DNA from: Ruegeria conchae
Lineage (GTDB): Bacteria; Pseudomonadota; Alphaproteobacteria; Rhodobacterales; Rhodobacteraceae
DNA length: 64,000 nt
Direction of reading: 5' to 3'
Assembly: GCF_000192475.1 (NCBI RefSeq)
Contig: NZ_AEYW01000004.1
Coordinates: forward strand, 1-64,000
A model generated the notes under the pieces. The model worked only from the letters and a program-made list of their open reading frames with translations. It was not told the origin of the DNA and did no database searches. Position numbers and translations under genes: made by a program. The stretch's first letter is position 1; each line of letters starts with the position of its first letter. This document shows, one piece after another, positions 1 to 64,000 of the stretch.

Positions 1-32
1 GATCCAGGCCGCCAGAAGGATGCCCGGAATAA

Positions 33-285
33 CTATCGGGGCAACGACAAAATCTGTAGGCGCGCGCATATCGTTGCGCGCCCAACACTGATTACATTCA
101 GAAAATTACGGATTCTACGCCCATAACCTTGCGCGAGATTTGCGCATAAGTTTGCATTTTTTGCCCATAAGTTTGCGCGGTGCGTAGAATTCGTTCAATT
201 TATAGTAGTCCTCTCTCAGCTCAATCGACTTTAGACGCTCATCCACAATCAAGAGTGCACTCTGGTCGAAAAAATTCAACCCTAG
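33..285 (+). repeat. Dispersed iteron-bearing repeat, copy A
   Basis: This stretch aligns without gaps to 16209-16376 and, with one 1-bp gap, on to about 16460, at roughly 70% identity by eye over the core. A shared 14-mer (acaaaatctgtagg) lies at 47-60. It contains three same-direction copies of a 13-bp motif close to CCCATAAGTTTGC, at 120-132, 143-155 and 164-176, spaced 21-23 bp, or about two helical turns. A degenerate opposite-strand copy lies near 33-48. The copy may extend left of the window. It is not a promoter for the next gene, which is on the minus strand with its 3' end facing the repeat. Function is unknown. Confidence 0.7.
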
Positions 286-625
286 TCAGTGGGAAACAGT
301 TCTAAGGCAATTGTGAGAGACTTGTTGGCCAAGATAACGTCGAGCGCCTTGTCTGAGCCGATCTTATTTTCCTAGCTAGTACCGCATACTCATTATCGAG
401 CATCCGAAAGTGACGGCGCCGAGATCGGTTGCCTGCCATTGAAGCTGAAGCTTCGGTTTGAGATCAATGCCAGCTGATCAGTCGAGACGCGGATTCACTT
501 GCGGAGCTACGGCGCATCTCGCCCGAAGCGCTGATTGAAGTAGGACAATCGGGATAGAAGCAATAACTATTCCTATGCGGGCGATTTCGCTGTCCGCGCG
601 CTCGTGCAGGATCCGGCGGCCAAAT
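286..625. other. Gene-free stretch without recognisable content
   Basis: Between the iteron repeat and the 3' end of the hydrolase gene I see no convincing reading frame, no structured RNA and no clear terminator. All frames carry frequent stops. It may be degenerate intergenic sequence. Confidence 0.5.
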
Positions 626-1321
626 TCAAATCGCGGACATTAGCATTCGGGCCAAGTCGTCAGGCTTGTCGATCATCACGTAGTGCCCGAATGGCACCGA
701 AATCGCCGTCCACCCCGACTGATACTGGTATCGCTCAAAAAACGGTTGGCCAAGCCCAGGGACCCAGCCGGTGGCATAGATGTAGGTCCGCTTTACCACC
801 TCGGCTCGGCCGCTCACCAGTTGCATCGGTTGCTCAAATGTCTTGAGTGGTTGCGCGACATTTCGGCGGTCCACCCACGCACAGTCTGCTCCATTCACCG
901 AAAAAGCCTCCGCTGGGCCCGGCGCGACTTTACCACCGGCGGCACTATCACGAAGCCCTGCCGCGATATCCGCAGGCAAAACATCCAAGGCCGCCTGCCC
1001 ATCGCCCGGTACGAGCGCATCGAGGTACACAAGTGAGCGAATGTGGTCGGGCGCTCTATCCGCCACTCCGGTGACAACCATGCCGCCATAGCTATGACCG
1101 CACAAAACAATGTCAGAGAGTTCTTCGCACGTGATTACCCCTAGGACATCCTCGATATGCATGGCCAGATCGGTTTCGTCACTAACGAGGTGAGCACGTT
1201 CACCCAACCCTGTCAGTGTCGGGGTGAAAACGTCGTGGCCGTCCCTGCGCAGAAGGGCGGCTACGCGAGCCCAACACCATCCCCCTTGCCACGCTCCGTG
1301 GACCAATACAAATGTCGCCAT
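626..1321 (-). CDS. Alpha/beta hydrolase (EstC/salicylate-esterase-like)
   Basis: The 231-residue protein is a compact cytoplasmic alpha/beta hydrolase of the family that includes plant methyl-salicylate-type esterases and bacterial EstC. The N-terminus carries the oxyanion-hole strand VLVHGAWQGGW. The nucleophile elbow GHSYGG puts the catalytic serine at about residue 77, and FGHYVMIDKP near residue 213 supplies the histidine. The acid could be D101 (YLDALVP) or a later aspartate. No signal peptide is visible. It is a single gene with the repeat beyond its 3' end and divergent from the L,D-transpeptidase. The substrate, probably a small ester or amide, cannot be read from sequence. Confidence 0.8.
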   Translation of the reverse strand: MATFVLVHGAWQGGWCWARVAALLRRDGHDVFTPTLTGLGERAHLVSDETDLAMHIEDVLGVITCEELSDIVLCGHSYGGMVVTGVADRAPDHIRSLVYLDALVPGDGQAALDVLPADIAAGLRDSAAGGKVAPGPAEAFSVNGADCAWVDRRNVAQPLKTFEQPMQLVSGRAEVVKRTYIYATGWVPGLGQPFFERYQYQSGWTAISVPFGHYVMIDKPDDLARMLMSAI

Positions 1322-1549
1322 AACCCGCCCAACTCCGTCGATACTGCAATGACAGTAGATTCAACAGGGCCGCCTCGTCCACAGGATCGTTTGGACGTTC
1401 AGCGTCAATCCCCTGCATATACACACAGCACTCGAACCCTCCAATCAAATGGCCATACTAAAATCATAAATTACGATTTGATTATACATTATGTATGAGT
1501 ATCCTCCCACATAGAGACAGCATATAGCGCGAAGCCGCAGGAGGTATTG

Positions 1550-3175
1550 GTGGGTCACGTTAAGTCGTTAGTCGCGATTTCGCTAACTGCATTGGTAACA
1601 ATATTCCCCAACCCAAGTGTCGCAAACGAGATATCAGAGCAGTTTGCTTCTCTACTCGGTGCCAAGTTGGACGTGAGTAGCACGCTACCTGACAGAAAGA
1701 GCTTGGATGCTGAAATCCTAGTGCCGCGTTTTTACGAAGAGAGGGGCTTCACTCCTGCGTGGACACGCGATGAATTGGCAGACGAACTCTTGGAGGAGTT
1801 GGATGGCGCTATAGAACAGGGCTTCAGACCGGAAGATTTTGACATAGCGGAGCTTCAAGCCGCATTTAAGGCCGCCCAAACTGGCGATGTTTCTAATCAA
1901 GCATTGTTCGATATTCTGGCAACGGACGCTGCGGTGAAACTGGTTCATCATTTGGTGTTTGGGAAAGTCGACCCAAATGCACTGGACGATGATTGGAACT
2001 TCTCAAAACCGGTAATTCAACAAGACCCAGCCGTTGCCCTGAATCAGTTTCTTCAAGGTGAAGGTTTTAGCGCGTTAATCGAACGCATCGATATCGACAA
2101 TGCGCAGTATACGATGCTTGTCGAAGCACTGAGTAAGTATAGGGCCATTGCTTTACAGGGCGGTTGGACCAATGTTCCGGATGAAACCGTTCTTAAACCA
2201 GAGATTGTGGACCCTGCTGTCGCTAAGCTGCGCGAAAGGCTGGCGGCAGAAGGCTTCGTTGAAACAAGCGGTTCTTCTGAAGACGGTGAAAACGGCATAA
2301 ACACAGCTTGGGTTTACGACGATAACTTGGTGAAATTAGTCAAATCTTTTCAGAGTCGGCATGGATTAGAAGCCGATGGGGTCATTGGCGGTAAGACGTT
2401 CGCATCGCTAAACAAACCGGTGGAAGATCGAATTAACAAGCTGCGTCTCAGCTTGGAACGTGGCCGCTGGCTTATGCGGGAAGTCGACGACGAATTCGTG
2501 CTGGTGAACATTGCAGGAGCCCGCACATATTTGGTCACATCGGATGGCACGCTTTGGACCACTAGATCAATCACAGGGTCAGCCTATCGAAAGACCCCAG
2601 TGTTCCGAGACGAAATCAAGTATATGGAATTCAATCCCACCTGGACCGTTCCCGCCTCGATTTTTCGTAAAGACAAACTTTCGCGCATCCGCAAGGATCC
2701 AGCCTATCTGACACGCAACAACTATGTTGTTCGGAACAAGGATGGCCAGACAATCCCCGCAAACGCCGTAAACTGGGGGGCGAAGAACCCCGGCGTGACC
2801 CTGGTTCAGCAGCCGGGCCCAGACAATGCGCTGGGTTTGGTTAAGTTCATGTTTCCAAACAAATATGCTGTATACTTGCACGACACAAACGACAAAACCC
2901 TTTTTGACCGAAACGAGAGTAATCTCAGTTCCGGCTGCGTTCGCCTTGAGTATCCGTTCGAGTTCGCGAGCCTTCTGATGGAGGGAGAGCCAGATTGGAG
3001 CCGGCAGAAGATGCAGTCCATTTTGGATAGCGGAAAGACAACGCGCGTTGATCTACCTGAGCCAATGCCGGTTCTTTTGACATATTGGACAGCGTGGGTC
3101 GAAGACGGGGTCGTTCATTTCCGCGAGGACCCTTACGAACGGGATGCCCGTATCCTGGCAGCTTTGGACCGATGA
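1550..3175 (+). CDS. L,D-transpeptidase (YcbB/LdtD type)
   Basis: A secreted peptidoglycan cross-linking enzyme of about 541 residues, a usual length for the YcbB-like group. An N-terminal signal peptide ends near PSVA-NE. A PG_binding_1 module lies around residues 254-290 (the FQSRHGLEADG segment). The YkuD catalytic domain follows, with His444 (HDTNDK) and the SSGCVRL motif holding the nucleophile Cys463. GTG at 1550 is preferred because AGGAGG (1539-1544) sits five bases upstream; an in-frame TTG at 1547 would be too close. It would form 3-3 cross-links in the periplasm or attach proteins to peptidoglycan. It is followed on the same strand by the AsmA-like gene after about 110 bp. Confidence 0.9.
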   Translation: MGHVKSLVAISLTALVTIFPNPSVANEISEQFASLLGAKLDVSSTLPDRKSLDAEILVPRFYEERGFTPAWTRDELADELLEELDGAIEQGFRPEDFDIAELQAAFKAAQTGDVSNQALFDILATDAAVKLVHHLVFGKVDPNALDDDWNFSKPVIQQDPAVALNQFLQGEGFSALIERIDIDNAQYTMLVEALSKYRAIALQGGWTNVPDETVLKPEIVDPAVAKLRERLAAEGFVETSGSSEDGENGINTAWVYDDNLVKLVKSFQSRHGLEADGVIGGKTFASLNKPVEDRINKLRLSLERGRWLMREVDDEFVLVNIAGARTYLVTSDGTLWTTRSITGSAYRKTPVFRDEIKYMEFNPTWTVPASIFRKDKLSRIRKDPAYLTRNNYVVRNKDGQTIPANAVNWGAKNPGVTLVQQPGPDNALGLVKFMFPNKYAVYLHDTNDKTLFDRNESNLSSGCVRLEYPFEFASLLMEGEPDWSRQKMQSILDSGKTTRVDLPEPMPVLLTYWTAWVEDGVVHFREDPYERDARILAALDR

Positions 3176-3287
3176 GCACGAAATGCGCGGCGCGCGAGAA
3201 CCGAGTTACGTGCCCAACTTTTTCAGTAGATTGGCAAACGCCGAATTGCAGATAGACAAAACGGCGTAGGCGACGTCAGGGGGATGC

Positions 3288-6032
3288 ATGAGGACTTGGC
3301 TGTTTAGAACAATTGGGATTGTCGTACTACTTGTGTTTGCAACAATCGCACTTGTTTGGTTGCTACTTGCTGCGCCGCTATTCTCGGAGATGCGACGTGA
3401 CCTGGTCGAAAAAGTCCTTTCTGAACAAATCGGACAACCGATTGTGGTTAATGACGATGTAAGTGTCGCGCTTGGACGCATTACCCACATTTACGTCGGT
3501 GGTGTGGTTATCCCGAGCCAAACTATGCCGGAAACATCTCTTGCGGAATTGAACCTTCTGGAACTGGAATTGGATGTTGCTGCTTTGGCCAATCGACGTC
3601 TGCACTTTGACAACCTCGTCGTTGACGGTCTCCAGGCGAATTTCCTTACAGCTGCTGACGGCACTACAAGTTGGCGAAAAGGCCGACCGACGCCAAAACC
3701 TGAACCCGAAAACGCCACGGAAGAGGACAATCAAGAGGCTATAGCTGAGACCGGCGGATCCAATGAGGGCGACCCAGAAGGTAGTGGAATCCTCTCATTC
3801 CTGAGCGACAAGAATGTAACTTTCACATCCATTGGGTTGAACATTGATGATCAATCCTCTGGCTTTTCGTTCGTGTTTGACCTCCAGTCTCTCGCTCTGG
3901 AACAGGTAGACGAAGGGCAAAGAACAAAGGTCTCGGGGACAGGCTCCGTCAACGGCCAAAGTTTCGAAATCGAGGGTGACTATCCTCATAGTGCGCCGTT
4001 TGCGACGCGCGCCAATTTTGGCGAAATGACGGTAAGCTACGACGGCGAACCTTTTTCGGAAAGCGAGGGAGGTGGCTATCGTGCTGTCTTGCAGATGGAC
4101 ACTGGTGAATTCGGTGACTTTCTTGAAGTCATTGGGCTGGAGCGAGTTCTGGAAGGGAATGGCCAGTTGCAAGCAGAGCTTGTTTCTCAGGATGCTCTGA
4201 AAATCGAGACCTTTACGACCACCGTAAACCTTGAGGACGGACAGCAACTTACAGCAGAAGGATCGATAGAAGACCTCTACACAGCTAGGGGCGTTGATCT
4301 GCTATTCGACGCGCGGCTTTATCCTGAGGGGCAGCCGCCGAACGCAGCAAAGAGTTTCCAGGAGCTGAAGTTCACAGCCTTTGAAATGCACATGATAGGA
4401 TCACTTGCGTCTTTCGAGTTCGAGAAACTTCTGTTCCAAACTAACGCATTTGATCAAGGCCTGGACGTGATCGGGCCAGCCTCTATCGAACGCATTCGCC
4501 GCATGCCCGATGGTCGGCTTGCGATGCTGGGCATCGCCTTACAGGCTGGACCCATTGAGGACCCAATTCTAAAGGCCGACGGCGAAATTCTCGACCTGCT
4601 TCAGCTTCAGGACGTGACTTTCGAAGGCACACTCAACGGGCCGGCCAAATTGATTTTGCCAAATATGGATGAAGATTTTGTCGATCAGCTCGGTGGCATA
4701 AATGCCGACTTCAGCTTGTCCAATGAAGGAGGGCCTGTTTCGCTCAACAGGTTTAATGCAACCACCTATGGCACAGATATTTGGGCGCTTGACCTCGCGC
4801 TATCGGTCAGCGAATTGAAAGGGCTGTCAGGCCTTGATTTTAACGTGGAACTGGATGTCAGCGACGGAGCTAGTTTTCTGACTGCGCTTAAATTGCAACC
4901 TGTCGAGATTGGCGCACTTGCCGTCGATGCAGTGACGTCGAAGCAGGGCGAGGACTTCACTGCCTCAATCGAGTTTGAAGCCGGTTCGTCACACCTTCTG
5001 GCCGCTTTGGATGCAAAATTTCCCGAGGGCGCTTCTGTAATTCGCGGAAACGTTGCGAGTAAAAGGCTCGATTTAAACGATCTAAAAAACCTGACCGCTA
5101 CGCTGGACCAGCTTAAAAGCTTGGTAGGCGACGCTTCAAAAGATCCTGAAACCGACGTACAGCCCTTGGTTCTACCGAAGGAAACCAACGTACAGCCCCT
5201 GGTTTTACCAAAGGAGAAAGGAAAGCCAGCCGATCTTCTGGATGTGCAGCGCGTACTGAGAGAGGCTGACGTTCAGGTACAGATCGACTTTAAGGAGATT
5301 GTTGGCCAACAAGGCGTAACTTCTGTTTCCAGCCAATTGTCTGCAAAAGAAGGGACCGTAGATTTTGGCCCGCTCCAGATGGCTTATGGCGGTGGAAACT
5401 TCAGCCTACGGGCAGTGATGGATCTGATTGACTCACCTGATTGGCTCTCCTTGTCGGGGTCAACTTCAGGATGGGAATTCGGAGAGATTCTCGATGAACT
5501 GGGTATCGGGATAGATGCATATGGGCGATTGAGTGGTGAGTTCAACGTTTCAGGCAATACCGCGTCTGGCAATGCGTTTGTGAATTCCATGCGCGGCACT
5601 GCTTCTTTATCGATGTCACAAGGCTATGTCAGCACCAGCCTTCTGGAGTTGGCAGGGCTTGGTATTTTCCCATGGCTGTTTTCAGAGGAACTCCGTCAAG
5701 GTTACACGGACATAACATGCGTTGTGGCACCAATTAGCATCGAAGCCGGCCGGGTAAGCTCAGACTCCATCGTGGTTGAAACGGGTTCTGTTCAATTGGT
5801 GGCCAAGGGCCAAGTGGATTGGGTCAAAGATTTCATTGCGATCAGGGCAGAACCCCGTCGAGTTGGCAAACCGTTATCCCGTAGCGCGTGGCCGTTTGAT
5901 GTGACTGGCCAACTTTCGTCACCGAAGTTCAAGTTGGATGTGGGTGGATCCAGAAACAAGGCTCCGGAAGGTGCTGATGCGATGCCGGCAGACAGGCAAC
6001 CGTGCGTGCCAGACATGAATCAGCTTCAATAG
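3288..6032 (+). CDS. AsmA-like envelope protein
   Basis: A 914-residue protein with one N-terminal membrane anchor (about residues 9-30) and a long beta-rich periplasmic body, the layout of the AsmA/TamB-like family thought to bridge inner and outer membranes for lipid traffic. The N-terminal part (anchor followed by a VLSEQIGQPIVV-type segment) and a C-terminal AsmA_2-like region (about residues 690-890, with GxSGEFNVSG-type repeats) fit the family. An acidic low-complexity linker lies around residues 130-165, and an 11-residue tandem duplication at residues 622-643. CAGGGGG just upstream of ATG 3288 supports the start. Exact lipid or partner is unknown. Confidence 0.8.
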   Translation: MRTWLFRTIGIVVLLVFATIALVWLLLAAPLFSEMRRDLVEKVLSEQIGQPIVVNDDVSVALGRITHIYVGGVVIPSQTMPETSLAELNLLELELDVAALANRRLHFDNLVVDGLQANFLTAADGTTSWRKGRPTPKPEPENATEEDNQEAIAETGGSNEGDPEGSGILSFLSDKNVTFTSIGLNIDDQSSGFSFVFDLQSLALEQVDEGQRTKVSGTGSVNGQSFEIEGDYPHSAPFATRANFGEMTVSYDGEPFSESEGGGYRAVLQMDTGEFGDFLEVIGLERVLEGNGQLQAELVSQDALKIETFTTTVNLEDGQQLTAEGSIEDLYTARGVDLLFDARLYPEGQPPNAAKSFQELKFTAFEMHMIGSLASFEFEKLLFQTNAFDQGLDVIGPASIERIRRMPDGRLAMLGIALQAGPIEDPILKADGEILDLLQLQDVTFEGTLNGPAKLILPNMDEDFVDQLGGINADFSLSNEGGPVSLNRFNATTYGTDIWALDLALSVSELKGLSGLDFNVELDVSDGASFLTALKLQPVEIGALAVDAVTSKQGEDFTASIEFEAGSSHLLAALDAKFPEGASVIRGNVASKRLDLNDLKNLTATLDQLKSLVGDASKDPETDVQPLVLPKETNVQPLVLPKEKGKPADLLDVQRVLREADVQVQIDFKEIVGQQGVTSVSSQLSAKEGTVDFGPLQMAYGGGNFSLRAVMDLIDSPDWLSLSGSTSGWEFGEILDELGIGIDAYGRLSGEFNVSGNTASGNAFVNSMRGTASLSMSQGYVSTSLLELAGLGIFPWLFSEELRQGYTDITCVVAPISIEAGRVSSDSIVVETGSVQLVAKGQVDWVKDFIAIRAEPRRVGKPLSRSAWPFDVTGQLSSPKFKLDVGGSRNKAPEGADAMPADRQPCVPDMNQLQ
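5151..5216 (+). repeat. 33-bp in-frame tandem duplication within the AsmA-like gene
   Basis: Two adjacent 33-bp units (5151-5183 and 5184-5216) encode TDVQPLVLPKE and TNVQPLVLPKE. They differ at five bases, four of them silent, so the duplication is not brand new and the peptide is being conserved. It lies in a linker between beta domains. Confidence 0.85.
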
Positions 6033-6043
6033 TCGGTCACGAC

Positions 6044-6544
6044 CTAGTTCTTGAGTGGTTCAGGCTGTTCTGCCTGACATGCCAAAACGGCCCCGATGGC
6101 TTTTGAGGACCCACTTAGATCAAGTTCTACTTCGGCTCCACTTTCACCAATAATCGTGACGCTTTGGCGCTTGCCGAATTCGGTTACAAACGCAGGGTTG
6201 TCGAAAAAGGCGTAACCCCCGGGGACGCCATTTTTAAAAACACCTATGGCTTCGCCTTCAAACTTTGCGTCACCAAAATCGAAGTTCACGATACCGGTTG
6301 ATCCGTCCTCAATCTGAACCCAGGTCGGATTGTAAGCGGCGAAGAAACCGCCAGCCTGATTGGGTGCGACGCCAATCTCAACTGTCATGTCGTCTTCGAA
6401 GGGCTTCCACGCGAGGCAGCCGTTTCCTTTCTCGGGGTCGATCAAAATTTTCCAGTCGCCGGACTCACCCCACGGCTCCATACCAGCGGCAACAGCGCCA
6501 CTCGCGAGAAGCGTTACTATTGCGGTAAATGTCCAATTGATCAT
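6044..6544 (-). CDS. Secreted protein of unknown function
   Basis: A 166-residue exported protein with signal peptide MINWTFTAIVTLLASG and cleavage near AVA-AG. The mature part is acidic with alternating glycine/aromatic strands, suggesting a beta-sandwich, and has two cysteines (NGCLAW and LACQAE) that could form a disulphide. I do not recognise a family. ATG 6544 is chosen because GGGG lies six bases upstream; a TTG at 6556 would add four residues. It is convergent with the AsmA-like gene and only 11 bp from its end. Confidence 0.7.
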   Translation of the reverse strand: MINWTFTAIVTLLASGAVAAGMEPWGESGDWKILIDPEKGNGCLAWKPFEDDMTVEIGVAPNQAGGFFAAYNPTWVQIEDGSTGIVNFDFGDAKFEGEAIGVFKNGVPGGYAFFDNPAFVTEFGKRQSVTIIGESGAEVELDLSGSSKAIGAVLACQAEQPEPLKN

Positions 6545-6668
6545 CTGGAACCCCAAAACTTTCTGAAAACTATTGCATTAATCCTACCCATAGCTCTGGA
6601 TCAATCAAACTAATCCGACAACCTGCAAGGGCGGGGTTTTGTGGACCCAGAGTGGGCTTGGTATTCTT

Positions 6669-8282
6669 TTACTCCGCTATATGAGCAAGCTTTCCATCCC
6701 ATTCCTCAGTGGGAATCTTAGGACTTTGCGGGTCAGCCATGTAGGACGGTGTCATAATTTGCGTACTGTTCTCGTTGAACACTTCCACGATGTTTTGGTG
6801 TAGATCAGACAGAATCTTAGGCAAACTCGATCCCCGAGACGTGTACGCGTTGATTTCGTAATTGATGGCATAGTCAGCCAACTGTGTCCAAAGTACAAAA
6901 GGCTCCGGGTTTTTCTTCAAACCCTGTGTGCGATGAGCCGCCTCTATCAACATTGCCGTGATTTTTTTTGGCGGCTCCTCGTACCCGATCCCGACCGTTG
7001 TGTGAACGAGAAGGCCTCGACCATCGACTTTGCGCGAATAATTCACGACTTCTGAGTTCAACAACTGAGCGTTTGGAATACTGATCATTTCGTTTTTGAT
7101 GGATTTGATAAGTGTTTCCATAAGCTTGATTTCGGTTACGTCCCCTATCTTGTCGCCAACCATTATTCGATCACCAACATTCGTGCTGCGCCGATAGATG
7201 ACAAACAGACCTGCCATCATGTTCGATACAACTGTGTTAGATCCCAACGAGACCATGATACCGGCAAGAATTGTCAGGCCTTGAAACGCCCGGGAACCTG
7301 AGCCCGGAATGTATGGGTAAGCGAACACCAGCGCGATCACGATAACCAAAGCCCTGAACAGCATGTTTGTTGGCGCGATCCAGTGCGCCTCGAAACCTTT
7401 GATTTCAAACGCCCCGTTCTCCAGGTTGTCAAAGAACAGATCGAGGCCACGGATCGCAAACCGGCTTACAGCTGCTATAATTACCAGCATGATCAGATTT
7501 GGGATGTACCCAATGACAGCCAGCACAACGGTAATCAATGGCTCACTGACGTACTTAAGAAGAACTTGAGCAATGGCCCGGGTTTCCGCGAACGACAGCA
7601 ATACCAAGGACAGGTAGTAGTAGAGAAAAAACAGAAACAGCACCCACATCAAAGCATGAATTGAATAAACGATGATAGACGCGATTGCCCTGCTTCGTAG
7701 GATTGACTTTGTAGCTTCCTCGACGCTTTCCGCTCTCTTTTCCAAGTTGTTTCTGACGTAGCCCAGAAACTTCTTCCGTTTGGCAAAGAAGAAGTATGAC
7801 ACCAGTGCAAACAACGCCGTCCAAGCAACAGCGGCCAAGGTGCTGTCAACGCGGCCTTCGCTGGATCGCGCTTCCCGGTACTTTAAAATGGCATTTTCGA
7901 TGGCCTCTGCTTGCAGCCCGGCCAGAACTTCAATGTCCATCTGTTCGTGGTCGGCGTCAGCCTGAGTGGTAATAGTGACCATATGGCCGTCGACGCGTAC
8001 GAGTTGTCCAAATTCAGCTCGGGAGATTTGGATGTCGACCGTTTTGCTCTCTGATCTATCCGCGACTTGAGTAATTCTTTCTTCAATCTTTGCGGCCCTG
8101 TCCGTTGCAGGCAATGCGCTGGATCCGCGGACGACAAAAAGTTCATCCCCATCGACAACAACAGGTGCTATGAATTCGGGATCTTCTCGTTCCTGCTGTG
8201 GCAGCAGTATTTCTTCTGACTGAGCCGAGGCGACACTGCAAAGAAGCAGAAAGGACATCATCCATATTACTAATGCTCTCAT
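6669..8282 (-). CDS. MscS-family mechanosensitive channel with periplasmic N-terminus
   Basis: A 537-residue inner-membrane protein. After a signal-like N-terminus (LLLCSVASAQS) comes about 130 residues of extracytoplasmic sequence, then several membrane segments (about 148-166, 200-228, 250-275, 310-330, 338-365). The last is the pore-lining helix followed by the MscS beta domain (VGDRIMVGDKIGDVTEI, SIPNAQLLNSEVVNYSR). Family members open under membrane tension to release osmolytes. Its ATG overlaps the stop of the upstream MscS gene (ATGA, 8279-8282), so the two are translationally coupled and may form a pair. Ligand gating through the N-terminal domain is possible but unproven. Confidence 0.85.
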   Translation of the reverse strand: MRALVIWMMSFLLLCSVASAQSEEILLPQQEREDPEFIAPVVVDGDELFVVRGSSALPATDRAAKIEERITQVADRSESKTVDIQISRAEFGQLVRVDGHMVTITTQADADHEQMDIEVLAGLQAEAIENAILKYREARSSEGRVDSTLAAVAWTALFALVSYFFFAKRKKFLGYVRNNLEKRAESVEEATKSILRSRAIASIIVYSIHALMWVLFLFFLYYYLSLVLLSFAETRAIAQVLLKYVSEPLITVVLAVIGYIPNLIMLVIIAAVSRFAIRGLDLFFDNLENGAFEIKGFEAHWIAPTNMLFRALVIVIALVFAYPYIPGSGSRAFQGLTILAGIMVSLGSNTVVSNMMAGLFVIYRRSTNVGDRIMVGDKIGDVTEIKLMETLIKSIKNEMISIPNAQLLNSEVVNYSRKVDGRGLLVHTTVGIGYEEPPKKITAMLIEAAHRTQGLKKNPEPFVLWTQLADYAINYEINAYTSRGSSLPKILSDLHQNIVEVFNENSTQIMTPSYMADPQSPKIPTEEWDGKLAHIAE

Positions 8283-9601
8283 GTCTTTGCTCCTTCCACT
8301 GGGATCAGGTGAACATCGCGCTGCGGGAACGGTATTGATATTCCCTCTTGGTCAAACCGTTCCTTGGCTTGTCCTGTGAGGTCCCAATAGACAGTCCAAT
8401 AGTCGTCAGACTTAGACCACGGTCGACAAAAGATATTGACTGAATTGTCGCCAAGCTCACCAACAAATATTTCTGGATCAGGCGATTTCAGGCATAGTTC
8501 ATGCCTTCCGACCAATTCTTTCAGCACATTGATTGCGTGGGCAGCATTGTCTGAATACGCGATACCAAAAACCAGATCGACGCGACGCTCATCAGATGCG
8601 CTGACATTTGTGATTACGTCACCCCAGATCTTACTATTCGGCACGATGATGATCTGATTGTCGAAGGTTCGGATTTTTGTCGAAACGACCGACATCTCGT
8701 CAACAAAACCAGATGACCCGCCAACCTGAATATAGTCTCCGGTATCGAATGGCTTTAAAACCATGATCATCAGACCGCTGGCGAGATTGCCTAGCGTTTC
8801 CTGAAGCGCAAAGCCAAGAATGAAAGACAAACCACCAAATATTGCAAACAAAGGAGTGACATTCACACCAAACAGGGCAAGTACAACCAGAATGCCGAGA
8901 ATAAAGATCGCCCAAAACACTGCGGTCGCAATGAATTTCTTAAGCATCCGCGAAATTGTAGGTATCTTTTCAAGGCCGCGCTCAGATAGACGACGCACCA
9001 CTTTCGCGACAAACATCATAACCCAAACAGCCGCCAAAACACCCAGCCCAGCCAATAAAAGACCAGCACCTCCCTCCCAGGAAACCAACCATTGGAGAGC
9101 GTTGTGAAATAACGTCTGCAAATCCGTTGTTTTAAGCACGCCAGTTTTGAGCGCTAAGACATAATCGGTATGCGGTTTCAGGTCTTCTTCGGCGGCACCC
9201 TTTAAGGCCCACTCGTTCAAGACCAGAGTGTAATTATCCAAAATTACAGTGCCAGTATCGTTTATCAAAGAAAGCTGTGATCTCAGGTCATCTTCTTGCG
9301 CTTCGTTTCCGGCCTGAAGGCTAAGATTAATACGGGCAATTTCTTCAAGTTGGTTGCGAACATGGTCTTGCCAGGCAACAGCAATTTCTGAAAGCTCATC
9401 AGTCGTCAGCGGAACAAGCAGTATCTCCAGGTCACCGGCAGAAATTGATTTGTCGGCAACCTCAGTTAAGAGATCTTCTTGCTGTACCGCAGCAGGTTCC
9501 TGTTCAGTTGCAGCATTCTGTGCGTACGCTGGAACAGCGTTTGACGTCGATACCGCCGCAGCAAAGAGCAAAATAACCAAACCGTAGATGTATCGCGCCA
9601 T
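8279..9601 (-). CDS. MscS-family mechanosensitive channel (upstream member of a pair)
   Basis: A 440-residue channel protein with a signal peptide (AVPAYAQN), a periplasmic helical region, membrane segments near residues 175-197, 222-243 and 248-270, and a canonical MscS pore/beta domain. The pore helix is glycine/alanine rich (GFALQETLGNLASG), followed by FDTGDYIQVGGSSGFVDE and IVPNSKIWGDVITNVS. It is shorter than its downstream neighbour and closer to MscS/YnaI-type proteins. The operon of two overlapping genes suggests related but distinct gating roles in osmotic protection. Confidence 0.87.
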   Translation of the reverse strand: MARYIYGLVILLFAAAVSTSNAVPAYAQNAATEQEPAAVQQEDLLTEVADKSISAGDLEILLVPLTTDELSEIAVAWQDHVRNQLEEIARINLSLQAGNEAQEDDLRSQLSLINDTGTVILDNYTLVLNEWALKGAAEEDLKPHTDYVLALKTGVLKTTDLQTLFHNALQWLVSWEGGAGLLLAGLGVLAAVWVMMFVAKVVRRLSERGLEKIPTISRMLKKFIATAVFWAIFILGILVVLALFGVNVTPLFAIFGGLSFILGFALQETLGNLASGLMIMVLKPFDTGDYIQVGGSSGFVDEMSVVSTKIRTFDNQIIIVPNSKIWGDVITNVSASDERRVDLVFGIAYSDNAAHAINVLKELVGRHELCLKSPDPEIFVGELGDNSVNIFCRPWSKSDDYWTVYWDLTGQAKERFDQEGISIPFPQRDVHLIPVEGAKT

Positions 9602-9663
9602 GACACTAAAGCTCCCACATAAAGACTGAAGAGATCGTAAGGAGACCGGAAAGGTCTGCCATC

Positions 9664-9701
9664 AAAAATAGTTGGGGGCGACCCACTCACTTGCCGCCCC
9701 C
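9664..9701 (-). terminator. Intrinsic terminator after the porin gene
   Basis: Read on the minus strand, a 7-bp GGGGGCG/CGCCCCC stem (9674-9680 with 9695-9701) is followed within a few bases by a TATTTTT tract (9664-9670). It lies about 50 bp beyond the porin stop and would separate the porin unit from the MscS pair. Confidence 0.7.
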
Positions 9702-9752
9702 GCCCGTTCCGGCAAAAATGCAGCCCGAACGGAAACTACTAACCGGCATGCA

Positions 9753-11042
9753 TCAAAGATTGACCCTCAGTCTCAGTCCTAAGACCAGCGGGTCGTTCGA
9801 GTTTGATCCGGGATTTTTCAGGTATTGCACGTCTGCCGTCAGTGCCAGATTGTCGGCCAGGTCCAAACGGTAGAAAACTTCAAGTGTCGTTTGACTGGGC
9901 AATCCTGGTGTCGTCAGGTCGGCAACAGTGGCCGCTATGCCAAGGAGATCATCGTAGGTGCCAGGTCGCCACATCAAGCCTGCGTTGACTGCACGCCTGG
10001 CCAGCGCACCCCCGCCATTGGACCATCCCAGCCGTCCGAAAATCATCAGTTGGCTGTCGAATGTATGGTTGGCAGAAAGTGTGGCTCCATATGTTTCCGG
10101 TACGCCAACTTGTCGGCGCGCATCTGTGTGAAACATCCCCAGATGAACGTTTGTCAGAAATCGTTTTGATTTTTCGGGCGTCCAGCCGATCTCGGCGTAT
10201 TTGTAGAATTCGCTACCCCCGGAAAACCACTCAATGTCTGTGAGAGACCCATTGGCATCGCTAACTACCCCTAACGCGTAAATCTGGTCCGTTAGATAGC
10301 CGCCGACGGTGACGCCAAAACCTGGATCGGGGATTGGCAGCACCGGGCTAAACAGGATCGAATAGTTCGAAAAGGTCGTTCGTGGGTTCACGTAACCCAG
10401 AATGTCAGAGTAGTCGCCCGGATCGATCCGACCCGCCACCACTCCTCCGCGGCCGTTTGCGAAGGCTTGTTGCCAGTAAGCTACCGACAAGGTCGTGTTT
10501 GTGTCCCCAAACGTGACCGCGGTTGCCCCTTGATACCCAATTTGCGCAGGCAGCGCTGAAGGTGCAATGGACTGGCCCAACCGGTGTCGGTTCTCCAGAA
10601 TAAAGACAAGGCTACCCGGGTTTTCACCACCCCGGTTTGCCAATTCCCACGTCCCGATCATCCTGAGCTGACCGGATGCAGATTCGTCTTGCCCGGTCAG
10701 GCTGTGAGAACTGCGCTGGTATAGCGCCTGATAGTCGAAGCTGAGGGCTAATCCGGTGTTTTCCCGAAATCGACCCAAAGCGTTCTCGGCTGGATCAATG
10801 GCACGGTCCAAACCGGGCCAACGCGAATCTTCCAGCCGGCGCAACCTGTCTTGCTCCTGCTGCGCGCTGGCTGATCCCGGACCACCCAACGATACCTGGG
10901 CTGCGGCCTCCAGTTTGGCCTGACCAGCGTTTTCCTGTGCGCCAGCAGCACCGGCAAATAGTGCAAAGGCGCTCAATAACGCGGTGGAAAGGGTCGGTCG
11001 TGATGGAAGGTACGATCTCTGGTGCGACAAAACTCCAATCAC
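9753..11042 (-). CDS. OprB-like outer-membrane porin
   Basis: A 429-residue outer-membrane beta-barrel. The N-terminus has a long signal region ending at AGAAGAQ-EN, then a coiled, alanine/glutamine-rich stretch before the barrel. It shows alternating aromatic/polar strands, repeated ENRHRLG/FLTNVHLGMF-type strands and a terminal LRLRVNL typical of barrels, and resembles carbohydrate-selective OprB porins. The start is GTG overlapping the stop of the upstream GYD gene (GTGA, 11039-11042). An internal ATG is not favoured. Placed downstream of two secreted amidohydrolases, it probably admits their substrate or releases their product. Sugar specificity cannot be assigned. Confidence 0.75.
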   Translation of the reverse strand: MIGVLSHQRSYLPSRPTLSTALLSAFALFAGAAGAQENAGQAKLEAAAQVSLGGPGSASAQQEQDRLRRLEDSRWPGLDRAIDPAENALGRFRENTGLALSFDYQALYQRSSHSLTGQDESASGQLRMIGTWELANRGGENPGSLVFILENRHRLGQSIAPSALPAQIGYQGATAVTFGDTNTTLSVAYWQQAFANGRGGVVAGRIDPGDYSDILGYVNPRTTFSNYSILFSPVLPIPDPGFGVTVGGYLTDQIYALGVVSDANGSLTDIEWFSGGSEFYKYAEIGWTPEKSKRFLTNVHLGMFHTDARRQVGVPETYGATLSANHTFDSQLMIFGRLGWSNGGGALARRAVNAGLMWRPGTYDDLLGIAATVADLTTPGLPSQTTLEVFYRLDLADNLALTADVQYLKNPGSNSNDPLVLGLRLRVNL

Positions 11043-11440
11043 TTTACATCATCCACAGCTTTTATTTCGGAAACACGTTCCAGCGCCGCAGCCATGTCGG
11101 CGCTGCTCATCAACTCGATCATCTGGTAATCATCAAGCAGGCCATCGCCGAGGCGGCTAACATAGAAGGCTTGGATAAAGGTAGGGTCATCTGGCAGGGA
11201 GACGGTGATGTAGTTCTTCCCGTTCCCAAGTCCCCAGTAATAGCTCAAAAGCTCTCCACCGAGCGCTTCGATCCCGCCCTTCACCGAGGCTGCGCGATCC
11301 CCCGGATTGGCGATCTGCATTTCCCAAGCGGTGCTATTGGACGTGCCAATGAACAAAAACGTACGCATGCTTTCGGCGTCTTCAGCTGCGGCAATTGAAC
11401 CACAGATCGCCATAAAGACGCCAAGGCTGAGATGTTTCAC
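11039..11440 (-). CDS. Secreted GYD-domain-like small protein
   Basis: A 133-residue protein with a signal peptide (VFMAICGSIAAAED). The rest resembles the GYD family (a ferredoxin-like alpha/beta fold of unknown function). The start is GTG 11440 with AAAGGAAAG about five bases upstream. It sits between the amidohydrolase genes and the porin gene and overlaps the latter by four bases, so it belongs to the same transcription unit. Periplasmic placement of a GYD-type protein is unusual, since most are cytoplasmic. No function is claimed. Confidence 0.6.
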   Translation of the reverse strand: MKHLSLGVFMAICGSIAAAEDAESMRTFLFIGTSNSTAWEMQIANPGDRAASVKGGIEALGGELLSYYWGLGNGKNYITVSLPDDPTFIQAFYVSRLGDGLLDDYQMIELMSSADMAAALERVSEIKAVDDVK

Positions 11441-11512
11441 AGTCTTTCCTTTCAGGGAAGGTTTCTTGGCTGAAGTGTGGGGTTATCAAAGATAGACCAC
11501 CCCACTTTCCTT

Positions 11513-12904
11513 TTATTGCAGCGTATTCTTGTAGAATTTGCCGTCTTTCATGATGACACGGATGGTGTCGAAACCTTCTTCACGCGGTTCCGCGTCAAAC
11601 CATTTCGGTTGGGCCCCCAAGACAGAAAGATCTTCCAGCGGGTTGCCATCGACGATCAGGATATCGGCGTAGGCTCCTTCTTGGATCACCCCCAACTGCT
11701 CCGGATAAGGATTACGTTGGCCAGTCAGCTGCGCCAGTTCGCCCGCGGTCGACGTAGCGGAGACCAGCATGGCATGATTGCCGAACCAATCAGCAAACTG
11801 GTACTTTTCGAAATCGCGATGGGCACGGCCCTGATCGAGCGTTGACAGTACTGTATCAACGTTGTGCACGACCTTGGGTTTGTATTTCTTGACAAGCGCG
11901 ATGAGATCCTTGCTTTGGTCATGTGCAACCGCAAGCTTGATGCCTGCTGGCGTACCCGGTGCAAAGTTCGGGTGCTCAAACAGGATCGGTGAGAACCCGG
12001 CGGTGTTGAGGGACCAGAATATCCCTTCATCAGCCATTCGTTTCACGGTTTCTTCTGTGACCATCTGGCCGTGTTCAATAACCTTGACGCCCGCATCCAG
12101 TGCCATTTGGACAGTTTCGTCCGTGTATGCATGCGTAAAGGCATAAGTATCAAAAAAGGCTGCGACCTCTACGGCCGCCCTGATCTCTTCCACGCCGTAT
12201 CCCACAGACCAAAGCGGGTCTAATTCCGAGGAAACACCGCCGCCGACGGTTAACTTGATTTGCGTGGCCCCATAGCTGAGGTTCCGGCGCGCGGCCGTTC
12301 TGATTTCGTCTACGCCGTCCGCAACGACCGCGAGATTGAGTTCTTCCACCTGTGCGACGGGGCCACCTTCAGCCCGGGCACGAGGGCTGCGCCAGTCCGT
12401 GTGACCAGATTGTGGGCCGATGCACGCGCCGCTCGGGTAAATCCGTGGCCCGACAAGGATATTCTGATCGATCAGCTTTTTCATCGCATCGCCTTGGCCA
12501 CAGGCATCGCGAACCGTTGTGTACCCATCCATAAGGTAATCACGCGCGTTTGCGACCGCCATCGCGCCGACGCCGTCCCAATTCGCATATTCCGCGCCAC
12601 CAAAGCTTGTGAACAGACCGGTCAGGTTCAGATGGACGTGGCTGTCGATCAGCCCGGGCATCAATGTGCGACCACCTCCATCCACAACCGTCGCGCCAGG
12701 CGCGTCGATAGCCTCGGTGGACACTTCTTTGATCAAGTTGCCTTCAACCAGAACGCTGGCGTTCTCGATCCGCGCCTCATTTACTCCGTCAAAGACATGG
12801 ACGTTGGTGAACAGGGTTTGTGGCAGGGTGTCCTGCGCAAACGCAGCAGTGGCAGTGAAAAAAACCAGGCTCGCGACGGCAGCCGTCTTTGTCGAAATAT
12901 TCAT
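11513..12904 (-). CDS. Secreted amidohydrolase (imidazolonepropionase/prolidase-like), copy 1
   Basis: A 463-residue metal-dependent hydrolase of the amidohydrolase superfamily with a signal peptide (ATAAFAQD). The N-terminal beta-sandwich is followed by the metal-binding HxH (H89, H91 in LIDSHVHLN), a likely carboxylated lysine in TQIKLTVGGG, further histidines in FTHAYTD and VIEHGQM, and a late aspartate (VVHNVDT). The close group includes secreted Xaa-Pro dipeptidase-like and cyclic-amide hydrolases. It is a clear paralogue of the adjacent upstream gene, sharing LFTNVHVFDGVNEARIENA. Both are periplasmic, next to a porin and a GYD protein. Substrate is unknown; a cyclic amide or dipeptide is a reasonable guess. 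Confidence 0.82.
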   Translation of the reverse strand: MNISTKTAAVASLVFFTATAAFAQDTLPQTLFTNVHVFDGVNEARIENASVLVEGNLIKEVSTEAIDAPGATVVDGGGRTLMPGLIDSHVHLNLTGLFTSFGGAEYANWDGVGAMAVANARDYLMDGYTTVRDACGQGDAMKKLIDQNILVGPRIYPSGACIGPQSGHTDWRSPRARAEGGPVAQVEELNLAVVADGVDEIRTAARRNLSYGATQIKLTVGGGVSSELDPLWSVGYGVEEIRAAVEVAAFFDTYAFTHAYTDETVQMALDAGVKVIEHGQMVTEETVKRMADEGIFWSLNTAGFSPILFEHPNFAPGTPAGIKLAVAHDQSKDLIALVKKYKPKVVHNVDTVLSTLDQGRAHRDFEKYQFADWFGNHAMLVSATSTAGELAQLTGQRNPYPEQLGVIQEGAYADILIVDGNPLEDLSVLGAQPKWFDAEPREEGFDTIRVIMKDGKFYKNTLQ

Positions 12905-12966
12905 GTCCTTCTCTCCCTTAAAATTTAGTGCGCGGGGTGCCGAGGTAAGTTCACCCCACGCGACAC

Positions 12967-14358
12967 TCAGTCGAGTGTGTTCTTGTAGATCACGCCATCT
13001 TTCATGATGATCTTCAGATTGGTGTCGGGATCGGACAGCAGCAGGATGTCCTCCAGCGGGTTCCCATCAACCAATAGAAGATCGGCGTATGCACCCTCTT
13101 CGACCACACCCAGCGGGCCGTCCTGATAAGGATTGTTCAAACCTGTAAGACGGTTCATGCGCGCACCGTTTGACGTTGCGATGCGTAAAATGTCGAAGGG
13201 TGTGAAATTCGCTTCAAGCAGGTATTTGAACTCGTCGCTCATCTTCTTGTCCTGCTCTAGCGTTTGGTCCCAGTTGTTGATGAGGTCAGTGCCCAGGGTG
13301 TAGAGATCGATCATGCCTGGCGTGGTTTGAATTACTTCAATCATGTTGGCCGCGGCATCCCGCACCGCCTTCCACTTCGCAAACGACGCTGGTGTGTAAA
13401 ATGCTTCGGCCTGCTCGGTGGAGACCGAGTAGACCGGAGCCACGGCGGTCGCAAACATGATCTGTTTTTGAACCATGACCTCGGCCACTTCCGGAGTCAG
13501 AAACGGAATGTGTTCGACGGTCTTCGCGCCATTGTCGATACAGTTTCGGATCGCCTGTTCAGTGAACACATGGCAGGTCACATAAGTGCCCCATTGTTCG
13601 GCGGTTTTGACTGCCATCTGGATTTCATCGGCTTGGTACTGAAGCGAATGCAGGGGGTCGAACTCGGACGTAACACCGCCGCTGACCATAATTTTGATCT
13701 GGGTTGCCCCGCGGCGCAGGTTCTCGCGTACAGCCATCCGGATCTGATCCGGCCCATCGGCTATAAAGCTCATTTCACTTTCGACCCAATGTGATGGTCC
13801 TTGCCCAGACAGTGTGGGATGCCGGTCGTTCAGTTTACGGAAGTCCGCGTGCCCGGATGTCTGGGTGATGAAGGCTTCAGACGAGTAAATGCGCGGCCCT
13901 GGAAACATGCCGGAATCTATAATGCGAGCGATGGATTTTGCTGGTCCGCCTAGGTCCCGGACAGTGGTGAACCCATTCATCAGGATGCGTTCAGACCGAA
14001 TTGTCGCGACGCCGCCAAGGTGAAAGGGTGTTATATTCTGGCGCAACCCATCGCTGAGAGGGTTGAACACCGTAAGATGCACGTGTTGATCATGCATTCC
14101 GGGCATCAGTGTGCGCCCACCACCGTCGATGATTTGCGCATTGGCGACGGCAAGCGGCTCAGTCGAGACCTCGGCGATCAGGTTATCAACGACCAAAACA
14201 TTTGCGTTCTCGATCCGCGCTTCGTTCACCCCATCAAAGACATGAACATTTGTGAAAAGGATCGGGAAACTTTCTTCCTGTGCAGCGGCATGAGTTGGAA
14301 ACAGATGGCTCGCAGCTAGTACTGCGGGCACAAGTATGCGCATCAGACATCCGTTCAT
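12967..14358 (-). CDS. Secreted amidohydrolase, copy 2 (paralogue)
   Basis: This gene is a tandem paralogue of the downstream amidohydrolase. With ATG 14358 it is 463 residues, the same length as its partner. That start has AGGAG five bases upstream, whereas the upstream ATG at 14394 has no Shine-Dalgarno. A signal peptide (ILVPAVLAASHLFPTHAAAQ) precedes the conserved LFTNVHVFDGVNEARIENA segment, the HxH pair (HDQHVHLT), the putative carboxylated lysine (TQIKIMVSGGV) and later metal ligands (VTCHVFTEQ, VEHIPF, LGTDLINN). It is first in the minus-strand unit and diverges from the AraC regulator, which may control it. Divergence from copy 1 suggests a related but different substrate. Confidence 0.82.
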   Translation of the reverse strand: MNGCLMRILVPAVLAASHLFPTHAAAQEESFPILFTNVHVFDGVNEARIENANVLVVDNLIAEVSTEPLAVANAQIIDGGGRTLMPGMHDQHVHLTVFNPLSDGLRQNITPFHLGGVATIRSERILMNGFTTVRDLGGPAKSIARIIDSGMFPGPRIYSSEAFITQTSGHADFRKLNDRHPTLSGQGPSHWVESEMSFIADGPDQIRMAVRENLRRGATQIKIMVSGGVTSEFDPLHSLQYQADEIQMAVKTAEQWGTYVTCHVFTEQAIRNCIDNGAKTVEHIPFLTPEVAEVMVQKQIMFATAVAPVYSVSTEQAEAFYTPASFAKWKAVRDAAANMIEVIQTTPGMIDLYTLGTDLINNWDQTLEQDKKMSDEFKYLLEANFTPFDILRIATSNGARMNRLTGLNNPYQDGPLGVVEEGAYADLLLVDGNPLEDILLLSDPDTNLKIIMKDGVIYKNTLD

Positions 14359-14538
14359 CAGGGCTCCTATCAACAAGAATCGCAAAAGGCGCATTTAGGA
14401 GTCATTATAGAATTCGAATAACTTGATGCCTGACAATTTGCCGGTTCGTGAAAAATAGTTTTGGAAAACTGCAAGATTTAATAATTTTATTGTGGGAATT
14501 TCCTACACTCGGGCATATTGCGAATTTCTGGAGAAGAG

Positions 14539-15564
14539 ATGACAAGAAGACTTGGTAATAACACGGATCAGTCGCTGCCACTCGTCAGGGCTTCAGTTGC
14601 GGGTCCGGTTGTCGCAGCGCTTCGCAGCGTAGGGGTCGAACCCGCGTTTGTTCTTGATCCTCTGGGGTTGAACGAAGCGCAGGTAATGGACCCGAAGAAT
14701 TTCCTGCGCCACGATACCGTCTACCAGATCTATCAGGCCGTGGCAGAAGCCACTTCAACGGATTTTTGCGCACGGGTCGGGCAATCCGTTGACCTTGTCA
14801 AATTTCTCCCGCTTGGCGATATGCTGGCAGAAGCCCTTACATTGGGAGACTTCTTTACCAGGTTCACACAAGCGGTTTCCAAGGAATCCAATGCCGTTAC
14901 GCAATCCCTCTTTGTTGAAGGAGAGCACGCGTATTTCAGTGCCAAAAGGAACTTCCAAATTTCGGTTTCTCCCAGCCAAACCGACGCGTTTCTGACGAGT
15001 ATATGGATATCCCTGTTGCACCGTGTCCTGGATTTCAGGTGGGACCCCAACCAGGTCATTCTTCGCGTCAGTGACCCGGATGCGCTGCCCGGTCAGTTTC
15101 ACGGCGTTCGGGCAATCAAGTGCAATCCTCAAGGTTTTTCGATCAGGTTTCCCTCCAGCTGGTTAAGTTACAGACTACGACCAGAGGCACTGGAAAACCC
15201 CCCAGACTACAGGGTTATGGATGAAGATCTGGCCGCCCCGCAGGATTTCCTTGCGGGACTGAAAGGCCTAATCAGGGTCCATCTTTCGGATTCAGGATTT
15301 GGTGTGGATGAGCTTGCGGACCTTTGCGGCTTTCATCAGGAAACACTGAACAACCGGCTGGAACCTTACGGTCAAACGGCGTCCCAAGTGATCGCGCGCA
15401 TTAAGCAGGAAGAAGCCGAACGCCTGCTGGCAAAAGACAATAAATCCGTCGGCGAGACAGCGCAAAGGCTTGGCTATGCCGACCCAACCGCCTTCTCCAG
15501 AGCATTTCGTAAATGGACGGGCGTATCTCCGGCAGCCTACAAGAAATCAAACCGGAAGGACTAG
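14539..15564 (+). CDS. AraC-family transcriptional regulator
   Basis: A 341-residue regulator. The N-terminal ~200 residues match the arabinose-binding-like domain of the OruR/AraC-type subgroup, and the C-terminal 90 residues hold the two AraC helix-turn-helix motifs (VDELADLCGFHQETLNNRL and VGETAQRLGYADPTAFSRAF). ATG 14539 is chosen because GGAG (14530-14533) sits five bases upstream; a TTG at 14518 is possible. The gene is divergent from the amidohydrolase-GYD-porin unit across 180 bp, so it is a good candidate for its ligand-responsive activator. Confidence 0.85.
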   Translation: MTRRLGNNTDQSLPLVRASVAGPVVAALRSVGVEPAFVLDPLGLNEAQVMDPKNFLRHDTVYQIYQAVAEATSTDFCARVGQSVDLVKFLPLGDMLAEALTLGDFFTRFTQAVSKESNAVTQSLFVEGEHAYFSAKRNFQISVSPSQTDAFLTSIWISLLHRVLDFRWDPNQVILRVSDPDALPGQFHGVRAIKCNPQGFSIRFPSSWLSYRLRPEALENPPDYRVMDEDLAAPQDFLAGLKGLIRVHLSDSGFGVDELADLCGFHQETLNNRLEPYGQTASQVIARIKQEEAERLLAKDNKSVGETAQRLGYADPTAFSRAFRKWTGVSPAAYKKSNRKD

Positions 15565-15566
15565 CA

Positions 15567-15932
15567 TTGCTCCTGAACATCGCCGTCGGTCTTCTATCTG
15601 CATTTTTTCTCTTTGCTTCATCCATCAAGATTTTTGGGTGGCAAAAGAAGGTCTTTGAAATCCAGTTGGGCATGTTCGAAAGCTACGGCCTCAACAGGCA
15701 GATCATGTTCATCGTCGGATGCGGGGAACTTTTCGGGGCAATTGCCATCTGGTTTCAATCGTCGTGGATCGGGCCGCTAGGAGCACTTGCGTTGCTCTGC
15801 ACATCTGTCGGAGCGATATTCTGCCATCTAGTGTTCGATACCTGGAAGCAGGGTATACCGGCGACGATAACAGGGACACTTGCGGCTCTTGTTTTGAACG
15901 CTGGGTATTCAAAGCTTCTAAACATACTGTAG
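15567..15932 (+). CDS. DoxX-like small membrane protein
   Basis: A protein of about 121 residues with four hydrophobic segments and a short SIKIFGWQKK segment after the first helix, as in the DoxX/DUF4870-like membrane families. I choose the TTG at 15567: GGAAGGA (15554-15560) is six bases upstream, and the codon lies only two bases after the AraC stop, implying translational coupling. An earlier ATG (15513) inside the AraC gene is in frame but has no good ribosome site. Function is unknown; such proteins are often linked to quinone or redox chemistry. Confidence 0.65.
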   Translation: MLLNIAVGLLSAFFLFASSIKIFGWQKKVFEIQLGMFESYGLNRQIMFIVGCGELFGAIAIWFQSSWIGPLGALALLCTSVGAIFCHLVFDTWKQGIPATITGTLAALVLNAGYSKLLNIL

Positions 15933-16162
15933 CAACGGCCACCCGACCGATACCAGGAAATCCCAGGACAGCGATGGAACGTCCATAACGGACCTTTATT
16001 CTCGACTTTGCAAAGTCCGCTTTCTGCGCATCGCAGACCTTCGCGAGAATCCCAGGTTCCTTAGGGAGGCCCTTTGCGGGATTGAGCAATGCAAAGGGCC
16101 ATAACCGCAACGACTAAGCCATACACTGATTGAATTCGTCCTAATGCAGAGAAACGCGCAGC

Positions 16163-16460
16163 GCAAAACTATGGGCGAACTACGCAAACTTATGGGGTGT
16201 GCGAAGTGCTATGCGCAAACCTACAAAATCTGTAGGGACGCGCATAACGCTGCATTCTTATCATTGATTTTATTCAGAAAATCTGGGTGTCTTCGCCCAT
16301 AATTTTGCACAGCATTTGCGCATAGGTTTGCACGATTTTCCCATAAGATTGCACGGTTCACTATACGCGCTCAATTGTCGATTGTCGTACAGTGGCTTGA
16401 TCAACTTGAACGCACCATAACTCAGCCAAAAGTGCGTTATTCTTGGAACAATTCAACCCA
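16163..16460 (+). repeat. Dispersed iteron-bearing repeat, copy B
   Basis: This is the second copy of the element at 33-285, in the same orientation. Forward iterons close to CCCATAAGTTTGC occur at 16296-16308, about 16319-16331 and 16340-16352 with 22-bp spacing. Opposite-strand copies (GCAAAACTATGGG 16163-16175, GCAAACTTATGGG 16184-16196, and GCGCAAACCTAC ending at 16224) flank an acaaaatctgtagg core (16223-16236). The array lies between two convergent genes, so it is unlikely to be a promoter. No reading frame is contained in it. Confidence 0.7.
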
Positions 16461-16597
16461 AAACCGAACAAAACAACTCAATTGCGAGGCTATGGTAGAT
16501 TCCTTTCAATTTAGCTCGGCTCGGTTGGTTTAGATAAAAACTATTTAACATCGGCAATTCGACGCATGGGAACAGACGGCAGCAAGCTGTTTAAATT

Positions 16598-16957
16598 CTA
16601 GGGATGCGTCTCATTAAGACTGCATAGGGTGATTAGCCATCGACCATCTGGTTGTCGCTCAAGCACATTCAGCGAAACGCCTTCACCTGTCGTGCCTTCG
16701 CTAAATTCTGCAAGACACCAGCCGAGTTCGCCGTCTCGACCTGCACTAGAGACATTGATTTTTTTGTCTTCTCCACCTTCCGCGACCCACTCTGCATGTG
16801 TGTCTTCAATAGCTTGCCTTCCAATGGAAGGTGGGCCGAAGGGAGAGTACATCTCTGCTTGCGCTGCAAACACGGAAGCGCATCCATTGGCGTCCCCTTT
16901 TCGGTAGCAGGCGACATAGTGGTCGAATACCTCCTGGCACTGTTGTTTGAAGGACAT
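16598..16957 (-). CDS. NTF2/SnoaL-like protein
   Basis: A 119-residue single-domain protein with the cone-like SnoaL/DUF4440 pattern: an N-terminal helix (FDHYVACYRKGDANGCASVF), YSPFGPPSIGRQAIE, and beta strands ending WLITLCSLNETHP. Members act as small-molecule isomerases, hydrolases or binding proteins. AGGAG seven bases upstream supports ATG 16957. It is a single gene convergent with the DoxX-like gene. The substrate cannot be inferred. Confidence 0.65.
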   Translation of the reverse strand: MSFKQQCQEVFDHYVACYRKGDANGCASVFAAQAEMYSPFGPPSIGRQAIEDTHAEWVAEGGEDKKINVSSAGRDGELGWCLAEFSEGTTGEGVSLNVLERQPDGRWLITLCSLNETHP

Positions 16958-17115
16958 ACAAACACTCCTAATTTCGCTGTCCTAGCATCAGGTTCTGCAA
17001 TTCTACTGTCAAATCAACCTCGATCAGATTGTTTGCGTCGCTTCTACCTAGGACAAACCCGTCTTTTGTTTTGCGCCTGGGAACTGACATTTAAGCAAGA
17101 TGCAGCATTTGACTC

Positions 17116-17330
17116 TTTGGGCTCAGAGCAGCCGTTCGCTGCACTAGGCGTGAACGACTGCTACGTGGACAAAGCTGCCGATAAGTCAGTTTGTTGGGAT
17201 GTGTGACAACGGCCCAATGCAGCCGTTCGGCCTTGATCACCGTCGCCGCGATGCGGCCCGTCAAAGGAGACATTCGCTGCACGGGCGAAGATGGAAGACA
17301 GACGCAGGTCCGAAGAGCGGACGAAGCTGA
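17116..17330. repeat. Degenerate intergenic repeat remnants
   Basis: This gene-free stretch contains TTTGGGCTCAGAGC (17116-17129), identical to 31836-31849, and GGACAAAGCTGCCG (17167-17180), identical to 22289-22302, amid imperfect GCCGTTCGCTGC-like phrases. It appears to be a worn copy of a low-complexity intergenic repeat family present at least three times in the window. No gene is visible from 16958 to 17382. Confidence 0.5.
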
Positions 17331-17382
17331 CATTCTGGCTCACCCTGTGTATCCTGACGGCATCGATTAGGGAAGCTTCAAT

Positions 17383-18213
17383 ATGACCAATCCCAACGAA
17401 GTCGCGCACCATTACCATTCCGGTCACTTGCTCAAACGGATTTCCGATGGTTGCGCAGCACTGGGCCTGACCCCGCCAATTTCCCACGACGCTTTGGCGC
17501 CGGTTGACGAGTTTCACATTGGCGGGCGTCTCGCGACCGAACCTTTTGTGAAAGCTCTCGGCCTTTCACCTGAAAGCCGGGTTGTCGATTTTGGCTGTGG
17601 GCTCGGGGGTCCGGCACGCTATGTGGCGGCGGCCACCGGGGCGTATGTGACCGGTGTCGATTTAACCGCCGAGTTTGTGGAAACCGGTCGCGCTCTTACA
17701 GAATGGACGGGCTTGTTACACCGAGTTCAACTCATCGAAGGCAGCGTGTTGGAATTGCCGCTGGACACTGACTCCATGGACGCCGCTTACATGATCCATG
17801 TCGGCATGAACATCGCGGACAAAGTCGGCATCGCCCGTGAGGCGAAGCGAGTGCTCAGGCCAGGCGGAATTTTTGCGATTTACGATGTTATGCAAGTCGG
17901 AGAGGGGCAAATGGACTATCCCGCACCCTGGGCGTCATCTGCAGATCAAAGCGCACTGACTTCTCCGGAGACATATGAAGCTGCTTTGAAATCTGTCGGT
18001 TTCGAGGTGAGTGAGCGGATCGACCGCACTGCATTCGCCAAACAGTTCTTTGCAGATCTGGCAACTGCACAAAGCCGTTCAGATGGCCCTCCACCTTTGG
18101 GTCTTCATCTTATAATGGGCGATGACACCGCGCTTAAGGTGCAACATATGGTCAGGAATATCGAACGTGGTTTGATTGCCCCAATTGAAATCCACGCGCG
18201 CCTTCCAGTTTAG
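17383..18213 (+). CDS. Class I SAM-dependent methyltransferase
   Basis: A 276-residue cytoplasmic methyltransferase. Motif I is VVDFGCGLGGPARYV (about residues 67-81), followed by GVDLTAEFV, the motif IV-like region MDAAYMIHVGMNIAD and the motif V-like RVLRPGGIFAIYDVM. The pattern recalls UbiE/sarcosine-dimethylglycine-type enzymes. AGGGAAG lies about eight bases before ATG 17383. The SDR gene follows 87 bp downstream on the same strand. The methyl acceptor is unknown. Confidence 0.82.
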   Translation: MTNPNEVAHHYHSGHLLKRISDGCAALGLTPPISHDALAPVDEFHIGGRLATEPFVKALGLSPESRVVDFGCGLGGPARYVAAATGAYVTGVDLTAEFVETGRALTEWTGLLHRVQLIEGSVLELPLDTDSMDAAYMIHVGMNIADKVGIAREAKRVLRPGGIFAIYDVMQVGEGQMDYPAPWASSADQSALTSPETYEAALKSVGFEVSERIDRTAFAKQFFADLATAQSRSDGPPPLGLHLIMGDDTALKVQHMVRNIERGLIAPIEIHARLPV

Positions 18214-18300
18214 CTGCTTTGACTAAAAGGTCAGGTTTGGCCTTTCTTAAGTGGGGTGGCGGTTTGTGGTAATCTTCCATAAGCAAATCGGGGAATGCTC

Positions 18301-18999
18301 ATGGCTGAAACAGCTCTGATTACGGGTGCCTCAAGTGGAATAGGCCGGGCAACGGCCATCGACCTGGCTTCGAAAGGGTGGAACATACTCGCGCATGGAC
18401 GCCGCGAGCAAGCGCTGCAAGAAACAATTGCCATGGTTGAGGCCGCAGGTGGCACGGGCGAATGGTTTGCCGCAGAAATGGGCGACATGACTTCTGTGGC
18501 CGCTCTCGCAGACTGGGCGCTGCAAAGCGAGCGGTTGGACGCGATGGTTCACTGCGCCGCCAAGTTCACCTACGGCGCTGTTTCGATTGACCGCTTTTTA
18601 GATTGGGACACATCCATCGACCAAGTGCTGCGGTCAACCATCAGACTGACCGCGCATGTCTTGCCTGCGATCCGTGAAACAGAGGGAGCATTTGTCTATA
18701 TCTGCGGGCCTACATCCTGGCTGGGCTGGAAAAATCACGCCATTCATTGTGCCCTGCGGCATGCGCAGGCTGGTTTTGCCAAGGCTCTGTTCGAAGATGT
18801 CCGCGAAGACGGTGTTCGGGTCACCCTTGTGCACCCGGGGTTTGTCAACACTCCAGACGTGTCCGACGCAGGCAAAGACCGCTCCAAAATGATTCAGCTT
18901 GAAGAAATTTCAACGCTAATCTCGACTGCTGTAATGCTGTCCAACAACGCCTGCGTCACGGAACTCACAGTGCGCCCCCAAAGGACGCCATATCTATGA
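18301..18999 (+). CDS. SDR-fold protein with non-canonical catalytic residues
   Basis: A 232-residue short-chain dehydrogenase/reductase fold with a normal cofactor motif (TGASSGIG) and NAG-equivalent HCAAK. The catalytic Ser/Tyr/Lys positions are all changed: where YxxxK is expected the sequence reads HCALR (His149, Arg153), and the serine position 13 residues before is glycine (Gly136 in ICGPT). The codons are unambiguous (cat tgt gcc ctg cgg). It may be inactive as a classical SDR or use another chemistry. ATG 18301 is chosen because GGGG precedes it by seven bases; ATG 18295 is too close. Confidence 0.8.
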   Translation: MAETALITGASSGIGRATAIDLASKGWNILAHGRREQALQETIAMVEAAGGTGEWFAAEMGDMTSVAALADWALQSERLDAMVHCAAKFTYGAVSIDRFLDWDTSIDQVLRSTIRLTAHVLPAIRETEGAFVYICGPTSWLGWKNHAIHCALRHAQAGFAKALFEDVREDGVRVTLVHPGFVNTPDVSDAGKDRSKMIQLEEISTLISTAVMLSNNACVTELTVRPQRTPYL

Positions 19000-19090
19000 C
19001 AGGCTCTATCTGGTTGGTCGTTCAGAAAGTGCTGACCCACGCGCACAGCAACATCCGCCAGGGCGCGAGGCCGATAGCAGGTGGTCTGCT

Positions 19091-19386
19091 TTACAACTCC
19101 ACCAGGTCGTAGTGTTTGATTGACCGAGCTTCGACCAGTTCAGCTTCTGCCGGATCGATGTGGGGGCTTTCATAGTCCTCCCCTACAAACGCCTTTAGAG
19201 ACTCCAGACTGTCCCAAATCATCACAATGCTGAACTCTCTCGGGGAACCTGATCTTGCGGCGCCCGGCAAGACTTGGACGACGCCCTTTGTCCGTTTCAT
19301 CAATGGAATGGCAGTTTCGTGAAAGAATTTACTGAACTCTTTCTCCTTACCTGGTCTCACAAGCACCTGAAAATCCGCATTATCAT
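19091..19386 (-). pseudogene. Antibiotic-biosynthesis-monooxygenase-like protein, apparent frameshift near the start
   Basis: The downstream frame (GTG 19366 to 19091, 91 residues) encodes an ABM-fold protein (LVRPGKEKEFSKFFHET...VVQVLPGAARSG...FSIVMIWDS). The only good ribosome site is GGAGGA (complement of 19394-19399), seven bases before an ATG at 19386. That ATG reads MIMRIF, a normal start for this family, then runs into TGA because one base is missing near 19368-19370. Adding one base would join both parts into one protein. It is either a recent frameshift, a sequencing error, or a gene starting at the unsupported GTG. Confidence 0.6.
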
Positions 19387-19534
19387 GTATGCATCCTCCA
19401 ACAACGGCGATGCCTGGATACTTGTCTGCCTAAATCGGGCGTATCGTAGCACCATCTATTTTGCGCGTCCGTAAGGGCTCGGAGCGGTAACCAAGCCCTT
19501 TCAAATGATGGGCTGGTAAGACGAGATAGCACCG

Positions 19535-19840
19535 TCAAAGTCGTTGAGTGGTGGCCCTAGCATTGATCAAAGTTGCCATGCCCCCATCGACGAAGCGAAC
19601 ATGTTGGAACCCCATTGAGGTCAGGACGTTTGCTGCGGCAGCGCCACGATAGCTAGGAGCGCGGCCGGGCACAGCTACGACATTTGGGTTCACACCGGTG
19701 GCGTCCATTTCCGCGGTGTCCCTTACATCGACCAAGAGTACTTTTTGGTCATTCTCCAATGTTGCGAGTGCTTCGGCAGCGGAGATGCCTTCAGCAGCCG
19801 AAATTCCCTCTTCTTCCATTTGAGCAAATGTGCGCGCCAT
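19535..19840 (-). CDS. Shortened rhodanese-like protein lacking the active cysteine
   Basis: A 101-residue protein starting at ATG 19840 (GGAGG five bases upstream). It has the rhodanese beginning VLLVDVRDTAEM and end MGFQHVRFVDGGM. The middle is short: about 30 residues, including the usual substrate-loop Cys-x-x-G-x-R, are replaced by VVAVPGRAPSYRGAAAANVL, with no cysteine. The N-terminus carries a duplicated GISAAE hexapeptide. It is probably unable to transfer sulphur and is either a binding protein or a deletion derivative. A DUF1059-like gene follows just upstream on the same strand. Confidence 0.65.
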   Translation of the reverse strand: MARTFAQMEEEGISAAEGISAAEALATLENDQKVLLVDVRDTAEMDATGVNPNVVAVPGRAPSYRGAAAANVLTSMGFQHVRFVDGGMATLINARATTQRL

Positions 19841-19873
19841 GTCGACCTCCAGTCGTCTGTGCCAGAGCACGTT

Positions 19874-20074
19874 TCAGACGTTCACGGGTTTAATCAAGGT
19901 CGCCAGATAGGCCCGTGTTTCACCATCCCAATCAGCAGGATTTTCGTTATGAGCAACTTGCGCATGGAGTTCCATAAGTTTCCAAACTTCATCCTTGGTC
20001 TCGGCGACCACGCTTGCGGGACAGGCCGCCATCCCTTCACAATCCCGACAAGCATATGAAAACGCGTTCGCCAT
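19874..20074 (-). CDS. DUF1059-like small protein
   Basis: A 66-residue protein with the DUF1059 pattern: FSYACRDCEGMAACPASVVAET near the N-terminus, then LMELHAQVAHN. The cysteines and histidines (C9, C12, C18, H37, H42) could bind a metal. GGGGAG seven bases upstream supports ATG 20074. It is first in a short unit with the rhodanese-like gene 33 bp downstream. Function is unknown. Confidence 0.7.
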   Translation of the reverse strand: MANAFSYACRDCEGMAACPASVVAETKDEVWKLMELHAQVAHNENPADWDGETRAYLATLIKPVNV

Positions 20075-20313
20075 CTAGTTTCTCCCCTTTGTTTGAACCA
20101 AGGATAGCAGATTGGGCATTATTCACCGAATCCGGCAGTTAGATAGACTGTTTGTGAGACGTGGTCATCGCTGTGAAAGTCGCCTTTGGGGCTCTCCTGG
20201 CACCTTCGGCGCGATCTGCGCCAAGGGCCAGTTTGGTACAATGCCGCCAGTCACTGCATTGCTTTGTTGATGCCCCGAGGTCGCATCGCCCGCTTTCAAA
20301 AGATGACAATGCC

Positions 20314-20335
20314 TTAACGTTGTCTTAACGTCGTT
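20314..20335 (+). promoter_or_regulatory. Tandem 11-bp direct repeat abutting a cyclase start codon
   Basis: CTTAACGTTGT (20314-20324) is followed at once by CTTAACGTCGT (20325-20335), and the ATG is at 20338. An exact 11-bp repeat is the spacing bound by OmpR/PhoB-type response regulators. Its place directly at the start codon suggests repression, or transcription of a leaderless mRNA. There is no Shine-Dalgarno here. Confidence 0.5.
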
Positions 20336-20337
20336 TT

Positions 20338-21990
20338 ATGAGAGCTCGCCTTGCCGTGATCTTGATGGCTGACCTGGTCGGCTATACGTCCGCAATGGAG
20401 GCGGATCAGTCGCTCGCGATCGAGTTGGTCCGCGAACTTCGTGATAAACTTCTAGAACCTGAGGCCGTCCGAAGAGGCGGCGAGATACTGAAGCGTATGG
20501 GCGATGGATGGATAATTGCCTTTCCGTCGATATCAGCGGCAATCGAAACCGCTCAATTTGTGCAAATTGCGTTGGTCGACCATGAAAAAATCAGGCTGAG
20601 GATGGCCGCTCATCTCGGGGAGATCATTCAAGACGAGACCGACATTTATGGTACCGGCATCAACATCACTGCGCGCCTGCAGACTGAAGCGCCACCCGGT
20701 GGTGTGATGATCTCCGAAGACCTCAAGCGGCAGTTGGACGAAAAGCTTTCAGCGGGTTTCAGCGATGCGGGTACGTACGACTTAAAGAATCTTGCTAATC
20801 CTGTGAATGGGTTTCAATGGCGGCCCGCAACGCAGCGAGAGAAAGAACACACAGAATTGCCTTCTATTGCAGTGGAGCCGGTCACAAGTGCCCCCGAAAC
20901 AAGAGAAACGCTCGAGGTTTGCGCTGATCTGCAGGAGCAACTGGTTTACAGTCTTTCGCGCCGCACTGGTGTGCGTGTAATCGCAACAGATTCAATGTCT
21001 GAGACTAATGCAACGTATAGCCTGAGATGCCGATTGCGTTGCCGAGAAACCGAAGCAAGGATCTCGGCCAGCCTTACCCGGTTGGGAGATGGACAGGTAA
21101 CCTGGTCGCGCTTCTTAAACGGAGATTCAGAGGATTTGTTTGAATTAAGCGACCGGGCTGCAGAACAGCTGTCAGACGATTTACGTCTGCAGATCAATGC
21201 GTTTGACGGTGACCGACTTAATGATATTCCAGACGATCAATTGAGCCCAAGTGAGTTGAGATCCCGAGCGGCAATGCTGTTTTACCGTGCCACCGTCGAG
21301 GGCTATAATCATGCGGGTAAATTGCTGGAGCGAGCGCTTCGACTTGATCCCGAGAATGGGTCCGGGCTTGCGATGTGGTGCGAAGCCAAACTGTACCCCT
21401 TGGAGGCATGCTATCGCGAGGCTGATCCTGATTTACGCACGCGGATCATCGAGTCTGCGAATAAAGCCGTTCAGACTGCGCCTCGTTCCGATTATTGCTG
21501 GTACACGCGGGCCCAGGTGCGCGCGCGCCTCGCGGGTGATCTGAATGGTGCAAGGAAGGACATCGATAGAATTTTCCGGCTGAATCCCAGCTATGTTTTG
21601 GGCATGGAGGCGAGCGGTTATACCGAATTTATTGCCGGCAACTGGGAAGCTGCTCGGAAGAGTTTGGTAGAGGCTGTGGATCGTTCCACCGAAGATCCGT
21701 TTCTGCCATACCGGCTTTATCCCCTTTCGATTGCACACATGATGGCAGGTGATCAGCAACTCGCGCTTGAAGCAATTTCGGACGCGACTGAAATGCGTCC
21801 CTACTGTCGACACTTCTGGTTGGTGAAGGCGTGGATACTCAGAAAGTCGCGAATGCACTCCAAAGCGGAAACTGCTGCAGAACGCGCGGAAACGCTGTCA
21901 GAAAAAGCGGATATCCTGGCACAAAACCTTCATCTGCCTGACCCCATCAGAGAGGATATAGGGTTGCCAGGTGATCCGATCCAAGCATAG
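20338..21990 (+). CDS. Class III adenylate cyclase with C-terminal TPR-like repeats
   Basis: A 550-residue cytoplasmic protein. Residues 1-160 form a class III cyclase domain with both metal aspartates (D12 in MADLVGY, D56 in RMGDGW) and the transition-state pair N109 and R113 (GTGINITAR). Residues ~180-290 form a middle domain, like the adenylate-cyclase/TolB-type proteins common in rhizobia and roseobacters. The C-terminal ~250 residues are helical TPR-like repeats (RALRLDPENGSG, RIFRLNPSYVLG). The repeats probably sense or bind a protein partner. The start codon has no ribosome site and abuts a direct repeat. It is a single gene. Confidence 0.85.
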   Translation: MRARLAVILMADLVGYTSAMEADQSLAIELVRELRDKLLEPEAVRRGGEILKRMGDGWIIAFPSISAAIETAQFVQIALVDHEKIRLRMAAHLGEIIQDETDIYGTGINITARLQTEAPPGGVMISEDLKRQLDEKLSAGFSDAGTYDLKNLANPVNGFQWRPATQREKEHTELPSIAVEPVTSAPETRETLEVCADLQEQLVYSLSRRTGVRVIATDSMSETNATYSLRCRLRCRETEARISASLTRLGDGQVTWSRFLNGDSEDLFELSDRAAEQLSDDLRLQINAFDGDRLNDIPDDQLSPSELRSRAAMLFYRATVEGYNHAGKLLERALRLDPENGSGLAMWCEAKLYPLEACYREADPDLRTRIIESANKAVQTAPRSDYCWYTRAQVRARLAGDLNGARKDIDRIFRLNPSYVLGMEASGYTEFIAGNWEAARKSLVEAVDRSTEDPFLPYRLYPLSIAHMMAGDQQLALEAISDATEMRPYCRHFWLVKAWILRKSRMHSKAETAAERAETLSEKADILAQNLHLPDPIREDIGLPGDPIQA

Positions 21991-22116
21991 AGGCCTAGAT
22001 GGGTTACGAGATCGTGGGCTGATAGCCGAACGGCAGGCATCTACCCCGATCCAACCTAAAGCGTGTTACCTACATTCACCGCGGGAGATGAGTTGCGTCA
22101 TTTCTCAGGGCCGCTT

Positions 22117-22302
22117 TGGGCTCGTTCCTGACCTCGGATGCGAAACGGTATTTGCCAAATTTGGAAGGCTTGGACTGGTATCGGTCCAATCCGGACCTTC
22201 GCTGAGTATTCAAATTGCCGTGGCTGCAGCCCGCAAAGCCTTCATTCGCTGCAGGCGCAGATCGATTCGCTGTCAAAGGTCTAGATCGCGGACAAAGCTG
22301 CC
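22117..22302. repeat. Degenerate intergenic repeat remnants
   Basis: The gene-free stretch after the cyclase gene (21991-22341) includes TTTGGGCTC (about 22115), CATTCGCTGC and GGACAAAGCTGCCG (22289-22302), the last identical to 17167-17180. It is a worn copy of the same intergenic repeat family. No gene is seen. Confidence 0.45.
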
Positions 22303-22341
22303 GTTCGGAGAGCGTGCGTAATCACCAAAGGTTTGAAAAAA

Positions 22342-22812
22342 TCAGCGGCGAACGGCTGAAATGATGACAGACGGAGCCGGAACAAGAAAACCGCCATTGT
22401 GCATGGTGCCTAGAGTGCGAGTACGTTCTGCCAAATCAGAGCGAATTGAATCTCGCTTCATAGCTGGCTGCGATCCCTACAGTGATGCCGCGCGAACGGC
22501 ACCTTGGTCAAATGCATCAAACAAATCTTCAGGTTGCTGTACATACAATTCAGACGGCACATCGAACAACTGAACCTCTGCAAATCCCGCATTGGTGACC
22601 ATAGGTTCAGCAGAAGAACGGTTGGCAAGCATATGAGCATCTGGTCCAAAAGGTAGTGTTACAGAGGGGTCGCCCAGTCGTCCAACCGCATCGAACAACC
22701 AACCGAATGCACCATCTGATCCTTTCCCTTTCCAGATTGAAAACGCGATACGCCCTTCTGGTCTCAATACCCTTGCCGCTTCAGCCAAGCCGCGTTCAGG
22801 ATCGGGGAAGTG
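22342..22812 (-). pseudogene. Methyltransferase remnant: N-terminus lost, internal TAG
   Basis: The minus strand encodes the C-terminal half of a class I methyltransferase beginning HFPDPERGLAEAARVLRPEG and running through FDAFDQGAVRAASL. A TAG (22477-22479) then interrupts, but the same frame continues with a typical family end (RSDLAERTRTLGT...VPAPSVIISAVRR) to TGA at 22342-22344. The SAM-binding half is missing upstream, where a TGA and unrelated sequence precede a plus-strand gene. The frame after TAG has kept sense well, so the nonsense change is recent or is read through. Confidence 0.75.
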
Positions 22813-22832
22813 CTTTCAAAGAAAGGTTCGGA

Positions 22833-23366
22833 ATGAAGCTATCAAGCGCCCTCACCCGAACTGCAATGCTTTGTGCCTTTTTGCTGCCAAGCACAACGGT
22901 GGCTTCACCTGATTGGACTTGCATAGAGCCAGCGTTGAGAGACGAGCTGGAGCTTAAGTTCAAGTTTCAGGACGACTTTGCCGAATTGGTATCCACCGAG
23001 CGTCCCGAGTTTGGCGAGCTTGTCCAACTAGGAGCGGAAGCTACGAAAACAAACTTCGCAATGCGGCTTTCTCGAATAGTCTGGCTTTGGGAACATGATC
23101 CAAGCCGCTTAGCTTCACCCAATGACTTTTGGGTGCTCGATTGGCGCGACGACGATATGTCTCAATGGCTCGAAGCCGACCCGGCAAACGCTGTTTCTCA
23201 GGCGCAATTTGAGGCTCTGCAAGGCTCAATAAATGAACATCCCGACTTGCCCGATTTCCGAGCTTATGTATCGGACAATAGGGCTGTCAGCCCATATCTG
23301 GAATTGTACACTTCATTTGGAGAAGACACTCAAGTCGCTCGCGAAATTGTAGCGAGTTGCTACTGA
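22833..23366 (+). CDS. Secreted protein of unknown function
   Basis: A 177-residue exported protein. Signal peptide MKLSSALTRTAMLCAFLL is cleaved near TVAS-PDW. The mature part is acidic and probably helical, with tryptophan-rich segments (LSRIVWLWEH, NDFWVLDW) and cysteines near each end (DWTCIEP and ASCY). AAAGG six bases upstream supports ATG 22833. I do not recognise a family. It abuts the truncated methyltransferase, so it may lie at a rearrangement junction. Confidence 0.6.
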   Translation: MKLSSALTRTAMLCAFLLPSTTVASPDWTCIEPALRDELELKFKFQDDFAELVSTERPEFGELVQLGAEATKTNFAMRLSRIVWLWEHDPSRLASPNDFWVLDWRDDDMSQWLEADPANAVSQAQFEALQGSINEHPDLPDFRAYVSDNRAVSPYLELYTSFGEDTQVAREIVASCY

Positions 23367-23609
23367 CGCCAAACCCGTAATGCAAGAATGAGCCATTGGT
23401 GGGTAACGGCGGCCTGCGCTTCGGAAGACTAGCGAACTGAGACTTAGAAAACTCAAGGAGATTGGGTTGCGGGCTAGGGGCTGGACCCAGAGTTCCCTTT
23501 ATTAAAATTTGGTTAACATTAAATCGCACAGACGCTGATGCCTTGTACTATAGACGACCAAGAGCCACCTACTCAGACAGCTAATTCGGTAAATTGAGAG
23601 GCAATCGAG

Positions 23610-23852
23610 ATGAACAAAGCACTGTTAACCTGTGTACTTGGGATTTCACTGCTCGTGGCCGCATGTGGAGCACCGACGACGCCAACTCAAGCCCAAGTAC
23701 AGCATGACGCACGCTGTGCGGCAGGTATCTTAGGTGGTGCTGCCCTTGGGGGAGTAGTTGGAAACCGGTTCGGTGGCGGAACAGGCAAGACTCTGGCGAC
23801 CGCAGCGGGTGCAGGCGTTGGTATGTATGCAGGGCAATCAGCCTGCAACTAA
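23610..23852 (+). CDS. Glycine-zipper lipoprotein
   Basis: An 80-residue lipoprotein with a lipobox (LLVAAC, Cys19) and a glycine-zipper 2TM-type segment (GILGGAALGGVVGNRFGGGTG...AAGAGVGMYAG). Such proteins (SlyB/YMGG-like) insert glycine-zipper helices in the outer membrane, often as stress-linked envelope proteins. It is monocistronic and followed by an intrinsic terminator at 24004-24037. Confidence 0.8.
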   Translation: MNKALLTCVLGISLLVAACGAPTTPTQAQVQHDARCAAGILGGAALGGVVGNRFGGGTGKTLATAAGAGVGMYAGQSACN

Positions 23853-24003
23853 CAAACTTTGGTCGAAGACTCTGAGGTCCACTTAATATCTAACCTGTGT
23901 AACCCGCATCACTGACCGCCCACTCAGAATCGGACACACTGCCTGCATTAACTAGTAAGCGTTGGTGTATTTGAGAACGCTAGGATTTGGTAATTCATTT
24001 GGT

Positions 24004-24037
24004 GGGGCGCGCTTGTGGTGGGTGCGCCCCTTTTCTT
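24004..24037 (+). terminator. Intrinsic terminator
   Basis: A GGGGCGC/GCGCCCC stem (24004-24010 with 24024-24030) is followed by TTTTCTT. It lies about 150 bp after the glycine-zipper gene on the plus strand. Confidence 0.7.
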
Positions 24038-24123
24038 ACCTCGATTTGACCGAGCTTAACGATACCCTTGAGAAGGAAAAACAAACTTCCTGTGCTAAGC
24101 AACATAAACGCCAAAGAGGGCTT

Positions 24124-24714
24124 TCACTGTAACTGGGTAACGCTCTTGATTTGGCAGTCTTCGCCTACGTCAAGCTGACGCCCGGTTTCCGCATAAATGA
24201 TTGCCGCCAGTGCTTCGCAAACAACAACTGCGCGATCGACCAATCTGTTCCCTCTGGAATCTGGCAACACCGTAGTGAACCCGTCAAAGAGCACTTCGTC
24301 ACGCTGTTCGGAAATTCCATGCGCTCTGATGGACGCAATTCTCAGCGCTTGTGACATGTCAATGATTTCCAATAAATAGCAGTCCTGCCTTCTAAGAGCC
24401 AAGCGCTCGGCTGCTTCAGCTTGTGCAACAACACTCAGATAATCACCTTTGAGAGCATAAACATAAGCCCAGAGTGCCCTGAATATCGGTTCATTAATTA
24501 GCTGAGTATTCTCCCGTAAGTGGTTTTCAATTGTTTTTCGGTGATCTTCACCAAGATTGCGAACCTCATTGAGAAAGAACGTCTCGGAAATCTCGACCAC
24601 CATGTCTCTATTCGCGCTTCCCACCCACGTGCTGCAACTATCTGATGACTGTGCGGTTGAGGCCGAAAACGTCAGGAATACAGTAGCTATCGATTTCCAT
24701 CTATGAGCACTCAA
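24124..24714 (-). CDS. Secreted protein of unknown function
   Basis: About 196 residues if translation starts at TTG 24714, which has AGGA eight bases upstream and gives a fitting signal peptide (SIATVFLTFSASTAQS). Later ATGs (for example within DMVVEISE) would remove the signal. The mature part is mostly helical (KTIENHLRENTQL, AQAEAAERLALRR), with cysteine near the mature N-terminus and two near the end (VCEALAA, EDCQIK). No family is recognised. It lies in the decaying accessory zone but its frame is intact. Confidence 0.5.
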   Translation of the reverse strand: MSAHRWKSIATVFLTFSASTAQSSDSCSTWVGSANRDMVVEISETFFLNEVRNLGEDHRKTIENHLRENTQLINEPIFRALWAYVYALKGDYLSVVAQAEAAERLALRRQDCYLLEIIDMSQALRIASIRAHGISEQRDEVLFDGFTTVLPDSRGNRLVDRAVVVCEALAAIIYAETGRQLDVGEDCQIKSVTQLQ

Positions 24715-24934
24715 TTGATTTTTCCTAAATAAATTCGGCCGCTTTCTGGTGCGTAGATAGCATTGCCACAGGGGCCTGCAATGCGCCTCACCCTCGATTC
24801 TGCAATTGACACCGTCAACCGATAACAGACTAGGCGCGCGTATTGCGCAGAAAACCCTGTTTCGACGCCAACCCCTGCAAAAACCGTTAAACCTGCTAAA
24901 CGGTGCCGTTTGAACGGTTCTGTCCGGCCAGGAA

Positions 24935-25567
24935 TTAGCGTGCTCGACATTCAATCATCAGCGCTTGGATTGATTGCATTAGCTCCTTAGCGTCACGCCC
25001 AACAAGCTTATAGGCTCTTGTGAACGGCCCTACACTCAGTCCGGCGGGACAATACTCAGTCGTCCCTAGTGAATGAAAGTCACTGGTGTCGTACGACTGA
25101 GAAAGGTTTTCGCTGGCCGCAATCGCAGCCGCCTGTCCGCGCCCATACTTCGTCCTGGCAGCCTGAAGGTGTGCTTCAGCCTCTTTCTTAATTTCTTCCG
25201 TCTGAGTTTCCCACTCGCCAACCGGCTTCCAGTTCACAAAAATTGACCACGTATCGCCATCGGATTTGCTGATGTCGCCAATTTCCGCTTCGTGATGGCG
25301 AAGGTCTATGTATGTGCTGAATGCCTGTAGTGTTGAACCGTTTTCATATGCTTTGGTATCTTTACGGTACATTCTGATTTCGCATTGCTCCACAGAGACC
25401 TCGAATTGGTCGAACCTCGATCCCGCGTAGCTCTACTCAAGTGCGTTAGCCACTTTTGCGTCGGCGTCCTGCACCCAAACCGGTTGCACGTAGTGAAGCA
25501 AAGCAAACGAAAAAATCGCAATAAACAAGAGCGCGAGCCAAACCTCGCCCTTTCCAATCTGACCCAA
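24935..25567 (-). pseudogene. Membrane-anchored protein interrupted by an in-frame TAG
   Basis: Starting at TTG 25567 (GGAG seven bases upstream), the minus strand encodes an N-terminal anchor GQIGKGEVWLALLFIAIFSF, then PVWVQDADAKVANALE. A TAG follows at 25433-25435, and the same frame continues (SYAGSRFDQFEVSVEQCEI) through a 152-residue soluble part to TAA at 24935. The soluble part alone would need the GTG at 25393 and would lose its membrane anchor. The continuity across TAG suggests one gene with a recent nonsense mutation or readthrough. The family is not recognised. Its end overlaps the preceding minus-strand spacer. Confidence 0.6.
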
Positions 25568-25758
25568 GAACCGTCTCCGCTTATACTGGAATTATTATTG
25601 CACCCACAGGTTGAGCATATCAACACGATTGCGAATAACCGCCAGAAGGCAGGCCTTTCCTCAATTTCTTTGAAGCGGTCCGGAGCGGGGTGCTTCCAGA
25701 TTAGATGACACCCAATTGAAAGCCCCACACCGGACGCAATCGGTGCAGGGCCAGTGCA

Positions 25759-26130
25759 CTAGCGAGTAAGGCTAAATGCAGTCGCTCGCGACAAGTCAAC
25801 TATGGTGTTCCCGTAAGTCGTCATTAGCACTCGCAATATTTGATTATGTTGGTTCAGTTCTTCAGCCGTAGGGCTAAGCACGCCACTCTCCATCAGTTCT
25901 TGCATGTCGCGCAAATTTTGCGGGTCTTGGTACTCGTTGAGAAAATCAGATGTCCATTCCGCATTTGGTGAATGATCCGACGAGTCTGCCCATTCTTCAA
26001 ATTCGAGATCCAAATCATTGGCATCCAAGTTCGAACTCAAATCATTGGTGTTAATTGCATAATCCTGTGATCTTGCTTCAAGCACATATGAATTTTCCAT
26101 GTCAAATGTGACGTCACTAAAGTCAAACAT
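25759..26130 (-). CDS. Acidic hypothetical protein
   Basis: A 123-residue, strongly acidic protein (LDANDLDLEFEEWADSSDH) with no membrane segment, ending in a predicted helix (EELNQHNQILRVLMTTYG). GGAG seven bases before ATG 26130 supports the start. The stop is TAG, after which the frame stays open for another ~150 codons, overlapping the interrupted membrane-protein gene in another frame. No homology is recognised. Confidence 0.45.
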   Translation of the reverse strand: MFDFSDVTFDMENSYVLEARSQDYAINTNDLSSNLDANDLDLEFEEWADSSDHSPNAEWTSDFLNEYQDPQNLRDMQELMESGVLSPTAEELNQHNQILRVLMTTYGNTIVDLSRATAFSLTR

Positions 26131-26374
26131 TGCCGCACTCCATGAACTTTATGGACTCGGGAAGTGTTATAGATGAAGTCGCGTTATGGTTTGAAAAAGC
26201 CAAAGTTAATTTTGCTTAATGTGCGTTAATCCTTTGTAGCGCAATTGTATGCTATCCAGTCCGACGGGTCTTACAACATTGAGCGGAACCGTATCGAGGC
26301 CAAAACAGCCGCCTATCAGAATCACGCACTTACAGGTATGCACGTCGTATAGATTAAAGCTTTGAGGTGTTTCC

Positions 26375-26545
26375 ATGACCACTGTGCGCACCCCGACTGA
26401 ATACCGCGCCGCCTTGCGAGAGATTGAGTATCTATGGGGATCGGAACCAGATACCGAGGAAGGCAAGCAGCTTGCGGAGTACTTGTCAGCGGTAGAGCAA
26501 TACGAGCGGCTGAACACCACAGAACCAGTGTTGCAGGGATTGTGA
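26375..26545 (+). CDS. HigA-type antitoxin, N-terminal fragment
   Basis: A 56-residue frame reads TPTEYRAALREIEYLWGSEP, then DTEEGKQLAEYLSAVEQYE, the characteristic N-terminal helices of HigA-like antitoxins. It stops at TGA before the helix-turn-helix domain. No HigB-like toxin is recognisable alongside. It is probably a relic of a toxin-antitoxin pair, but it could be a stand-alone small protein. Confidence 0.45.
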   Translation: MTTVRTPTEYRAALREIEYLWGSEPDTEEGKQLAEYLSAVEQYERLNTTEPVLQGL

Positions 26546-26788
26546 CGCTCAGACGCGAAATGGTGGCGTGTGGGCGAGAGAAAGGGCTCAAGCGATAGAA
26601 GCGGTGCAGTGGTGCAACAGGTCAAGCTTCAAGTACCGTTCATGCCCTCAACCATAAGTAATATGCATAGATAGTTGAGCGGATTGACGCCTTGAACAAG
26701 GCAGGCTTCCGCCACGTAAATCATGACGTTCTTTTCGGTCATCGACGGTTGCCCTAAGTCCAATGTGAGACTTGCTTGGGGGCAAAAC

Positions 26789-26890
26789 ATGAAACTAAGT
26801 GCGATTGAAGTCGTCTGCATACTATTGGCGAGTGCAGCGGCAGTAGCGGGTTTTTTAGGAGCGGCAAACGCCCTGATTACAGCTATCTGA
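26789..26890 (+). CDS. 33-residue single-pass membrane peptide (candidate)
   Basis: ATG 26789 is preceded by GGGGG and opens a 33-codon frame: a short MKLSAIEVV start and then one hydrophobic helix rich in Ala/Gly (LASAAAVAGFLGAANALI). It has the shape of a small membrane protein, holin-like peptide or type I toxin. No sign of an antisense RNA was found. Confidence 0.3.
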   Translation: MKLSAIEVVCILLASAAAVAGFLGAANALITAI

Positions 26891-27114
26891 GCAGATGCCC
26901 CGATGCTGTGTAGCTAATATATTGAACAGGATGCGGTATCCAACCTTGTTAGGAGTGGAAGAAGAGTTGACGCTTATCCAGATTGTGGCGTTTTCTCGGT
27001 CAGTCATTTGTGTGCACTTTAAGCGTGAATAGGCGCTGATATCATTGGATAATCCGGCTTAACTCCCCCCCTACGGATTTTACAGGCCGGGTGCTGGTGT
27101 CCATGTTGTGGGGC

Positions 27115-27249
27115 ATGACTGTTGCAGACCTGACTATCCTAGAGCTCTATTGCGTGATTGCTGCGTCTGGGTTGCTATTTACCTCTATTTGCTGGGCGTT
27201 ATGGGGTGTGGCAACAGATACCGATAGACAGCTTTCTCCGCTTGGCTGA
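27115..27249 (+). CDS. 44-residue single-pass membrane peptide (candidate)
   Basis: ATG 27115 begins MTVADLTILELYCVIAASG, followed by a hydrophobic aromatic helix (LLFTSICWALWG) and a polar tail ending at TGA 27247-27249. It resembles the neighbouring 33-residue peptide in size and layout. Both lie between relics of a toxin-antitoxin and a phage-like gene. Coding status is uncertain. Confidence 0.3.
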   Translation: MTVADLTILELYCVIAASGLLFTSICWALWGVATDTDRQLSPLG

Positions 27250-27325
27250 GGCGCTCTTGGTCTCGCCTCTTTGGGCGGTGTAACAGACCCCTCGCTATAC
27301 GGAGCCTATATCCTTTATTCCGCGT

Positions 27326-27933
27326 TTATTGAGGCCCAGTTATGTTCGTCATCAGGGCGCGGATAATCATCTGTTTTACCTTGTCGGGGGCCTTTTGAAC
27401 CGCTCCTTGAAGATTGGCAGGCACACCCGCCCGCATCAGCATTTCGGCAATGACAGGGCCAACCTTGGTCTCTTTACATGCCGACATATGCCGCAGAGCC
27501 GCTGCGCCGCCTTTCCGAGCAATCAGCGCAGCAGCTACGCCACCACCGGCCCCGGTCAGGTCACCTGTAGCGGCAAATCCTGCATCACCACCAGCGCCGC
27601 CAACTATGCCCTGCTCAATCAACTGGCGCGCAGTCGTGGAATTTCCTGTAAGCGCCCTTTGTGTGTCTGCAAAGGTGCGTTCGTTAGCAATCTGGTTGCG
27701 AACCGTATTTGCTCCCTCAGGCCCCAGAGCGGCTTGCATGGCGTCTTGCTGGCGTCGTGGGCCGCAACCGCGCCGGGTGTGTCTCTGCAGTTCTGTAGGG
27801 CGTCGATCTTGCCGCTGGCATAGCCCTGCGCGACTTCGTCGGGGTGGGCTACAGCGGCTTTATCTGCGCCGCGGGCATAATCTACTGATACGTGGGGCTT
27901 TGCGCCCTTAGCACCGAGGTTGACGGCATTCAT
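27326..27933 (-). pseudogene. Phage-like protein, C-terminal part, frameshifted
   Basis: Two overlapping minus-strand frames belong to one protein. The upstream frame contains AVAHPDEVAQGYASGKIDAL; the downstream frame contains RRQQDAMQAALGPEGANTV, RTFADTQRALTGNSTTARQ and a glycine/alanine-rich tail ending at 27326. They are joined by a frameshift near 27765-27800. The ALTGNSTTARQ-type phrase recalls C-termini of large phage or gene-transfer-agent-like structural proteins, but I cannot name the family. Its N-terminal part is absent; the RadC relic begins there. Confidence 0.5.
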
Positions 27934-27939
27934 GAGCCG

Positions 27940-28283
27940 ATGCCGGAGTATGAACTACTGGAGTTGCTGTTGTTCAACGCAATCCCAAGGATCGACGTAA
28001 AGCCATTAGCAAAGCATCTTCTGGCCGAGTTTGGTGACCTGAATGGGGTCATTGCAGCCTCAAAGCACCGAATTCTCAAGGTAGATGGGGCTAACGACTA
28101 GGTTTTCTATCATCTGCGCGTTGTTGAAGCCTTCGGTCATAGAATGCGCAGGCACAGATAATGAGGCGGGATGTTGTGTCGTCATGGGAGGATTTGGTGA
28201 CCTATTATCGTACCGCAATGGCACACCGCGAAGTTGAACAATACCGGGTTGGGGAGCTTTTAAAGGGTTGGCGACGAGACTAA
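27940..28283 (+). pseudogene. RadC-family relic with internal TAG and frameshift
   Basis: The plus strand starts MPEYELLELLLFNAIPRIDV and AKHLLAEFGDLNGVIAA, the helix-hairpin-helix part of RadC/UPF0758. TAG (28099-28101) interrupts at the place where the helix continues as VFYHLRVVEAFGHRM. A frameshift near 28150-28160 then leads into IMRRDVVSSWEDLVTYYRTA and MAHREVEQYRV. The frame ends at TAA 28281-28283 before the metal-binding JAMM motif. RadC genes are common passengers of mobile elements, which fits this zone. Confidence 0.75.
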
Positions 28284-28414
28284 CGGCAGTTGTGCGGACA
28301 AAGCAGACATCATAGGGCATGTCGTTTTACAGGATGGACCCGCTACTTCTGAATAAATGAGTCACCTAGCCACTCGACGGACGCTTGTTGGTGAGTTTTC
28401 CTCAAAGTTCACCA

Positions 28415-29155
28415 TTAATCACCCCAGATGGGATTAATCATCTGGGCGTAATTCGTTGCCAAGAGTGCCGCGTCGGACCTGTCCATCTTTACGGTCTGTA
28501 GTTCGGTCATGTTGATGACCTCCTCTCCGGAAAAGAGTTTCATGACGTCCACGGAAAATGTCAGCGGTCTGTTTTCATCCCGATCAACGGAAGTTGACGC
28601 CACAAAGTCGAGATCCCGGCGATTTTCGTTAAAGCCGACATGGTAGACCAATGGCATTACAGCCCCGTCCATTTGGATAGCCCCCTCGACCAGAACAAAT
28701 TTGTAGCCGATGTTCCAGTTCCAAGCCATGCGGTTATTGGGATCAAGGTCGCCACGTACTTCGATAGACCCGTTTGCGGCTTCATCAATCCCAATGGACA
28801 TCGAGATCCTTGATATCTGTCGCAAAGGCACTTTCGGTAGTACCACATTGAATTGCGGCGTGCTGCGGTCAAACCTTAACAAATGGTAGCTGTTTTCTAC
28901 GACATGTACCTTGTCACCGTCAGCCAGTTTGATGTTGGAGATGTAGACACGGAAATCACGAAGGCGGAACATCTCTGTTCCGCCGGGATTGGTGTAAGCG
29001 AAGGTATCGAATTCAATCGGCTCGCCATTTGCTTCGGCTACAAAAATCAGTTTCAGCGGCCTGGGTTTCGTTCGAAAATCAAAGGCAAAAACTATTATGG
29101 CTGCTAGGACCAAAGTGGAAACGGCGACGATGCTGAGTCTGTTTAGGCGTTTCAT
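28415..29155 (-). CDS. MbnP-like copper-binding periplasmic protein
   Basis: A 246-residue protein with an N-terminal membrane/signal segment (about residues 8-25). The beta-rich body has the MbnP pattern: FRLRDFRVYISNIKL, a loop DPNNRMAWNWNIGYKF with W145 and W147, and YHVGFNENRRDLDF. In characterised MbnP a tryptophan is oxidised to kynurenine by the di-haem enzyme MbnH to create a copper site. Here the start codon overlaps the stop of an MbnH-like gene (ATGA, 29152-29155), giving the expected pair. No methanobactin precursor or biosynthesis genes are present. Confidence 0.8.
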   Translation of the reverse strand: MKRLNRLSIVAVSTLVLAAIIVFAFDFRTKPRPLKLIFVAEANGEPIEFDTFAYTNPGGTEMFRLRDFRVYISNIKLADGDKVHVVENSYHLLRFDRSTPQFNVVLPKVPLRQISRISMSIGIDEAANGSIEVRGDLDPNNRMAWNWNIGYKFVLVEGAIQMDGAVMPLVYHVGFNENRRDLDFVASTSVDRDENRPLTFSVDVMKLFSGEEVINMTELQTVKMDRSDAALLATNYAQMINPIWGD

Positions 29156-30273
29156 TGTGTCTCTTCCTCAAATGGGCTTGAAAACTTTGGCTCCGTCAGA
29201 AATGCCTCATCCGTCAAAGTGTGGAGAAACGCGATAATTGCATCGACTTCTTTGGGCGCGAGGCCGAGGCCGTGTGCAGCAATGGGATCTACGACGGTAT
29301 TATCCGCTTCAAGGATCAAAGGGCTAAGTGTATCGCTAAACTGAATGCCGGAATTGTAATGCGTGAGCACTTCGCTAAGGGTCGCGAACCGGCCATCGTG
29401 CATGTAAGGCCCTGTAACCGCTATGTTTCGAAGTGTCGGCGTCTTGAACTTTCCCCGGTCCAAGATGTCACCGGTCACCGCCTCAAGTCCGCGGCCCAGG
29501 TTCTGTTCTGCATCAAGGCCGTTGTTGATAAAGCCATCCCAGCCATCCGAAAATCCAGCTGTCACGAACTGACTGTGACAGTCGATGCAGTTTCCGCCAC
29601 GCAAAGAGACCTTAACGTCTGGATGCGCCATGAACAGTTTGCGCCCGTGCTCTTCTTGCGGCGAAAGACGCAGTTCGCCACGCAAATATCGATCGTATTT
29701 GGAATTCGCGGAAATCAACATTCGCATAAAGGTTGCCAGCGCGCGGGCGACGTTCTCTTCCGACACCTCGCCGTAGGCTTTCCAGAACATCTCGGGATAT
29801 TCAGGCGCGCTTTTTAGCTCGCGGACAAGTTCGTCCAGCGGTTGCTGCATTTCATCCGGATTTATCAATGGCTGCAGTGCTTGGTGTTCCAGCGTCGGAC
29901 TTCGACCGTCCCAGAAAAACCGGCGCGGTCCCCAAAGAAGATTGGCAAGGCTCATGCTGTTGAAGGCAAGCTCCTTTCCGCCATGCCCCAAGGCGACTGG
30001 TTGGCCATCCGTAAAGGCGCGCTCCTGTTGATGGCATGTTGCACAAGACATGCTGTTGTCGCCGGATAACATGGGATCATAAAACAACCGCCTGCCAAGC
30101 TGAAAAGCTTCTTCTGTCAGAGGGTTATCTTCCGGGATCGAAAAACGGCCAAACACAAATGGTGCTTTGAAATCTGCGATGGCTGTCGGCACAGGAGGAG
30201 ATCGTGAGATCCAAAACGCAGACAGTAATGCAATAAAGATCGCCAGGCAAAGCCCGGCGATCCCGAGTTTCAT
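29152..30273 (-). CDS. MbnH/MauG-like di-haem cytochrome c peroxidase
   Basis: About 373 residues from ATG 30273, with a membrane anchor at residues 3-22. Two haem c motifs are present: CATCH (C77-H81) and CIDCH (C229-H233). Other di-haem family segments are GRRLFYDPMLSGD, GGKELAFNSMSLANL, FWDGRSPTLEHQAL and FKTPTLRNIAVTGPYMHDG. The enzyme should act in the periplasm; with the adjoining MbnP it is expected to modify a tryptophan. An alternative ATG at 30336, with AAGG upstream, would add 21 residues and overlap the preceding gene. The spacing to the beta-propeller gene (20 bp) indicates one operon. Confidence 0.85.
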   Translation of the reverse strand: MKLGIAGLCLAIFIALLSAFWISRSPPVPTAIADFKAPFVFGRFSIPEDNPLTEEAFQLGRRLFYDPMLSGDNSMSCATCHQQERAFTDGQPVALGHGGKELAFNSMSLANLLWGPRRFFWDGRSPTLEHQALQPLINPDEMQQPLDELVRELKSAPEYPEMFWKAYGEVSEENVARALATFMRMLISANSKYDRYLRGELRLSPQEEHGRKLFMAHPDVKVSLRGGNCIDCHSQFVTAGFSDGWDGFINNGLDAEQNLGRGLEAVTGDILDRGKFKTPTLRNIAVTGPYMHDGRFATLSEVLTHYNSGIQFSDTLSPLILEADNTVVDPIAAHGLGLAPKEVDAIIAFLHTLTDEAFLTEPKFSSPFEEETQ

Positions 30274-30292
30274 TTTGATGTTTTGGCGCTTT

Positions 30293-31600
30293 TCAGTGGT
30301 GGTGAACGAACCCTGCGCCAAAAAGCCCTTCGACATTGTCGACACCTTTTTTGTAGCGCTCACGGAAATTCACCGTGGCTAGCCGTTCGCCGGTGGCAAG
30401 GTCGTGGACGGTTATCGTGTGTGCGTTGAGTCCGGCGATAAAGTCCACATCTGTCGGGTCGTTTGCTTTCGCGTCGCCAAGATTGAGAAGATTGTTCTGG
30501 ATGGCGATCACCTCACGTCCTGACTTAGTGGTGAAAAAGATCATGTGGTGCGCACCTGCATCGGCGACGATGTCTGGTCCTGACGAAACCAGCTTGGGCA
30601 GCTTTGAAAGATCATATCGTTTCACCACGCCCGGAAGCGCGTGACTGATAAACAACTCAGTGTCGTTGCCGTAGAATTCGAGTGGCACCGCAGTTCCGTT
30701 TTGGACACCGCTGTAGACCACTTCAGCTGGCCCGAAAGTTTTAGCTTCGGCGTCATACGGAATTGACCATGTTTCAAAGCCGAACATGGTATTTACAAGC
30801 ACTGCCGGTTCGATGTCTTCGTGGATCGACGGTCGCGCAAACAACACTTCGACGGGCGAAGACGGGAAACCGACTGGCATCTCACCTTGCACCTCAATCG
30901 TCTGGACCGGTTCGAGCGTGTTGAGGTCGATGATCGTTACCGTATTGCCAACACCGGTGGCGAGATCTGGGTGGACAGTGGAAGTTACAACCATCCTGTC
31001 GTCAAAGGCCGAGATGCCATGTGGATACAGGATGTAAGGCGCGTTTTCCCCAACTTCACTTTTCCGCGCCTCTATCACCTTGATGACCTCATTGGTCTGC
31101 GCGTCGAACACGCCAACCGTACCGCCATCGGCTTGGCCAAGGCCGCCCATGAAAGTGACAAACATGTACTCAGTTCCGTTTGACCGGGTCCACATGATGT
31201 CTTCGCCCACCATCTGGCCGGCAGTGTCGAGGCACTGAATGCCGGTCACTTCGGGCGCGCCGGTTGAGTCACGCGCCAATCCGATCTCCGCAAGACTACA
31301 TTTGGGATCTAGGCCAGTGGAATAAAGCCGTCCGTTAGGGCTGTAGTAAAGATGGTGAAGCGGATGCTCGAGTTCCGGCTGCTCTACTTCACTGATAATT
31401 TTGCCAAAATCTTCGGACTCTGGATCCAACTCGACTATAGCCACGCTGTGGCTTGCGCTGAGCGTCGGTAGTGAGCGCAACAACACCATTGCGCGACTTT
31501 CTTCACGGACCTGAGCCTGAGAACTCGCCGTCAACACACCAACAATAAGCGCAGTGTTGCTTGCTGTCAGGGCGGCGAATTTCAACGAAAAATCAAACAT
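30293..31600 (-). CDS. Secreted beta-propeller protein ending in a histidine triplet
   Basis: A 435-residue exported protein (signal peptide ending TASSQAQV) with repeated propeller blades (VAIVELDPES, VTIIDLNTLEPVQTIEVQG, ITVHDLATGERLATVNF). It resembles YVTN/selenium-binding-protein-like propellers but lacks the clear SBP56 Cys motif, so I do not name it methanethiol oxidase. Histidines cluster in LHHLYYSPNG and AGAHHMIFF, and the C-terminus is GFVHHH, suggesting metal binding. It is first in an operon with the MbnH and MbnP genes and is therefore probably part of the same copper-dependent periplasmic system. Confidence 0.6.
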   Translation of the reverse strand: MFDFSLKFAALTASNTALIVGVLTASSQAQVREESRAMVLLRSLPTLSASHSVAIVELDPESEDFGKIISEVEQPELEHPLHHLYYSPNGRLYSTGLDPKCSLAEIGLARDSTGAPEVTGIQCLDTAGQMVGEDIMWTRSNGTEYMFVTFMGGLGQADGGTVGVFDAQTNEVIKVIEARKSEVGENAPYILYPHGISAFDDRMVVTSTVHPDLATGVGNTVTIIDLNTLEPVQTIEVQGEMPVGFPSSPVEVLFARPSIHEDIEPAVLVNTMFGFETWSIPYDAEAKTFGPAEVVYSGVQNGTAVPLEFYGNDTELFISHALPGVVKRYDLSKLPKLVSSGPDIVADAGAHHMIFFTTKSGREVIAIQNNLLNLGDAKANDPTDVDFIAGLNAHTITVHDLATGERLATVNFRERYKKGVDNVEGLFGAGFVHHH

Positions 31601-31931
31601 AATTCCCCCCTCTGCAAAACATAAGCAGTACGAGCATCATTGCAGATCAGACGGTTCCCGTCGAGAATATCGTATTTGAGCGAGACGCGAGCATGTGCTG
31701 GCCATAAAATTGAGGGCAGAGTTCCCAGCGATTCCCACCGCCCAAATTTCCATTTTTTTGAATAGTCCTTAAAATCATTGGAACCTGATGCCGAAGTTGC
31801 GCAACAGGTGTTTGCAACGAAATAGCTACTACCACTTTGGGCTCAGAGCCGACATCCGACTAAACCGGAGTGATGACTTAGAATTCGTCAGCTTCTGACA
31901 GTTGGCCTGCCAACCCCCCATTTATAGTGGG

Positions 31932-31961
31932 CTGAATATGGCGGGCCACATGTGGTATACT
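31932..31961 (+). promoter_or_regulatory. Extended -10 promoter for the candidate small RNA
   Basis: TGG TATACT (31953-31961) is a good extended -10 element. The -35 region (about 31932-31938, CTGAATA) is weak, as is usual for extended -10 promoters. Transcription would start near 31968. Confidence 0.5.
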
Positions 31962-31967
31962 GCGCTG

Positions 31968-32072
31968 GCCTCCCAAATTGGGAGTAGGGGAAGAACCCAC
32001 CGTCTCACAAATGATTGAGAGTGAAGGTGGTGAGGGGCTGGATGAGGGGGTCTTAGCCAGCCCCTCTCTTTT
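31968..32072 (+). ncRNA. Candidate ~105-nt structured small RNA
   Basis: Downstream of the extended -10 element three hairpins follow in order. SL1 is CTCCC/GGGAG (31970-31984). SL2 has a CCACC/GGTGG outer stem with an inner CTC/GAG (31997-32030). SL3 is a perfect 10-bp GAGGGGCTGG/CCAGCCCCTC stem (32032-32041 with 32057-32066), ending in TCTTTT. The loop of SL3 contains GAGGGGG, and SL1 exposes a CTCCC-type sequence. No reading frame of note is inside. It is not SRP, 6S or tmRNA by any motif I know. It could be a trans-acting sRNA or a relic antisense RNA. Confidence 0.55.
32032..32072 (+). terminator. Intrinsic terminator of the small RNA
   Basis: A perfect 10-bp stem (32032-32041 with 32057-32066), a 15-base loop and a trailing TCTTTT form a classic Rho-independent terminator on the plus strand. 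Confidence 0.75.
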
Positions 32073-32202
32073 GAGGGGGTATACGGAGTGGTAGTGTTGT
32101 TCCGTTGAATTCAATCTACCCTGTTAGTGCCTTGTCCGAAATTGGGGGATTCCCGTAGACCCCTTATTTTCTTATCCCAGACACAATTCAAACACGCTGT
32201 AC

Positions 32203-32280
32203 CGATACCAAGCAGGAGCGGCGTGCCTTGATGAAGATTGGCGATTTCTATGAGGGGGTACGCGTTCGGCGCGCCGTACC
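32203..32280 (+). repeat. Dispersed ~78-bp repeat, copy 1
   Basis: This stretch is about 75% identical by eye to 56061-56137, with one 1-bp gap. The shared landmarks are gataccaagcag, gatttct and gagggggtacg. Each ends in an imperfect hairpin (GGTACG...CGTACC). It lies between the small RNA and a plus-strand gene. The origin is unknown; it could be a MITE-like or REP-like element. Confidence 0.65.
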
Positions 32281-32429
32281 TTTTGAAACGAAGATAAAAC
32301 TGTTTGTGCAAACCAGCCATCGACACGAATTTAGTCAAAAAAGCTGGTCCGAAACGTGCAATCTAGCTTAGCCTTACAGGTACGGATATCTGACAACGCA
32401 TACCATGCCAATTTCGAGGAAGCGGCCCA

Positions 32430-32861
32430 ATGTTTAACAGAACTCTCTGCATGGGGATCACCTTTGCCTTGTTCGCTACGACCGGTCTAAAGCCAACAAC
32501 CGCGAATGCCAGTGATGCTGGAGACGTTATCGCAGGTGTCGCACTCGGGGTTTTAGGGGCATCCATTGCGCGGCATCACCACCATCATGGGTCGCATTAT
32601 CAGAAGCACCCAAGTCTTTCTCCAGAGGAAAACGCAATCGGGCTTTGTATGCACCGAACGCATGCCGCAATGACTAATCAGGGCTACTACGCCGTGGATT
32701 TCCAACGCACACTCTCGTACACGACAAATGCAGACGGGATTGATTTAATTGATTTGGAAGTCGCGAGATCCAGCGATAGTACCGATGCCCGCTCCTACAT
32801 AAAAGCTCACTGCGCAATTCAAAACGATGCCGTGGTCAATTTCAGGTACTCAAATTACTGA
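32430..32861 (+). CDS. Secreted histidine-rich protein
   Basis: A 143-residue exported protein. The signal peptide ends near TANA-SDAG, followed by a glycine/alanine zipper-like helix (GDVIAGVALGVLGASIA) and then a metal-binding-looking stretch (RHHHHHGSHYQKH). The C-terminal half is a small beta domain with two cysteines. GAGGAAG eight bases upstream supports ATG 32430. It may bind metal at the envelope. The CAP-domain gene follows after 23 bp and is probably co-transcribed. No family is recognised for the whole. Confidence 0.6.
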   Translation: MFNRTLCMGITFALFATTGLKPTTANASDAGDVIAGVALGVLGASIARHHHHHGSHYQKHPSLSPEENAIGLCMHRTHAAMTNQGYYAVDFQRTLSYTTNADGIDLIDLEVARSSDSTDARSYIKAHCAIQNDAVVNFRYSNY

Positions 32862-32884
32862 GTAAAGTTACGGGCAAACATAAG

Positions 32885-33307
32885 ATGCTACGCCTGTTGT
32901 TATCCATGGCACTCCTGCTCCCCTCGGCTCTCATGGCCGACAAATTGGCTACAAACGAGCTGAATGCGTTTCGCGGCGGTCAAGGTGTTCCAGCACTAAG
33001 TTACAACCCAAAGTTGGAGCAAGCCGCCAAGTCGCATGCCGATGACATGGTGAAGAGGGGGTTCTTTTCGCATACCGGCTCTAACGGGTCAGACGTGGGC
33101 GAACGGGTGCGCAAAACAGGCTACAACTGGTGTTTCGTGGCTGAAAACATTGCCAAGGGACAAAACGGTTTGGACGCTGTGATGGCAGCATGGTCGAAAT
33201 CACCGGGACATCGAGCAAACCTGCTTTCTCGCAAAGCCAAGGAGTTCGCGCTTTATGAAGCGGCGGATCGTACTTGGGTTATGGTTTTAGCCGCACCCTG
33301 CAGGTAG
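32885..33307 (+). CDS. Secreted CAP/SCP-domain protein
   Basis: A 140-residue protein with signal peptide MLRLLLSMALLLPSALM. A short bacterial CAP domain shows LNAFRGGQGVPALSYNPKLE, then AAKSHADDMVKRGFFSHTG, VAENIAKG, and SPGHRANLLS. These give the conserved His/Glu/His set of the CAP cavity, and a C-terminal cysteine pairs with one in NWCF. Bacterial CAP proteins (YkwD-like) are secreted and of uncertain activity. It lies directly downstream of the histidine-rich gene. Confidence 0.82.
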   Translation: MLRLLLSMALLLPSALMADKLATNELNAFRGGQGVPALSYNPKLEQAAKSHADDMVKRGFFSHTGSNGSDVGERVRKTGYNWCFVAENIAKGQNGLDAVMAAWSKSPGHRANLLSRKAKEFALYEAADRTWVMVLAAPCR

Positions 33308-33345
33308 ATTTGCGCCATTCTCGACGCCGCAAAACGCCACCAGCT

Positions 33346-33525
33346 TCAATCCTCTGATGACTTCCAATGAAACGCAATAACTTTGGTATCATCCGACAAT
33401 CCATTTTCATGCCGAACCTCTTCGACATGGGCATCCAGTTGCTCTTCCGTCTATCCCGGCTCCACCCTGGTGTAGTGTACCTTCGGTTCTGCTAAGATGA
33501 TGAGAGAAAACCGTTGCGACGGTGT
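33346..33525 (-). pseudogene. Small TAG-interrupted frame (candidate relic)
   Basis: The minus strand reads IILAEPKVHYTRVEPG, a TAG at 33451-33453, then TEEQLDAHVEEVRHENG and KVIAFHWKSSED to TGA at 33346-33348. Composition on both sides of the TAG looks coding, but I see no start codon with a ribosome site and no family. The rest of the gap, 33526-33887, shows nothing I can support. Confidence 0.3.
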
Positions 33526-33887
33526 TTATGTTTACTGCTAGGCTCTGCGACATTGACTAGCTCTGGACCATCGAAGTGGGACTTTTGCGCCGCCACTACC
33601 ATTCTTTGGAATCAATAGATCGACGTTGATTGCGACAAACCAATCCGTTGGAAAAATCGCACAGGAGTGACGATTTTTATTGCGATTTGTAGCGATCAAA
33701 CTTCAAAGCTCACGCCGACTGTAAACGATGCGTTCTCCCATTTGATCGTACTTGCCAAGCAACGCTGCGATATGATGAACTTCATGTAGTTCGAGTGACC
33801 AAAACGCGCGTTGAAATACCGTTTCTTACTTTGTGAAGGTGCAACTCAGTTGATCTACCGTTAGCCAAGATGGCAAGGGTGCTGCAT

Positions 33888-34910
33888 TCAACTGCTGTCC
33901 GAAAGCCGCCAGACTTCCTGTTCACCAAATCCTCGGATTGTTCTGACCCCAATATTTTCAAGATCGAATTGGTCCTTCAGGACATGTGCGACTTCGCCCT
34001 GAACACTGATTTCCATCGGCTCGGAGAATTCCTGCAACCGTGAAGCGAGGTTCACGGCAGGTCCAAATATGTCGTAAACATACTTCTGAATTCCGACGAC
34101 CGAGCCCACAACCGAACCCGAAGACAGACCAACCCGGCAATGCCATTGATGCGGATGGCTCAGATTGCGCCGGTTCAGATAGCGCACAAATCGGATGGCT
34201 GTGTTGGCGATAGCCTTGGCGTGATCCGGTGTCGGATCAGGCAATCCCGCCACAGTGATATACGCGTCTCCGATCGTTTTGATGCGCTCGCAACCGAATT
34301 GCTCACCGATACGATCAAACGCGCTATATATGTCGTTCAGTTCAGTGACGGTCACGCTGGGGTCCTGCGAGGCGACCATTTCCGTGAAGCCCACAAAATC
34401 CAGCATCAGAACAGAGACAGGATTGTACAGCTGTGGCGTCACCACACCAAAGGTTTTGTATTCTTCATAGACCGAACGAGGCATGATGTTGAGAAGCAGT
34501 TTCTCCACCTGCTCTTTTTCGCGTTTGATCTCTCTTGTATTGCGCTCGACCATCATCGAATAGGAATCGATCATGGATTCCAACTCCTTGATCCGCGTGA
34601 TGTTCTGACAGACCAGAACCAGGACGTCGTCTTTGGTGGAAGTGAAATCGAGTGCGATGATCAGCGTCCTGCGTTTCTTTTTGAACCTGATTTCCGATGC
34701 GTATCGCCCGTTATCCGCAAGGGCAGTCTGCATGGCATCGGCATCCAGATCAGGAAAAAGTTCCTGCAACTGATTTGGCTCAGCTTCGTTGCTGAACCAG
34801 TCGTCAAACGTGTCATTGCGAAAACTGAAACGCAATGATTTACGATCCAGTAGCGCGACCCCGACGCCGATTGCGCGCAGGAGCTGTTCATTAATGGCTT
34901 CTATCTTCAT
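33888..34910 (-). CDS. PAS-coiled-coil class III adenylate cyclase
   Basis: A 340-residue cytoplasmic cyclase. An N-terminal PAS-like sensor (about 1-110) is followed by a helical linker (about 110-145) and a catalytic domain with metal aspartates D171 (LMLDFVGFTEM) and D215 (KTIGDAY). The adenine-selecting pair is K211 and D280, and the transition-state residues are N287 and R291 (GPAVNLASR). All residues for cAMP synthesis are present. The gene starts only three bases after the stop of the truncated-haemoglobin gene, so the two are co-translated. The natural reading is a haem globin that senses or removes O2 or NO acting with the cyclase. Direct contact is inferred from context only. Confidence 0.88.
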   Translation of the reverse strand: MKIEAINEQLLRAIGVGVALLDRKSLRFSFRNDTFDDWFSNEAEPNQLQELFPDLDADAMQTALADNGRYASEIRFKKKRRTLIIALDFTSTKDDVLVLVCQNITRIKELESMIDSYSMMVERNTREIKREKEQVEKLLLNIMPRSVYEEYKTFGVVTPQLYNPVSVLMLDFVGFTEMVASQDPSVTVTELNDIYSAFDRIGEQFGCERIKTIGDAYITVAGLPDPTPDHAKAIANTAIRFVRYLNRRNLSHPHQWHCRVGLSSGSVVGSVVGIQKYVYDIFGPAVNLASRLQEFSEPMEISVQGEVAHVLKDQFDLENIGVRTIRGFGEQEVWRLSDSS

Positions 34911-34913
34911 GGG

Positions 34914-35273
34914 TCACCCGACAATCAATGGGCGGCGTTTGGCGAACTCTGCGACAACTGCCTCGACATCCTCGTCGGCCACACCGTGATCAATCAAGGT
35001 CGCACGCAGCACCACTTCAAGCTCATCAAAATGAGCGTCGTTGATATCGAGATGTGAGTGCAGCTGTTTCAGCTGTTTGTCCGTATAAGACGCTGGTCCG
35101 CCAAGCAGGGAAGCAATGAATTTAGTCTGGTGATCAACCATCCGGGACATATCGACCTCGTCGAAGAATGGCCCGATGTCATCGTTATCAAGAAGGGTAT
35201 CGTAGAAAGAGAGGACGATCTTGCTAACCTGCGAAAATCCCCCGTACTTCTCATAGAGCGTGCGTTCAGCCAT
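34914..35273 (-). CDS. Group I-like truncated haemoglobin
   Basis: A 119-residue 2-on-2 globin: LYEKYGGFSQVSKIVLSFYD (helices A-B with B10 Tyr24), FFDEVDMSRMVDHQTKFIASLLGGP (E helix region, split by family glycine), and the proximal histidine segment LKQLHSHLDINDAHF (His72 as F8). AAGGG seven bases upstream supports ATG 35273. Members bind O2 or NO and act in detoxification or sensing. Its stop is three bases from the adenylate cyclase start, so both are made from one transcript. Confidence 0.88.
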   Translation of the reverse strand: MAERTLYEKYGGFSQVSKIVLSFYDTLLDNDDIGPFFDEVDMSRMVDHQTKFIASLLGGPASYTDKQLKQLHSHLDINDAHFDELEVVLRATLIDHGVADEDVEAVVAEFAKRRPLIVG

Positions 35274-35425
35274 ACCAAAACCCTTTCAAAATAGTACGAA
35301 TAGGGAAGCGCTCCCATTGTCAAAGACTACAAATTCTACACAGTTCAATTCAAGTCTGCTGCCGTCGCTGCATTCTGACGCCATTCGGAGCTTTGCCGAA
35401 GGGCGTCATGGTTCTAAAAACTATG

Positions 35426-36256
35426 TCAGCGGCGTTCGACGATAATCTCGGCATACTCGGAAGAAATGCACAGTGAATCGTTGGTCGAGATGTCGAACCT
35501 TTTGATCAGCGCCATCATGTCATTGCGCAATGATGTCTGACCTTCGGCATCCAACGCTTCGAATGCTTTTTGCATCGGGCCGTAGAACGTGCGGAAATAT
35601 TCCATGAAATGCTCGGCTGACCGGTAGCGGAACATGAAGTTCTTGCGCCGAAACGATTTTACCGCGCACCGAGTGCCGAAATTCTGATCGATCCAATCCC
35701 GGCTTCCCCACATCGCCGGAGAGTTCACGCCCGCAGGCGGCGGCACATGCTTGCCAATCGTTTTAAACAGTTGCCCGATAAAGCTTTCTGGGGTCCAATT
35801 GGCCATGCCGATTTTTCCACCCGCCTTAACGACCCGCTGAAGTTCGGCAGCGGATTGTTTTTGATTAGGTGTAAACATTACCCCGAATGTGGACACTACC
35901 GCGTCGAATGACTGATCATCAAAGGGCAGGTTCTCGGCGTCTGCGACCTTGTAGTTTACGAACAGACCCTCGGCTTGGGCACGCTTGCCGCTGGCTTCCA
36001 GCAGGCTTTCGACATAATCGGTTGAGGTTACGTCGCAAAAGCGTCTGGCAAAGGCCAGTGTTGCGTTGCCGTTTCCCGCTGCCACATCAAGGATCGTTGA
36101 GTCGGCGCGCATGTCCATAGCTTCGGCAAGCTCTTCACCGGTTATCTGCAGCGTGACCCCGACCTTGCTGTAATCTCCGGCACCCCACGCTGCGTTCTGT
36201 TTGGCTTTGATTGCCGTGTAATCCGCTGTGGGTTCGATGGTTGATTGAATACCCAT
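35426..36256 (-). CDS. Class I SAM-dependent methyltransferase
   Basis: A 276-residue methyltransferase. Motif I is ILDVAAGNGNATLAFARR (about residues 59-76), followed by TSTDYVESLL, motif IV FDAVVSTFGVMF, and post-motif RVVKAGGKIGMANWTP. The C-terminal half, with FMFRYRSAEHFMEYFRTFYG, is typical of UbiE/phosphatidyl-type small-molecule methyltransferases. GGAGG about eight bases upstream supports ATG 36256. It is downstream of an alpha/beta hydrolase on the same strand, 78 bp away. The acceptor is unknown. Confidence 0.82.
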   Translation of the reverse strand: MGIQSTIEPTADYTAIKAKQNAAWGAGDYSKVGVTLQITGEELAEAMDMRADSTILDVAAGNGNATLAFARRFCDVTSTDYVESLLEASGKRAQAEGLFVNYKVADAENLPFDDQSFDAVVSTFGVMFTPNQKQSAAELQRVVKAGGKIGMANWTPESFIGQLFKTIGKHVPPPAGVNSPAMWGSRDWIDQNFGTRCAVKSFRRKNFMFRYRSAEHFMEYFRTFYGPMQKAFEALDAEGQTSLRNDMMALIKRFDISTNDSLCISSEYAEIIVERR

Positions 36257-36333
36257 GATTGATGTCCTCCGGGTGTTGTGCTGACCCTAGATCAGCGGTT
36301 TCAAAATAGCCGCATCTTCTGAATGCGTTTGAG

Positions 36334-37173
36334 TTATGCAGCTTCGAGATCAGGCCAGCTGAAATCGGCGATCGGCCGCTCGGCATTGGCAACATGCTCG
36401 AAGATTCTTGAATTGACCCATTCCGGCTGGAAGATTGGCGCCATGTGTCCAAGCTCGGGCAACAATGCGATACGTGCATTGGGCAACGTCTTGGCGATGG
36501 CCACGGCGACATTCTGAGCGATCTCAGGGGATTCCAGACCGGTCATCACCAGGGCTGGCATCTCGAGATTGGCCAGATCCTTTAACGTCCAGCTCTCGGC
36601 AAACCCGTTGGCAAAATCCGTCATGACTGACGAAATCTGGCCCGCAAATTTCTTTTTGGCCTTGTCGGGCAGGTTGTCCCAAAAACCGTCTCCGTTCCAG
36701 AAATCAAGGAAATGCTGCATTCCTGCGGCCGCATCACCCTCGGCAGCAGCGCCAGATACCAACCCAGACAAAAGCTTGATCTGTTGGAACAAGCGACGTC
36801 CTTTGTTGTTCCCATGAGCCAGAAAGTGAAACGCAGCCGGTTCATAGACAGTCAGGCTTTTGACCAGATCAGGGCGCATCAGGGCGATTTTGATTGCGAT
36901 GCCGCCACCGTTCGAGTGACCGACCAAATGAACCGCGCTGCCCAGCTTTTCGATTTCTCTGATTACGGAGGCCGCCGAAATTGCCGCCCCCTTTTGGCTG
37001 TGATCGCTCGCCAAAGGTGCACGACCATAGCCGGGCAGATCAAAGGCATGAACATCAAAGCGACCGTCAAGATCGGCTTCCAGTTGGCTCCACTGAGCGC
37101 TGCTGGATGCGGAGGAATGCAATGCGACAATCGGTGCATTGCTTGCTTCGGTAGACCTAAATGAAATTGTCAT
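36334..37173 (-). CDS. Alpha/beta hydrolase
   Basis: A 279-residue hydrolase with the usual order: VALHSSASSSAQW at the oxyanion strand, nucleophile elbow VGHSNGGG (Ser about 87), VMTGLESPEIAQNVA carrying the acid region, and ELGHMAPI with the catalytic histidine. No signal peptide. It is the first gene of the minus-strand arm and diverges from the histidine kinase across a promoter with six TGAAACA motifs, so it may be a target of that two-component system. The substrate is unknown. Confidence 0.82.
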   Translation of the reverse strand: MTISFRSTEASNAPIVALHSSASSSAQWSQLEADLDGRFDVHAFDLPGYGRAPLASDHSQKGAAISAASVIREIEKLGSAVHLVGHSNGGGIAIKIALMRPDLVKSLTVYEPAAFHFLAHGNNKGRRLFQQIKLLSGLVSGAAAEGDAAAGMQHFLDFWNGDGFWDNLPDKAKKKFAGQISSVMTDFANGFAESWTLKDLANLEMPALVMTGLESPEIAQNVAVAIAKTLPNARIALLPELGHMAPIFQPEWVNSRIFEHVANAERPIADFSWPDLEAA

Positions 37174-37220
37174 CGTACTTACTCACTTGCGTTTGAGATG
37201 AGCAATAACTGACGGTTCAT

Positions 37221-37399
37221 TGTTTCATTGAAATTTCCGAAATAAGCGCAAAGTGTTTCAGTTGTTGCTCTGTGAAGCAGGTCACACAACGCGCTATCTG
37301 TCTCTGAAACATGGGAAATTACGGCCGGAATTTGCGCCACCCCGACCGGTTTGAAACAATTGAAACATTAGATGCTGATTTTGAAATGGCGCTGAAACA
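37221..37399. promoter_or_regulatory. Cluster of six TGAAACA sites in a divergent promoter
   Basis: The 247-bp gap between the hydrolase and the histidine kinase holds two TGTTTCA copies (37221-37227, 37254-37260) and four TGAAACA copies (37305-37311, 37352-37358, 37361-37367, 37393-37399). The first is part of the palindrome TTTCATTGAAA. Spacings include 33, 32 and 9 bp, so several sites lie on the same helical face. The orientation flips in the middle, matching the divergent transcription. The linked response regulator is the obvious candidate binder; this is inference. Confidence 0.65.
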
Positions 37400-37420
37400 A
37401 TGATACCGTAGAAAAATAGG

Positions 37421-39664
37421 ATGACGATGGACATGGCGAACGATTTTCAGGAAATCGAGAAGGCAAGGGACCTTCTGCGCGATGCAATCGAGTCTCTTAA
37501 GGAAGGGTTCGCCCTTTATGATGACGACCGTCGCCTGCTCATGTTCAACCAGCGCTATGCCGAGATGAACAAGGGTGTCGCGGACCTGTTAAAGCCCGGA
37601 CTAGACTGGGAAATCCTGATGCGCGAAACAGCGCGGCGCGGGATTTATGCTGACGCCATCGGCAATGAAGAACAGTGGGTCTCGGACCGATTGGCCAACG
37701 GGATCGAGTTCATTCAGGATTATGAACTGGCCGAAACGGACGGTCGAACTTATCTGGTGTCGGTCCATCCCACCAATCTTGGCGGCTTTGTTGTTACGCG
37801 CGAGGATATTACAGATCGCAAGCAGGCCGAGGCTGAAGAACGCGACGGAGACCTTCTGATCAGGAAGGTGCTGGATGCCAGTTCTGCAGTCGTGACGATG
37901 GCGCGCATTGGCGATGGCCAGATCCTTTATCGCACACCCGCCGCCCTTCAGATGTTTGGCGCCTCCAAGTTCGCGCGGGAGCATTACGCCAAGCCTGAGG
38001 AGCGCGCGGATTTTGTGACCTTGCTGTTGGCGGATGGTCATGTCGAAAACTTCAAGCTCGATTTGTGCAATGCCAATGGAAAGATTTTTCCGGCCTCAAT
38101 TTCTTCGCAGCTGATCGATTACAAAGGCGAAGAAGTAATCGTTACCAGTATTATTGATCTTACGGTTCAGCTGGAAGCCGATGCTTTGATCAGGCAGGTG
38201 ATGGAAGCGTATCCCGCCGCGATCAACATGACGCATGCAGAGACAGGTGAGGTCCTGTTTGCAACGCCGGAAATAAAGGCTCTGTTTGGTCCTGCCCGCA
38301 GTTCCAAATCTTACTATGCTGATCCGACAGAACGTCAGCGATACCTGAAAGACCTTCGCGAAGCGGGATCTCTCAAAGATCGGCGGATGGAGTTTGTTGA
38401 TGCAAATGGAAGAAAGTTTTGGGCTGCAGATTCTTCCCGCCTGATCGAATTCAACGGCGAAGAAGTCATCGTCTCGAACACACGAGATCTGACAGATGAA
38501 CTGGCGATTGAAGAAGAGCTCGCAAAGCAACGCGAGATGCTTTTCCAGAATGAGAAGATGTCAGCGCTTGGCGAACTTCTTGCTGGCGTGGCCCATGAGC
38601 TAAACAATCCGCTTTCCGTGGTTGTTGGGCATTCTCTCATGCTCAAGGACGAAATTACCGACCCCGATCTGACCGCCAGAATCGAGAAGATCAGCAATGC
38701 GGCCGAGCGCTGCGCGAAAATCGTTAAAACATTCCTGGCAATGGCGCGCCAGCAACCCAGCAATATCGAGGATGTCGATGTTGCCGGGCTGATCGCGACT
38801 GCGGCGGATGTCGTTGGGTATGGTACGCCATCAGATGGAATCCGCGTTGTGCAGAAAATTCCTGCTGATTTGCCACCGGTTGCCGCGGATGCCGATCAGA
38901 TCACCCAAGTTATCATCAATCTGATCATTAATGCGGAACAGGCCATGAGGTCATCTGAGCGCGGTGACCTGATCGAGCTTTCAGCGCGGCCGAGGTTTGA
39001 TTCAGGCATGGTCGAGTTGACGGTAAAGGACAATGGCCCGGGAATCCCCAAGGCCATTCGCGCCCGAATCTTTGAACCGTTCTTCACCACCAAGGAAGTT
39101 GGAGAAGGCACCGGTATTGGTCTCGCGTTTTGCCACAGGATCATACTGTCTCATGGCGGTCAGATTCGGCTTGATCAGAGCGACAGTACTGGCACCTGTA
39201 TGCGGATCTTGCTGCCTATCGGGGCACAGAGCGAGTTTATGGAAGATGAGCCGAAAGATTCAATTTCTTCTTCACTGTCTTTGAAGGCATTGGTGGTGGA
39301 TGATGAAGTTGAAGTTGGTGAGCTGCACGCAGAGATTCTGAGAAAAGAAGGTTTTGACGTCGATTTCGTCTCATCCGGTGAGGAAGCATTGCGCAATCTT
39401 CGCTCAGAAAACTATGACGTATTCCTGAGTGACTTGAATATGCCGGGTGTTGATGGACGAAAGATCTATCAGGCTCTGGTTGCCGAATTTCCGCACATGC
39501 TGAACAGAACGGCCTATGTGACCGGGGATACGATGGGGCAGGCTTCGCAAGCATTGCTTGGTGAATCCGGCTTGCCTCATCTCGAGAAACCCGTTTCGCC
39601 TTTGGAACTCAGAACCCTCGTGGGCAATTTGCTTGCCGAAGGGAAGGAAGCAACCGATGGATGA
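37421..39664 (+). CDS. Cytoplasmic hybrid histidine kinase with PAS domains and a receiver
   Basis: A 747-residue soluble kinase without membrane segments. An N-terminal PAS ([18 protein letters not shown]) is followed by two further PAS-like repeats (about 140-260 and 260-375), a HisKA domain with His392 ([10 protein letters not shown]), an HATPase with N box ([11 protein letters not shown]) and G boxes ([19 protein letters not shown]), and a C-terminal receiver with Asp671 (LSDLNMPG). ATG 37421 is used; ATG 37427 has better spacing from AGGA. Its end overlaps the response regulator start by eight bases. The PAS modules suggest a cytosolic redox or small-molecule signal. Confidence 0.9.
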
Positions 39665-40370
39665 AAAGAGAACGCATATCCTGGTGTGCGATGACGAAGT
39701 CGATGTGCGTGAAATGCTTCAGGAATATCTGGGCAAGCGTGGATATGAGGTTTCGGCAGCATCCGGCGGAGATGAGCTGAGGCAGATACTGTCTGCGAAC
39801 GGGGTCGACGTCATTGTCATGGATATCAACATGCCAAAGGAAGATGGCCTTTCAATACTTCGATCCTTGCGCCCTGAGAACACAACACCGGTTATCATGT
39901 TGACTGCAGCAGGCGACGTTATCGATCGCATCGTCGGATTGGAGATGGGGGCAGATGATTATCTGGGCAAACCTGTTGACCTTCGGGAACTTGAAGCTCG
40001 GATCAAGGCGATACTCCGGCGCGAAGCAATACATGAAACGGCGACCAAGGAAGCCCCCGACATCAACGGAGCACCATTTGGCGATTTTACATTGGATAAA
40101 GACGCGGCCAAACTTCTGGCCGCTGATGGTTCCGAAGTTCAGCTGACCGCTATGGAATACAACCTGATCAAGGTATTCGCCGAAAACAAGGGACGCGTTC
40201 TGAACCGCGACCAGCTGCTTGAACAGGCCCATGATCGATCCTGGGATCCATTTGATCGCAGTATCGATATCAGGATTTCCCGTCTTCGCCGAAAACTTGA
40301 ATCCAACCCGGAAAAGCCCGAGATCATCAGAACTGTGCGAGGCATCGGATATTTGTATGACCCAAAGTGA
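39657..40370 (+). CDS. OmpR-family response regulator
   Basis: A 237-residue regulator: receiver domain with acidic pocket CDDE, phosphoacceptor Asp56 (VMDINMPKEDG) and lysine in LGKPVD, then a winged-helix DNA-binding domain (VQLTAMEYNLIKVFAENKG, RSIDIRISRLRRKLE, RTVRGIGYLY). ATG 39657 has GGGAAGGAAG six bases upstream and overlaps the kinase stop, so the pair is coupled. It is likely to bind the TGAAACA cluster upstream of the kinase gene. Confidence 0.92.
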   Translation: MDEKRTHILVCDDEVDVREMLQEYLGKRGYEVSAASGGDELRQILSANGVDVIVMDINMPKEDGLSILRSLRPENTTPVIMLTAAGDVIDRIVGLEMGADDYLGKPVDLRELEARIKAILRREAIHETATKEAPDINGAPFGDFTLDKDAAKLLAADGSEVQLTAMEYNLIKVFAENKGRVLNRDQLLEQAHDRSWDPFDRSIDIRISRLRRKLESNPEKPEIIRTVRGIGYLYDPK

Positions 40371-40561
40371 AGGCACGTTTTTAACGAGCTGATTGCTAGC
40401 TTTAACGGGGATAATCGCCAAAGAAACGAATTGGCTGCGTGCAGAACCCTTCCGTAATCGTTACGAAGTTTGCCCGAGAGCCTTTCTGTGGTCCATCGTA
40501 GCGATACGTCAGTCTGAAGAAGGACACGCACTAGTAAGTCGACCACTCTGGGGCAATCGAT

Positions 40562-41761
40562 ATGCTATCAATCTCCGAACTACCCGAGATAGACTTTTCA
40601 TCGGAAGCGTATCAGAAGCGACCGTTTCAAACCCTTGCTGAGCATGCACGGAAATGGCGCATCGCCCGTAGTAAACGCGGCGTGGAAATTTTGGACTATG
40701 ACATTTGCAGGAACATGATCCTGGATCGTCGATTTGGCACAGGACATCCAAAGTTGATGCATCTGTTGGGCCTGCCGGAAGGACGTGCGCTAAATTACAA
40801 ACGTGAGTCTATATCCTTTTACAACCGCGGTGATAAACGGCGCAAATTACGACAGCCGATAGCGCGCCTGATGAGCCCGCACGCCTCTGAGGCGTTCCGG
40901 CAAGACATTAAGGATGTTGTCGCTGACATCATTTCTGACATCCCGACGCATACCAGAGTCGACCTGATCGAAGCACTTTGTGATCCCACGCCGTCGCGGG
41001 TCTATTGTTATTGGGTCGGTGCGGACAAAGGCGACGCGTCCTATATCGCCAGGACGTCGCACACGGTTCAGCAAGTTCATACGCGAGATCCGGAAAAGAC
41101 GCCGGAAATTGTCGAGGCGTTTGAAAGCCTGCTTGATTATGCGGACGCACGGATTGCTGCCGCGCGCGAAGCCCCTTCTGACAATCTGATTTCGGATTTG
41201 GTCCGGGCAGCGAACAATGATGAGTTTACGGATGACGATCTTCGGAATTGGGTTATCAAACTGGCAGAGGCGAATACCGACAACTCCTCTCATCAAATCG
41301 CAAGCACCATTATCGAACTGGCCTCACGCCCCGCTATCTGGCAAAGGCTGCGCGAAGATCCTGACGCAATTCCGATTGCCGTGAACGAAGTTATGCGTAT
41401 CCACCCACGATCAATCTCAACCTCTCGCGAAGCACTGGAGGACGTAGAAATCGGTGGCGTGCATATCGCCAAGGGCACACCGGTCTTTGCAAATATCGGG
41501 GCAGCCCATTGGGATGAGCGCTATTACCCGGAGCCTGAAAAATTTTCTCTCGAACGTGCTGGGCAGCCAGCTCATCTGAATTTCGGGGGTGGTGTATTCT
41601 CTTGCCTGGGGCGTTACGCGATCACAATCGAGGTTGAAGAAGTTGTCCGATATATGACCCAAACCTTTCCGCGCATTCGGTTGGATAAGGCAGAATTCAG
41701 TCATTCACCGATGTTCACAAATGTGACCGATCTACATGCGACACTTGCTCCTCTGAGCTGA
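40562..41761 (+). CDS. Cytochrome P450 with an unusual I-helix
   Basis: A 399-residue soluble bacterial P450. The haem loop is FGGGVFSCLGR with Cys348 as thiolate ligand, and the ExxR motif lies in NEVMRIHP. In the oxygen-binding I-helix the expected A-G-x-D-T-T reads A-N-T-D-N-S (residues 237-242), so the conserved glycine and the proton-relay threonine are both asparagine. Residues before the loop (GRALNYKRESISFYNRG) are normal. No ferredoxin or reductase is adjacent. GGGG eight bases upstream supports ATG 40562. The substrate is unknown, and altered oxygen activation or peroxide use is possible. Confidence 0.87.
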   Translation: MLSISELPEIDFSSEAYQKRPFQTLAEHARKWRIARSKRGVEILDYDICRNMILDRRFGTGHPKLMHLLGLPEGRALNYKRESISFYNRGDKRRKLRQPIARLMSPHASEAFRQDIKDVVADIISDIPTHTRVDLIEALCDPTPSRVYCYWVGADKGDASYIARTSHTVQQVHTRDPEKTPEIVEAFESLLDYADARIAAAREAPSDNLISDLVRAANNDEFTDDDLRNWVIKLAEANTDNSSHQIASTIIELASRPAIWQRLREDPDAIPIAVNEVMRIHPRSISTSREALEDVEIGGVHIAKGTPVFANIGAAHWDERYYPEPEKFSLERAGQPAHLNFGGGVFSCLGRYAITIEVEEVVRYMTQTFPRIRLDKAEFSHSPMFTNVTDLHATLAPLS

Positions 41762-41866
41762 TCAATACGTGTTTCGGTGAATTGAGAAATTTACACCCAA
41801 GGTTGTTGTCAGCCGATACCACATCCGCCAAGGTGCACATTCTACTCATCAAATGCAGGGGCACCC

Positions 41867-42658
41867 ATGTTGCAACTTTCTGAGCGAAAAGAATTTGCGG
41901 TTATGACTTGCCAGGAAGCGGGAAAAGTCGCGGCCGAGTATTTTGCAAATCGGGATGCGCTGCTGGTCGACCAAAAGGGCGCTCAGGATTGGGTGAGTGA
42001 GGCAGATCGGAACGTTGAAACCTTTATTCGCGACAAGATCAGGGATGCTTGGCCCGAAGATGGAGTCTTTGGTGAGGAGCATGGTGCAAGCAAAGGGACA
42101 AGCGGGTTTGATTGGGTGATCGACCCAATCGATGGGACAACCAATTTTGTTAACGGGATTCCAGCCTGGACCATCGTTCTGGCCGGTGTGTCAAATGCGC
42201 AGACCCAGATTGGCGTCATCCATGATCCAAATGTCGACGAAAGCTATGTCGCCGTCCGGGGTGGAGGCGCAACGCTGAATAACGCCCCGATGCGGGTCGC
42301 TTCAGGCGTCGCGCTGGAGGAAGGAACCGTAGCTGTCGGATATTCAAACCGCATCGAAGCCCGCCACGTTGTTCCGATTATCGCAGATCTGATCGAACAT
42401 GGAGCGATGTTTCACCGAAACGCCAGCGGTGCTCTGTCATTGGCCTATGTGGCTGCGGGTCGGCTGCTGGGCTATGTCGAAGAGCATATGAATGCATGGG
42501 ACTGCTTGGCCGGTCAGTTGATGATCGCAGAAGCTGGCGGCAGGATTGAGGATCAGGATGCCGATGCCATGATCCGCAATGGCGGCCGGGTGATCGCAGG
42601 TACACCGGATGTGTTCGACACTTTGCGCGAGATAGCCGAGCGTGCATGGAAGACCTGA
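41867..42658 (+). CDS. Inositol-monophosphatase-family phosphatase
   Basis: A 263-residue, lithium-sensitive-type phosphatase fold. Metal-binding motifs are FGEEHGASK, DPIDGTTNFVNGIPAW and the late NAWDCLAGQLMIAEAGG. The family includes inositol-1-phosphatase, CysQ and histidinol-phosphate phosphatases. AGGGG five bases upstream supports ATG 41867. It ends five bases from the convergent histidine-phosphatase gene at the head of a sugar-phosphate/iron transport operon, which suggests hydrolysis of an imported phosphate ester. The exact substrate is open. Confidence 0.85.
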   Translation: MLQLSERKEFAVMTCQEAGKVAAEYFANRDALLVDQKGAQDWVSEADRNVETFIRDKIRDAWPEDGVFGEEHGASKGTSGFDWVIDPIDGTTNFVNGIPAWTIVLAGVSNAQTQIGVIHDPNVDESYVAVRGGGATLNNAPMRVASGVALEEGTVAVGYSNRIEARHVVPIIADLIEHGAMFHRNASGALSLAYVAAGRLLGYVEEHMNAWDCLAGQLMIAEAGGRIEDQDADAMIRNGGRVIAGTPDVFDTLREIAERAWKT

Positions 42659-42662
42659 GCGA

Positions 42663-43229
42663 CTAGTCGAGCGAGCACCACCCGCTCAACGGTTCAAGCG
42701 TCTTTAGATCGGCCTGCCAATAGTGGCCTTGCGCGGGTTGATCGTATCTCCGGTCAATGGGACGGCCCGATAAGATGCACCATAGCAGAGTGCCGACAGC
42801 CCCGTGCGTAACAATGGCAAGGTCGTTGCCATCGTGTTTTTCAACAATCGAAATCGTTGCCCGATGAATGCGTTGTTGAGCCTCTATTGCCGTTTCCCAA
42901 CCGTGAAAACTGGTAGCCGGGTGGTCAAAGAAAGCATCAGCAGCGGCTTCAAAAGCATCGCGCGGCAGAAAACCGGTGGTGCTGCGGTCATTTTCGCCAA
43001 GATCCGCATTTAGATTTACCGGCAGGTCTCGGGGCGTCGCTAGAAACTCAGCCGTATCGCGGGCCTTTTGCTCGGTGCTGGTCCAGATTTGAGAGACCTC
43101 CGAGAAGATCTCGGCGTTCGCAAACGCGGAAGCGCGGCGACGACCTGTTTCACTAAGCCCCCAATCCGTTACAGGAATGTTGGGGTCGATTACGACCTCG
43201 GGATGCGTGATGATCAGAAGCTTGGGCAT
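42663..43229 (-). CDS. Histidine phosphatase family protein with altered RHG motif
   Basis: A 188-residue member of the phosphoglycerate-mutase/histidine-phosphatase superfamily. The nucleophile segment is LLIITHPE: His9 is kept, but the RHG arginine is Thr8 and the glycine Pro10. The second catalytic His is H142 (IVTHGAVG). Other phosphate-binding arginines include R31/R32 (ETGRRRASAF). Its ATG directly follows the TAA of the transporter ATPase gene, so it is the last gene of that operon. A phosphatase with THP in place of RHG may have different substrate binding. Confidence 0.8.
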   Translation of the reverse strand: MPKLLIITHPEVVIDPNIPVTDWGLSETGRRRASAFANAEIFSEVSQIWTSTEQKARDTAEFLATPRDLPVNLNADLGENDRSTTGFLPRDAFEAAADAFFDHPATSFHGWETAIEAQQRIHRATISIVEKHDGNDLAIVTHGAVGTLLWCILSGRPIDRRYDQPAQGHYWQADLKTLEPLSGWCSLD

Positions 43230-44291
43230 TTATTCGGGCAAAAGCACGGGTCCTTTCTCGGCAAAACCCATCCGAATTTCTGCACCGGGTTCAAGCGGTG
43301 CATCCACATCGTCGTGCACCGCGAAGACCTGACCGAACGCTCCGGTCAGAGTGTACTCCATGCGAACTCCAACATAGGTTGCCTTGGCGACGGTGGCGGC
43401 GATGCCCTGCTCGGCGCCGATCACCAGACGCGAGGGTCGGATGGCGACAGTTGCGGGCCCCTGAGGCATATCGCGAGATGACAGCGTGTGGCGGTAGCCC
43501 TCGATCTCGATCGTTGCCATATCTCCTTCGACAGAGATGATCTGACAAGCCAGCAAGTTGGCTTCGCCAATAAAATCCGCAACGAAGCGATCATTGGGTG
43601 CATCGTAGAGCTGGCGTGGCGTACCGATCTGCGCGATGGCGGCATTCCGCATCACGACAATTTCGTCTGATACCGCCAAGGCCTCTTCCTGATCATGTGT
43701 CACATAGACGACCGTCAGGCCAAGATCCTGTTGGATGGCCCTGATATCCTCGCGCACCTGGCGGCGCAGTTTCGCGTCGAGATTAGACAGAGGTTCGTCA
43801 AATAGCAGCACCTGTGGCTCCAATACCAAAGCCCGCGCAACGGCGACGCGCTGCTGCTGTCCGCCAGACAACTCTGATGGCAAACGGCCATCAAAACCTT
43901 TCAGGCCAACCAGCTCCAAACCGTCCAGAGCGCGGCTGCGGGCCTCGTCTTTGGCAAAGCCCGAGAACGTGAGGCCATACATAACATTCTCAAGCACACT
44001 CATATGGGGAAACAGAGCGTATGACTGGAACACCATCGACACGTCCCGATCCGTCGCGGGCAGCTTGGTTACGTCGCGATCCCCGATGGTGATCTTGCCC
44101 GAGGTTGCCATCTCAAGCCCTGCGATCATCCTCAGCGTCGTTGTCTTGCCACAGCCTGAAGGGCCCAGCAGCGTAACCAGCTTTCCAGCTTCGACATGCA
44201 AGTTGATATTGTCGACGGCAACGACATCCTTGCCGAACATCTTTGTCACGGACTCGAACCGAACCGGCGCGGCTTTGGACTGCAGGCTCAT
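43230..44291 (-). CDS. ABC transporter ATPase, Afu/Fbp type
   Basis: A 353-residue ATPase: Walker A GPSGCGKTT, Q-loop MVFQSYALFPH, signature LSGGQQQRV, Walker B VLLFDEPLSN, H-loop VYVTHDQEEA, and a C-terminal TOBE-like beta domain (about 235-350). It belongs to the PotA/FbpC/AfuC subgroup. It is encoded between the double permease and the phosphatase, 11 bp after the permease stop, and powers import through it. Confidence 0.9.
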   Translation of the reverse strand: MSLQSKAAPVRFESVTKMFGKDVVAVDNINLHVEAGKLVTLLGPSGCGKTTTLRMIAGLEMATSGKITIGDRDVTKLPATDRDVSMVFQSYALFPHMSVLENVMYGLTFSGFAKDEARSRALDGLELVGLKGFDGRLPSELSGGQQQRVAVARALVLEPQVLLFDEPLSNLDAKLRRQVREDIRAIQQDLGLTVVYVTHDQEEALAVSDEIVVMRNAAIAQIGTPRQLYDAPNDRFVADFIGEANLLACQIISVEGDMATIEIEGYRHTLSSRDMPQGPATVAIRPSRLVIGAEQGIAATVAKATYVGVRMEYTLTGAFGQVFAVHDDVDAPLEPGAEIRMGFAEKGPVLLPE

Positions 44292-44302
44292 GTCAAACTC
44301 TC

Positions 44303-46516
44303 CTAAACATTGGTCCGCGACTGCGTCATTCGTCGCCCGATCTTGGTCCGGCCCACGATCAACTGCATCAAGGCAACCACTGACAGCATTACAAAGATCA
44401 GTGTGGTGGAATAGGCAATGGCGAGACCATAGTCGTTATTTTCGACCCGCCCGATGATGTAGCTTGTCGCCATGTCATATTCCGCGCTGACCAGAAAGAT
44501 TACAGCGGATATCGCCGTCATGGCCCGCACGAAACTGTAGACCAGTGCTGCAAGGATCGCCGGTCGAAGTAGTGGCAGGATGATCCGGCGGAAAGTCTGC
44601 CAGGAATTTGCGCCAAGGGTCAGCGAGGACTCGTCCAGACTGCGATCCAATTGCGACATGCTGGCGATACCGGCTCGGACACCGACCGGCATGTTGCGGA
44701 ATATGAAGCTGACAACAAGGATAACACCCGTGCCCGTGATCTCGATCGGTGGTACGTTGAAGGCCAGAATGTAGCTGACGCCAATCACGGTGCCGGGGAT
44801 GGCAAAGGATAGCATGGTGCCGAACTCAAAGGCGTCTTTACCCGCGAAACTCTGTCGGGTCAGAAGATAAGCTGTCACCAGGCCCACAGCAGCGGTTAAC
44901 GGCGCAGCGATTGCGGCGATCGTTATGGTGGTCCAGAAACTATCCCACGCAGCGCCAGTCCAGCGAATGCCTTCAGCCTCAAATCGAACCGAGAAGGCAG
45001 TGACGTAGTGTTTGAACGTCAGGGAATTATTGACCCCCCACAATTCAACCACGCTGCCGTATACGATCATGGCATAAACGACGATGGTGAATACCGCCCA
45101 GCCAAGGGCGACTGTCAGCACCGGGATGGAAAGGCCGGTTGGCATCAATGGATGTACGCCAGCGTCCCCTTTGCCAGTGACAGTGGTGTAGCTCTTTTTA
45201 CCCAGCCAAGCCCGCTGCGCGTAAAATGCAGAAAGCGTAAAGAACAACAACACCATAGCCAGAACCGCAGCGCGGCCCTGATCGTATTGCGCACCAACAA
45301 TTGCAAAGAAGATCTCGGTCGACAGCACATCAAAATTGCCACCCAGCACAAGTGGGTTGCCAAAATCAGCCATGCTTTCGATGAAGCCGAGAAGGAAGGC
45401 ATTGGCAAGGCCCGGGCGCATCAGCGGCAGGGAAACAGTTTTGAATGTCTGCCATCTGTTCGCACGCAATGTCTGGGCCGCTTCTTCCATCGAAGGAGAC
45501 ACCCCTTCAACGACGCCAATGAGCACAAGGAAGGCGATGGGTGTAAATGCCAAAGTCTGTGCAATCAGAACACCTGGCATGCCATACAGCCAGCGCGTGG
45601 GTTGTGTGCCGAATAGCTCTGCAAAGAACTGCGTGACCGAGCCCGAAAGGCCAAACAGCAGGATCAGCGCTAGTCCGATCACAAAGGGTGGCGTGATGAT
45701 CGGCAGAACCGTGAGAGCGCGCAATGCGCGCTTGTAGCGAAAGCCCGAGCGGGTCACGACAAGCGCAAAGCACAGGCCAAGTGCCGTGGTGATGAAACCA
45801 ACCAAAATGGCGAGGAATAGTGAGTTCCAGGCCGCCCCACATCGCGCACCCCAGAAACATCCCAGCCCCCAAAGCCGGTCGTCAAAGAACTTCGAGAAAA
45901 AAACCGCGATGGAGTACGCGCCATCCTCCGTCACAAAGGCCGCGAACAACATCTTGGCGATGGGAAAGAATACAAACGCGGTGACGATGGTGATCACACC
46001 ACCGATGGCGCTGACCACGAAGACGTCTCCGTTAATCGCCCCACGTGCGGCGACACCCTGGGTTAGAAGGAACAGAAAACTCGACGCGCAGATCATCGCG
46101 CCATAGCCCATGCCGAATTGCCGATCCCCGAGTTCTCCGAACACAGACTCCAGCCAATCGAAATTGTAGCCTCGGATTCCGATGCTAAAGCCTTGTGCGA
46201 TCAGCCAGCCGAAGCCCAGCGCCCCTGACAGGATCAGAATGCGCGCATAGAGCGGATCTGATTTGGCGCGTCTTAGTACCGAAAGCGGCAACAGTAGAGC
46301 GATAAGAAGCGGCGCAAGCCACAGCTTTTCACCTTGCCCGATCAGAAAGGCTGCTGGAGCATAATCTTCGTCGAAAGGGTAGCCGTCCAGAAGCCACTCG
46401 AACGACCACAGGCCACCGTCAACCATGTACCACGGCAGCAGGCAGAATCCGACCCACCCGGCGATGACCCAGAAGATCAGAACCGGATGGGTCGTTTTTG
46501 TCGTGTCGTCAGTCAT
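44303..46516 (-). CDS. Double-length ABC permease, Afu/Fbp type
   Basis: A 737-residue inner-membrane permease with two fused BinJ-like halves, as in FbpB/AfuB. Each half has an EAA loop (MEEAAQTLRANRWQTFKTVSLPLMR and DESSLTLGANSWQTFRRIILPLLR), and about 12 or more membrane segments are visible in all. Its ATG abuts the TAA of the binding-protein gene. It forms the channel of the importer with the neighbouring ATPase and substrate-binding protein. Confidence 0.9.
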   Translation of the reverse strand: MTDDTTKTTHPVLIFWVIAGWVGFCLLPWYMVDGGLWSFEWLLDGYPFDEDYAPAAFLIGQGEKLWLAPLLIALLLPLSVLRRAKSDPLYARILILSGALGFGWLIAQGFSIGIRGYNFDWLESVFGELGDRQFGMGYGAMICASSFLFLLTQGVAARGAINGDVFVVSAIGGVITIVTAFVFFPIAKMLFAAFVTEDGAYSIAVFFSKFFDDRLWGLGCFWGARCGAAWNSLFLAILVGFITTALGLCFALVVTRSGFRYKRALRALTVLPIITPPFVIGLALILLFGLSGSVTQFFAELFGTQPTRWLYGMPGVLIAQTLAFTPIAFLVLIGVVEGVSPSMEEAAQTLRANRWQTFKTVSLPLMRPGLANAFLLGFIESMADFGNPLVLGGNFDVLSTEIFFAIVGAQYDQGRAAVLAMVLLFFTLSAFYAQRAWLGKKSYTTVTGKGDAGVHPLMPTGLSIPVLTVALGWAVFTIVVYAMIVYGSVVELWGVNNSLTFKHYVTAFSVRFEAEGIRWTGAAWDSFWTTITIAAIAAPLTAAVGLVTAYLLTRQSFAGKDAFEFGTMLSFAIPGTVIGVSYILAFNVPPIEITGTGVILVVSFIFRNMPVGVRAGIASMSQLDRSLDESSLTLGANSWQTFRRIILPLLRPAILAALVYSFVRAMTAISAVIFLVSAEYDMATSYIIGRVENNDYGLAIAYSTTLIFVMLSVVALMQLIVGRTKIGRRMTQSRTNV

Positions 46517-47542
46517 TTACTGCGGCAGTACCGAAACCTCTTCGTCCCATTTCTGCAGCAAGCGCTTGCGCTCATCCGACGAGCCGTATTTCTTGAAATC
46601 ATAGTCGATCAGTTTGATCTGGCTCATGTCCGGAGCGCTTTCGGACGTCTCTGCGCCTTTGTTTGACGGCACCTGAAATGCGTTGACCTGAAGGGCAAGG
46701 TTCTGTGCTTCGGGCGACAATGCCCAGTCATAGAACTTCTTGGCCTCTTCTTCGTTGCGAGCTCCGTCGATGATCGACATCGAACCGATCTCGTAGCCAG
46801 TTCCCTCGCACGGCGCGACGACCTTGATCGGGAAACCCGACACGGCCTGCTTTACCGCGTCATGCATAAAGACAATACCGATGGTATTTTCGCCGCGTCC
46901 CGCAGCCTTGATCGGGGCCGAGCCCGATTTGGTGTATTGGTTGATATTGGAATGCAGGCCTTTCATGAAGTCAAAGCCTTCGTCCTCGCCAAAAATCTGT
47001 ACCATTGAGGCAAGTGTCGTGTAGGCCGTACCTGACGAATTTGGGTTCGCCATCTGAACATGGCCCTTGTATTCGGGCTTTAGAAGGTCCTTCCAGCACG
47101 CCGGTTCGGGCAGGTTGTTTGCGGCGACAAGATCGGCATTGTAGCCGTAACCAAGTGCTCCGGAATAGATACCGATGGTTCTGTTGCCGGCACTTTCAGC
47201 CTGAGAAATCGCCCAGTCATGAAGCTGATCGCGCATGGGCGAGACGTATTCCATTGTAAGGCCCTCTTCTGCGGCCTGAAGATGCGGATCACCGGTGCCA
47301 CCCCACCAGACGTCACCCTTAGGGTTGGAGCTTTCTGCACGAATCTGAGCAAATGTCTCACCCGAGGACTTGCGGGTCATGTTGACGTCAATGCCAGTAG
47401 CGTCCTCGAAGCTGCGCGCCATCAGCTGACACCAATCCTCCTGAGCAGAGCAATAAAGAGTCAGCTTGTCTGCTTGGGCTGCTGACATTGAAGCTGCAAG
47501 GGCGATTAGCGAGCCCAATGCGGTAGACGTAAATCTCTTCAT
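46517..47542 (-). CDS. Afu/Fbp-type periplasmic substrate-binding protein
   Basis: A 341-residue extracytoplasmic binding protein with signal peptide (SLIALAASMSAAQA). It resembles AfuA/FbpA: LTLYCSAQEDWC, KSSGETFAQIRAE, GDVWWGGTGDPHLQAAEEG. His227-Asp228 (FMHDAV) and Glu251 (CEGTGYE) occur with a 23-residue Asp-Glu spacing, matching the residues I recall as the glucose-6-phosphate ligands of AfuA. I therefore favour a sugar-phosphate or related phosphate ester over ferric iron, but this needs checking. The operon's phosphatases support it. GGGAGAG upstream supports ATG 47542. Confidence 0.85.
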   Translation of the reverse strand: MKRFTSTALGSLIALAASMSAAQADKLTLYCSAQEDWCQLMARSFEDATGIDVNMTRKSSGETFAQIRAESSNPKGDVWWGGTGDPHLQAAEEGLTMEYVSPMRDQLHDWAISQAESAGNRTIGIYSGALGYGYNADLVAANNLPEPACWKDLLKPEYKGHVQMANPNSSGTAYTTLASMVQIFGEDEGFDFMKGLHSNINQYTKSGSAPIKAAGRGENTIGIVFMHDAVKQAVSGFPIKVVAPCEGTGYEIGSMSIIDGARNEEEAKKFYDWALSPEAQNLALQVNAFQVPSNKGAETSESAPDMSQIKLIDYDFKKYGSSDERKRLLQKWDEEVSVLPQ

Positions 47543-47755
47543 TATTTTCTCTCCCTGTTTGGTTCATTGCGTCCGGTTTTCCCGGTGTATTATGTGCTTT
47601 TTCCTTCAGACTTTCGTTATTCCTCGAACGTGGCCATCGCGCATTCTGTATGTCCGTTCAATTACCGTTCTCCGCGATGCCAACCAGCCTATCCATGCAT
47701 TGATCCGGGACTTCGAAAGAGGCAATGTTTTCCGAAGTCTCACAACAATATGAGG

Positions 47756-47782
47756 GTTTTGCAACAGAAATAGTTGCAAAAC
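47756..47782. promoter_or_regulatory. Perfect inverted repeat, likely operator of the DeoR regulator
   Basis: GTTTTGCAAC (47756-47765) and GTTGCAAAAC (47773-47782) form a perfect 10-bp inverted repeat with a 7-bp spacer. It lies in the divergent region between the transporter gene (start 47542) and the DeoR gene (start ~47830). It is placed to control both arms. Confidence 0.7.
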
Positions 47783-47829
47783 GCCCGAAACACCACAAAA
47801 GTGAATATGAAGCCGAGTCGGGTTGCCGG

Positions 47830-48657
47830 ATGTCCAAAACAGAAACACGCGGGATGAGGTCTGAAAAAAGTCAGGCTCGGGTTAAAAAATCCGATCGCCG
47901 TCGAGAGATTCTGCTTGAATTGAAGTTGCGCCCGCATGTCCGGATCAGTGAGCTGGCGCAGCGGTTCAATGTGTCGGCAGAAACCGTGCGCCGGGATTTC
48001 GATGCCTTGTCAGAAGACGGGCTGATCGCACGCGCACACGGCGGGGCATCTGCGCCCACACAGGGACGATACCCAAGTCTCGATGAACGGACCAATGCGC
48101 GTACGGAGGAGCGTGAACGAATTGGAAGATGTGCGGCCGCGTTGATTCAAGATGGCGATACGGTGATGATTGATTCCGGTTCGACCACGGTTGAGATGGC
48201 GCGCGCGCTTTCTTTTCAGGGAACTGAGTGCACGGTAATAACAAACTCGATCCCCGTTGCGATGACACTTGGCCATTCGCCCACCCAGGTTCTTTTGTGC
48301 CCAGGCGAGTATCTTGCCGAGGAATCGGCCATTATCGGCACTGATACGCTCGAATACCTGTCCCGTTTCAATGTCGATCAATGCATGATCGGGGCATCCG
48401 GAATTTCGGCCGAAGGCCCGTCTGAGACCGTGCAGGGGTTTGCTGCGGTCAAACAAAAGATGTTGGCGCGATCAGCAAAACGGCATTTGCTGATTGATTC
48501 AGAAAAATTCGGGCGCAAAGGCCTGTCGCAGGTAGGTGATCTTGATGGGCTGGATTCCATCATCACCGACACAAAGCCGAAAGGTGATTTGCTGGGCTCT
48601 ATCAATGCAGCCGGCGTTGCCATTCTTATCGGAGAATCCATTTCAAAGAACGACTAA
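47830..48657 (+). CDS. DeoR-family repressor
   Basis: About 275 residues. The N-terminal winged helix (RREILLELKLRPHVRISELA, then RFNVSAETVRRDFDAL) is followed by a C-terminal DeoR sensor domain with the DSGSTTVEMA sugar-phosphate-binding loop, ITNSIPVAM, and GASGI near residue 190. DeoR regulators usually respond to phosphorylated sugars. ATG 47830 is a best choice; no strong ribosome site is near, and the frame is open further upstream. It is divergent from the Afu-like importer, and a PhnD-type importer follows 40 bp downstream, so it probably controls both. Confidence 0.85.
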   Translation: MSKTETRGMRSEKSQARVKKSDRRREILLELKLRPHVRISELAQRFNVSAETVRRDFDALSEDGLIARAHGGASAPTQGRYPSLDERTNARTEERERIGRCAAALIQDGDTVMIDSGSTTVEMARALSFQGTECTVITNSIPVAMTLGHSPTQVLLCPGEYLAEESAIIGTDTLEYLSRFNVDQCMIGASGISAEGPSETVQGFAAVKQKMLARSAKRHLLIDSEKFGRKGLSQVGDLDGLDSIITDTKPKGDLLGSINAAGVAILIGESISKND

Positions 48658-48697
48658 CTGTGGACAGTGACGGCCACGCATAACTGGGAGGAATAAT

Positions 48698-49672
48698 ATG
48701 AATATTGACGTCAAATTACTGATCGGAGCATCAGCATTTGCACTTTTGTCGTTGGGCGGGGCTGCGTCGGCTCAGGATTGTCCGCGCGGTGATCTGGATG
48801 AACGGTTCTGCGATGCCGACGGTGACCTGATCGCGGACATTCCCACCGATCCTTCCGAACAGATAGACCCGGATACACTGATTTTCGCATTTACTCCAGT
48901 CGAGGATCCCGCCGTATATAAAAGCGCTTGGTCCGACTTTCTTGATCATTTGAAAGCGGAAACTGGCAAGGACGTCGTGTTCTTTCCTGTTCAGAACAAC
49001 GCCGCTCAAATCGAAGCAATGCGTTCGGGACGTCTGCATATTGCTGGCTTCAACACCGGTTCCAACCCGCTGGCAGTGAACTGCGCCGGGTTCCGTCCGT
49101 TCACGATCATGGCTTCGAAAGACGGTAGTTTTGGCTATGAAATGGAGATTATCACCTATCCGGGATCGGGCATCGAAAAGGTTGAAGACATCAAGGGCAA
49201 GCAACTGGCCTTTACATCACCCACGTCGAATTCGGGATTCAAAGCGCCTTCGGCGATCCTGAAAAGCGACTTTGATCTTCTGCCTGAACGTGATTTCGAA
49301 CCTGTCTACTCCGGAAAACACGACAACTCGATCCTGGGTGTTGCCAACAAAGATTATATGGCAGCTTCGATTGCGAACTCGGTGAAACTGCGGATGATTT
49401 CGCGAGATGTGATCAACGAAGATGACGTTGTTACAATCTACAAATCTCAAACCTTCCCGACTACTGGATATGGTACAGTTTATAATCTGAAACCTGAGCT
49501 TCAGGAGAAGATTCGCAATGCCTTCTTTAGTTTCGATTGGGACGGTACTTCACTTGAAGCTGAGTTCTCAAAATCGGACGAAGGCCAGTTCCTTGAGATG
49601 ACCTACCAGGAATTCTGGGACGTGATCCGCAAGATTGATGCGGCAAACGGCGTTTCCTACGCCTGCCAATAA
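48698..49672 (+). CDS. Phosphate/phosphonate-type ABC substrate-binding protein (PhnD-like)
   Basis: A 324-residue periplasmic binding protein. Signal peptide ends GAASA-QD, and the mature N-terminus is acidic with a CPRGDLDERFCDADGD loop resembling a calcium-binding turn. The PhnD-type core shows LIFAFTPVEDPAVYKSAW, RSGRLHIAGFNTG, GKQLAFTSPTSNSGFKAPS and KTFPTTG-like hinge motifs. GGAGG before ATG 48698 supports the start. It is first in phnD-C-E-E order; ligand could be phosphonate, phosphite or a small phosphate ester. Confidence 0.85.
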   Translation: MNIDVKLLIGASAFALLSLGGAASAQDCPRGDLDERFCDADGDLIADIPTDPSEQIDPDTLIFAFTPVEDPAVYKSAWSDFLDHLKAETGKDVVFFPVQNNAAQIEAMRSGRLHIAGFNTGSNPLAVNCAGFRPFTIMASKDGSFGYEMEIITYPGSGIEKVEDIKGKQLAFTSPTSNSGFKAPSAILKSDFDLLPERDFEPVYSGKHDNSILGVANKDYMAASIANSVKLRMISRDVINEDDVVTIYKSQTFPTTGYGTVYNLKPELQEKIRNAFFSFDWDGTSLEAEFSKSDEGQFLEMTYQEFWDVIRKIDAANGVSYACQ

Positions 49673-49686
49673 TCCGATATTATAAT

Positions 49687-49708
49687 GACGGGCCCCGCCG
49701 GGCCCGTC
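49687..49708 (+). other. Perfect hairpin between binding-protein and ATPase genes
   Basis: GACGGGCCC (49687-49695) and GGGCCCGTC (49700-49708) pair perfectly around a 4-base CGCC loop. It lies 15 bp after the binding-protein stop and 22 bp before the ATPase start, with no T-tract. Such structures usually stabilise the upstream mRNA or attenuate downstream genes, giving excess binding protein. Confidence 0.7.
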
Positions 49709-49730
49709 TCAACCCTTACAGGGGTATTAA

Positions 49731-50525
49731 ATGCTGCGGCTTCAAGAGCTTACCAAAACTTACAAAACCGGGGATCAGGCCCTAAAGGCAATCAATCTTG
49801 ATGTGCCCAAGGGACAGGTGCTTGCTTTGATCGGCCCATCTGGTGCAGGCAAATCCACGATGATCCGCTGCATCAATCGACTGGTTGAGCCGACAAGTGG
49901 CGCTGTCATGCTAGATGATACCGACCTGACCAAACTTGGCTCAGGTGGGTTGCGCAAGGCGCGGCGCGAAATGGGTATGATCTTTCAAGAATATGCGCTC
50001 GTTGAACGCCTGACGGTTATGGAGAACGTCCTGTCAGGGCGGTTGGGATATGTCGGCTTTTGGCGTAGCTTCCTGCGGCGATACCCTCAATCTGATGTCG
50101 ATGAAGCCTTTCGTCTGCTGGATCGGGTCGGACTGCTGCATATGGCAGACAAACGCGCGGATGAACTGTCGGGCGGTCAGCGTCAGAGGGTCGGCATCTG
50201 CCGCGCTCTGATTCAGAACCCCAAACTTTTGCTGGTGGACGAGCCAACTGCCTCGTTGGACCCCAAAACCAGCCGTCAGATCATGCGGTTGATTACCGAG
50301 CTTTGTCAGGAACGCGGATTGGCAGCAATCATCAACATTCACGACGTGGCGCTTGCGCAGATGTTCGTGCCGCGTGTCGTGGGCCTTCGATTTGGCGAGA
50401 TAGTATATGACGGCCTCCCCACCGGTCTTACCCCCGACAAACTAACCGAAATCTACGGTGAAGAAGACTGGGAAGCCACGATTGAAAAAGTGGACGAAGA
50501 CGAAGAGATCGAGGCCGCAGAATGA
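49731..50525 (+). CDS. Phosphonate-type ABC ATPase (PhnC-like)
   Basis: A 264-residue ATPase with Walker [11 protein letters not shown]-loop [11 protein letters not shown], signature LSGGQRQRV, Walker [11 protein letters not shown] and H-loop NIHDVAL. It has the PhnC length without a TOBE domain. AGGGG precedes ATG 49731. The stop overlaps the first permease start (ATGA, 50522-50525). An acidic C-terminal tail ([10 protein letters not shown]) is noted. Confidence 0.9.
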
Positions 50526-51337
50526 GCCACACCGAACTTGATGACGTTCTTGGTAAGGGGTGGCGCAAACCGCCGTTTGTTAAGAACGCGATGCTCCGCT
50601 GGGCTCTGATTGTTGGTTTTGTTGCCTACCTGATTGCCGCCTTTCTGACCATCGAGGTCGATTGGGGTCGGGTTTATGAAGGGCTGGATCGCGGCTGGGC
50701 CTTTGTACTGGCCTTCACCAGCCCCGATTTTATATCGCGCTGGAGCGATATCTGGAGCGGTTTGCTGGAAAGCATTGTCATGACTGTTGCGGCGTCTGTT
50801 GTGGGCATCCTGATTTCGATCCCGATCGGGCTGGGTGCTGCACGCAACATCGCTCCTCTGCCCATCTACGTCATCTGCCGCGGCATTGTCGCCATCAGCC
50901 GTGCCTTGCAAGAGATCATTGTAGCGATCCTGTTGGTTGCGATCTTTGGCTTTGGTCCTTTGGCAGGTTTCCTAACACTCTCATTCGCCACCATCGGGTT
51001 TCTGTCGAAACTTCTGGCTGAAGATATCGAGGCCATGGACAAAGTGCAGGCTGAAGCCATCAAAGCCTCGGGCGCACGCTGGATGCAGTGGATCAATTAC
51101 GGCGTGCAGCCTCAGGTCATGCCGCGACTGGTTGGTCTTTCAATGTACCGGATCGATATCAATTTCCGCGAAAGCGCCATCTTGGGGCTTGTGGGTGCGG
51201 GTGGCATCGGAGCGACGCTGAACACAGCCTTCGATCGCTACGAATACGACACCGCTGCCGCCATACTGATCCTTATTATCGGGATCGTCATGGCGCTCGA
51301 ATACCTCTCGGGTATCATTCGCGCGAGGGTACAGTAA
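50522..51337 (+). CDS. Phosphonate-type ABC permease 1 (PhnE-like)
   Basis: A 271-residue inner-membrane protein with about six hydrophobic segments. It carries the BinJ-type loop [20 protein letters not shown] and [16 protein letters not shown] near the C-terminus. It pairs with the second permease, whose start overlaps its stop (TAATG at 51335-51339). Confidence 0.88.
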
Positions 51338-52152
51338 TGCCGGTTCTGGAACAGGAAGGTACGCAGATTTGGCGCAGGCGAACGACCGGGCAAAGCCTTG
51401 TTCGCTGGTTTGGCTGGCTTTTGGGCGTCGCAGTTTTTGTCTATTGCTGGCAGATCATCTCGGCGTCGACGACATGGTTCTTTGTCTGGGATGCACCGCG
51501 CATCGCAAATGACATCTGGACCCGTGCGACACCACCAAAATGGGATTATATTACGCAATTGGGGCGTCCGATCTGGGACACGCTGAATATTGCCACGCTC
51601 GGCACGATCATCGCCTTGTTTCTTGCCGTACCAGTCGCTTTTCTGGCTGCGCGCAATACCACGCCCTCGGCCGTTTTCATCCGGCCTGTTGCTCTTCTGA
51701 TCATCGTTTCAACCCGTTCGATCAACTCGTTGATCTGGGCCCTCCTGCTGATCGCAATCATCGGTCCCGGGGTTTTCGCAGGCGTTATCGCCATCGCGAT
51801 CCGGTCTATCGGGTTTTGCGCCAAGCTGCTTTATGAAGCCATAGAAGAAATCGACCACACTCAGGTCGAGGCCATAACGGCCACCGGCGCATCGCGCTGG
51901 CAGATCATGGCTTATGGCATCGTCCCACAAATTCTGCCCGCCTTTGCAGGCATCGCCGTTTTTCGCTGGGATATCAACATCCGCGAATCCACGGTTCTTG
52001 GCCTGGTCGGAGCGGGGGGTATCGGACTGCAACTATCGGCTTCGCTCAATGTCCTGGCATGGCCGCAGGTCAGCCTGATCCTGATTGTCATCCTGATTGC
52101 CGTGATGATCAGCGAATGGGTCTCTGCCAAAGTGCGGGGGGCGATAATTTGA
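51337..52152 (+). CDS. Phosphonate-type ABC permease 2 (PhnE-like)
   Basis: A 271-residue permease starting at ATG 51337 inside the TAATG junction; the open frame extends further upstream but inside the preceding gene. Loop VEAITATGASRWQIMAYGIV and [19 protein letters not shown] match the first permease, with which it likely forms a heterodimer. Its stop overlaps the TTG start of the HAD gene. Confidence 0.88.
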   Translation: MPVLEQEGTQIWRRRTTGQSLVRWFGWLLGVAVFVYCWQIISASTTWFFVWDAPRIANDIWTRATPPKWDYITQLGRPIWDTLNIATLGTIIALFLAVPVAFLAARNTTPSAVFIRPVALLIIVSTRSINSLIWALLLIAIIGPGVFAGVIAIAIRSIGFCAKLLYEAIEEIDHTQVEAITATGASRWQIMAYGIVPQILPAFAGIAVFRWDINIRESTVLGLVGAGGIGLQLSASLNVLAWPQVSLILIVILIAVMISEWVSAKVRGAII

Positions 52153-53054
52153 GCCAAATCTCGATTGAAGAGGCGTTCGATGCATACGAAGCTGCGCGGC
52201 ATCGTCTGCCCTCTGCTGACGCTACTGGCCAGTCCTTTCGTCGGGTGGAAACACTTGAAGATGTAGCCGATGAGTTTGACGTCTTCCTTTTGGATGCGTT
52301 CGGAGTTCTTAACATTGGTGAAACCGCTATCCCCGGTACGCCTGAACGGGTCGCAAATCTAAAGGCCATGGGAAAGCGCGTTCTTGTGGTTTCGAATGCT
52401 GCCGGGTTCCCTCATGCGGCATTGATCGAGAAATACACTCGGCTTGGCTATGATTTTGCTTCGCAGGATGTCATCACCAGCCGCGCAACGCTGCTTGCAA
52501 ATCTTGATTTGCAACGCGAGCTGCACTGGGGGTTGATGGCAACACCAAGCACGGGCCTTCGCGATCTGGAAGGTTTGAACCTGACCTATCTGGAAGAAGA
52601 TCCAACACCCTATGATGCGGTCGACGGATTTTTGATGATTGGGTCTGCGGCCTGGACCGAAGCGCGGCAGGCTTTGTTGGAGTCTGCTTTGTCAAAGCGG
52701 CAGCGACCTGTATTGGTCGGCAACCCGGATATTGTTGCCCCCCGAGAAAGTGGCTTTTCAATTGAACCTGGCCTGTTCGCACATCGTCTCGCCGACCGAA
52801 CTGGTGTGGTCCCGGAATTCTTCGGAAAGCCGTTCGGCAACATTTTCGATCTGGCATTCAAACGGCTGGGATCCATCGACAAGTCCCGCGTTCTTATGGT
52901 CGGCGACAGCTTGCATACAGATATTTTGGGTGCAAACGCAGCAGGGATCGCATCGGCTTTGGTCTCAGGTTACGGTTTCTTTGCTGGACACGATATTGAA
53001 ACAGCAATCGACAAGGCCGGTATCGTTCCGGACATCATCGTAAGCCGTCCTTGA
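52149..53054 (+). CDS. HAD-superfamily class IIA hydrolase with altered DxD
   Basis: A 301-residue HAD protein starting at TTG 52149, which overlaps the permease stop (TTGA) and has a GGGGGG run upstream. Motif I reads LLDAFGVLNIG: the nucleophile Asp is present but the usual second Asp (DxD) is Phe. Motif II/III include VVSNAAG and GKPFG, and motif IV is VGDSLHTDILGA. This pattern occurs in a subgroup of HAD-IIA proteins. Being the last gene of the importer operon it is likely to process the imported phosphorylated compound, but its activity may be unusual. Confidence 0.8.
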   Translation: MSQISIEEAFDAYEAARHRLPSADATGQSFRRVETLEDVADEFDVFLLDAFGVLNIGETAIPGTPERVANLKAMGKRVLVVSNAAGFPHAALIEKYTRLGYDFASQDVITSRATLLANLDLQRELHWGLMATPSTGLRDLEGLNLTYLEEDPTPYDAVDGFLMIGSAAWTEARQALLESALSKRQRPVLVGNPDIVAPRESGFSIEPGLFAHRLADRTGVVPEFFGKPFGNIFDLAFKRLGSIDKSRVLMVGDSLHTDILGANAAGIASALVSGYGFFAGHDIETAIDKAGIVPDIIVSRP

Positions 53055-53222
53055 AACTGGCCGAAACCCCATCGAATGCTATCCATAGGACCGCAAAGAC
53101 ATACCAAACCATGAGCTGGTCAGTGGCCTATTCGCTAAAAATAGAACCTGACCAGCAATTGGTGGGCTATGCGTGCTGCTACAACGTATTGGAAGACGCT
53201 CTGTTGCGTTTGCAATACTGCC

Positions 53223-54908
53223 CTAGAATAGCTGCAAGTCCTTCGCGCCACTTTGAATTTCGGCGAAGTTCGGCATGTTCTGCACAACCACAGGAGCCGG
53301 AGCCGTGCCCGGCATCGCGACTGTTGGTTTCGCAACAGCCGCTTTACCAAAGGCGGGTTTCTCCAGCTCTCCTCGGATATCGCGCAGCAACGTTTTGTGA
53401 TCTGGCATTGATTTGAGGATTTGCGCGAGGTCCATTTTCGCACCTTTCCACCACTGGAACCAAATCGGTTTCTTCAACGGCCGAATGCGATCGCGTATGC
53501 CCGTGCCATAGCCAGTATCATAGACCTGTTTGCCCAAAAGGACGGTCTGATAAACGCGGAAATTGAACAGCGTTGCAAACTCGATATCGTGTTCCATCGG
53601 CAGGCGGTGCTGCCACAGCTCTAGGTTCTCAGCCAACCGATCCGGGATCTTCATCTCGGTGCGGGCGTCGATCCAGTATTGATCATCGGTGCGGTTGCCC
53701 AATCGGTAGTGCAGACAGATGAAATCTAGAACTTCGTCGTAGAGCTTGTTCATCTGACGGTTATACCGATTGCGCAGCGCTGGCTCGATATCGCGTGTCG
53801 GCAAATGTTCAGCGAACCAGCGTATTGCATGATCGATCATATGGATTGCGGTACTTTCAAGCGGTTCGATGAACCCACCGGACAGACCGATCGCAAGGCA
53901 GTTCTTGACCCACGCATTGCGTACGCGGCCGACGCGCATCGGGATCACGCGGGGTGTCAGACCCTTGCCGCTGTCACCCAGCCACTCCAGATATTCATCC
54001 GCCGCTTGATCATCGGTACGATGCGCCGATGAATACACATAGCCCGTGCCCACACGATTGTAGAGTGGCACCCGCCACGTCCAACCTGCACCAAGAGCTG
54101 TCGACCGAGTGACGCTTTCGATCCTCTCCGGATCGGGATGTTCGATCTGCAGGGCCATTGCGCGATCGTTAGGCAGGTATTCGGAATAATCCATAAATGG
54201 CTCGCCCAGAGCCTGATTGATGATCAACCCGCGGAAGCCGGTGCAATCAATGACCATCTCGATTTCATGGCGGCCCTTGCGCTCTAACATCAAATGACTG
54301 ACGTTACCGTGCTCATCCAGCTCGACCGATTGAACTTCATCCTGAATATGTTCAACGCCACGCTTAGTGCAGACTTTGGTCAACATACCCGCAAATTTCA
54401 CGGCATCCAGATGATAGGCATAACCAAACCGCTGCTCGAATTCGGGTGCACCTAAGGGCCGCGCCCCTTTGCACAGGCGAGCAAGATCATCATGCGGTGA
54501 GATCGATTGCGTAAAGTCCCGATCGCCATTGCCAAATCGTAGGAAATATTCGGCTGCTTCCAACCCTTCCAGCAATTGACCATGCGCAAACGGGTTTACA
54601 TAATCAACGCGATTGCCCTTTGCGTCGTTGTTCCAGTTACAGAACTTCACACCCAGCTTGAATGACGCGTTGGTTTCGCGGAAAAAATCCCTCTCGGCAA
54701 TACCCGCCTGGCGGAGCGTGACCGGCATACGCGGTACAGTTGCTTCCCCAACGCCCACGGTTGAGATATTGGGGCTCTCGATCAGGCAAATACGCGGGCG
54801 ATCCTTAGGCGCCGAAGTGCGTGAAAACACCATGTCCAAGATCAGCGCGGTCATCCAACCGGCTGTACCACCCCCAACGATGGTGATTTTGCGCAAACGA
54901 TTATTCAT
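53223..54908 (-). CDS. Flavin-dependent tryptophan-halogenase-family protein
   Basis: A 561-residue protein from ATG 54908 (AGGGA upstream); the frame continues upstream in-frame without support. FAD motif is GGGTAGW, followed by GVGEATVP and the putative catalytic Lys84 (ASFKLGVKF). The WxWxIP-type halogenase signature is GWTWRVP with Val for Ile, and the active-site EPLESTAIHM segment is present. These are the hallmarks of PrnA/RebH-like halogenases. A proline/alanine-rich tail of about 60 residues follows. It stands alone: no flavin reductase, NRPS or TonB receptor is adjacent. The substrate is unknown. Confidence 0.85.
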   Translation of the reverse strand: MNNRLRKITIVGGGTAGWMTALILDMVFSRTSAPKDRPRICLIESPNISTVGVGEATVPRMPVTLRQAGIAERDFFRETNASFKLGVKFCNWNNDAKGNRVDYVNPFAHGQLLEGLEAAEYFLRFGNGDRDFTQSISPHDDLARLCKGARPLGAPEFEQRFGYAYHLDAVKFAGMLTKVCTKRGVEHIQDEVQSVELDEHGNVSHLMLERKGRHEIEMVIDCTGFRGLIINQALGEPFMDYSEYLPNDRAMALQIEHPDPERIESVTRSTALGAGWTWRVPLYNRVGTGYVYSSAHRTDDQAADEYLEWLGDSGKGLTPRVIPMRVGRVRNAWVKNCLAIGLSGGFIEPLESTAIHMIDHAIRWFAEHLPTRDIEPALRNRYNRQMNKLYDEVLDFICLHYRLGNRTDDQYWIDARTEMKIPDRLAENLELWQHRLPMEHDIEFATLFNFRVYQTVLLGKQVYDTGYGTGIRDRIRPLKKPIWFQWWKGAKMDLAQILKSMPDHKTLLRDIRGELEKPAFGKAAVAKPTVAMPGTAPAPVVVQNMPNFAEIQSGAKDLQLF

Positions 54909-55089
54909 GTTTATTTGTCCCTGTTGGCTCGAGGGGAGATTGCAGCTGCTTCTTGTTTTTGTACTGATGTATATTTGGCAGCGTTCCCCGTTGGCTTGGG
55001 GGAAACATAACAGCTTTTCTGCGTACAGCCAGAGTCTGTGGCAATTCGTTCGACCTGCACATCCGCTGATCCGGTACCAGATCCCCAAA

Positions 55090-55759
55090 ATGCCTAAAAA
55101 TATTTTGTGACGAGACGTTCATTTTTGTTTGATTGCACTTAGGAAATTCAAGCGTAGTCGCCCAAAGTTTTGAGAGATAATTGCAAACATGGATTATGCT
55201 GCTGTTAGCCCGATTAGATTTGCAAGCTCCAATGGTGAGGCTTGCCATATCTCCCAGTTGATATTTCGGAATTACAGCAATGAATTAATAGCTTGTAACA
55301 CGAGAAGGGCCGCCCAACGAACCCGATTATTTGAATCTATTGGAACCAAAGTGGCCAACCCTTCAAGGTCTTGTGGGTAGTTTGAGATCAGCTTTGGTTC
55401 CGCGCCGGATCTCCCATGGCGTGATCCAGCACGTTGATCCGGGCCGTCTGGATTTAGCATCAATCCTCATTTCTTTCTGTAGATTAGAGGGCCGGTCGAG
55501 GCTTGCTGAATGGAGCCCTTGAGTAGCTCAGGCGAAGCAGTTTGGGTGGCACGGTTGAGATTGGCGTAGACGGCAGAATGTCCAGACGACGCTTTACGGT
55601 GATTTCAGGCGATCACCTATTGGCAAATGGATAGTCGGACTGGCGACGTTCATTCTCCAATTCCCGCTATTGCTCGCGAAGGACTTCATTACCCCGATAT
55701 TGTATCTGGTATTGGAAGACTGACTTAAACAGGCCGTTCAGTTCACACGCCTGACTATT
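55090..55759. other. Gene-poor degenerate stretch
   Basis: Between the halogenase gene and the IS relic only short frames with frequent stops are visible, on both strands. I could not identify a gene or structured RNA. It is probably decayed sequence and may contain parts of the former insertion element. Confidence 0.5.
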
Positions 55760-56020
55760 GTCCCTGGATCAACGGAGGACGAAAAATCGCCGTAAGTTTT
55801 TTTGTCGAAAGAACCTTCATTGCCCCGTTATCTAGCATGACAGGCGCCAACATCCGTCGCAGACAGTTGTTCTCGTCCCGCGGCGTTCGCAGATCCTTCG
55901 CACCCGAACGTTCATCCCGCCGAACTTGGCCCTGTATCTGCAAAAGATCGCAACACTGGCTCCACGGCGTGCCGCGTGCTCGAAGCGAGTAACCACGTAT
56001 GTCGGTTTGCACAACGCCCG
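55760..56020 (-). pseudogene. IS3-family transposase OrfA relic
   Basis: Two minus-strand frames share fragments typical of IS3-family OrfA: CRYRAKFGGMNV in one frame and, after a frameshift, DLRTPRDENNCLRRMLAPVMLDNGAM and STKKL in another. No OrfB or terminal inverted repeats are recognisable. The element is dead and truncated. Confidence 0.65.
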
Positions 56021-56060
56021 AAAAATTTAATCTTTCAGACACATTCCGGACATCTCATGC

Positions 56061-56137
56061 GGATACCAAGCAGTTACGGCGCGCTTGGAGGATGTCTGGT
56101 GATTTCTTGAGGGGGTACGAGTGCAGCGCGTCGTACC
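56061..56137 (+). repeat. Dispersed ~78-bp repeat, copy 2
   Basis: This stretch is about 75% identical by eye to 32203-32280 and keeps gataccaagcag, gatttct and the GGTACG...CGTACC hairpin. It lies just beyond the 3' end of iolG and next to the IS relic. On the minus strand the hairpin could act as a terminator for the inositol operon, but there is no T-tract. Confidence 0.65.
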
Positions 56138-56164
56138 TCATCCCTCATTTCAGTTTGTGAGGCA

Positions 56165-57154
56165 TTAAGCGAGCTTCACAACCGATCCCTGCTTCAAGGA
56201 AGTGTCTGCCGCATCTGCCAGTTCCTGCGCCCGTAACCCGTCAACGATACCTGGAGAGGGAGAGGATGCGCGAGACACCGCATCAACGAAGTGTCCCATT
56301 TCTGCCCGATAGGCGCTTTCATATCGCTCAAGGAAGAAATGTCGCGCGGGGGATTTCTGAAACCCGGCAGGTGTCGCAATCTCGACCGCATTTTCCAGCA
56401 TGTTTTCAGCCCGCAACATGCCCTTCTCACCATGAACTTCAATGCGTTGGTCATAGCCATAGCTTGCCCGGCGTGAGTTTGAAATCTGGCAAATCTTGCC
56501 GCTCGCCGTGGTCAGGGTGACAGCAGCGGTATCGACATCTCCGGCCTTGCCGATCTCGGGGTCGACTAGTGATGAGCCAACCGCGTAGACGCTGATTGGT
56601 TCTTCACCCAGCAGGAAGCGCGCCATATCCAGATCGTGGATCATCATATCGCGGAACAGCCCACCCGAGCTTTCGATATAACTGATTGGTGGCGGCGAGG
56701 GGTCGCGGGACAGGATGGTGACGATCTCGACGTTTCCGATTTCGCCGTTGGCGATACGGGACTGGATATTGGCAAAGCTGGGATCAAAGCGGCGGTTGAA
56801 GGCCGTCATGAAGGGCACGCCGGTGGCTTCGACAACTTTGATGCAGTCGCGGATGCGGTTTGCGGACATATCAACTGGCTTTTCGCAGAAGATCGCTTTG
56901 CCAGCATTCGCGGCTTTGTGGATCAGATCGTAGTGGGTATCGGTCGGGGTGCCGATGACAACAGCGTCAACATCCGCACTTCCAATCAGGTCTTCCGCCG
57001 ACAGGGCCTGTGCGCCGGTTTTGTCGGCCAGCATCTGAGCCGGCTCCGCAAACGCATCTGCCACCGCGCTGACTCGCGCGCCATCAATCTGCCCGATCGA
57101 GCGCGCATGAACCTGCCCGATCCGTCCGCAGCCCAGTAAGCCGATATTCAGCAT
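56165..57154 (-). CDS. iolG: Inositol 2-dehydrogenase
   Basis: A 329-residue Gfo/Idh/MocA oxidoreductase with an NAD-binding GLLGCGRIGQVHARS start, the catalytic-lysine motif FCEKPVD (about residue 97), and inositol-dehydrogenase-like DPSPPPISYIESSGG and FRDMMIHDLDMARFLLG. It oxidises myo-inositol to 2-keto-myo-inositol. ATG 57154 follows directly after the aldolase stop and is preferred over an upstream in-frame ATG within that gene. It is the last gene of the iolD-to-iolG operon. Confidence 0.88.
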   Translation of the reverse strand: MLNIGLLGCGRIGQVHARSIGQIDGARVSAVADAFAEPAQMLADKTGAQALSAEDLIGSADVDAVVIGTPTDTHYDLIHKAANAGKAIFCEKPVDMSANRIRDCIKVVEATGVPFMTAFNRRFDPSFANIQSRIANGEIGNVEIVTILSRDPSPPPISYIESSGGLFRDMMIHDLDMARFLLGEEPISVYAVGSSLVDPEIGKAGDVDTAAVTLTTASGKICQISNSRRASYGYDQRIEVHGEKGMLRAENMLENAVEIATPAGFQKSPARHFFLERYESAYRAEMGHFVDAVSRASSPSPGIVDGLRAQELADAADTSLKQGSVVKLA

Positions 57155-57155
57155 C

Positions 57156-57986
57156 TCATGCCCCTTTGAAGGCTTGTAGAACCCGGCGTGTCGCCTCGAC
57201 CACCGGTTCATGTGTTTCTTTCAAGATTTGAACGCGGTCGAACCTGTCCGGGTCGGCATTTACGGCAGTACGCAAGGCATTACCAAATGCCATCCGCAAT
57301 TCGGTCCCGATGTTGAATTTGCAGATTTTCGACCCGCGTGCCAGAGCAGAGCGCTGTGTGACCGGTACCCCTGAACCGCCATGGATCACCAGCGGTACTT
57401 CAGTCACGGCTTCGATAGCGCGGATGCGGCCCTCGTCCAAGCCACCTTCTTTATTCTGTTGCAGATGGACGTTGCCGACCGAGATTGCCATCGCGTCGAC
57501 GCCGGTCTCATGGGCGAATTGCGCGGCCTCATCCGGATCAGTGCCGTCCGAACCCTCGCCGCCGGAATAGCCAACAAAACCGATTTCACCTTCGCAGGAA
57601 ACACCGGCAGAATGGGCCATTTCGGCAATCGCTGCGGTCTCGGCAATGTTCTGCTCCAATGGCTTGCGCGAGCCGTCGAACATGACCGAAGTGAAGCCAC
57701 TGTCGATGGCGATGCGGCAGTCTTCATGGGTGTAGCCGTGATCCAGATGGGCCACGACAGGTACGCTTGCCCCCTCGGCCAAATGGCGGAACATCTTGCC
57801 CAGAACCGGCAGCGGCGTGTGTTCGCGGCAGGATGGACCGGCTTGTAGGATGATAGGCACGCCTTCGGCTTCGGCGGCGGCCACATAGGCGCGCATATCC
57901 TCCCAGCCCAAAGTCACCAGCCCGGCCACGGCATAGCCGCCACGCAGCGCGGGTTGCAGCGCGTCCGATAATGTCACAAGGCTCAT
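57156..57986 (-). CDS. iolJ: Class II aldolase of inositol catabolism
   Basis: A 276-residue class II fructose-bisphosphate-aldolase-like protein. Zinc ligands lie in VAHLDHGYTHEDC, CEGEIGFVG and VIHGGSGVP, with the phosphate-binding end KFNIGTELR. In inositol operons such an enzyme (IolJ) cleaves 2-deoxy-5-keto-gluconate-6-phosphate. ATG 57986 overlaps the iolB stop (ATGA). The class is clear; the exact substrate is inferred from operon context. Confidence 0.85.
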   Translation of the reverse strand: MSLVTLSDALQPALRGGYAVAGLVTLGWEDMRAYVAAAEAEGVPIILQAGPSCREHTPLPVLGKMFRHLAEGASVPVVAHLDHGYTHEDCRIAIDSGFTSVMFDGSRKPLEQNIAETAAIAEMAHSAGVSCEGEIGFVGYSGGEGSDGTDPDEAAQFAHETGVDAMAISVGNVHLQQNKEGGLDEGRIRAIEAVTEVPLVIHGGSGVPVTQRSALARGSKICKFNIGTELRMAFGNALRTAVNADPDRFDRVQILKETHEPVVEATRRVLQAFKGA

Positions 57987-58840
57987 TTGAACTTGGCCAC
58001 CATGTCCATGATTCCGGGGATGGTGTGCAGTTGGGCTGCATGGGTCGGTTGGAAGTACTGTTTTAGCGAGCGCTGGCTGAGGCCGCCGAGGATGGTGAAA
58101 TAGTACATTTCGTACCCCGGCAGAACCGCGCAAGGGTGATAGCCTTTGTCGATCATGATCGTTGAACCATCCATGATGTGATAGGCATCGCCCGGCTTGT
58201 TGTCCTCACGCTGGAGCATCTGGATGCCCGAGCCATAGTCGGGCCGGAAGCGGAAATTGTAGGTCTCGTCATGGCGGGTTTCGATCATCTCGCCATCGTC
58301 ACCTTTGCGGTCGGTGTCGTGTTTGTGGCTAGGAAAACCAGACCAACCGCCTTGACCCACGGTGAAAAGTTCAGACACCAGCAGGCGGCCCACCTTGTCG
58401 TGGTGGTTTGCGCCAAGAATGTGTTTGATCTTGCGGTGCGTTTTGGTGTCGTCAGAACCGTATTGAACCAGATCCAGCTCGGGCACGCGGACATCAAAAG
58501 GCTCAAGCACGCGGTCGAACTTAGCGCCCGCTATGAAGGTCTCGGTCTCGTCCGTCACGCAAGTAATGCGAACCTTAGCGCCGACGGGTACATAGACACC
58601 TTCGGGGTCGCCATCCCAGACGTCGATGGTGCGGTTGCCGAGGTTGGTATAAATCGCTCCGTCCACATCCACATCTACAGTGCCAGTGGCAGGCACAATG
58701 CAAGTCTCATAGCCAGGTACCGCGTATTCGAACACTTCGCCCTTTTTTAGCTTGACGATGTTGAAATAGTTCAGCGGCACCAGATCATTGTCGGCATCGA
58801 CAATAGGTTTGTTCTGGTTGTCATGGGGCGCGATATGCAT
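57983..58840 (-). CDS. iolB: 5-deoxy-glucuronate isomerase
   Basis: A 285-residue cupin-type isomerase. It shows the IolB pattern FTVGQGGWSGFPSHKHD, a metal site with E/H (EETYNFRF-like HDETYNFRF), and HPCAVLPGYEMYYFTILGG. It converts 5-deoxy-glucuronate to 2-deoxy-5-keto-gluconate. AAAGGAG before ATG 58840 supports the start. It sits between iolC and the aldolase gene. Confidence 0.92.
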   Translation of the reverse strand: MHIAPHDNQNKPIVDADNDLVPLNYFNIVKLKKGEVFEYAVPGYETCIVPATGTVDVDVDGAIYTNLGNRTIDVWDGDPEGVYVPVGAKVRITCVTDETETFIAGAKFDRVLEPFDVRVPELDLVQYGSDDTKTHRKIKHILGANHHDKVGRLLVSELFTVGQGGWSGFPSHKHDTDRKGDDGEMIETRHDETYNFRFRPDYGSGIQMLQREDNKPGDAYHIMDGSTIMIDKGYHPCAVLPGYEMYYFTILGGLSQRSLKQYFQPTHAAQLHTIPGIMDMVAKFK

Positions 58841-58852
58841 CTGCGTCTCCTT

Positions 58853-59830
58853 TCAGGTATCCGTGGGGCCCGGGTGTCGGGCCAGAAAATCGTCAAGTTC
58901 AGGCGTGGTCGGCATGGCCCCGGCGCAACCGGGTTTCGATACGACGATGGACGCGCAGGCCGAGCCGCGCAGCACTGCGTCGCGCAGGTCATGCCCCGCC
59001 GCGATTGAGGCCAGCAGACCGGCCAGGAAGCTGTCGCCCGCGCCATTGGGTTTCACAGCGGTGACCGGGTAGATGCCGGTGCGGATCTCTTGCCCGTCGG
59101 TCAGGGTGATGGCCCCTTCATGGCCCATCTTGTAGACCACCATCTTGCCGTTGGCAGCCAGTTCACGGGCTTTGTCTAGCCCCTTTTCAATGCCGCCCGC
59201 CATAAAGCCGAATTCTTCGTCGTTGCCGACGATTAGATCACTTTCGTTCCCAGCGCGGGTCAGAACATCTGAGGCCACCTGCGCCGAGGGCCAACTATAG
59301 GGACGATAATCAATGTCGAAGATCACTGGTAAACCAGCGGCGCGCGCGTTTTCAAACGCGCGAAACGTAGCCGAGCGTGAAGGCTCTGCCGCAAACACTG
59401 TGCCTGCCGTGATCAGGGCAGAAAACGAGGTATAATCCACCGCATCCATATCAGCTTCGGTCACCTGAAAATCGGCGGCGCCGTTGCGGTAGATGACATT
59501 CTGAAAGTCTTCGATGCAGCTTTCGTAGACAGCCAAGGACGTACGCGCCTCGCCGCCCACAGCACGGACATATCGCGTTTCAACGCCATAATCCTGCAGC
59601 TGGTTCACACAGAATCGGCCGACTGCATCATCTGATACAGATGTAACCAACGCGGCTTGACCGCCAAGCTTGACCAGCCCCGCGCAGATATTGGCGCTTG
59701 AGCCGCCCAGATCGGCATGGAACGTATCCGCATCAACGCTTTTGGTGCCGATGGGACCAGCAAACAAATCCATACCCGCGCGTCCGAACACGGCAAAGCG
59801 GTTGCCTTTTATGCCTTTGACTAGTGTCAC
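58853..59830 (-). CDS. iolC: 5-dehydro-2-deoxygluconokinase
   Basis: A 325-residue PfkB-family kinase: substrate-binding DTFHADLGGSSANICAGLVKLGG near the N-terminus, and the ATP/catalytic motif NGAGDSFLAGLLASIA with the catalytic Asp. It phosphorylates 2-deoxy-5-keto-gluconate. Start ATG 59830 overlaps the stop of the dioxygenase gene by four bases. Confidence 0.9.
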   Translation of the reverse strand: MTLVKGIKGNRFAVFGRAGMDLFAGPIGTKSVDADTFHADLGGSSANICAGLVKLGGQAALVTSVSDDAVGRFCVNQLQDYGVETRYVRAVGGEARTSLAVYESCIEDFQNVIYRNGAADFQVTEADMDAVDYTSFSALITAGTVFAAEPSRSATFRAFENARAAGLPVIFDIDYRPYSWPSAQVASDVLTRAGNESDLIVGNDEEFGFMAGGIEKGLDKARELAANGKMVVYKMGHEGAITLTDGQEIRTGIYPVTAVKPNGAGDSFLAGLLASIAAGHDLRDAVLRGSACASIVVSKPGCAGAMPTTPELDDFLARHPGPTDT

Positions 59831-60666
59831 TTGCGCCCCTCGGTATTGCCTGCCCGCGCAGCATCAAGCACCTCGGGGTAGGGATAGTTCAGACCCAGCA
59901 ATTGCCGCATGTCGGGGCTTGCTTGATTGAGGAAATCTTGCGGTAGCGCAGCAGGCATATCTTCCATCGGTTTGACCCATTTGGGCAGGTACTGGATCAG
60001 GATCGCACTGCGGTCGTGATCTGCATTGTTTGGCATCGCGCAATGCCATGTCACGCCATAGAAAAGAGCAACATCGCCGGGCTCACCGGTCATCTGCTCG
60101 CATTTGTCGAAGAACTTGTCTTCAGGTGTGGGATACCGCAGCTCTTTCTGCGATCCGGGTACATAGCCGGTCGCGCCGCTTTCCTTAGTGAACGGGTCCA
60201 GCAAAACCGAGACCTGCGCGTTCATCGGAAATGACCCATTCAGACCCATGGGATGCGTTTCGGGGCTGTGAAAATCCCAATAGGGATAGTCGACATGCGG
60301 CTCTTGCCCCGGACCGCCCGGTAGGATGCGGTTGGCAGCGATCGAGCCCATGATGAACTCGGTCCCCAGAAACTTGCGGAGGATCTTCATCAAAACCGGG
60401 TGAGCGGCCAGGCGAGAAAACACGTCACCCTTCGCCAAAAGGTTCCACACACGGCGTTGCAGGTTCAGCTTGCCATCTTCTTCTGCGGCCCCCTGAAAAT
60501 GCGTCACTTTCTCGGCCGCCGCCTCGGAATGCTCCATGACGATCGCGCGGGCCTCGGCGATTTCCTCGGGTGTGAACAGGCCTGAGATGGCAACCGCTCC
60601 GCCGCCATTCAGCAACTCATCAACGATGACGTCAGGATCGGCTGTCTCTGCTGTAAACCGTTTCAT
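59827..60666 (-). CDS. PhyH-family Fe(II)/2-oxoglutarate dioxygenase within the inositol operon
   Basis: A 279-residue phytanoyl-CoA-dioxygenase-like protein. The iron triad is H124-x-D126 (EPHVDYPYW) and H208 (VTWHCAMPN), with R219 (HDRSAIL) as the likely 2-oxoglutarate anchor. All catalytic residues are present. It overlaps iolD and iolC at its two ends (1 and 4 bases), so it is a true member of the operon. It is not part of the textbook inositol pathway. It may hydroxylate or demethylate an inositol derivative such as a methyl-inositol; this is inference. Confidence 0.85.
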   Translation of the reverse strand: MKRFTAETADPDVIVDELLNGGGAVAISGLFTPEEIAEARAIVMEHSEAAAEKVTHFQGAAEEDGKLNLQRRVWNLLAKGDVFSRLAAHPVLMKILRKFLGTEFIMGSIAANRILPGGPGQEPHVDYPYWDFHSPETHPMGLNGSFPMNAQVSVLLDPFTKESGATGYVPGSQKELRYPTPEDKFFDKCEQMTGEPGDVALFYGVTWHCAMPNNADHDRSAILIQYLPKWVKPMEDMPAALPQDFLNQASPDMRQLLGLNYPYPEVLDAARAGNTEGRK

Positions 60667-62534
60667 CAGATACCCTTACGCTGCTTTTCACGAGTGGTTT
60701 CCCATTCAACATGGGCATTGCGCACGTTTTCATCGGCCGAGGTATGAGGGGTTCCAACCTCCCACCAGGCATGTCCTTCGGTCGTCCAACCTTCGTAGGC
60801 ATCCACATCCATCACAATTACGTAAGTTTTGTCGCTGGCCTTCGCGCGCTTGAACGCTTCGGTCAGTTCTGCCGGGTTCGCGACCTTCTCGCTTGTGGCT
60901 CCCATCGAAGCCGCGTGGGCCACGAAATCAACGCCGAAGGCTTCGGGAATGGTCGGGCAATCTTCCAGCAGGTTGTTGAAGCTTTCGTTGCCGGTGTTGT
61001 TCTGCAGTTTGTTGATGACCGCAAAGCCACCATTGTCCAGCACCAGCACGATCATCTTCTTGCGGCTCAAGACCGAGGAATAGATGTCTGAATTCAACAT
61101 CATGTACGAGCCGTCACCGCAGAAGGTGATGGTGTCTTTCTCAGGCTCGCGCTCGGATTGGGCAATGCGCGCACCCCAGGCGCCTGCGATCTCATAGCCC
61201 ATGCAGGAAAAGCCGAACTCGACATCGACGGTACCGATATCCAGAGTGCGCCAGTTGGCTGTAACCTCGGCGGGCAATCCCCCAGCAGCGGCAACCACAC
61301 GGTCGCGCGTGTCGCACAGCTCATTCACGACGCCGATGGCTTGAGCGTAGGAATTCGGACGGTTTCCGTAGGAGACATTCTCGGCCACATAGGCATCCCA
61401 CTTGTGCCGCTCTTCCTGCGCCAACGAGACCCACTCAGCAGGAGCGGTATAGTCAACTGCCTGTGTTAGAGACTTCAAAGATAACTTTGCATCCCCCACA
61501 ACCGGCAAGGACATGTGCTTGCCCGCATCATGCCGCGCTGCGTTGATCGAGATGAACTGAGCGTCCTTGTCAAAGGCGGTCCACGATCCGGTTGTGAAAT
61601 CCTGTAGCCGCGTGCCGACTGCGACGATCACATCGGCCTTTTCTGCAATCGCATTGGCACTGTCTGAACCCGTCACGCCAATCGGGCCGATATTCAGCGG
61701 ATGGGTTGCCAGCATGTTGGCGCGGCCTGCGATGGTTTCGACGACCGGGATCTGGTGCTTCTCGGCAAACTCAGTCAGTTCGGTGACAGCTTTGGAATAC
61801 TGAACGCCGCCGCCTGCGATGATCATCGGGCGTTTCGCGCCTGCCAGCGCGGCAACCGCATCAGCGATCTCATCCGCATCAGGCGATTGGCGACGAATGC
61901 GGTGGACTTTCTTTTCAAAGAACTTCACCGGGTAGTCATAGGTCCAACCCTGCACGTCTTGCGGCAACCCGAGGAAAGCAGGCCCGCAATCGCCCGGGTC
62001 CAGCATCGTCGCAATGGCGGCGGGCAGAGATTGAATGACCTGTGCCGGATGCGTGATGCGATCCCAATAGCGGCTGACCGGCTTGAAGGCGTCATTCACG
62101 CCGAAGGTCGGGTCATAGTAGTTCTCCATCTGCTGCAGAACCGGATCAGGCAAGCGGGTGATGAATGTATCCCCGCACAGCATCAGCATCGGCAAGCGAT
62201 TGGCATGGGCAAGCCCGGCGGCAGTCAGCAGATTCGCGGTACCGGGTCCCGCGCTGGCGGTGCAGAACATGAATCGCTGACGCAGCCACTGCTTGGCATA
62301 TCCTGCGGCCGCGAATCCCATGCTCTGTTCATTCTGCCCACGATAGAGTGGCAACTCATCCCGCACGGTATTCAGGGCCTCTCCCAGGCAGGTCACGTTG
62401 CCATGGCCGAAAATCCCGAAACCCCCGCCACATAAACGATATTCCTGTCCATCGATCTCGATAAATTGGTTCGACAGCCAGCGAATGATCGCCTGCGCCG
62501 TTGTCAGGTAAACAGTGTCATGTTGCGCGGACAT
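60666..62534 (-). CDS. iolD: Trihydroxycyclohexane-1,2-dione hydrolase
   Basis: A 622-residue thiamine-diphosphate enzyme. The N-terminal PYR domain has the LYRGQNEQSMGFAAAGYAKQ segment. The central domain has IIAGGGVQYSKA. The C-terminal PP domain has the TPP/Mg motif GDGSYMMLNSDIY with DNGGFAVI. The length fits IolD. ATG 62534 is preferred, with AAAGGAG upstream; the frame extends further but without support. It opens the six-membered ring and heads the minus-strand operon, facing the LacI-type operator. Confidence 0.93.
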   Translation of the reverse strand: MSAQHDTVYLTTAQAIIRWLSNQFIEIDGQEYRLCGGGFGIFGHGNVTCLGEALNTVRDELPLYRGQNEQSMGFAAAGYAKQWLRQRFMFCTASAGPGTANLLTAAGLAHANRLPMLMLCGDTFITRLPDPVLQQMENYYDPTFGVNDAFKPVSRYWDRITHPAQVIQSLPAAIATMLDPGDCGPAFLGLPQDVQGWTYDYPVKFFEKKVHRIRRQSPDADEIADAVAALAGAKRPMIIAGGGVQYSKAVTELTEFAEKHQIPVVETIAGRANMLATHPLNIGPIGVTGSDSANAIAEKADVIVAVGTRLQDFTTGSWTAFDKDAQFISINAARHDAGKHMSLPVVGDAKLSLKSLTQAVDYTAPAEWVSLAQEERHKWDAYVAENVSYGNRPNSYAQAIGVVNELCDTRDRVVAAAGGLPAEVTANWRTLDIGTVDVEFGFSCMGYEIAGAWGARIAQSEREPEKDTITFCGDGSYMMLNSDIYSSVLSRKKMIVLVLDNGGFAVINKLQNNTGNESFNNLLEDCPTIPEAFGVDFVAHAASMGATSEKVANPAELTEAFKRAKASDKTYVIVMDVDAYEGWTTEGHAWWEVGTPHTSADENVRNAHVEWETTREKQRKGI

Positions 62535-62611
62535 GTCTGCGGGCTCCTTTAGGAAAATTGAGGTGCAATGCCGAATGCAGCTTGCGAGAGTCCTATTCTC
62601 ACGATACAAGT

Positions 62612-62629
62612 TTTGCAACCGGTTGCAAA
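62612..62629. promoter_or_regulatory. LacI-type palindromic operator between the inositol gene arms
   Basis: TTTGCAACCGGTTGCAAA (62612-62629) is an 18-bp perfect palindrome with the central CG typical of LacI/GalR-family operators. It lies between iolD (start 62534) and the divergent dehydrogenase gene (start 62664). The regulator gene is not in the window. Confidence 0.8.
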
Positions 62630-62663
62630 TGGTTTTCAAGAAAAAGCGGAGGAGGGCGTCGGA

Positions 62664-63767
62664 ATGGCAGATATCGGCATTGGCATTCTGGGCGGCGGGT
62701 ATATGGGTAAGGCCCATGCGGTCGCCATGTCTTCGGTCGGGGCAGTGTTCAACACCGCTTTGCGCCCGCGACTTGAGATGGTGTGCGCATCCTCGCCAGA
62801 AAGCGCCGAGCGTTATCGTCAGTCTTATGGATTCGCGCGTTCGACAGATAGCTGGCGCGAGCTTGTGAGCGATCCGAAGGTCGAGGCGGTTGTGATCGCC
62901 ACCCCTCAGGAAACGCATCGCGAGATTGCTCTGGCAGCCTTTGCGCTGGGTAAGCCGGTTTTATGCGAGAAACCCCTGGGCGCATCGATGGAAGATGGCG
63001 ATGCCATGGTGGCTGCGGCAGAGGCCTCAGGTTTGACCAACATGGTCGGATTCAACTATATCCGCACACCCGCCAGCCAACATGCTCGTCAGTTGATCGC
63101 CAATGGTGAGATCGGTGACATCACATGGTTTCGCGGCGAGCATACCGAAGATTTTTATGCCGACCCGCAGGCACCGGCGACCTGGCGTACATCTGGAATG
63201 TCCAACGGGACGATGGGCGATCTAGCGCCACACATGATAAACGCGGCGCTAGCCCTAATTGGGCCAATCGAGCGCGTGATGGCCGAGGTTGAAACGGTTC
63301 ATAAAACCCGCCCGGGTGGTGAAGTGGATAACGACGATCACGCCCAGATGATGGTGCGCTTCGCGAACGGGGCGATGGGATCGATGTATTTCAGCCGCAT
63401 CGCGACCGGACGCAAGATGGGATACGCCTACGAGATCAGCGGCACCAAGGGTGCGATCCGGTTTGATCAGGAGGATCAGAACGCATTGTGGCTCTACCGC
63501 ATGGAAGGCCCCGAGTCCGAACGCGGCTTCCGCAAAATCCTGACCGGACCCGCCCATCCGGACTATGAGCCGTTCTGTCAGGGCCCTGGCCATGGCACGG
63601 GCTATCAGGATCAGATCATCATCGAAGCGCGTGATTTCCTGCGCGCGATCGAGACAGGCAAGCCGGTTTGGCCGACCTTCCGTGACGGGCATGAGGTCAA
63701 CCGGATCGTTGCTGCGGCGCTGGCGTCGTCGGCGGATGAAAACTGGAAAAACATCGAAGATTTCTGA
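62664..63767 (+). CDS. Gfo/Idh/MocA-family dehydrogenase of the inositol locus
   Basis: A 367-residue oxidoreductase with GILGGGYMGKAHAVAM as NAD-binding motif and the catalytic CEKPLG (about residue 95). It differs from the neighbouring iolG, and its C-terminal part (HTEDFYADPQAPATWRTSGM, DDHAQMMVRFANGAMGS) is of the scyllo-inositol/other sugar dehydrogenase type. GGAGGAGGG upstream supports ATG 62664. It starts a plus-strand arm followed by iolE. It may oxidise a different inositol isomer. Confidence 0.82.
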   Translation: MADIGIGILGGGYMGKAHAVAMSSVGAVFNTALRPRLEMVCASSPESAERYRQSYGFARSTDSWRELVSDPKVEAVVIATPQETHREIALAAFALGKPVLCEKPLGASMEDGDAMVAAAEASGLTNMVGFNYIRTPASQHARQLIANGEIGDITWFRGEHTEDFYADPQAPATWRTSGMSNGTMGDLAPHMINAALALIGPIERVMAEVETVHKTRPGGEVDNDDHAQMMVRFANGAMGSMYFSRIATGRKMGYAYEISGTKGAIRFDQEDQNALWLYRMEGPESERGFRKILTGPAHPDYEPFCQGPGHGTGYQDQIIIEARDFLRAIETGKPVWPTFRDGHEVNRIVAAALASSADENWKNIEDF

Positions 63768-63786
63768 GCATCGGAGACAAGACAAG

Positions 63787-64000
63787 ATGAGCATCAGAAT
63801 TGGTAATGCGCCCTGTTCCTGGGGCGTGGAATTCGCGCTGGACCCGCGCAATCCGCATTGGAAAACCGTTCTCAGCGACTGTGCCCAGGCTGGGTACAAG
63901 GGCATCGAACTGGGCCCAGTGGGCTTTATGCCTGAAGACCCAGCAGTTCTGGCCGATGCGCTTGCCGAGCATGATCTGGAATTGATCGGGGGCGTGGTGT
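63787..64000 (+). CDS. iolE: 2-keto-myo-inositol dehydratase, 5' part
   Basis: The first 71 codons of a TIM-barrel protein of the IolE/xylose-isomerase-like family are present: IGNAPCSWGVEFALDPRNP, DCAQAGYKGIELGPVGFMP. It continues past the window. It follows the dehydrogenase gene by 19 bp. With the adjacent inositol genes it is most likely inosose dehydratase. Confidence 0.78.
   Translation, partial: MSIRIGNAPCSWGVEFALDPRNPHWKTVLSDCAQAGYKGIELGPVGFMPEDPAVLADALAEHDLELIGGVV

Follow-up and report, generated by a model that had tools for sequence, protein, structure and literature searches.

The 16-kb block at the left of contig C25 of Ruegeria conchae is, judging from its sequence, a 16,171-bp Tn7-like element (positions 55-16225) that carries cargo only. 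It lies in the window, the whole stretch of 64,000 nucleotides that was analysed, and is read as one element because a dispersed (D) end and a compact (P) end point towards each other and have the same 5 bp on their outer sides. Relatives of this unit pile up in series directly after gyrB in marine Ruegeria, and what was an unexplained repeat now appears as a delimited mobile element and as part of a hotspot of variable genes in a marine bacterial group. The explanation as a whole, namely Tn7-like (TnsA+TnsB) ends with 13-bp transposase sites, homing to gyrB and tandem cargo units, is in our judgment very probably correct. The ends and their spacings, the target duplications, the linkage to gyrB and the operon can be read directly from the genomes compared. 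The features of the window are listed in Table 1.

Table 1. Features of the Tn7-like element and its surroundings in the window
Feature	Position	Strand	Basis
Outer flank, permease-like coding fragment (...VAPIVIPGILLAAWI; "permease" by eye), cut by contig start	1..49	-	similarity
Left target-site duplication AAATC (putative)	50..54	.	same 5-mer at 16226-16230
D-end of 16-kb element: TGTAGG, repeats 65-77, 120-132, 143-155, 164-176	55..176	+	D-end matrix
Tn7-like cargo-only element (predicted), 16,171 bp	55..16225	.	facing ends, AAATC both sides
Cargo: alpha/beta hydrolase	626..1321	-	Pfam
Cargo: L,D-transpeptidase (YkuD, scaffold, peptidoglycan-binding domains)	1547..3175	+	Pfam
Cargo: AsmA-family protein	3288..6032	+	Pfam
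Cargo: two MscS-type mechanosensitive channels	6669..9601	-	Pfam
Cargo: OprB-family porin	9753..11042	-	Pfam
Cargo: two amidohydrolases	11513..14394	-	Pfam
Cargo: AraC-type regulator and DoxX-like protein	14518..15932	+	Pfam
P-end of 16-kb element: TGTAGG from 16225 leftward, repeats 16203-16215, 16184-16196, 16163-16175	16163..16225	-	P-end matrix
Right target-site duplication AAATC (putative), doubling as spacer to next element	16226..16230	.	5-mer identity
D-end of second element: repeats 16241-16253, 16296-16308, 16319-16331, 16340-16352	16231..16352	+	D-end matrix
Second-element stretch, about 98% shared with G008 and G048	16231..17052	.	homology

The preliminary description had placed two repeat copies at 33-285 (copy A) and 16209-16460 (copy B), and both are present there. 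Their alignment is nearly gapless, as described (5 gap columns), but the identity, estimated at about 70%, was measured at 66.7% (170 of 255 columns); between 50-185 and 16226-16361, 101 of 136 positions are identical. With at most 2 mismatches to CCCATAAGTTTGC, plus-strand repeats occur at 120, 143 and 164 in copy A and at 16296, 16319 and 16340 in copy B, which reproduces the 21-23 bp periodicity reported for three 13-bp iterons per copy. Opposite-strand iterons do lie to the left of copy B, at 16163 and 16184, and one solitary repeat was detected at 19971. An extra repeat just inside each end (65 and 16241 on the plus strand, 16203 on the minus strand) had escaped the earlier reading. Copy B sits, as stated, between convergent genes (open frames 15513-15932, plus, and 16598-16957, minus). 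The supposed roughly symmetric array around acaaaatctgtagg is actually a compact and a dispersed end that meet head-on across AAATC. As wholes, the copies are therefore not equivalent: the common part is the dispersed end, and the compact end is found in copy B only. Because the window begins at base 1 of contig C25, the left side of copy A is incomplete.

Single 13-mers with at most 3 mismatches do not exceed chance in the window (21 against an expected 15.3, with 8 of 100 shuffles reaching 21). Two-repeat units, sought in the R. conchae genome and in relatives as had been proposed, gave 8 matches in 4.49 Mb of the former, with none for a reversed control pattern, and were present in 28 of the 54 genomes of the genus, with no control matches across all 54.

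Throughout the family, ends run inward from TGTAGG across several 13-bp repeats, located at offsets 10, 29 and 50 in the P-end and at offsets 10, 65, 88 and 109 in the D-end. A TGT start is typical of the ends of Tn7-class transposases, and asymmetric ends of this kind, with several repeats resembling transposase sites, place the family among Tn7-like elements, as does the 5-bp target-site duplication represented by AAATC at 50-54 and 16226-16230. The search for ends covered fetched loci, in which 37 of the 54 genomes yielded 58 P-ends and 51 D-ends (the G016 and G027 intervals include unfetched stretches). Under matrices built without the window sequence, the P-end at 16163-16225, with repeats at offsets 10, 29 and 50, scored 98.4, and the D-ends at 55 and 16231 scored 126.2 and 179.9, the top non-site score of the D-end matrix in C25 being -100.3. 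At 25 junctions where a P-end abuts a D-end, the spacer measures 5 bp at 16, 6 bp at 7 and 4 bp at 2, the latter two lengths departing from the canonical 5 bp; the flanks of intervals between facing P- and D-ends match in 11 of 21 cases, that of the window included, and do not match in 10. The variable 4-6-bp spacer behaves like a target-site duplication, and the 13-bp repeats are probably TnsB sites.

Compatible with these observations, the array positions mark the ends of mobile elements, as one of the proposed checks had asked, and among the functions suggested for the repeats, that of recombinase sites or mobile-element ends stands, in the form of transposase end sites. The motif, for which no family had been known, belongs to the end sequences of a Tn7-like family that occurs together with tnsABC-tniQ. 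Initiator or partition sites found no support, the repeats lying instead at ends that start with TGTAGG and are separated by the duplication-like spacer. Binding arrays for an initiator, partition or nucleoid protein are hardly credible, given TGTAGG termini, a duplicated spacer and two fixed arrangements of the repeats across 37 of 54 genomes, several arrays on other contigs or far from gyrB, and bounded intervals whose gene contents are unrelated, even though the repeats are helically phased and the arrays may lie near the replication origin because genes that we take by eye to be dnaA, dnaN and recF are located just upstream of gyrB in G023.

Clustering of neighbouring genes, aimed at a co-conserved DNA-binding protein, returned mostly shared cargo and brought out gyrB at five sites. 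A full three-repeat P-end directly follows the gyrB stop codon in 31 of the 54 genomes, and in R. conchae the D-end rather than the P-end adjoins gyrB, the reverse of the usual order; taken as a family, the elements show oriented homing to a conserved gene. By a looser test, TGTA[GC] starts 4-7 nt past the gyrB stop in 44 of 54 genomes (5 nt in 32, 6 nt in 10), including G012, G035, G037 and G053, in which no repeats were recognised behind it. Internal ends carry the post-gyrB 5-mer of their own genome on the outside, with a 1-nt slip allowed, in 29 of 50 D-ends (21 do not; mean 1.4 and maximum 8 in 10,000 permutations) and 15 of 27 P-ends (12 do not; mean 0.6, maximum 6 in 10,000), two tests that overlap because abutting ends share one spacer. 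The window copy itself cannot be tied to gyrB because its flank, AAATC, differs from the TCTAG that follows gyrB in the same genome, and gyrB is on another contig, C12. Four R. conchae contigs (C12, C4, C25 and C7) break at such ends or close to them. Junctions of gyrB with TGTAGG also occur in further roseobacter genera and in one Stutzerimonas record.

DNA lying outside the D-ends of G034, G039, G016, G042 and G011 recurs in G003, G014 or G035, no more than 6 kb downstream of gyrB. This DNA may itself be older cargo: the gyrB-downstream DNA of G035 lies inside an interval of the R. conchae genome (C4:9329-11472), and that of G001 matches cargo-like genes on contig C1 of R. conchae and resembles genes seen in arrays. 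For the same reasons, G001 and G035 were dropped as candidates for empty gyrB sites.

The cargo of the window element appears to consist of metabolic and cell-envelope genes, without recognised transposition genes. The machinery was found in a relative, G023, where the order is gyrB, P-end, TnsA-like, TnsB, TnsC and TniQ genes, D-end, with GGATG on both sides. Domain matches support TnsB (Mu-transpos_C, E 5e-12), TnsC (TniB, E 2e-12) and TniQ (E 5e-13), and the TnsB protein matches chains named TnsB in solved structures with E-values down to 2e-34; the TnsA call is weak, both its Pfam (E 0.003) and NCBIfam (E 2.7e-5) matches falling below the cut-off. The genes for the TnsA-like protein, TnsB, TnsC and TniQ are enclosed by ends in G023 but not in the window, where none of these four G023 proteins has a match (tblastn, E 1e-3). 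Neither a TniQ match nor a TnsB relative was found in the genome of R. conchae (4.49 Mb); therefore its elements look cargo-only, and the window element would be at most a non-autonomous member of the Tn7-like group.

Close, nearly full-length TnsB proteins are encoded in 9 genomes; in 7 of these the gene shares a contig with gyrB and lies about 6-16 kb beyond it, and the G007 copy has one internal stop. Among 34 TniQ loci, 8 show relatedness along their length (35-100% identity); 6 of these share a contig with gyrB, and 2 (G025, G028) are on a contig with a D-end that bears the gyrB 5-mer. TniQ similarity alone was dropped as a mark of gyrB homing, G025 and G028 having lower TniQ identity yet gyrB-type flanks. 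In G036, tnsABC is present and no TniQ match was found on the same contig.

We propose that the 16-kb block was inserted with a 5-bp target duplication, abutting the D-end of a second element, and that the family homes in on a site about 5 bp past the gyrB stop codon. A TniQ/TnsD-type selector would read the 3' coding end of gyrB, and TnsC would relay to TnsAB, which would bind the repeats through TnsB and insert the element with the compact end toward gyrB. The gyrB target would survive, and therefore later insertions would land between gyrB and the element already in place, stacking into tandem cargo arrays. Most delimited units lack a transposase and therefore would be mobile only with TnsABC-TniQ acting in trans, or would be relics. 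In a broader and more tentative version, which we regard as possible, gyrB in roseobacters would be a homing site at which a resident or visiting TnsABC-TniQ stacks transposase-free, operon-sized units, each with both ends, forming a cassette array that resembles an integron, its units ranging from six to several tens of kb, built by Tn7-type transposition in most Ruegeria species examined, with several end/transposase subfamilies at one target.

The main competitor, to which we assign slightly less than even chances, is that the array is mainly a relic, in which autonomous gyrB-homing transposons lost their tns genes by deletion and nothing is mobilised in trans. It draws on the presence of tnsB in only 3 of 21 end-bounded intervals (those of G023, G027 and G039, where it lies near gyrB), on a broken tnsB next to 97%-identical cargo in G048 (contig C13) and on several ends without partners. 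Against it, the transposase-less units of G026, G034, G042 and the window keep both ends and a matching duplication, and 29 of the 37 end-bearing genomes have no full-length relative of the family TnsB, which fits recurrent arrival of cargo-only units. Much less probable, and indeed very unlikely, is an integrase-mobilised cassette with tyrosine recombinase attachment sites (a CTACA-N5-TGTAG core plus arm sites, as in attP or a recombinase-in-trio). This was our first reading, and the core is indeed an inverted repeat whose spacer varies from 4 to 6 bp, with arm-like repeats alongside. It was abandoned because none of the 9 PF00589 matches of the R. conchae genome is on C25, spacers tend to equal the post-gyrB sequence of each genome while single ends join gyrB directly, and the tnsABC-tniQ operon sits inside the ends; in addition, of the arrays in relatives, that of G023 was inspected by eye and showed no recognisable tyrosine recombinase gene.

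Tn7-like transposons, their end architecture and homing to parE are already known. ParE and GyrB are kin, both being B subunits of type II topoisomerases. As outlined in published accounts (PMC11406308, PMC2918618), glmS-homing Tn7 (TnsABC+TnsD) resembles the present family in its heteromeric tns operon, here found in relatives, in pairing an end of closely set sites, which lies toward the att site, with an end of spaced ones, and in a 5-bp duplication with insertion immediately beyond a conserved gene's stop codon. It differs in that the target here is gyrB, about 5 bp past the stop versus about 20 in Tn7, and in that the window element has no tns genes and elements here often abut in tandem. 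According to the review PMC11406308, it is the end with overlapping sites that appears to lie nearest the att site, relatives of Tn7 generate duplications of 5 bp, and there is a TniQ that homes to parE; the Tn7017-type I-F3 CAST is alike in that TniQ homes to a gene encoding the B subunit of a type II topoisomerase and unlike in that this gene is parE rather than gyrB and that TniQ here has about 600 aa. The islands of Benler et al. 2021 (PMC8649781) also combine large cargo with boundaries drawn from arrays of TnsB-site repeats; that survey scans around tnsB, and elements of the window type, without nearby tnsB, would fall outside it.

The word gyrB is absent from the main texts of PMC10293859 and PMC8649781, as is "gyr" at the start of a word from that of PMC11406308. 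Within the literature searched (including these, PMC2918618, PMC3478194 and PMC12452197), there was no report of gyrB as a Tn7-like target or of largely transposase-less arrays, and gyrB homing or stacking at att sites may have been published elsewhere. Surveys around tnsB would miss cargo-only units, and therefore estimates of Tn7-mobilised DNA may be too low. Because gyrB is a common marker gene, the hotspot can easily be sought elsewhere, and a gyrB-homing TniQ would give Tn7-type insertion tools a further naturally occurring target selector.

In the outer flank of the element, bases 4-49 match a coding sequence elsewhere in the R. conchae genome (G000:C7:346821-346866) at 43 of 46 positions, and a 360-aa open frame within a gyrB-array interval of G026 is 94% identical over 64 aa to this C7 relative. 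Positions 1-49 resemble a P-end at 16 of 23 bases (33 of 100,000 shuffles are as good), a reading dropped in favour of the better coding match.

The second element, beginning at 16231, may be a truncated relic because homology stops near 17052 and a matrix scan of the whole 222-kb contig C25 found no P-end partner. In G008 and G048, the homologue of 16231-17052 likewise abuts a P-end.

The 16-kb block at the start of contig C25 of the Ruegeria conchae genome (G000 among the 54 genomes of the genus, G000 to G053; C and L numbers denote contigs and fetched loci) appears to be a cargo-only unit of a Tn7-like transposon family, because it has the ends of that family, lacks matches to its Tns proteins and has related stretches in G032, G008 and G048. 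The two repeats that flank the block lie where the preliminary description placed them (170 of 255 alignment columns identical), and each contains three repeats close to CCCATAAGTTTGC spaced 21-23 bp apart. The opposite-strand repeats reported to the left of copy B are present as well, and the left side of copy A is cut because the window starts at base 1 of the contig. As single 13-mers, the repeats do not stand out from chance in the window (21 vs 15.3 expected, a number reached in 8 of 100 shuffles). Two-repeat units are beyond chance: R. conchae has 8, with 0 in the reversed control, and such units occur in 28 of the 54 genomes, with 0 control matches in all.

When the sites were aligned on the short inverted repeat between their arms, each full site was found to consist of two different ends, head to head, separated by a short variable spacer. 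Inward from the initial TGTAGG, repeats begin at offsets 10, 29 and 50 in the compact end (P-end), and at 10, 65, 88 and 109 in the dispersed end (D-end). The scan of fetched loci identified 58 P-ends and 51 D-ends, spread over 37 of the 54 genomes; the 25 abutting P-D junctions comprise 16 with a 5-bp spacer, 7 with a 6-bp spacer and 2 with a 4-bp spacer. By eye, one class of P-ends has a conserved terminator-like hairpin, CCCTTTGC...GCAAAGGG, some 130-155 bp inward, and similar sequences are discernible by eye beside the gyrB-side P-ends of L050, L059, L072 and L080; such a hairpin could keep transcription of the cargo from reaching the gyrB side.

A P-end directly past the gyrB stop codon was first noticed in several relatives. 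We found gyrB in all 54 genomes and read the 3' flank in each: a full three-repeat P-end comes just after the gene in 31, and in R. conchae the usual order is reversed, with a D-end after gyrB. Under a looser test, TGTA[GC] is present 4-7 nt past the stop codon in 44 of the 54 genomes (5 nt in 32, 6 nt in 10, and 4 and 7 nt in one each), some of them without recognised repeats behind it (G012, G035, G037, G053). The ten genomes in which this test failed are G001, G003, G004, G006, G018, G021, G045, G047, G050 and G052, with a P-end carrying a changed base present after gyrB in G006 and G021. Other end families, starting TGTAGGAT and in several cases carrying repeats such as CCCATAATCGTTCG, occupy the same point in G013, G015, G024, G027, G030, G036 and G041; therefore, several Tn7-like subfamilies may share the gyrB target.

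The spacers of ends that do not adjoin gyrB (internal ends) point to the same site. With a 1-nt slip allowed, the 5-mer that follows gyrB in the same genome lies outside 29 of 50 internal D-ends (permutation mean 1.4, maximum 8 in 10,000; the C12 D-end of R. conchae, at gyrB itself, excluded) and outside 15 of 27 internal P-ends (mean 0.6, maximum 6 in 10,000), with some overlap between the two tests, as one spacer belongs to both of two abutting ends. This pattern is what would be expected as the trace of repeated insertion at one point with an approximately 5-bp duplication. The first 6 kb downstream of gyrB in G003, G014 or G035 contain DNA that in other genomes lies outside D-ends: immediately outside them in G034 and G039, and at a distance of 0.1-2.1 kb in G016, G042 and G011. 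Matching flanks are absent in 10 of 21 end-bounded intervals. The gyrB-downstream DNA of G035 also occurs within an R. conchae interval (C4:9329-11472) and that of G001 matches cargo-like genes, so the DNA outside D-ends may be old cargo, and we take these matches as support, not as empty-site proof. In G034 (C1:3104333-3104339, L051), a P-D junction whose spacer, TCAGG, is of the gyrB type is separated from gyrB by about 373 kb of the same contig; arrays, that is, elements in tandem downstream of gyrB, may therefore be split by later rearrangement, as this junction suggests for G034. A set of genes of about 477, 313, 259 and 318 aa, at about 27.8-32.7 kb of R. conchae C1, recurs in many gyrB arrays (G008, G034, G039, G023, G016) and is also found near gyrB in G001.

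TniQ matches were detected in 29 of the 54 genomes. In G023, the TniQ gene, with three further genes ahead of it, is found inside a 35,457-bp interval that runs from the gyrB-side P-end to the next D-end, with GGATG outside both ends. Its TnsB matches chains of solved structures named TnsB, including those of Tn6677 and Tn7, and its TniQ matches solved TniQ chains. A search with this TnsB gave matches in 28 of the 54 genomes, nine with a close, nearly full-length relative (that of G007 with one internal stop): in seven it shares a contig with gyrB and lies about 6-16 kb beyond that gene (G007, G022, G023, G027, G036, G038, G039), and in G025 and G028 it is on another contig, where a D-end has the gyrB 5-mer. 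Eight of 34 TniQ loci are related to G023 TniQ over their length (35-100% identity), whereas matches of the others cover no more than 220 aa at 21% identity or are absent; G036 has no TniQ match on the contig bearing its tns genes. Facing ends bound 21 intervals in the fetched loci, and 3 of these contain tnsB, a count limited by unfetched stretches in the G016 and G027 intervals; a full-length relative of G023 TnsB is missing from 29 of the 37 genomes that have ends. Units that seem to carry only cargo are common across these loci, and would either move in trans or be relics.

Features of the window and transposition genes of G023
Feature	Location	Evidence or remark
Copy A	window 33-285	
Copy B	window 16209-16460	
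D-end	window 55	
P-end	window 16225	reading left
D-end	window 16231	second element
AAATC	window 50-54 and 16226-16230	flanks of first element
Hairpin	window 16070-16098	terminator-like
Alpha/beta hydrolase	window element cargo	Pfam
L,D-transpeptidase	window element cargo	Pfam
AsmA protein	window element cargo	Pfam
Two MscS channels	window element cargo	Pfam
OprB porin	window element cargo	Pfam
Two amidohydrolases	window element cargo	Pfam
AraC regulator	window element cargo	Pfam
DoxX-like protein	window element cargo	Pfam
Stretch of cargo	window 6044-6556	no Pfam match
Stretch of cargo	window 11039-11440	Pfam match below cut-off only
TnsA-like	G023 gene 1	Pfam weak, E 0.003; NCBIfam TnsA match below cut-off
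TnsB-like	G023 gene 2	Pfam Mu-transpos_C, E 5e-12; NCBIfam IS-transposase matches below cut-off
TniB/TnsC	G023 gene 3	Pfam E 2e-12; no NCBIfam match
TniQ	G023 gene 4	Pfam E 5e-13; no NCBIfam match

The facing D-end and P-end of the window enclose 16,171 bp. The genus-wide searches gave no TniQ match and no relative of G023 TnsB in R. conchae, and tblastn with the four G023 Tns proteins gave no match in C25 (inside or outside the window), in C12 or in the initial 40 kb of C4. Stretches of 12.4, 9.9 and 6.9 kb of the element are matched at 95-97% identity in G032, G008 and G048, respectively; in G048, the matching stretch has a broken tnsB about 0.6 kb away. G008 (C42) has the same P-D junction with AAATC, but much of the block between is different. 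AAATC differs from the TCTAG after the gyrB of R. conchae, and C25 is not joined to gyrB in this assembly. No P-end that could pair with the second element was found on C25, and this element remains homologous to G008 and G048 for about 0.8 kb. To the left of the first element is a permease-like gene fragment. A relative of this fragment is part of a G026 array interval, so older cargo may surround the window copy. Contigs C12 (end), C4 (start), C25 (start) and C7 (end) break at or near ends or a flanking gene; the D-end sequences at C12:53521 and C4:282 share 98.6% identity across 286 bp, and such near-identity probably broke the assembly.

In Tn7, TnsD binds the 3' coding end of glmS and insertion occurs about 20 bp past the stop codon (excerpt of PMC2918618), whereas the P-end of the present family lies about 5 nt past that of gyrB. 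Passages of a review (PMC11406308) indicate that the end with overlapping sites appears nearest the att site, that a parE-homing TniQ exists, and that repeated insertion at an occupied target is inhibited in Tn7 by target immunity. By analogy with TnsD, a TniQ of about 600 aa would read the 3' coding end of gyrB, and TnsAB would insert the element with its compact end toward the gene; because the target would outlive insertion, new units would enter between gyrB and older ones. Given target immunity in Tn7, the tandem arrays suggest a weak or lost immunity here, or its evasion by diverged ends. In G023 (L059, 2286-6175), the frames just upstream of gyrB are, by eye, dnaA, dnaN and recF, so gyrB arrays may be near the replication origin, and location alone is no ground for dismissing a replication-linked role of the repeats.

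Tn7-like transposons are already known, as are the architecture of their ends and their homing to conserved genes. We found no report of gyrB homing by such elements in the freely available literature searched; as far as that literature shows, the gyrB-homing variant is new. An exact scan of named genomes with one pattern (GyrB ...NLDF-stop-N4 to N7-TGTAGG) returned 79 stretches; judged by the coding sequence upstream, 42 of them are true gyrB ends and the other 37 are not; spacing and TGTAGG in the 42 are imposed by the pattern, and some have no clear repeats behind them. The 42 come from Ruegeria, Leisingera, Shimia, Sulfitobacter, Roseovarius, Loktanella, Tropicibacter, Thalassobius, Sagittula and others, including Stutzerimonas and a Pseudomonas MAG. 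In these two gammaproteobacteria (L235, Stutzerimonas stutzeri; L260, the MAG), TGTAGGTGG-type sequences lie 5 bp past the gyrB stop codon.
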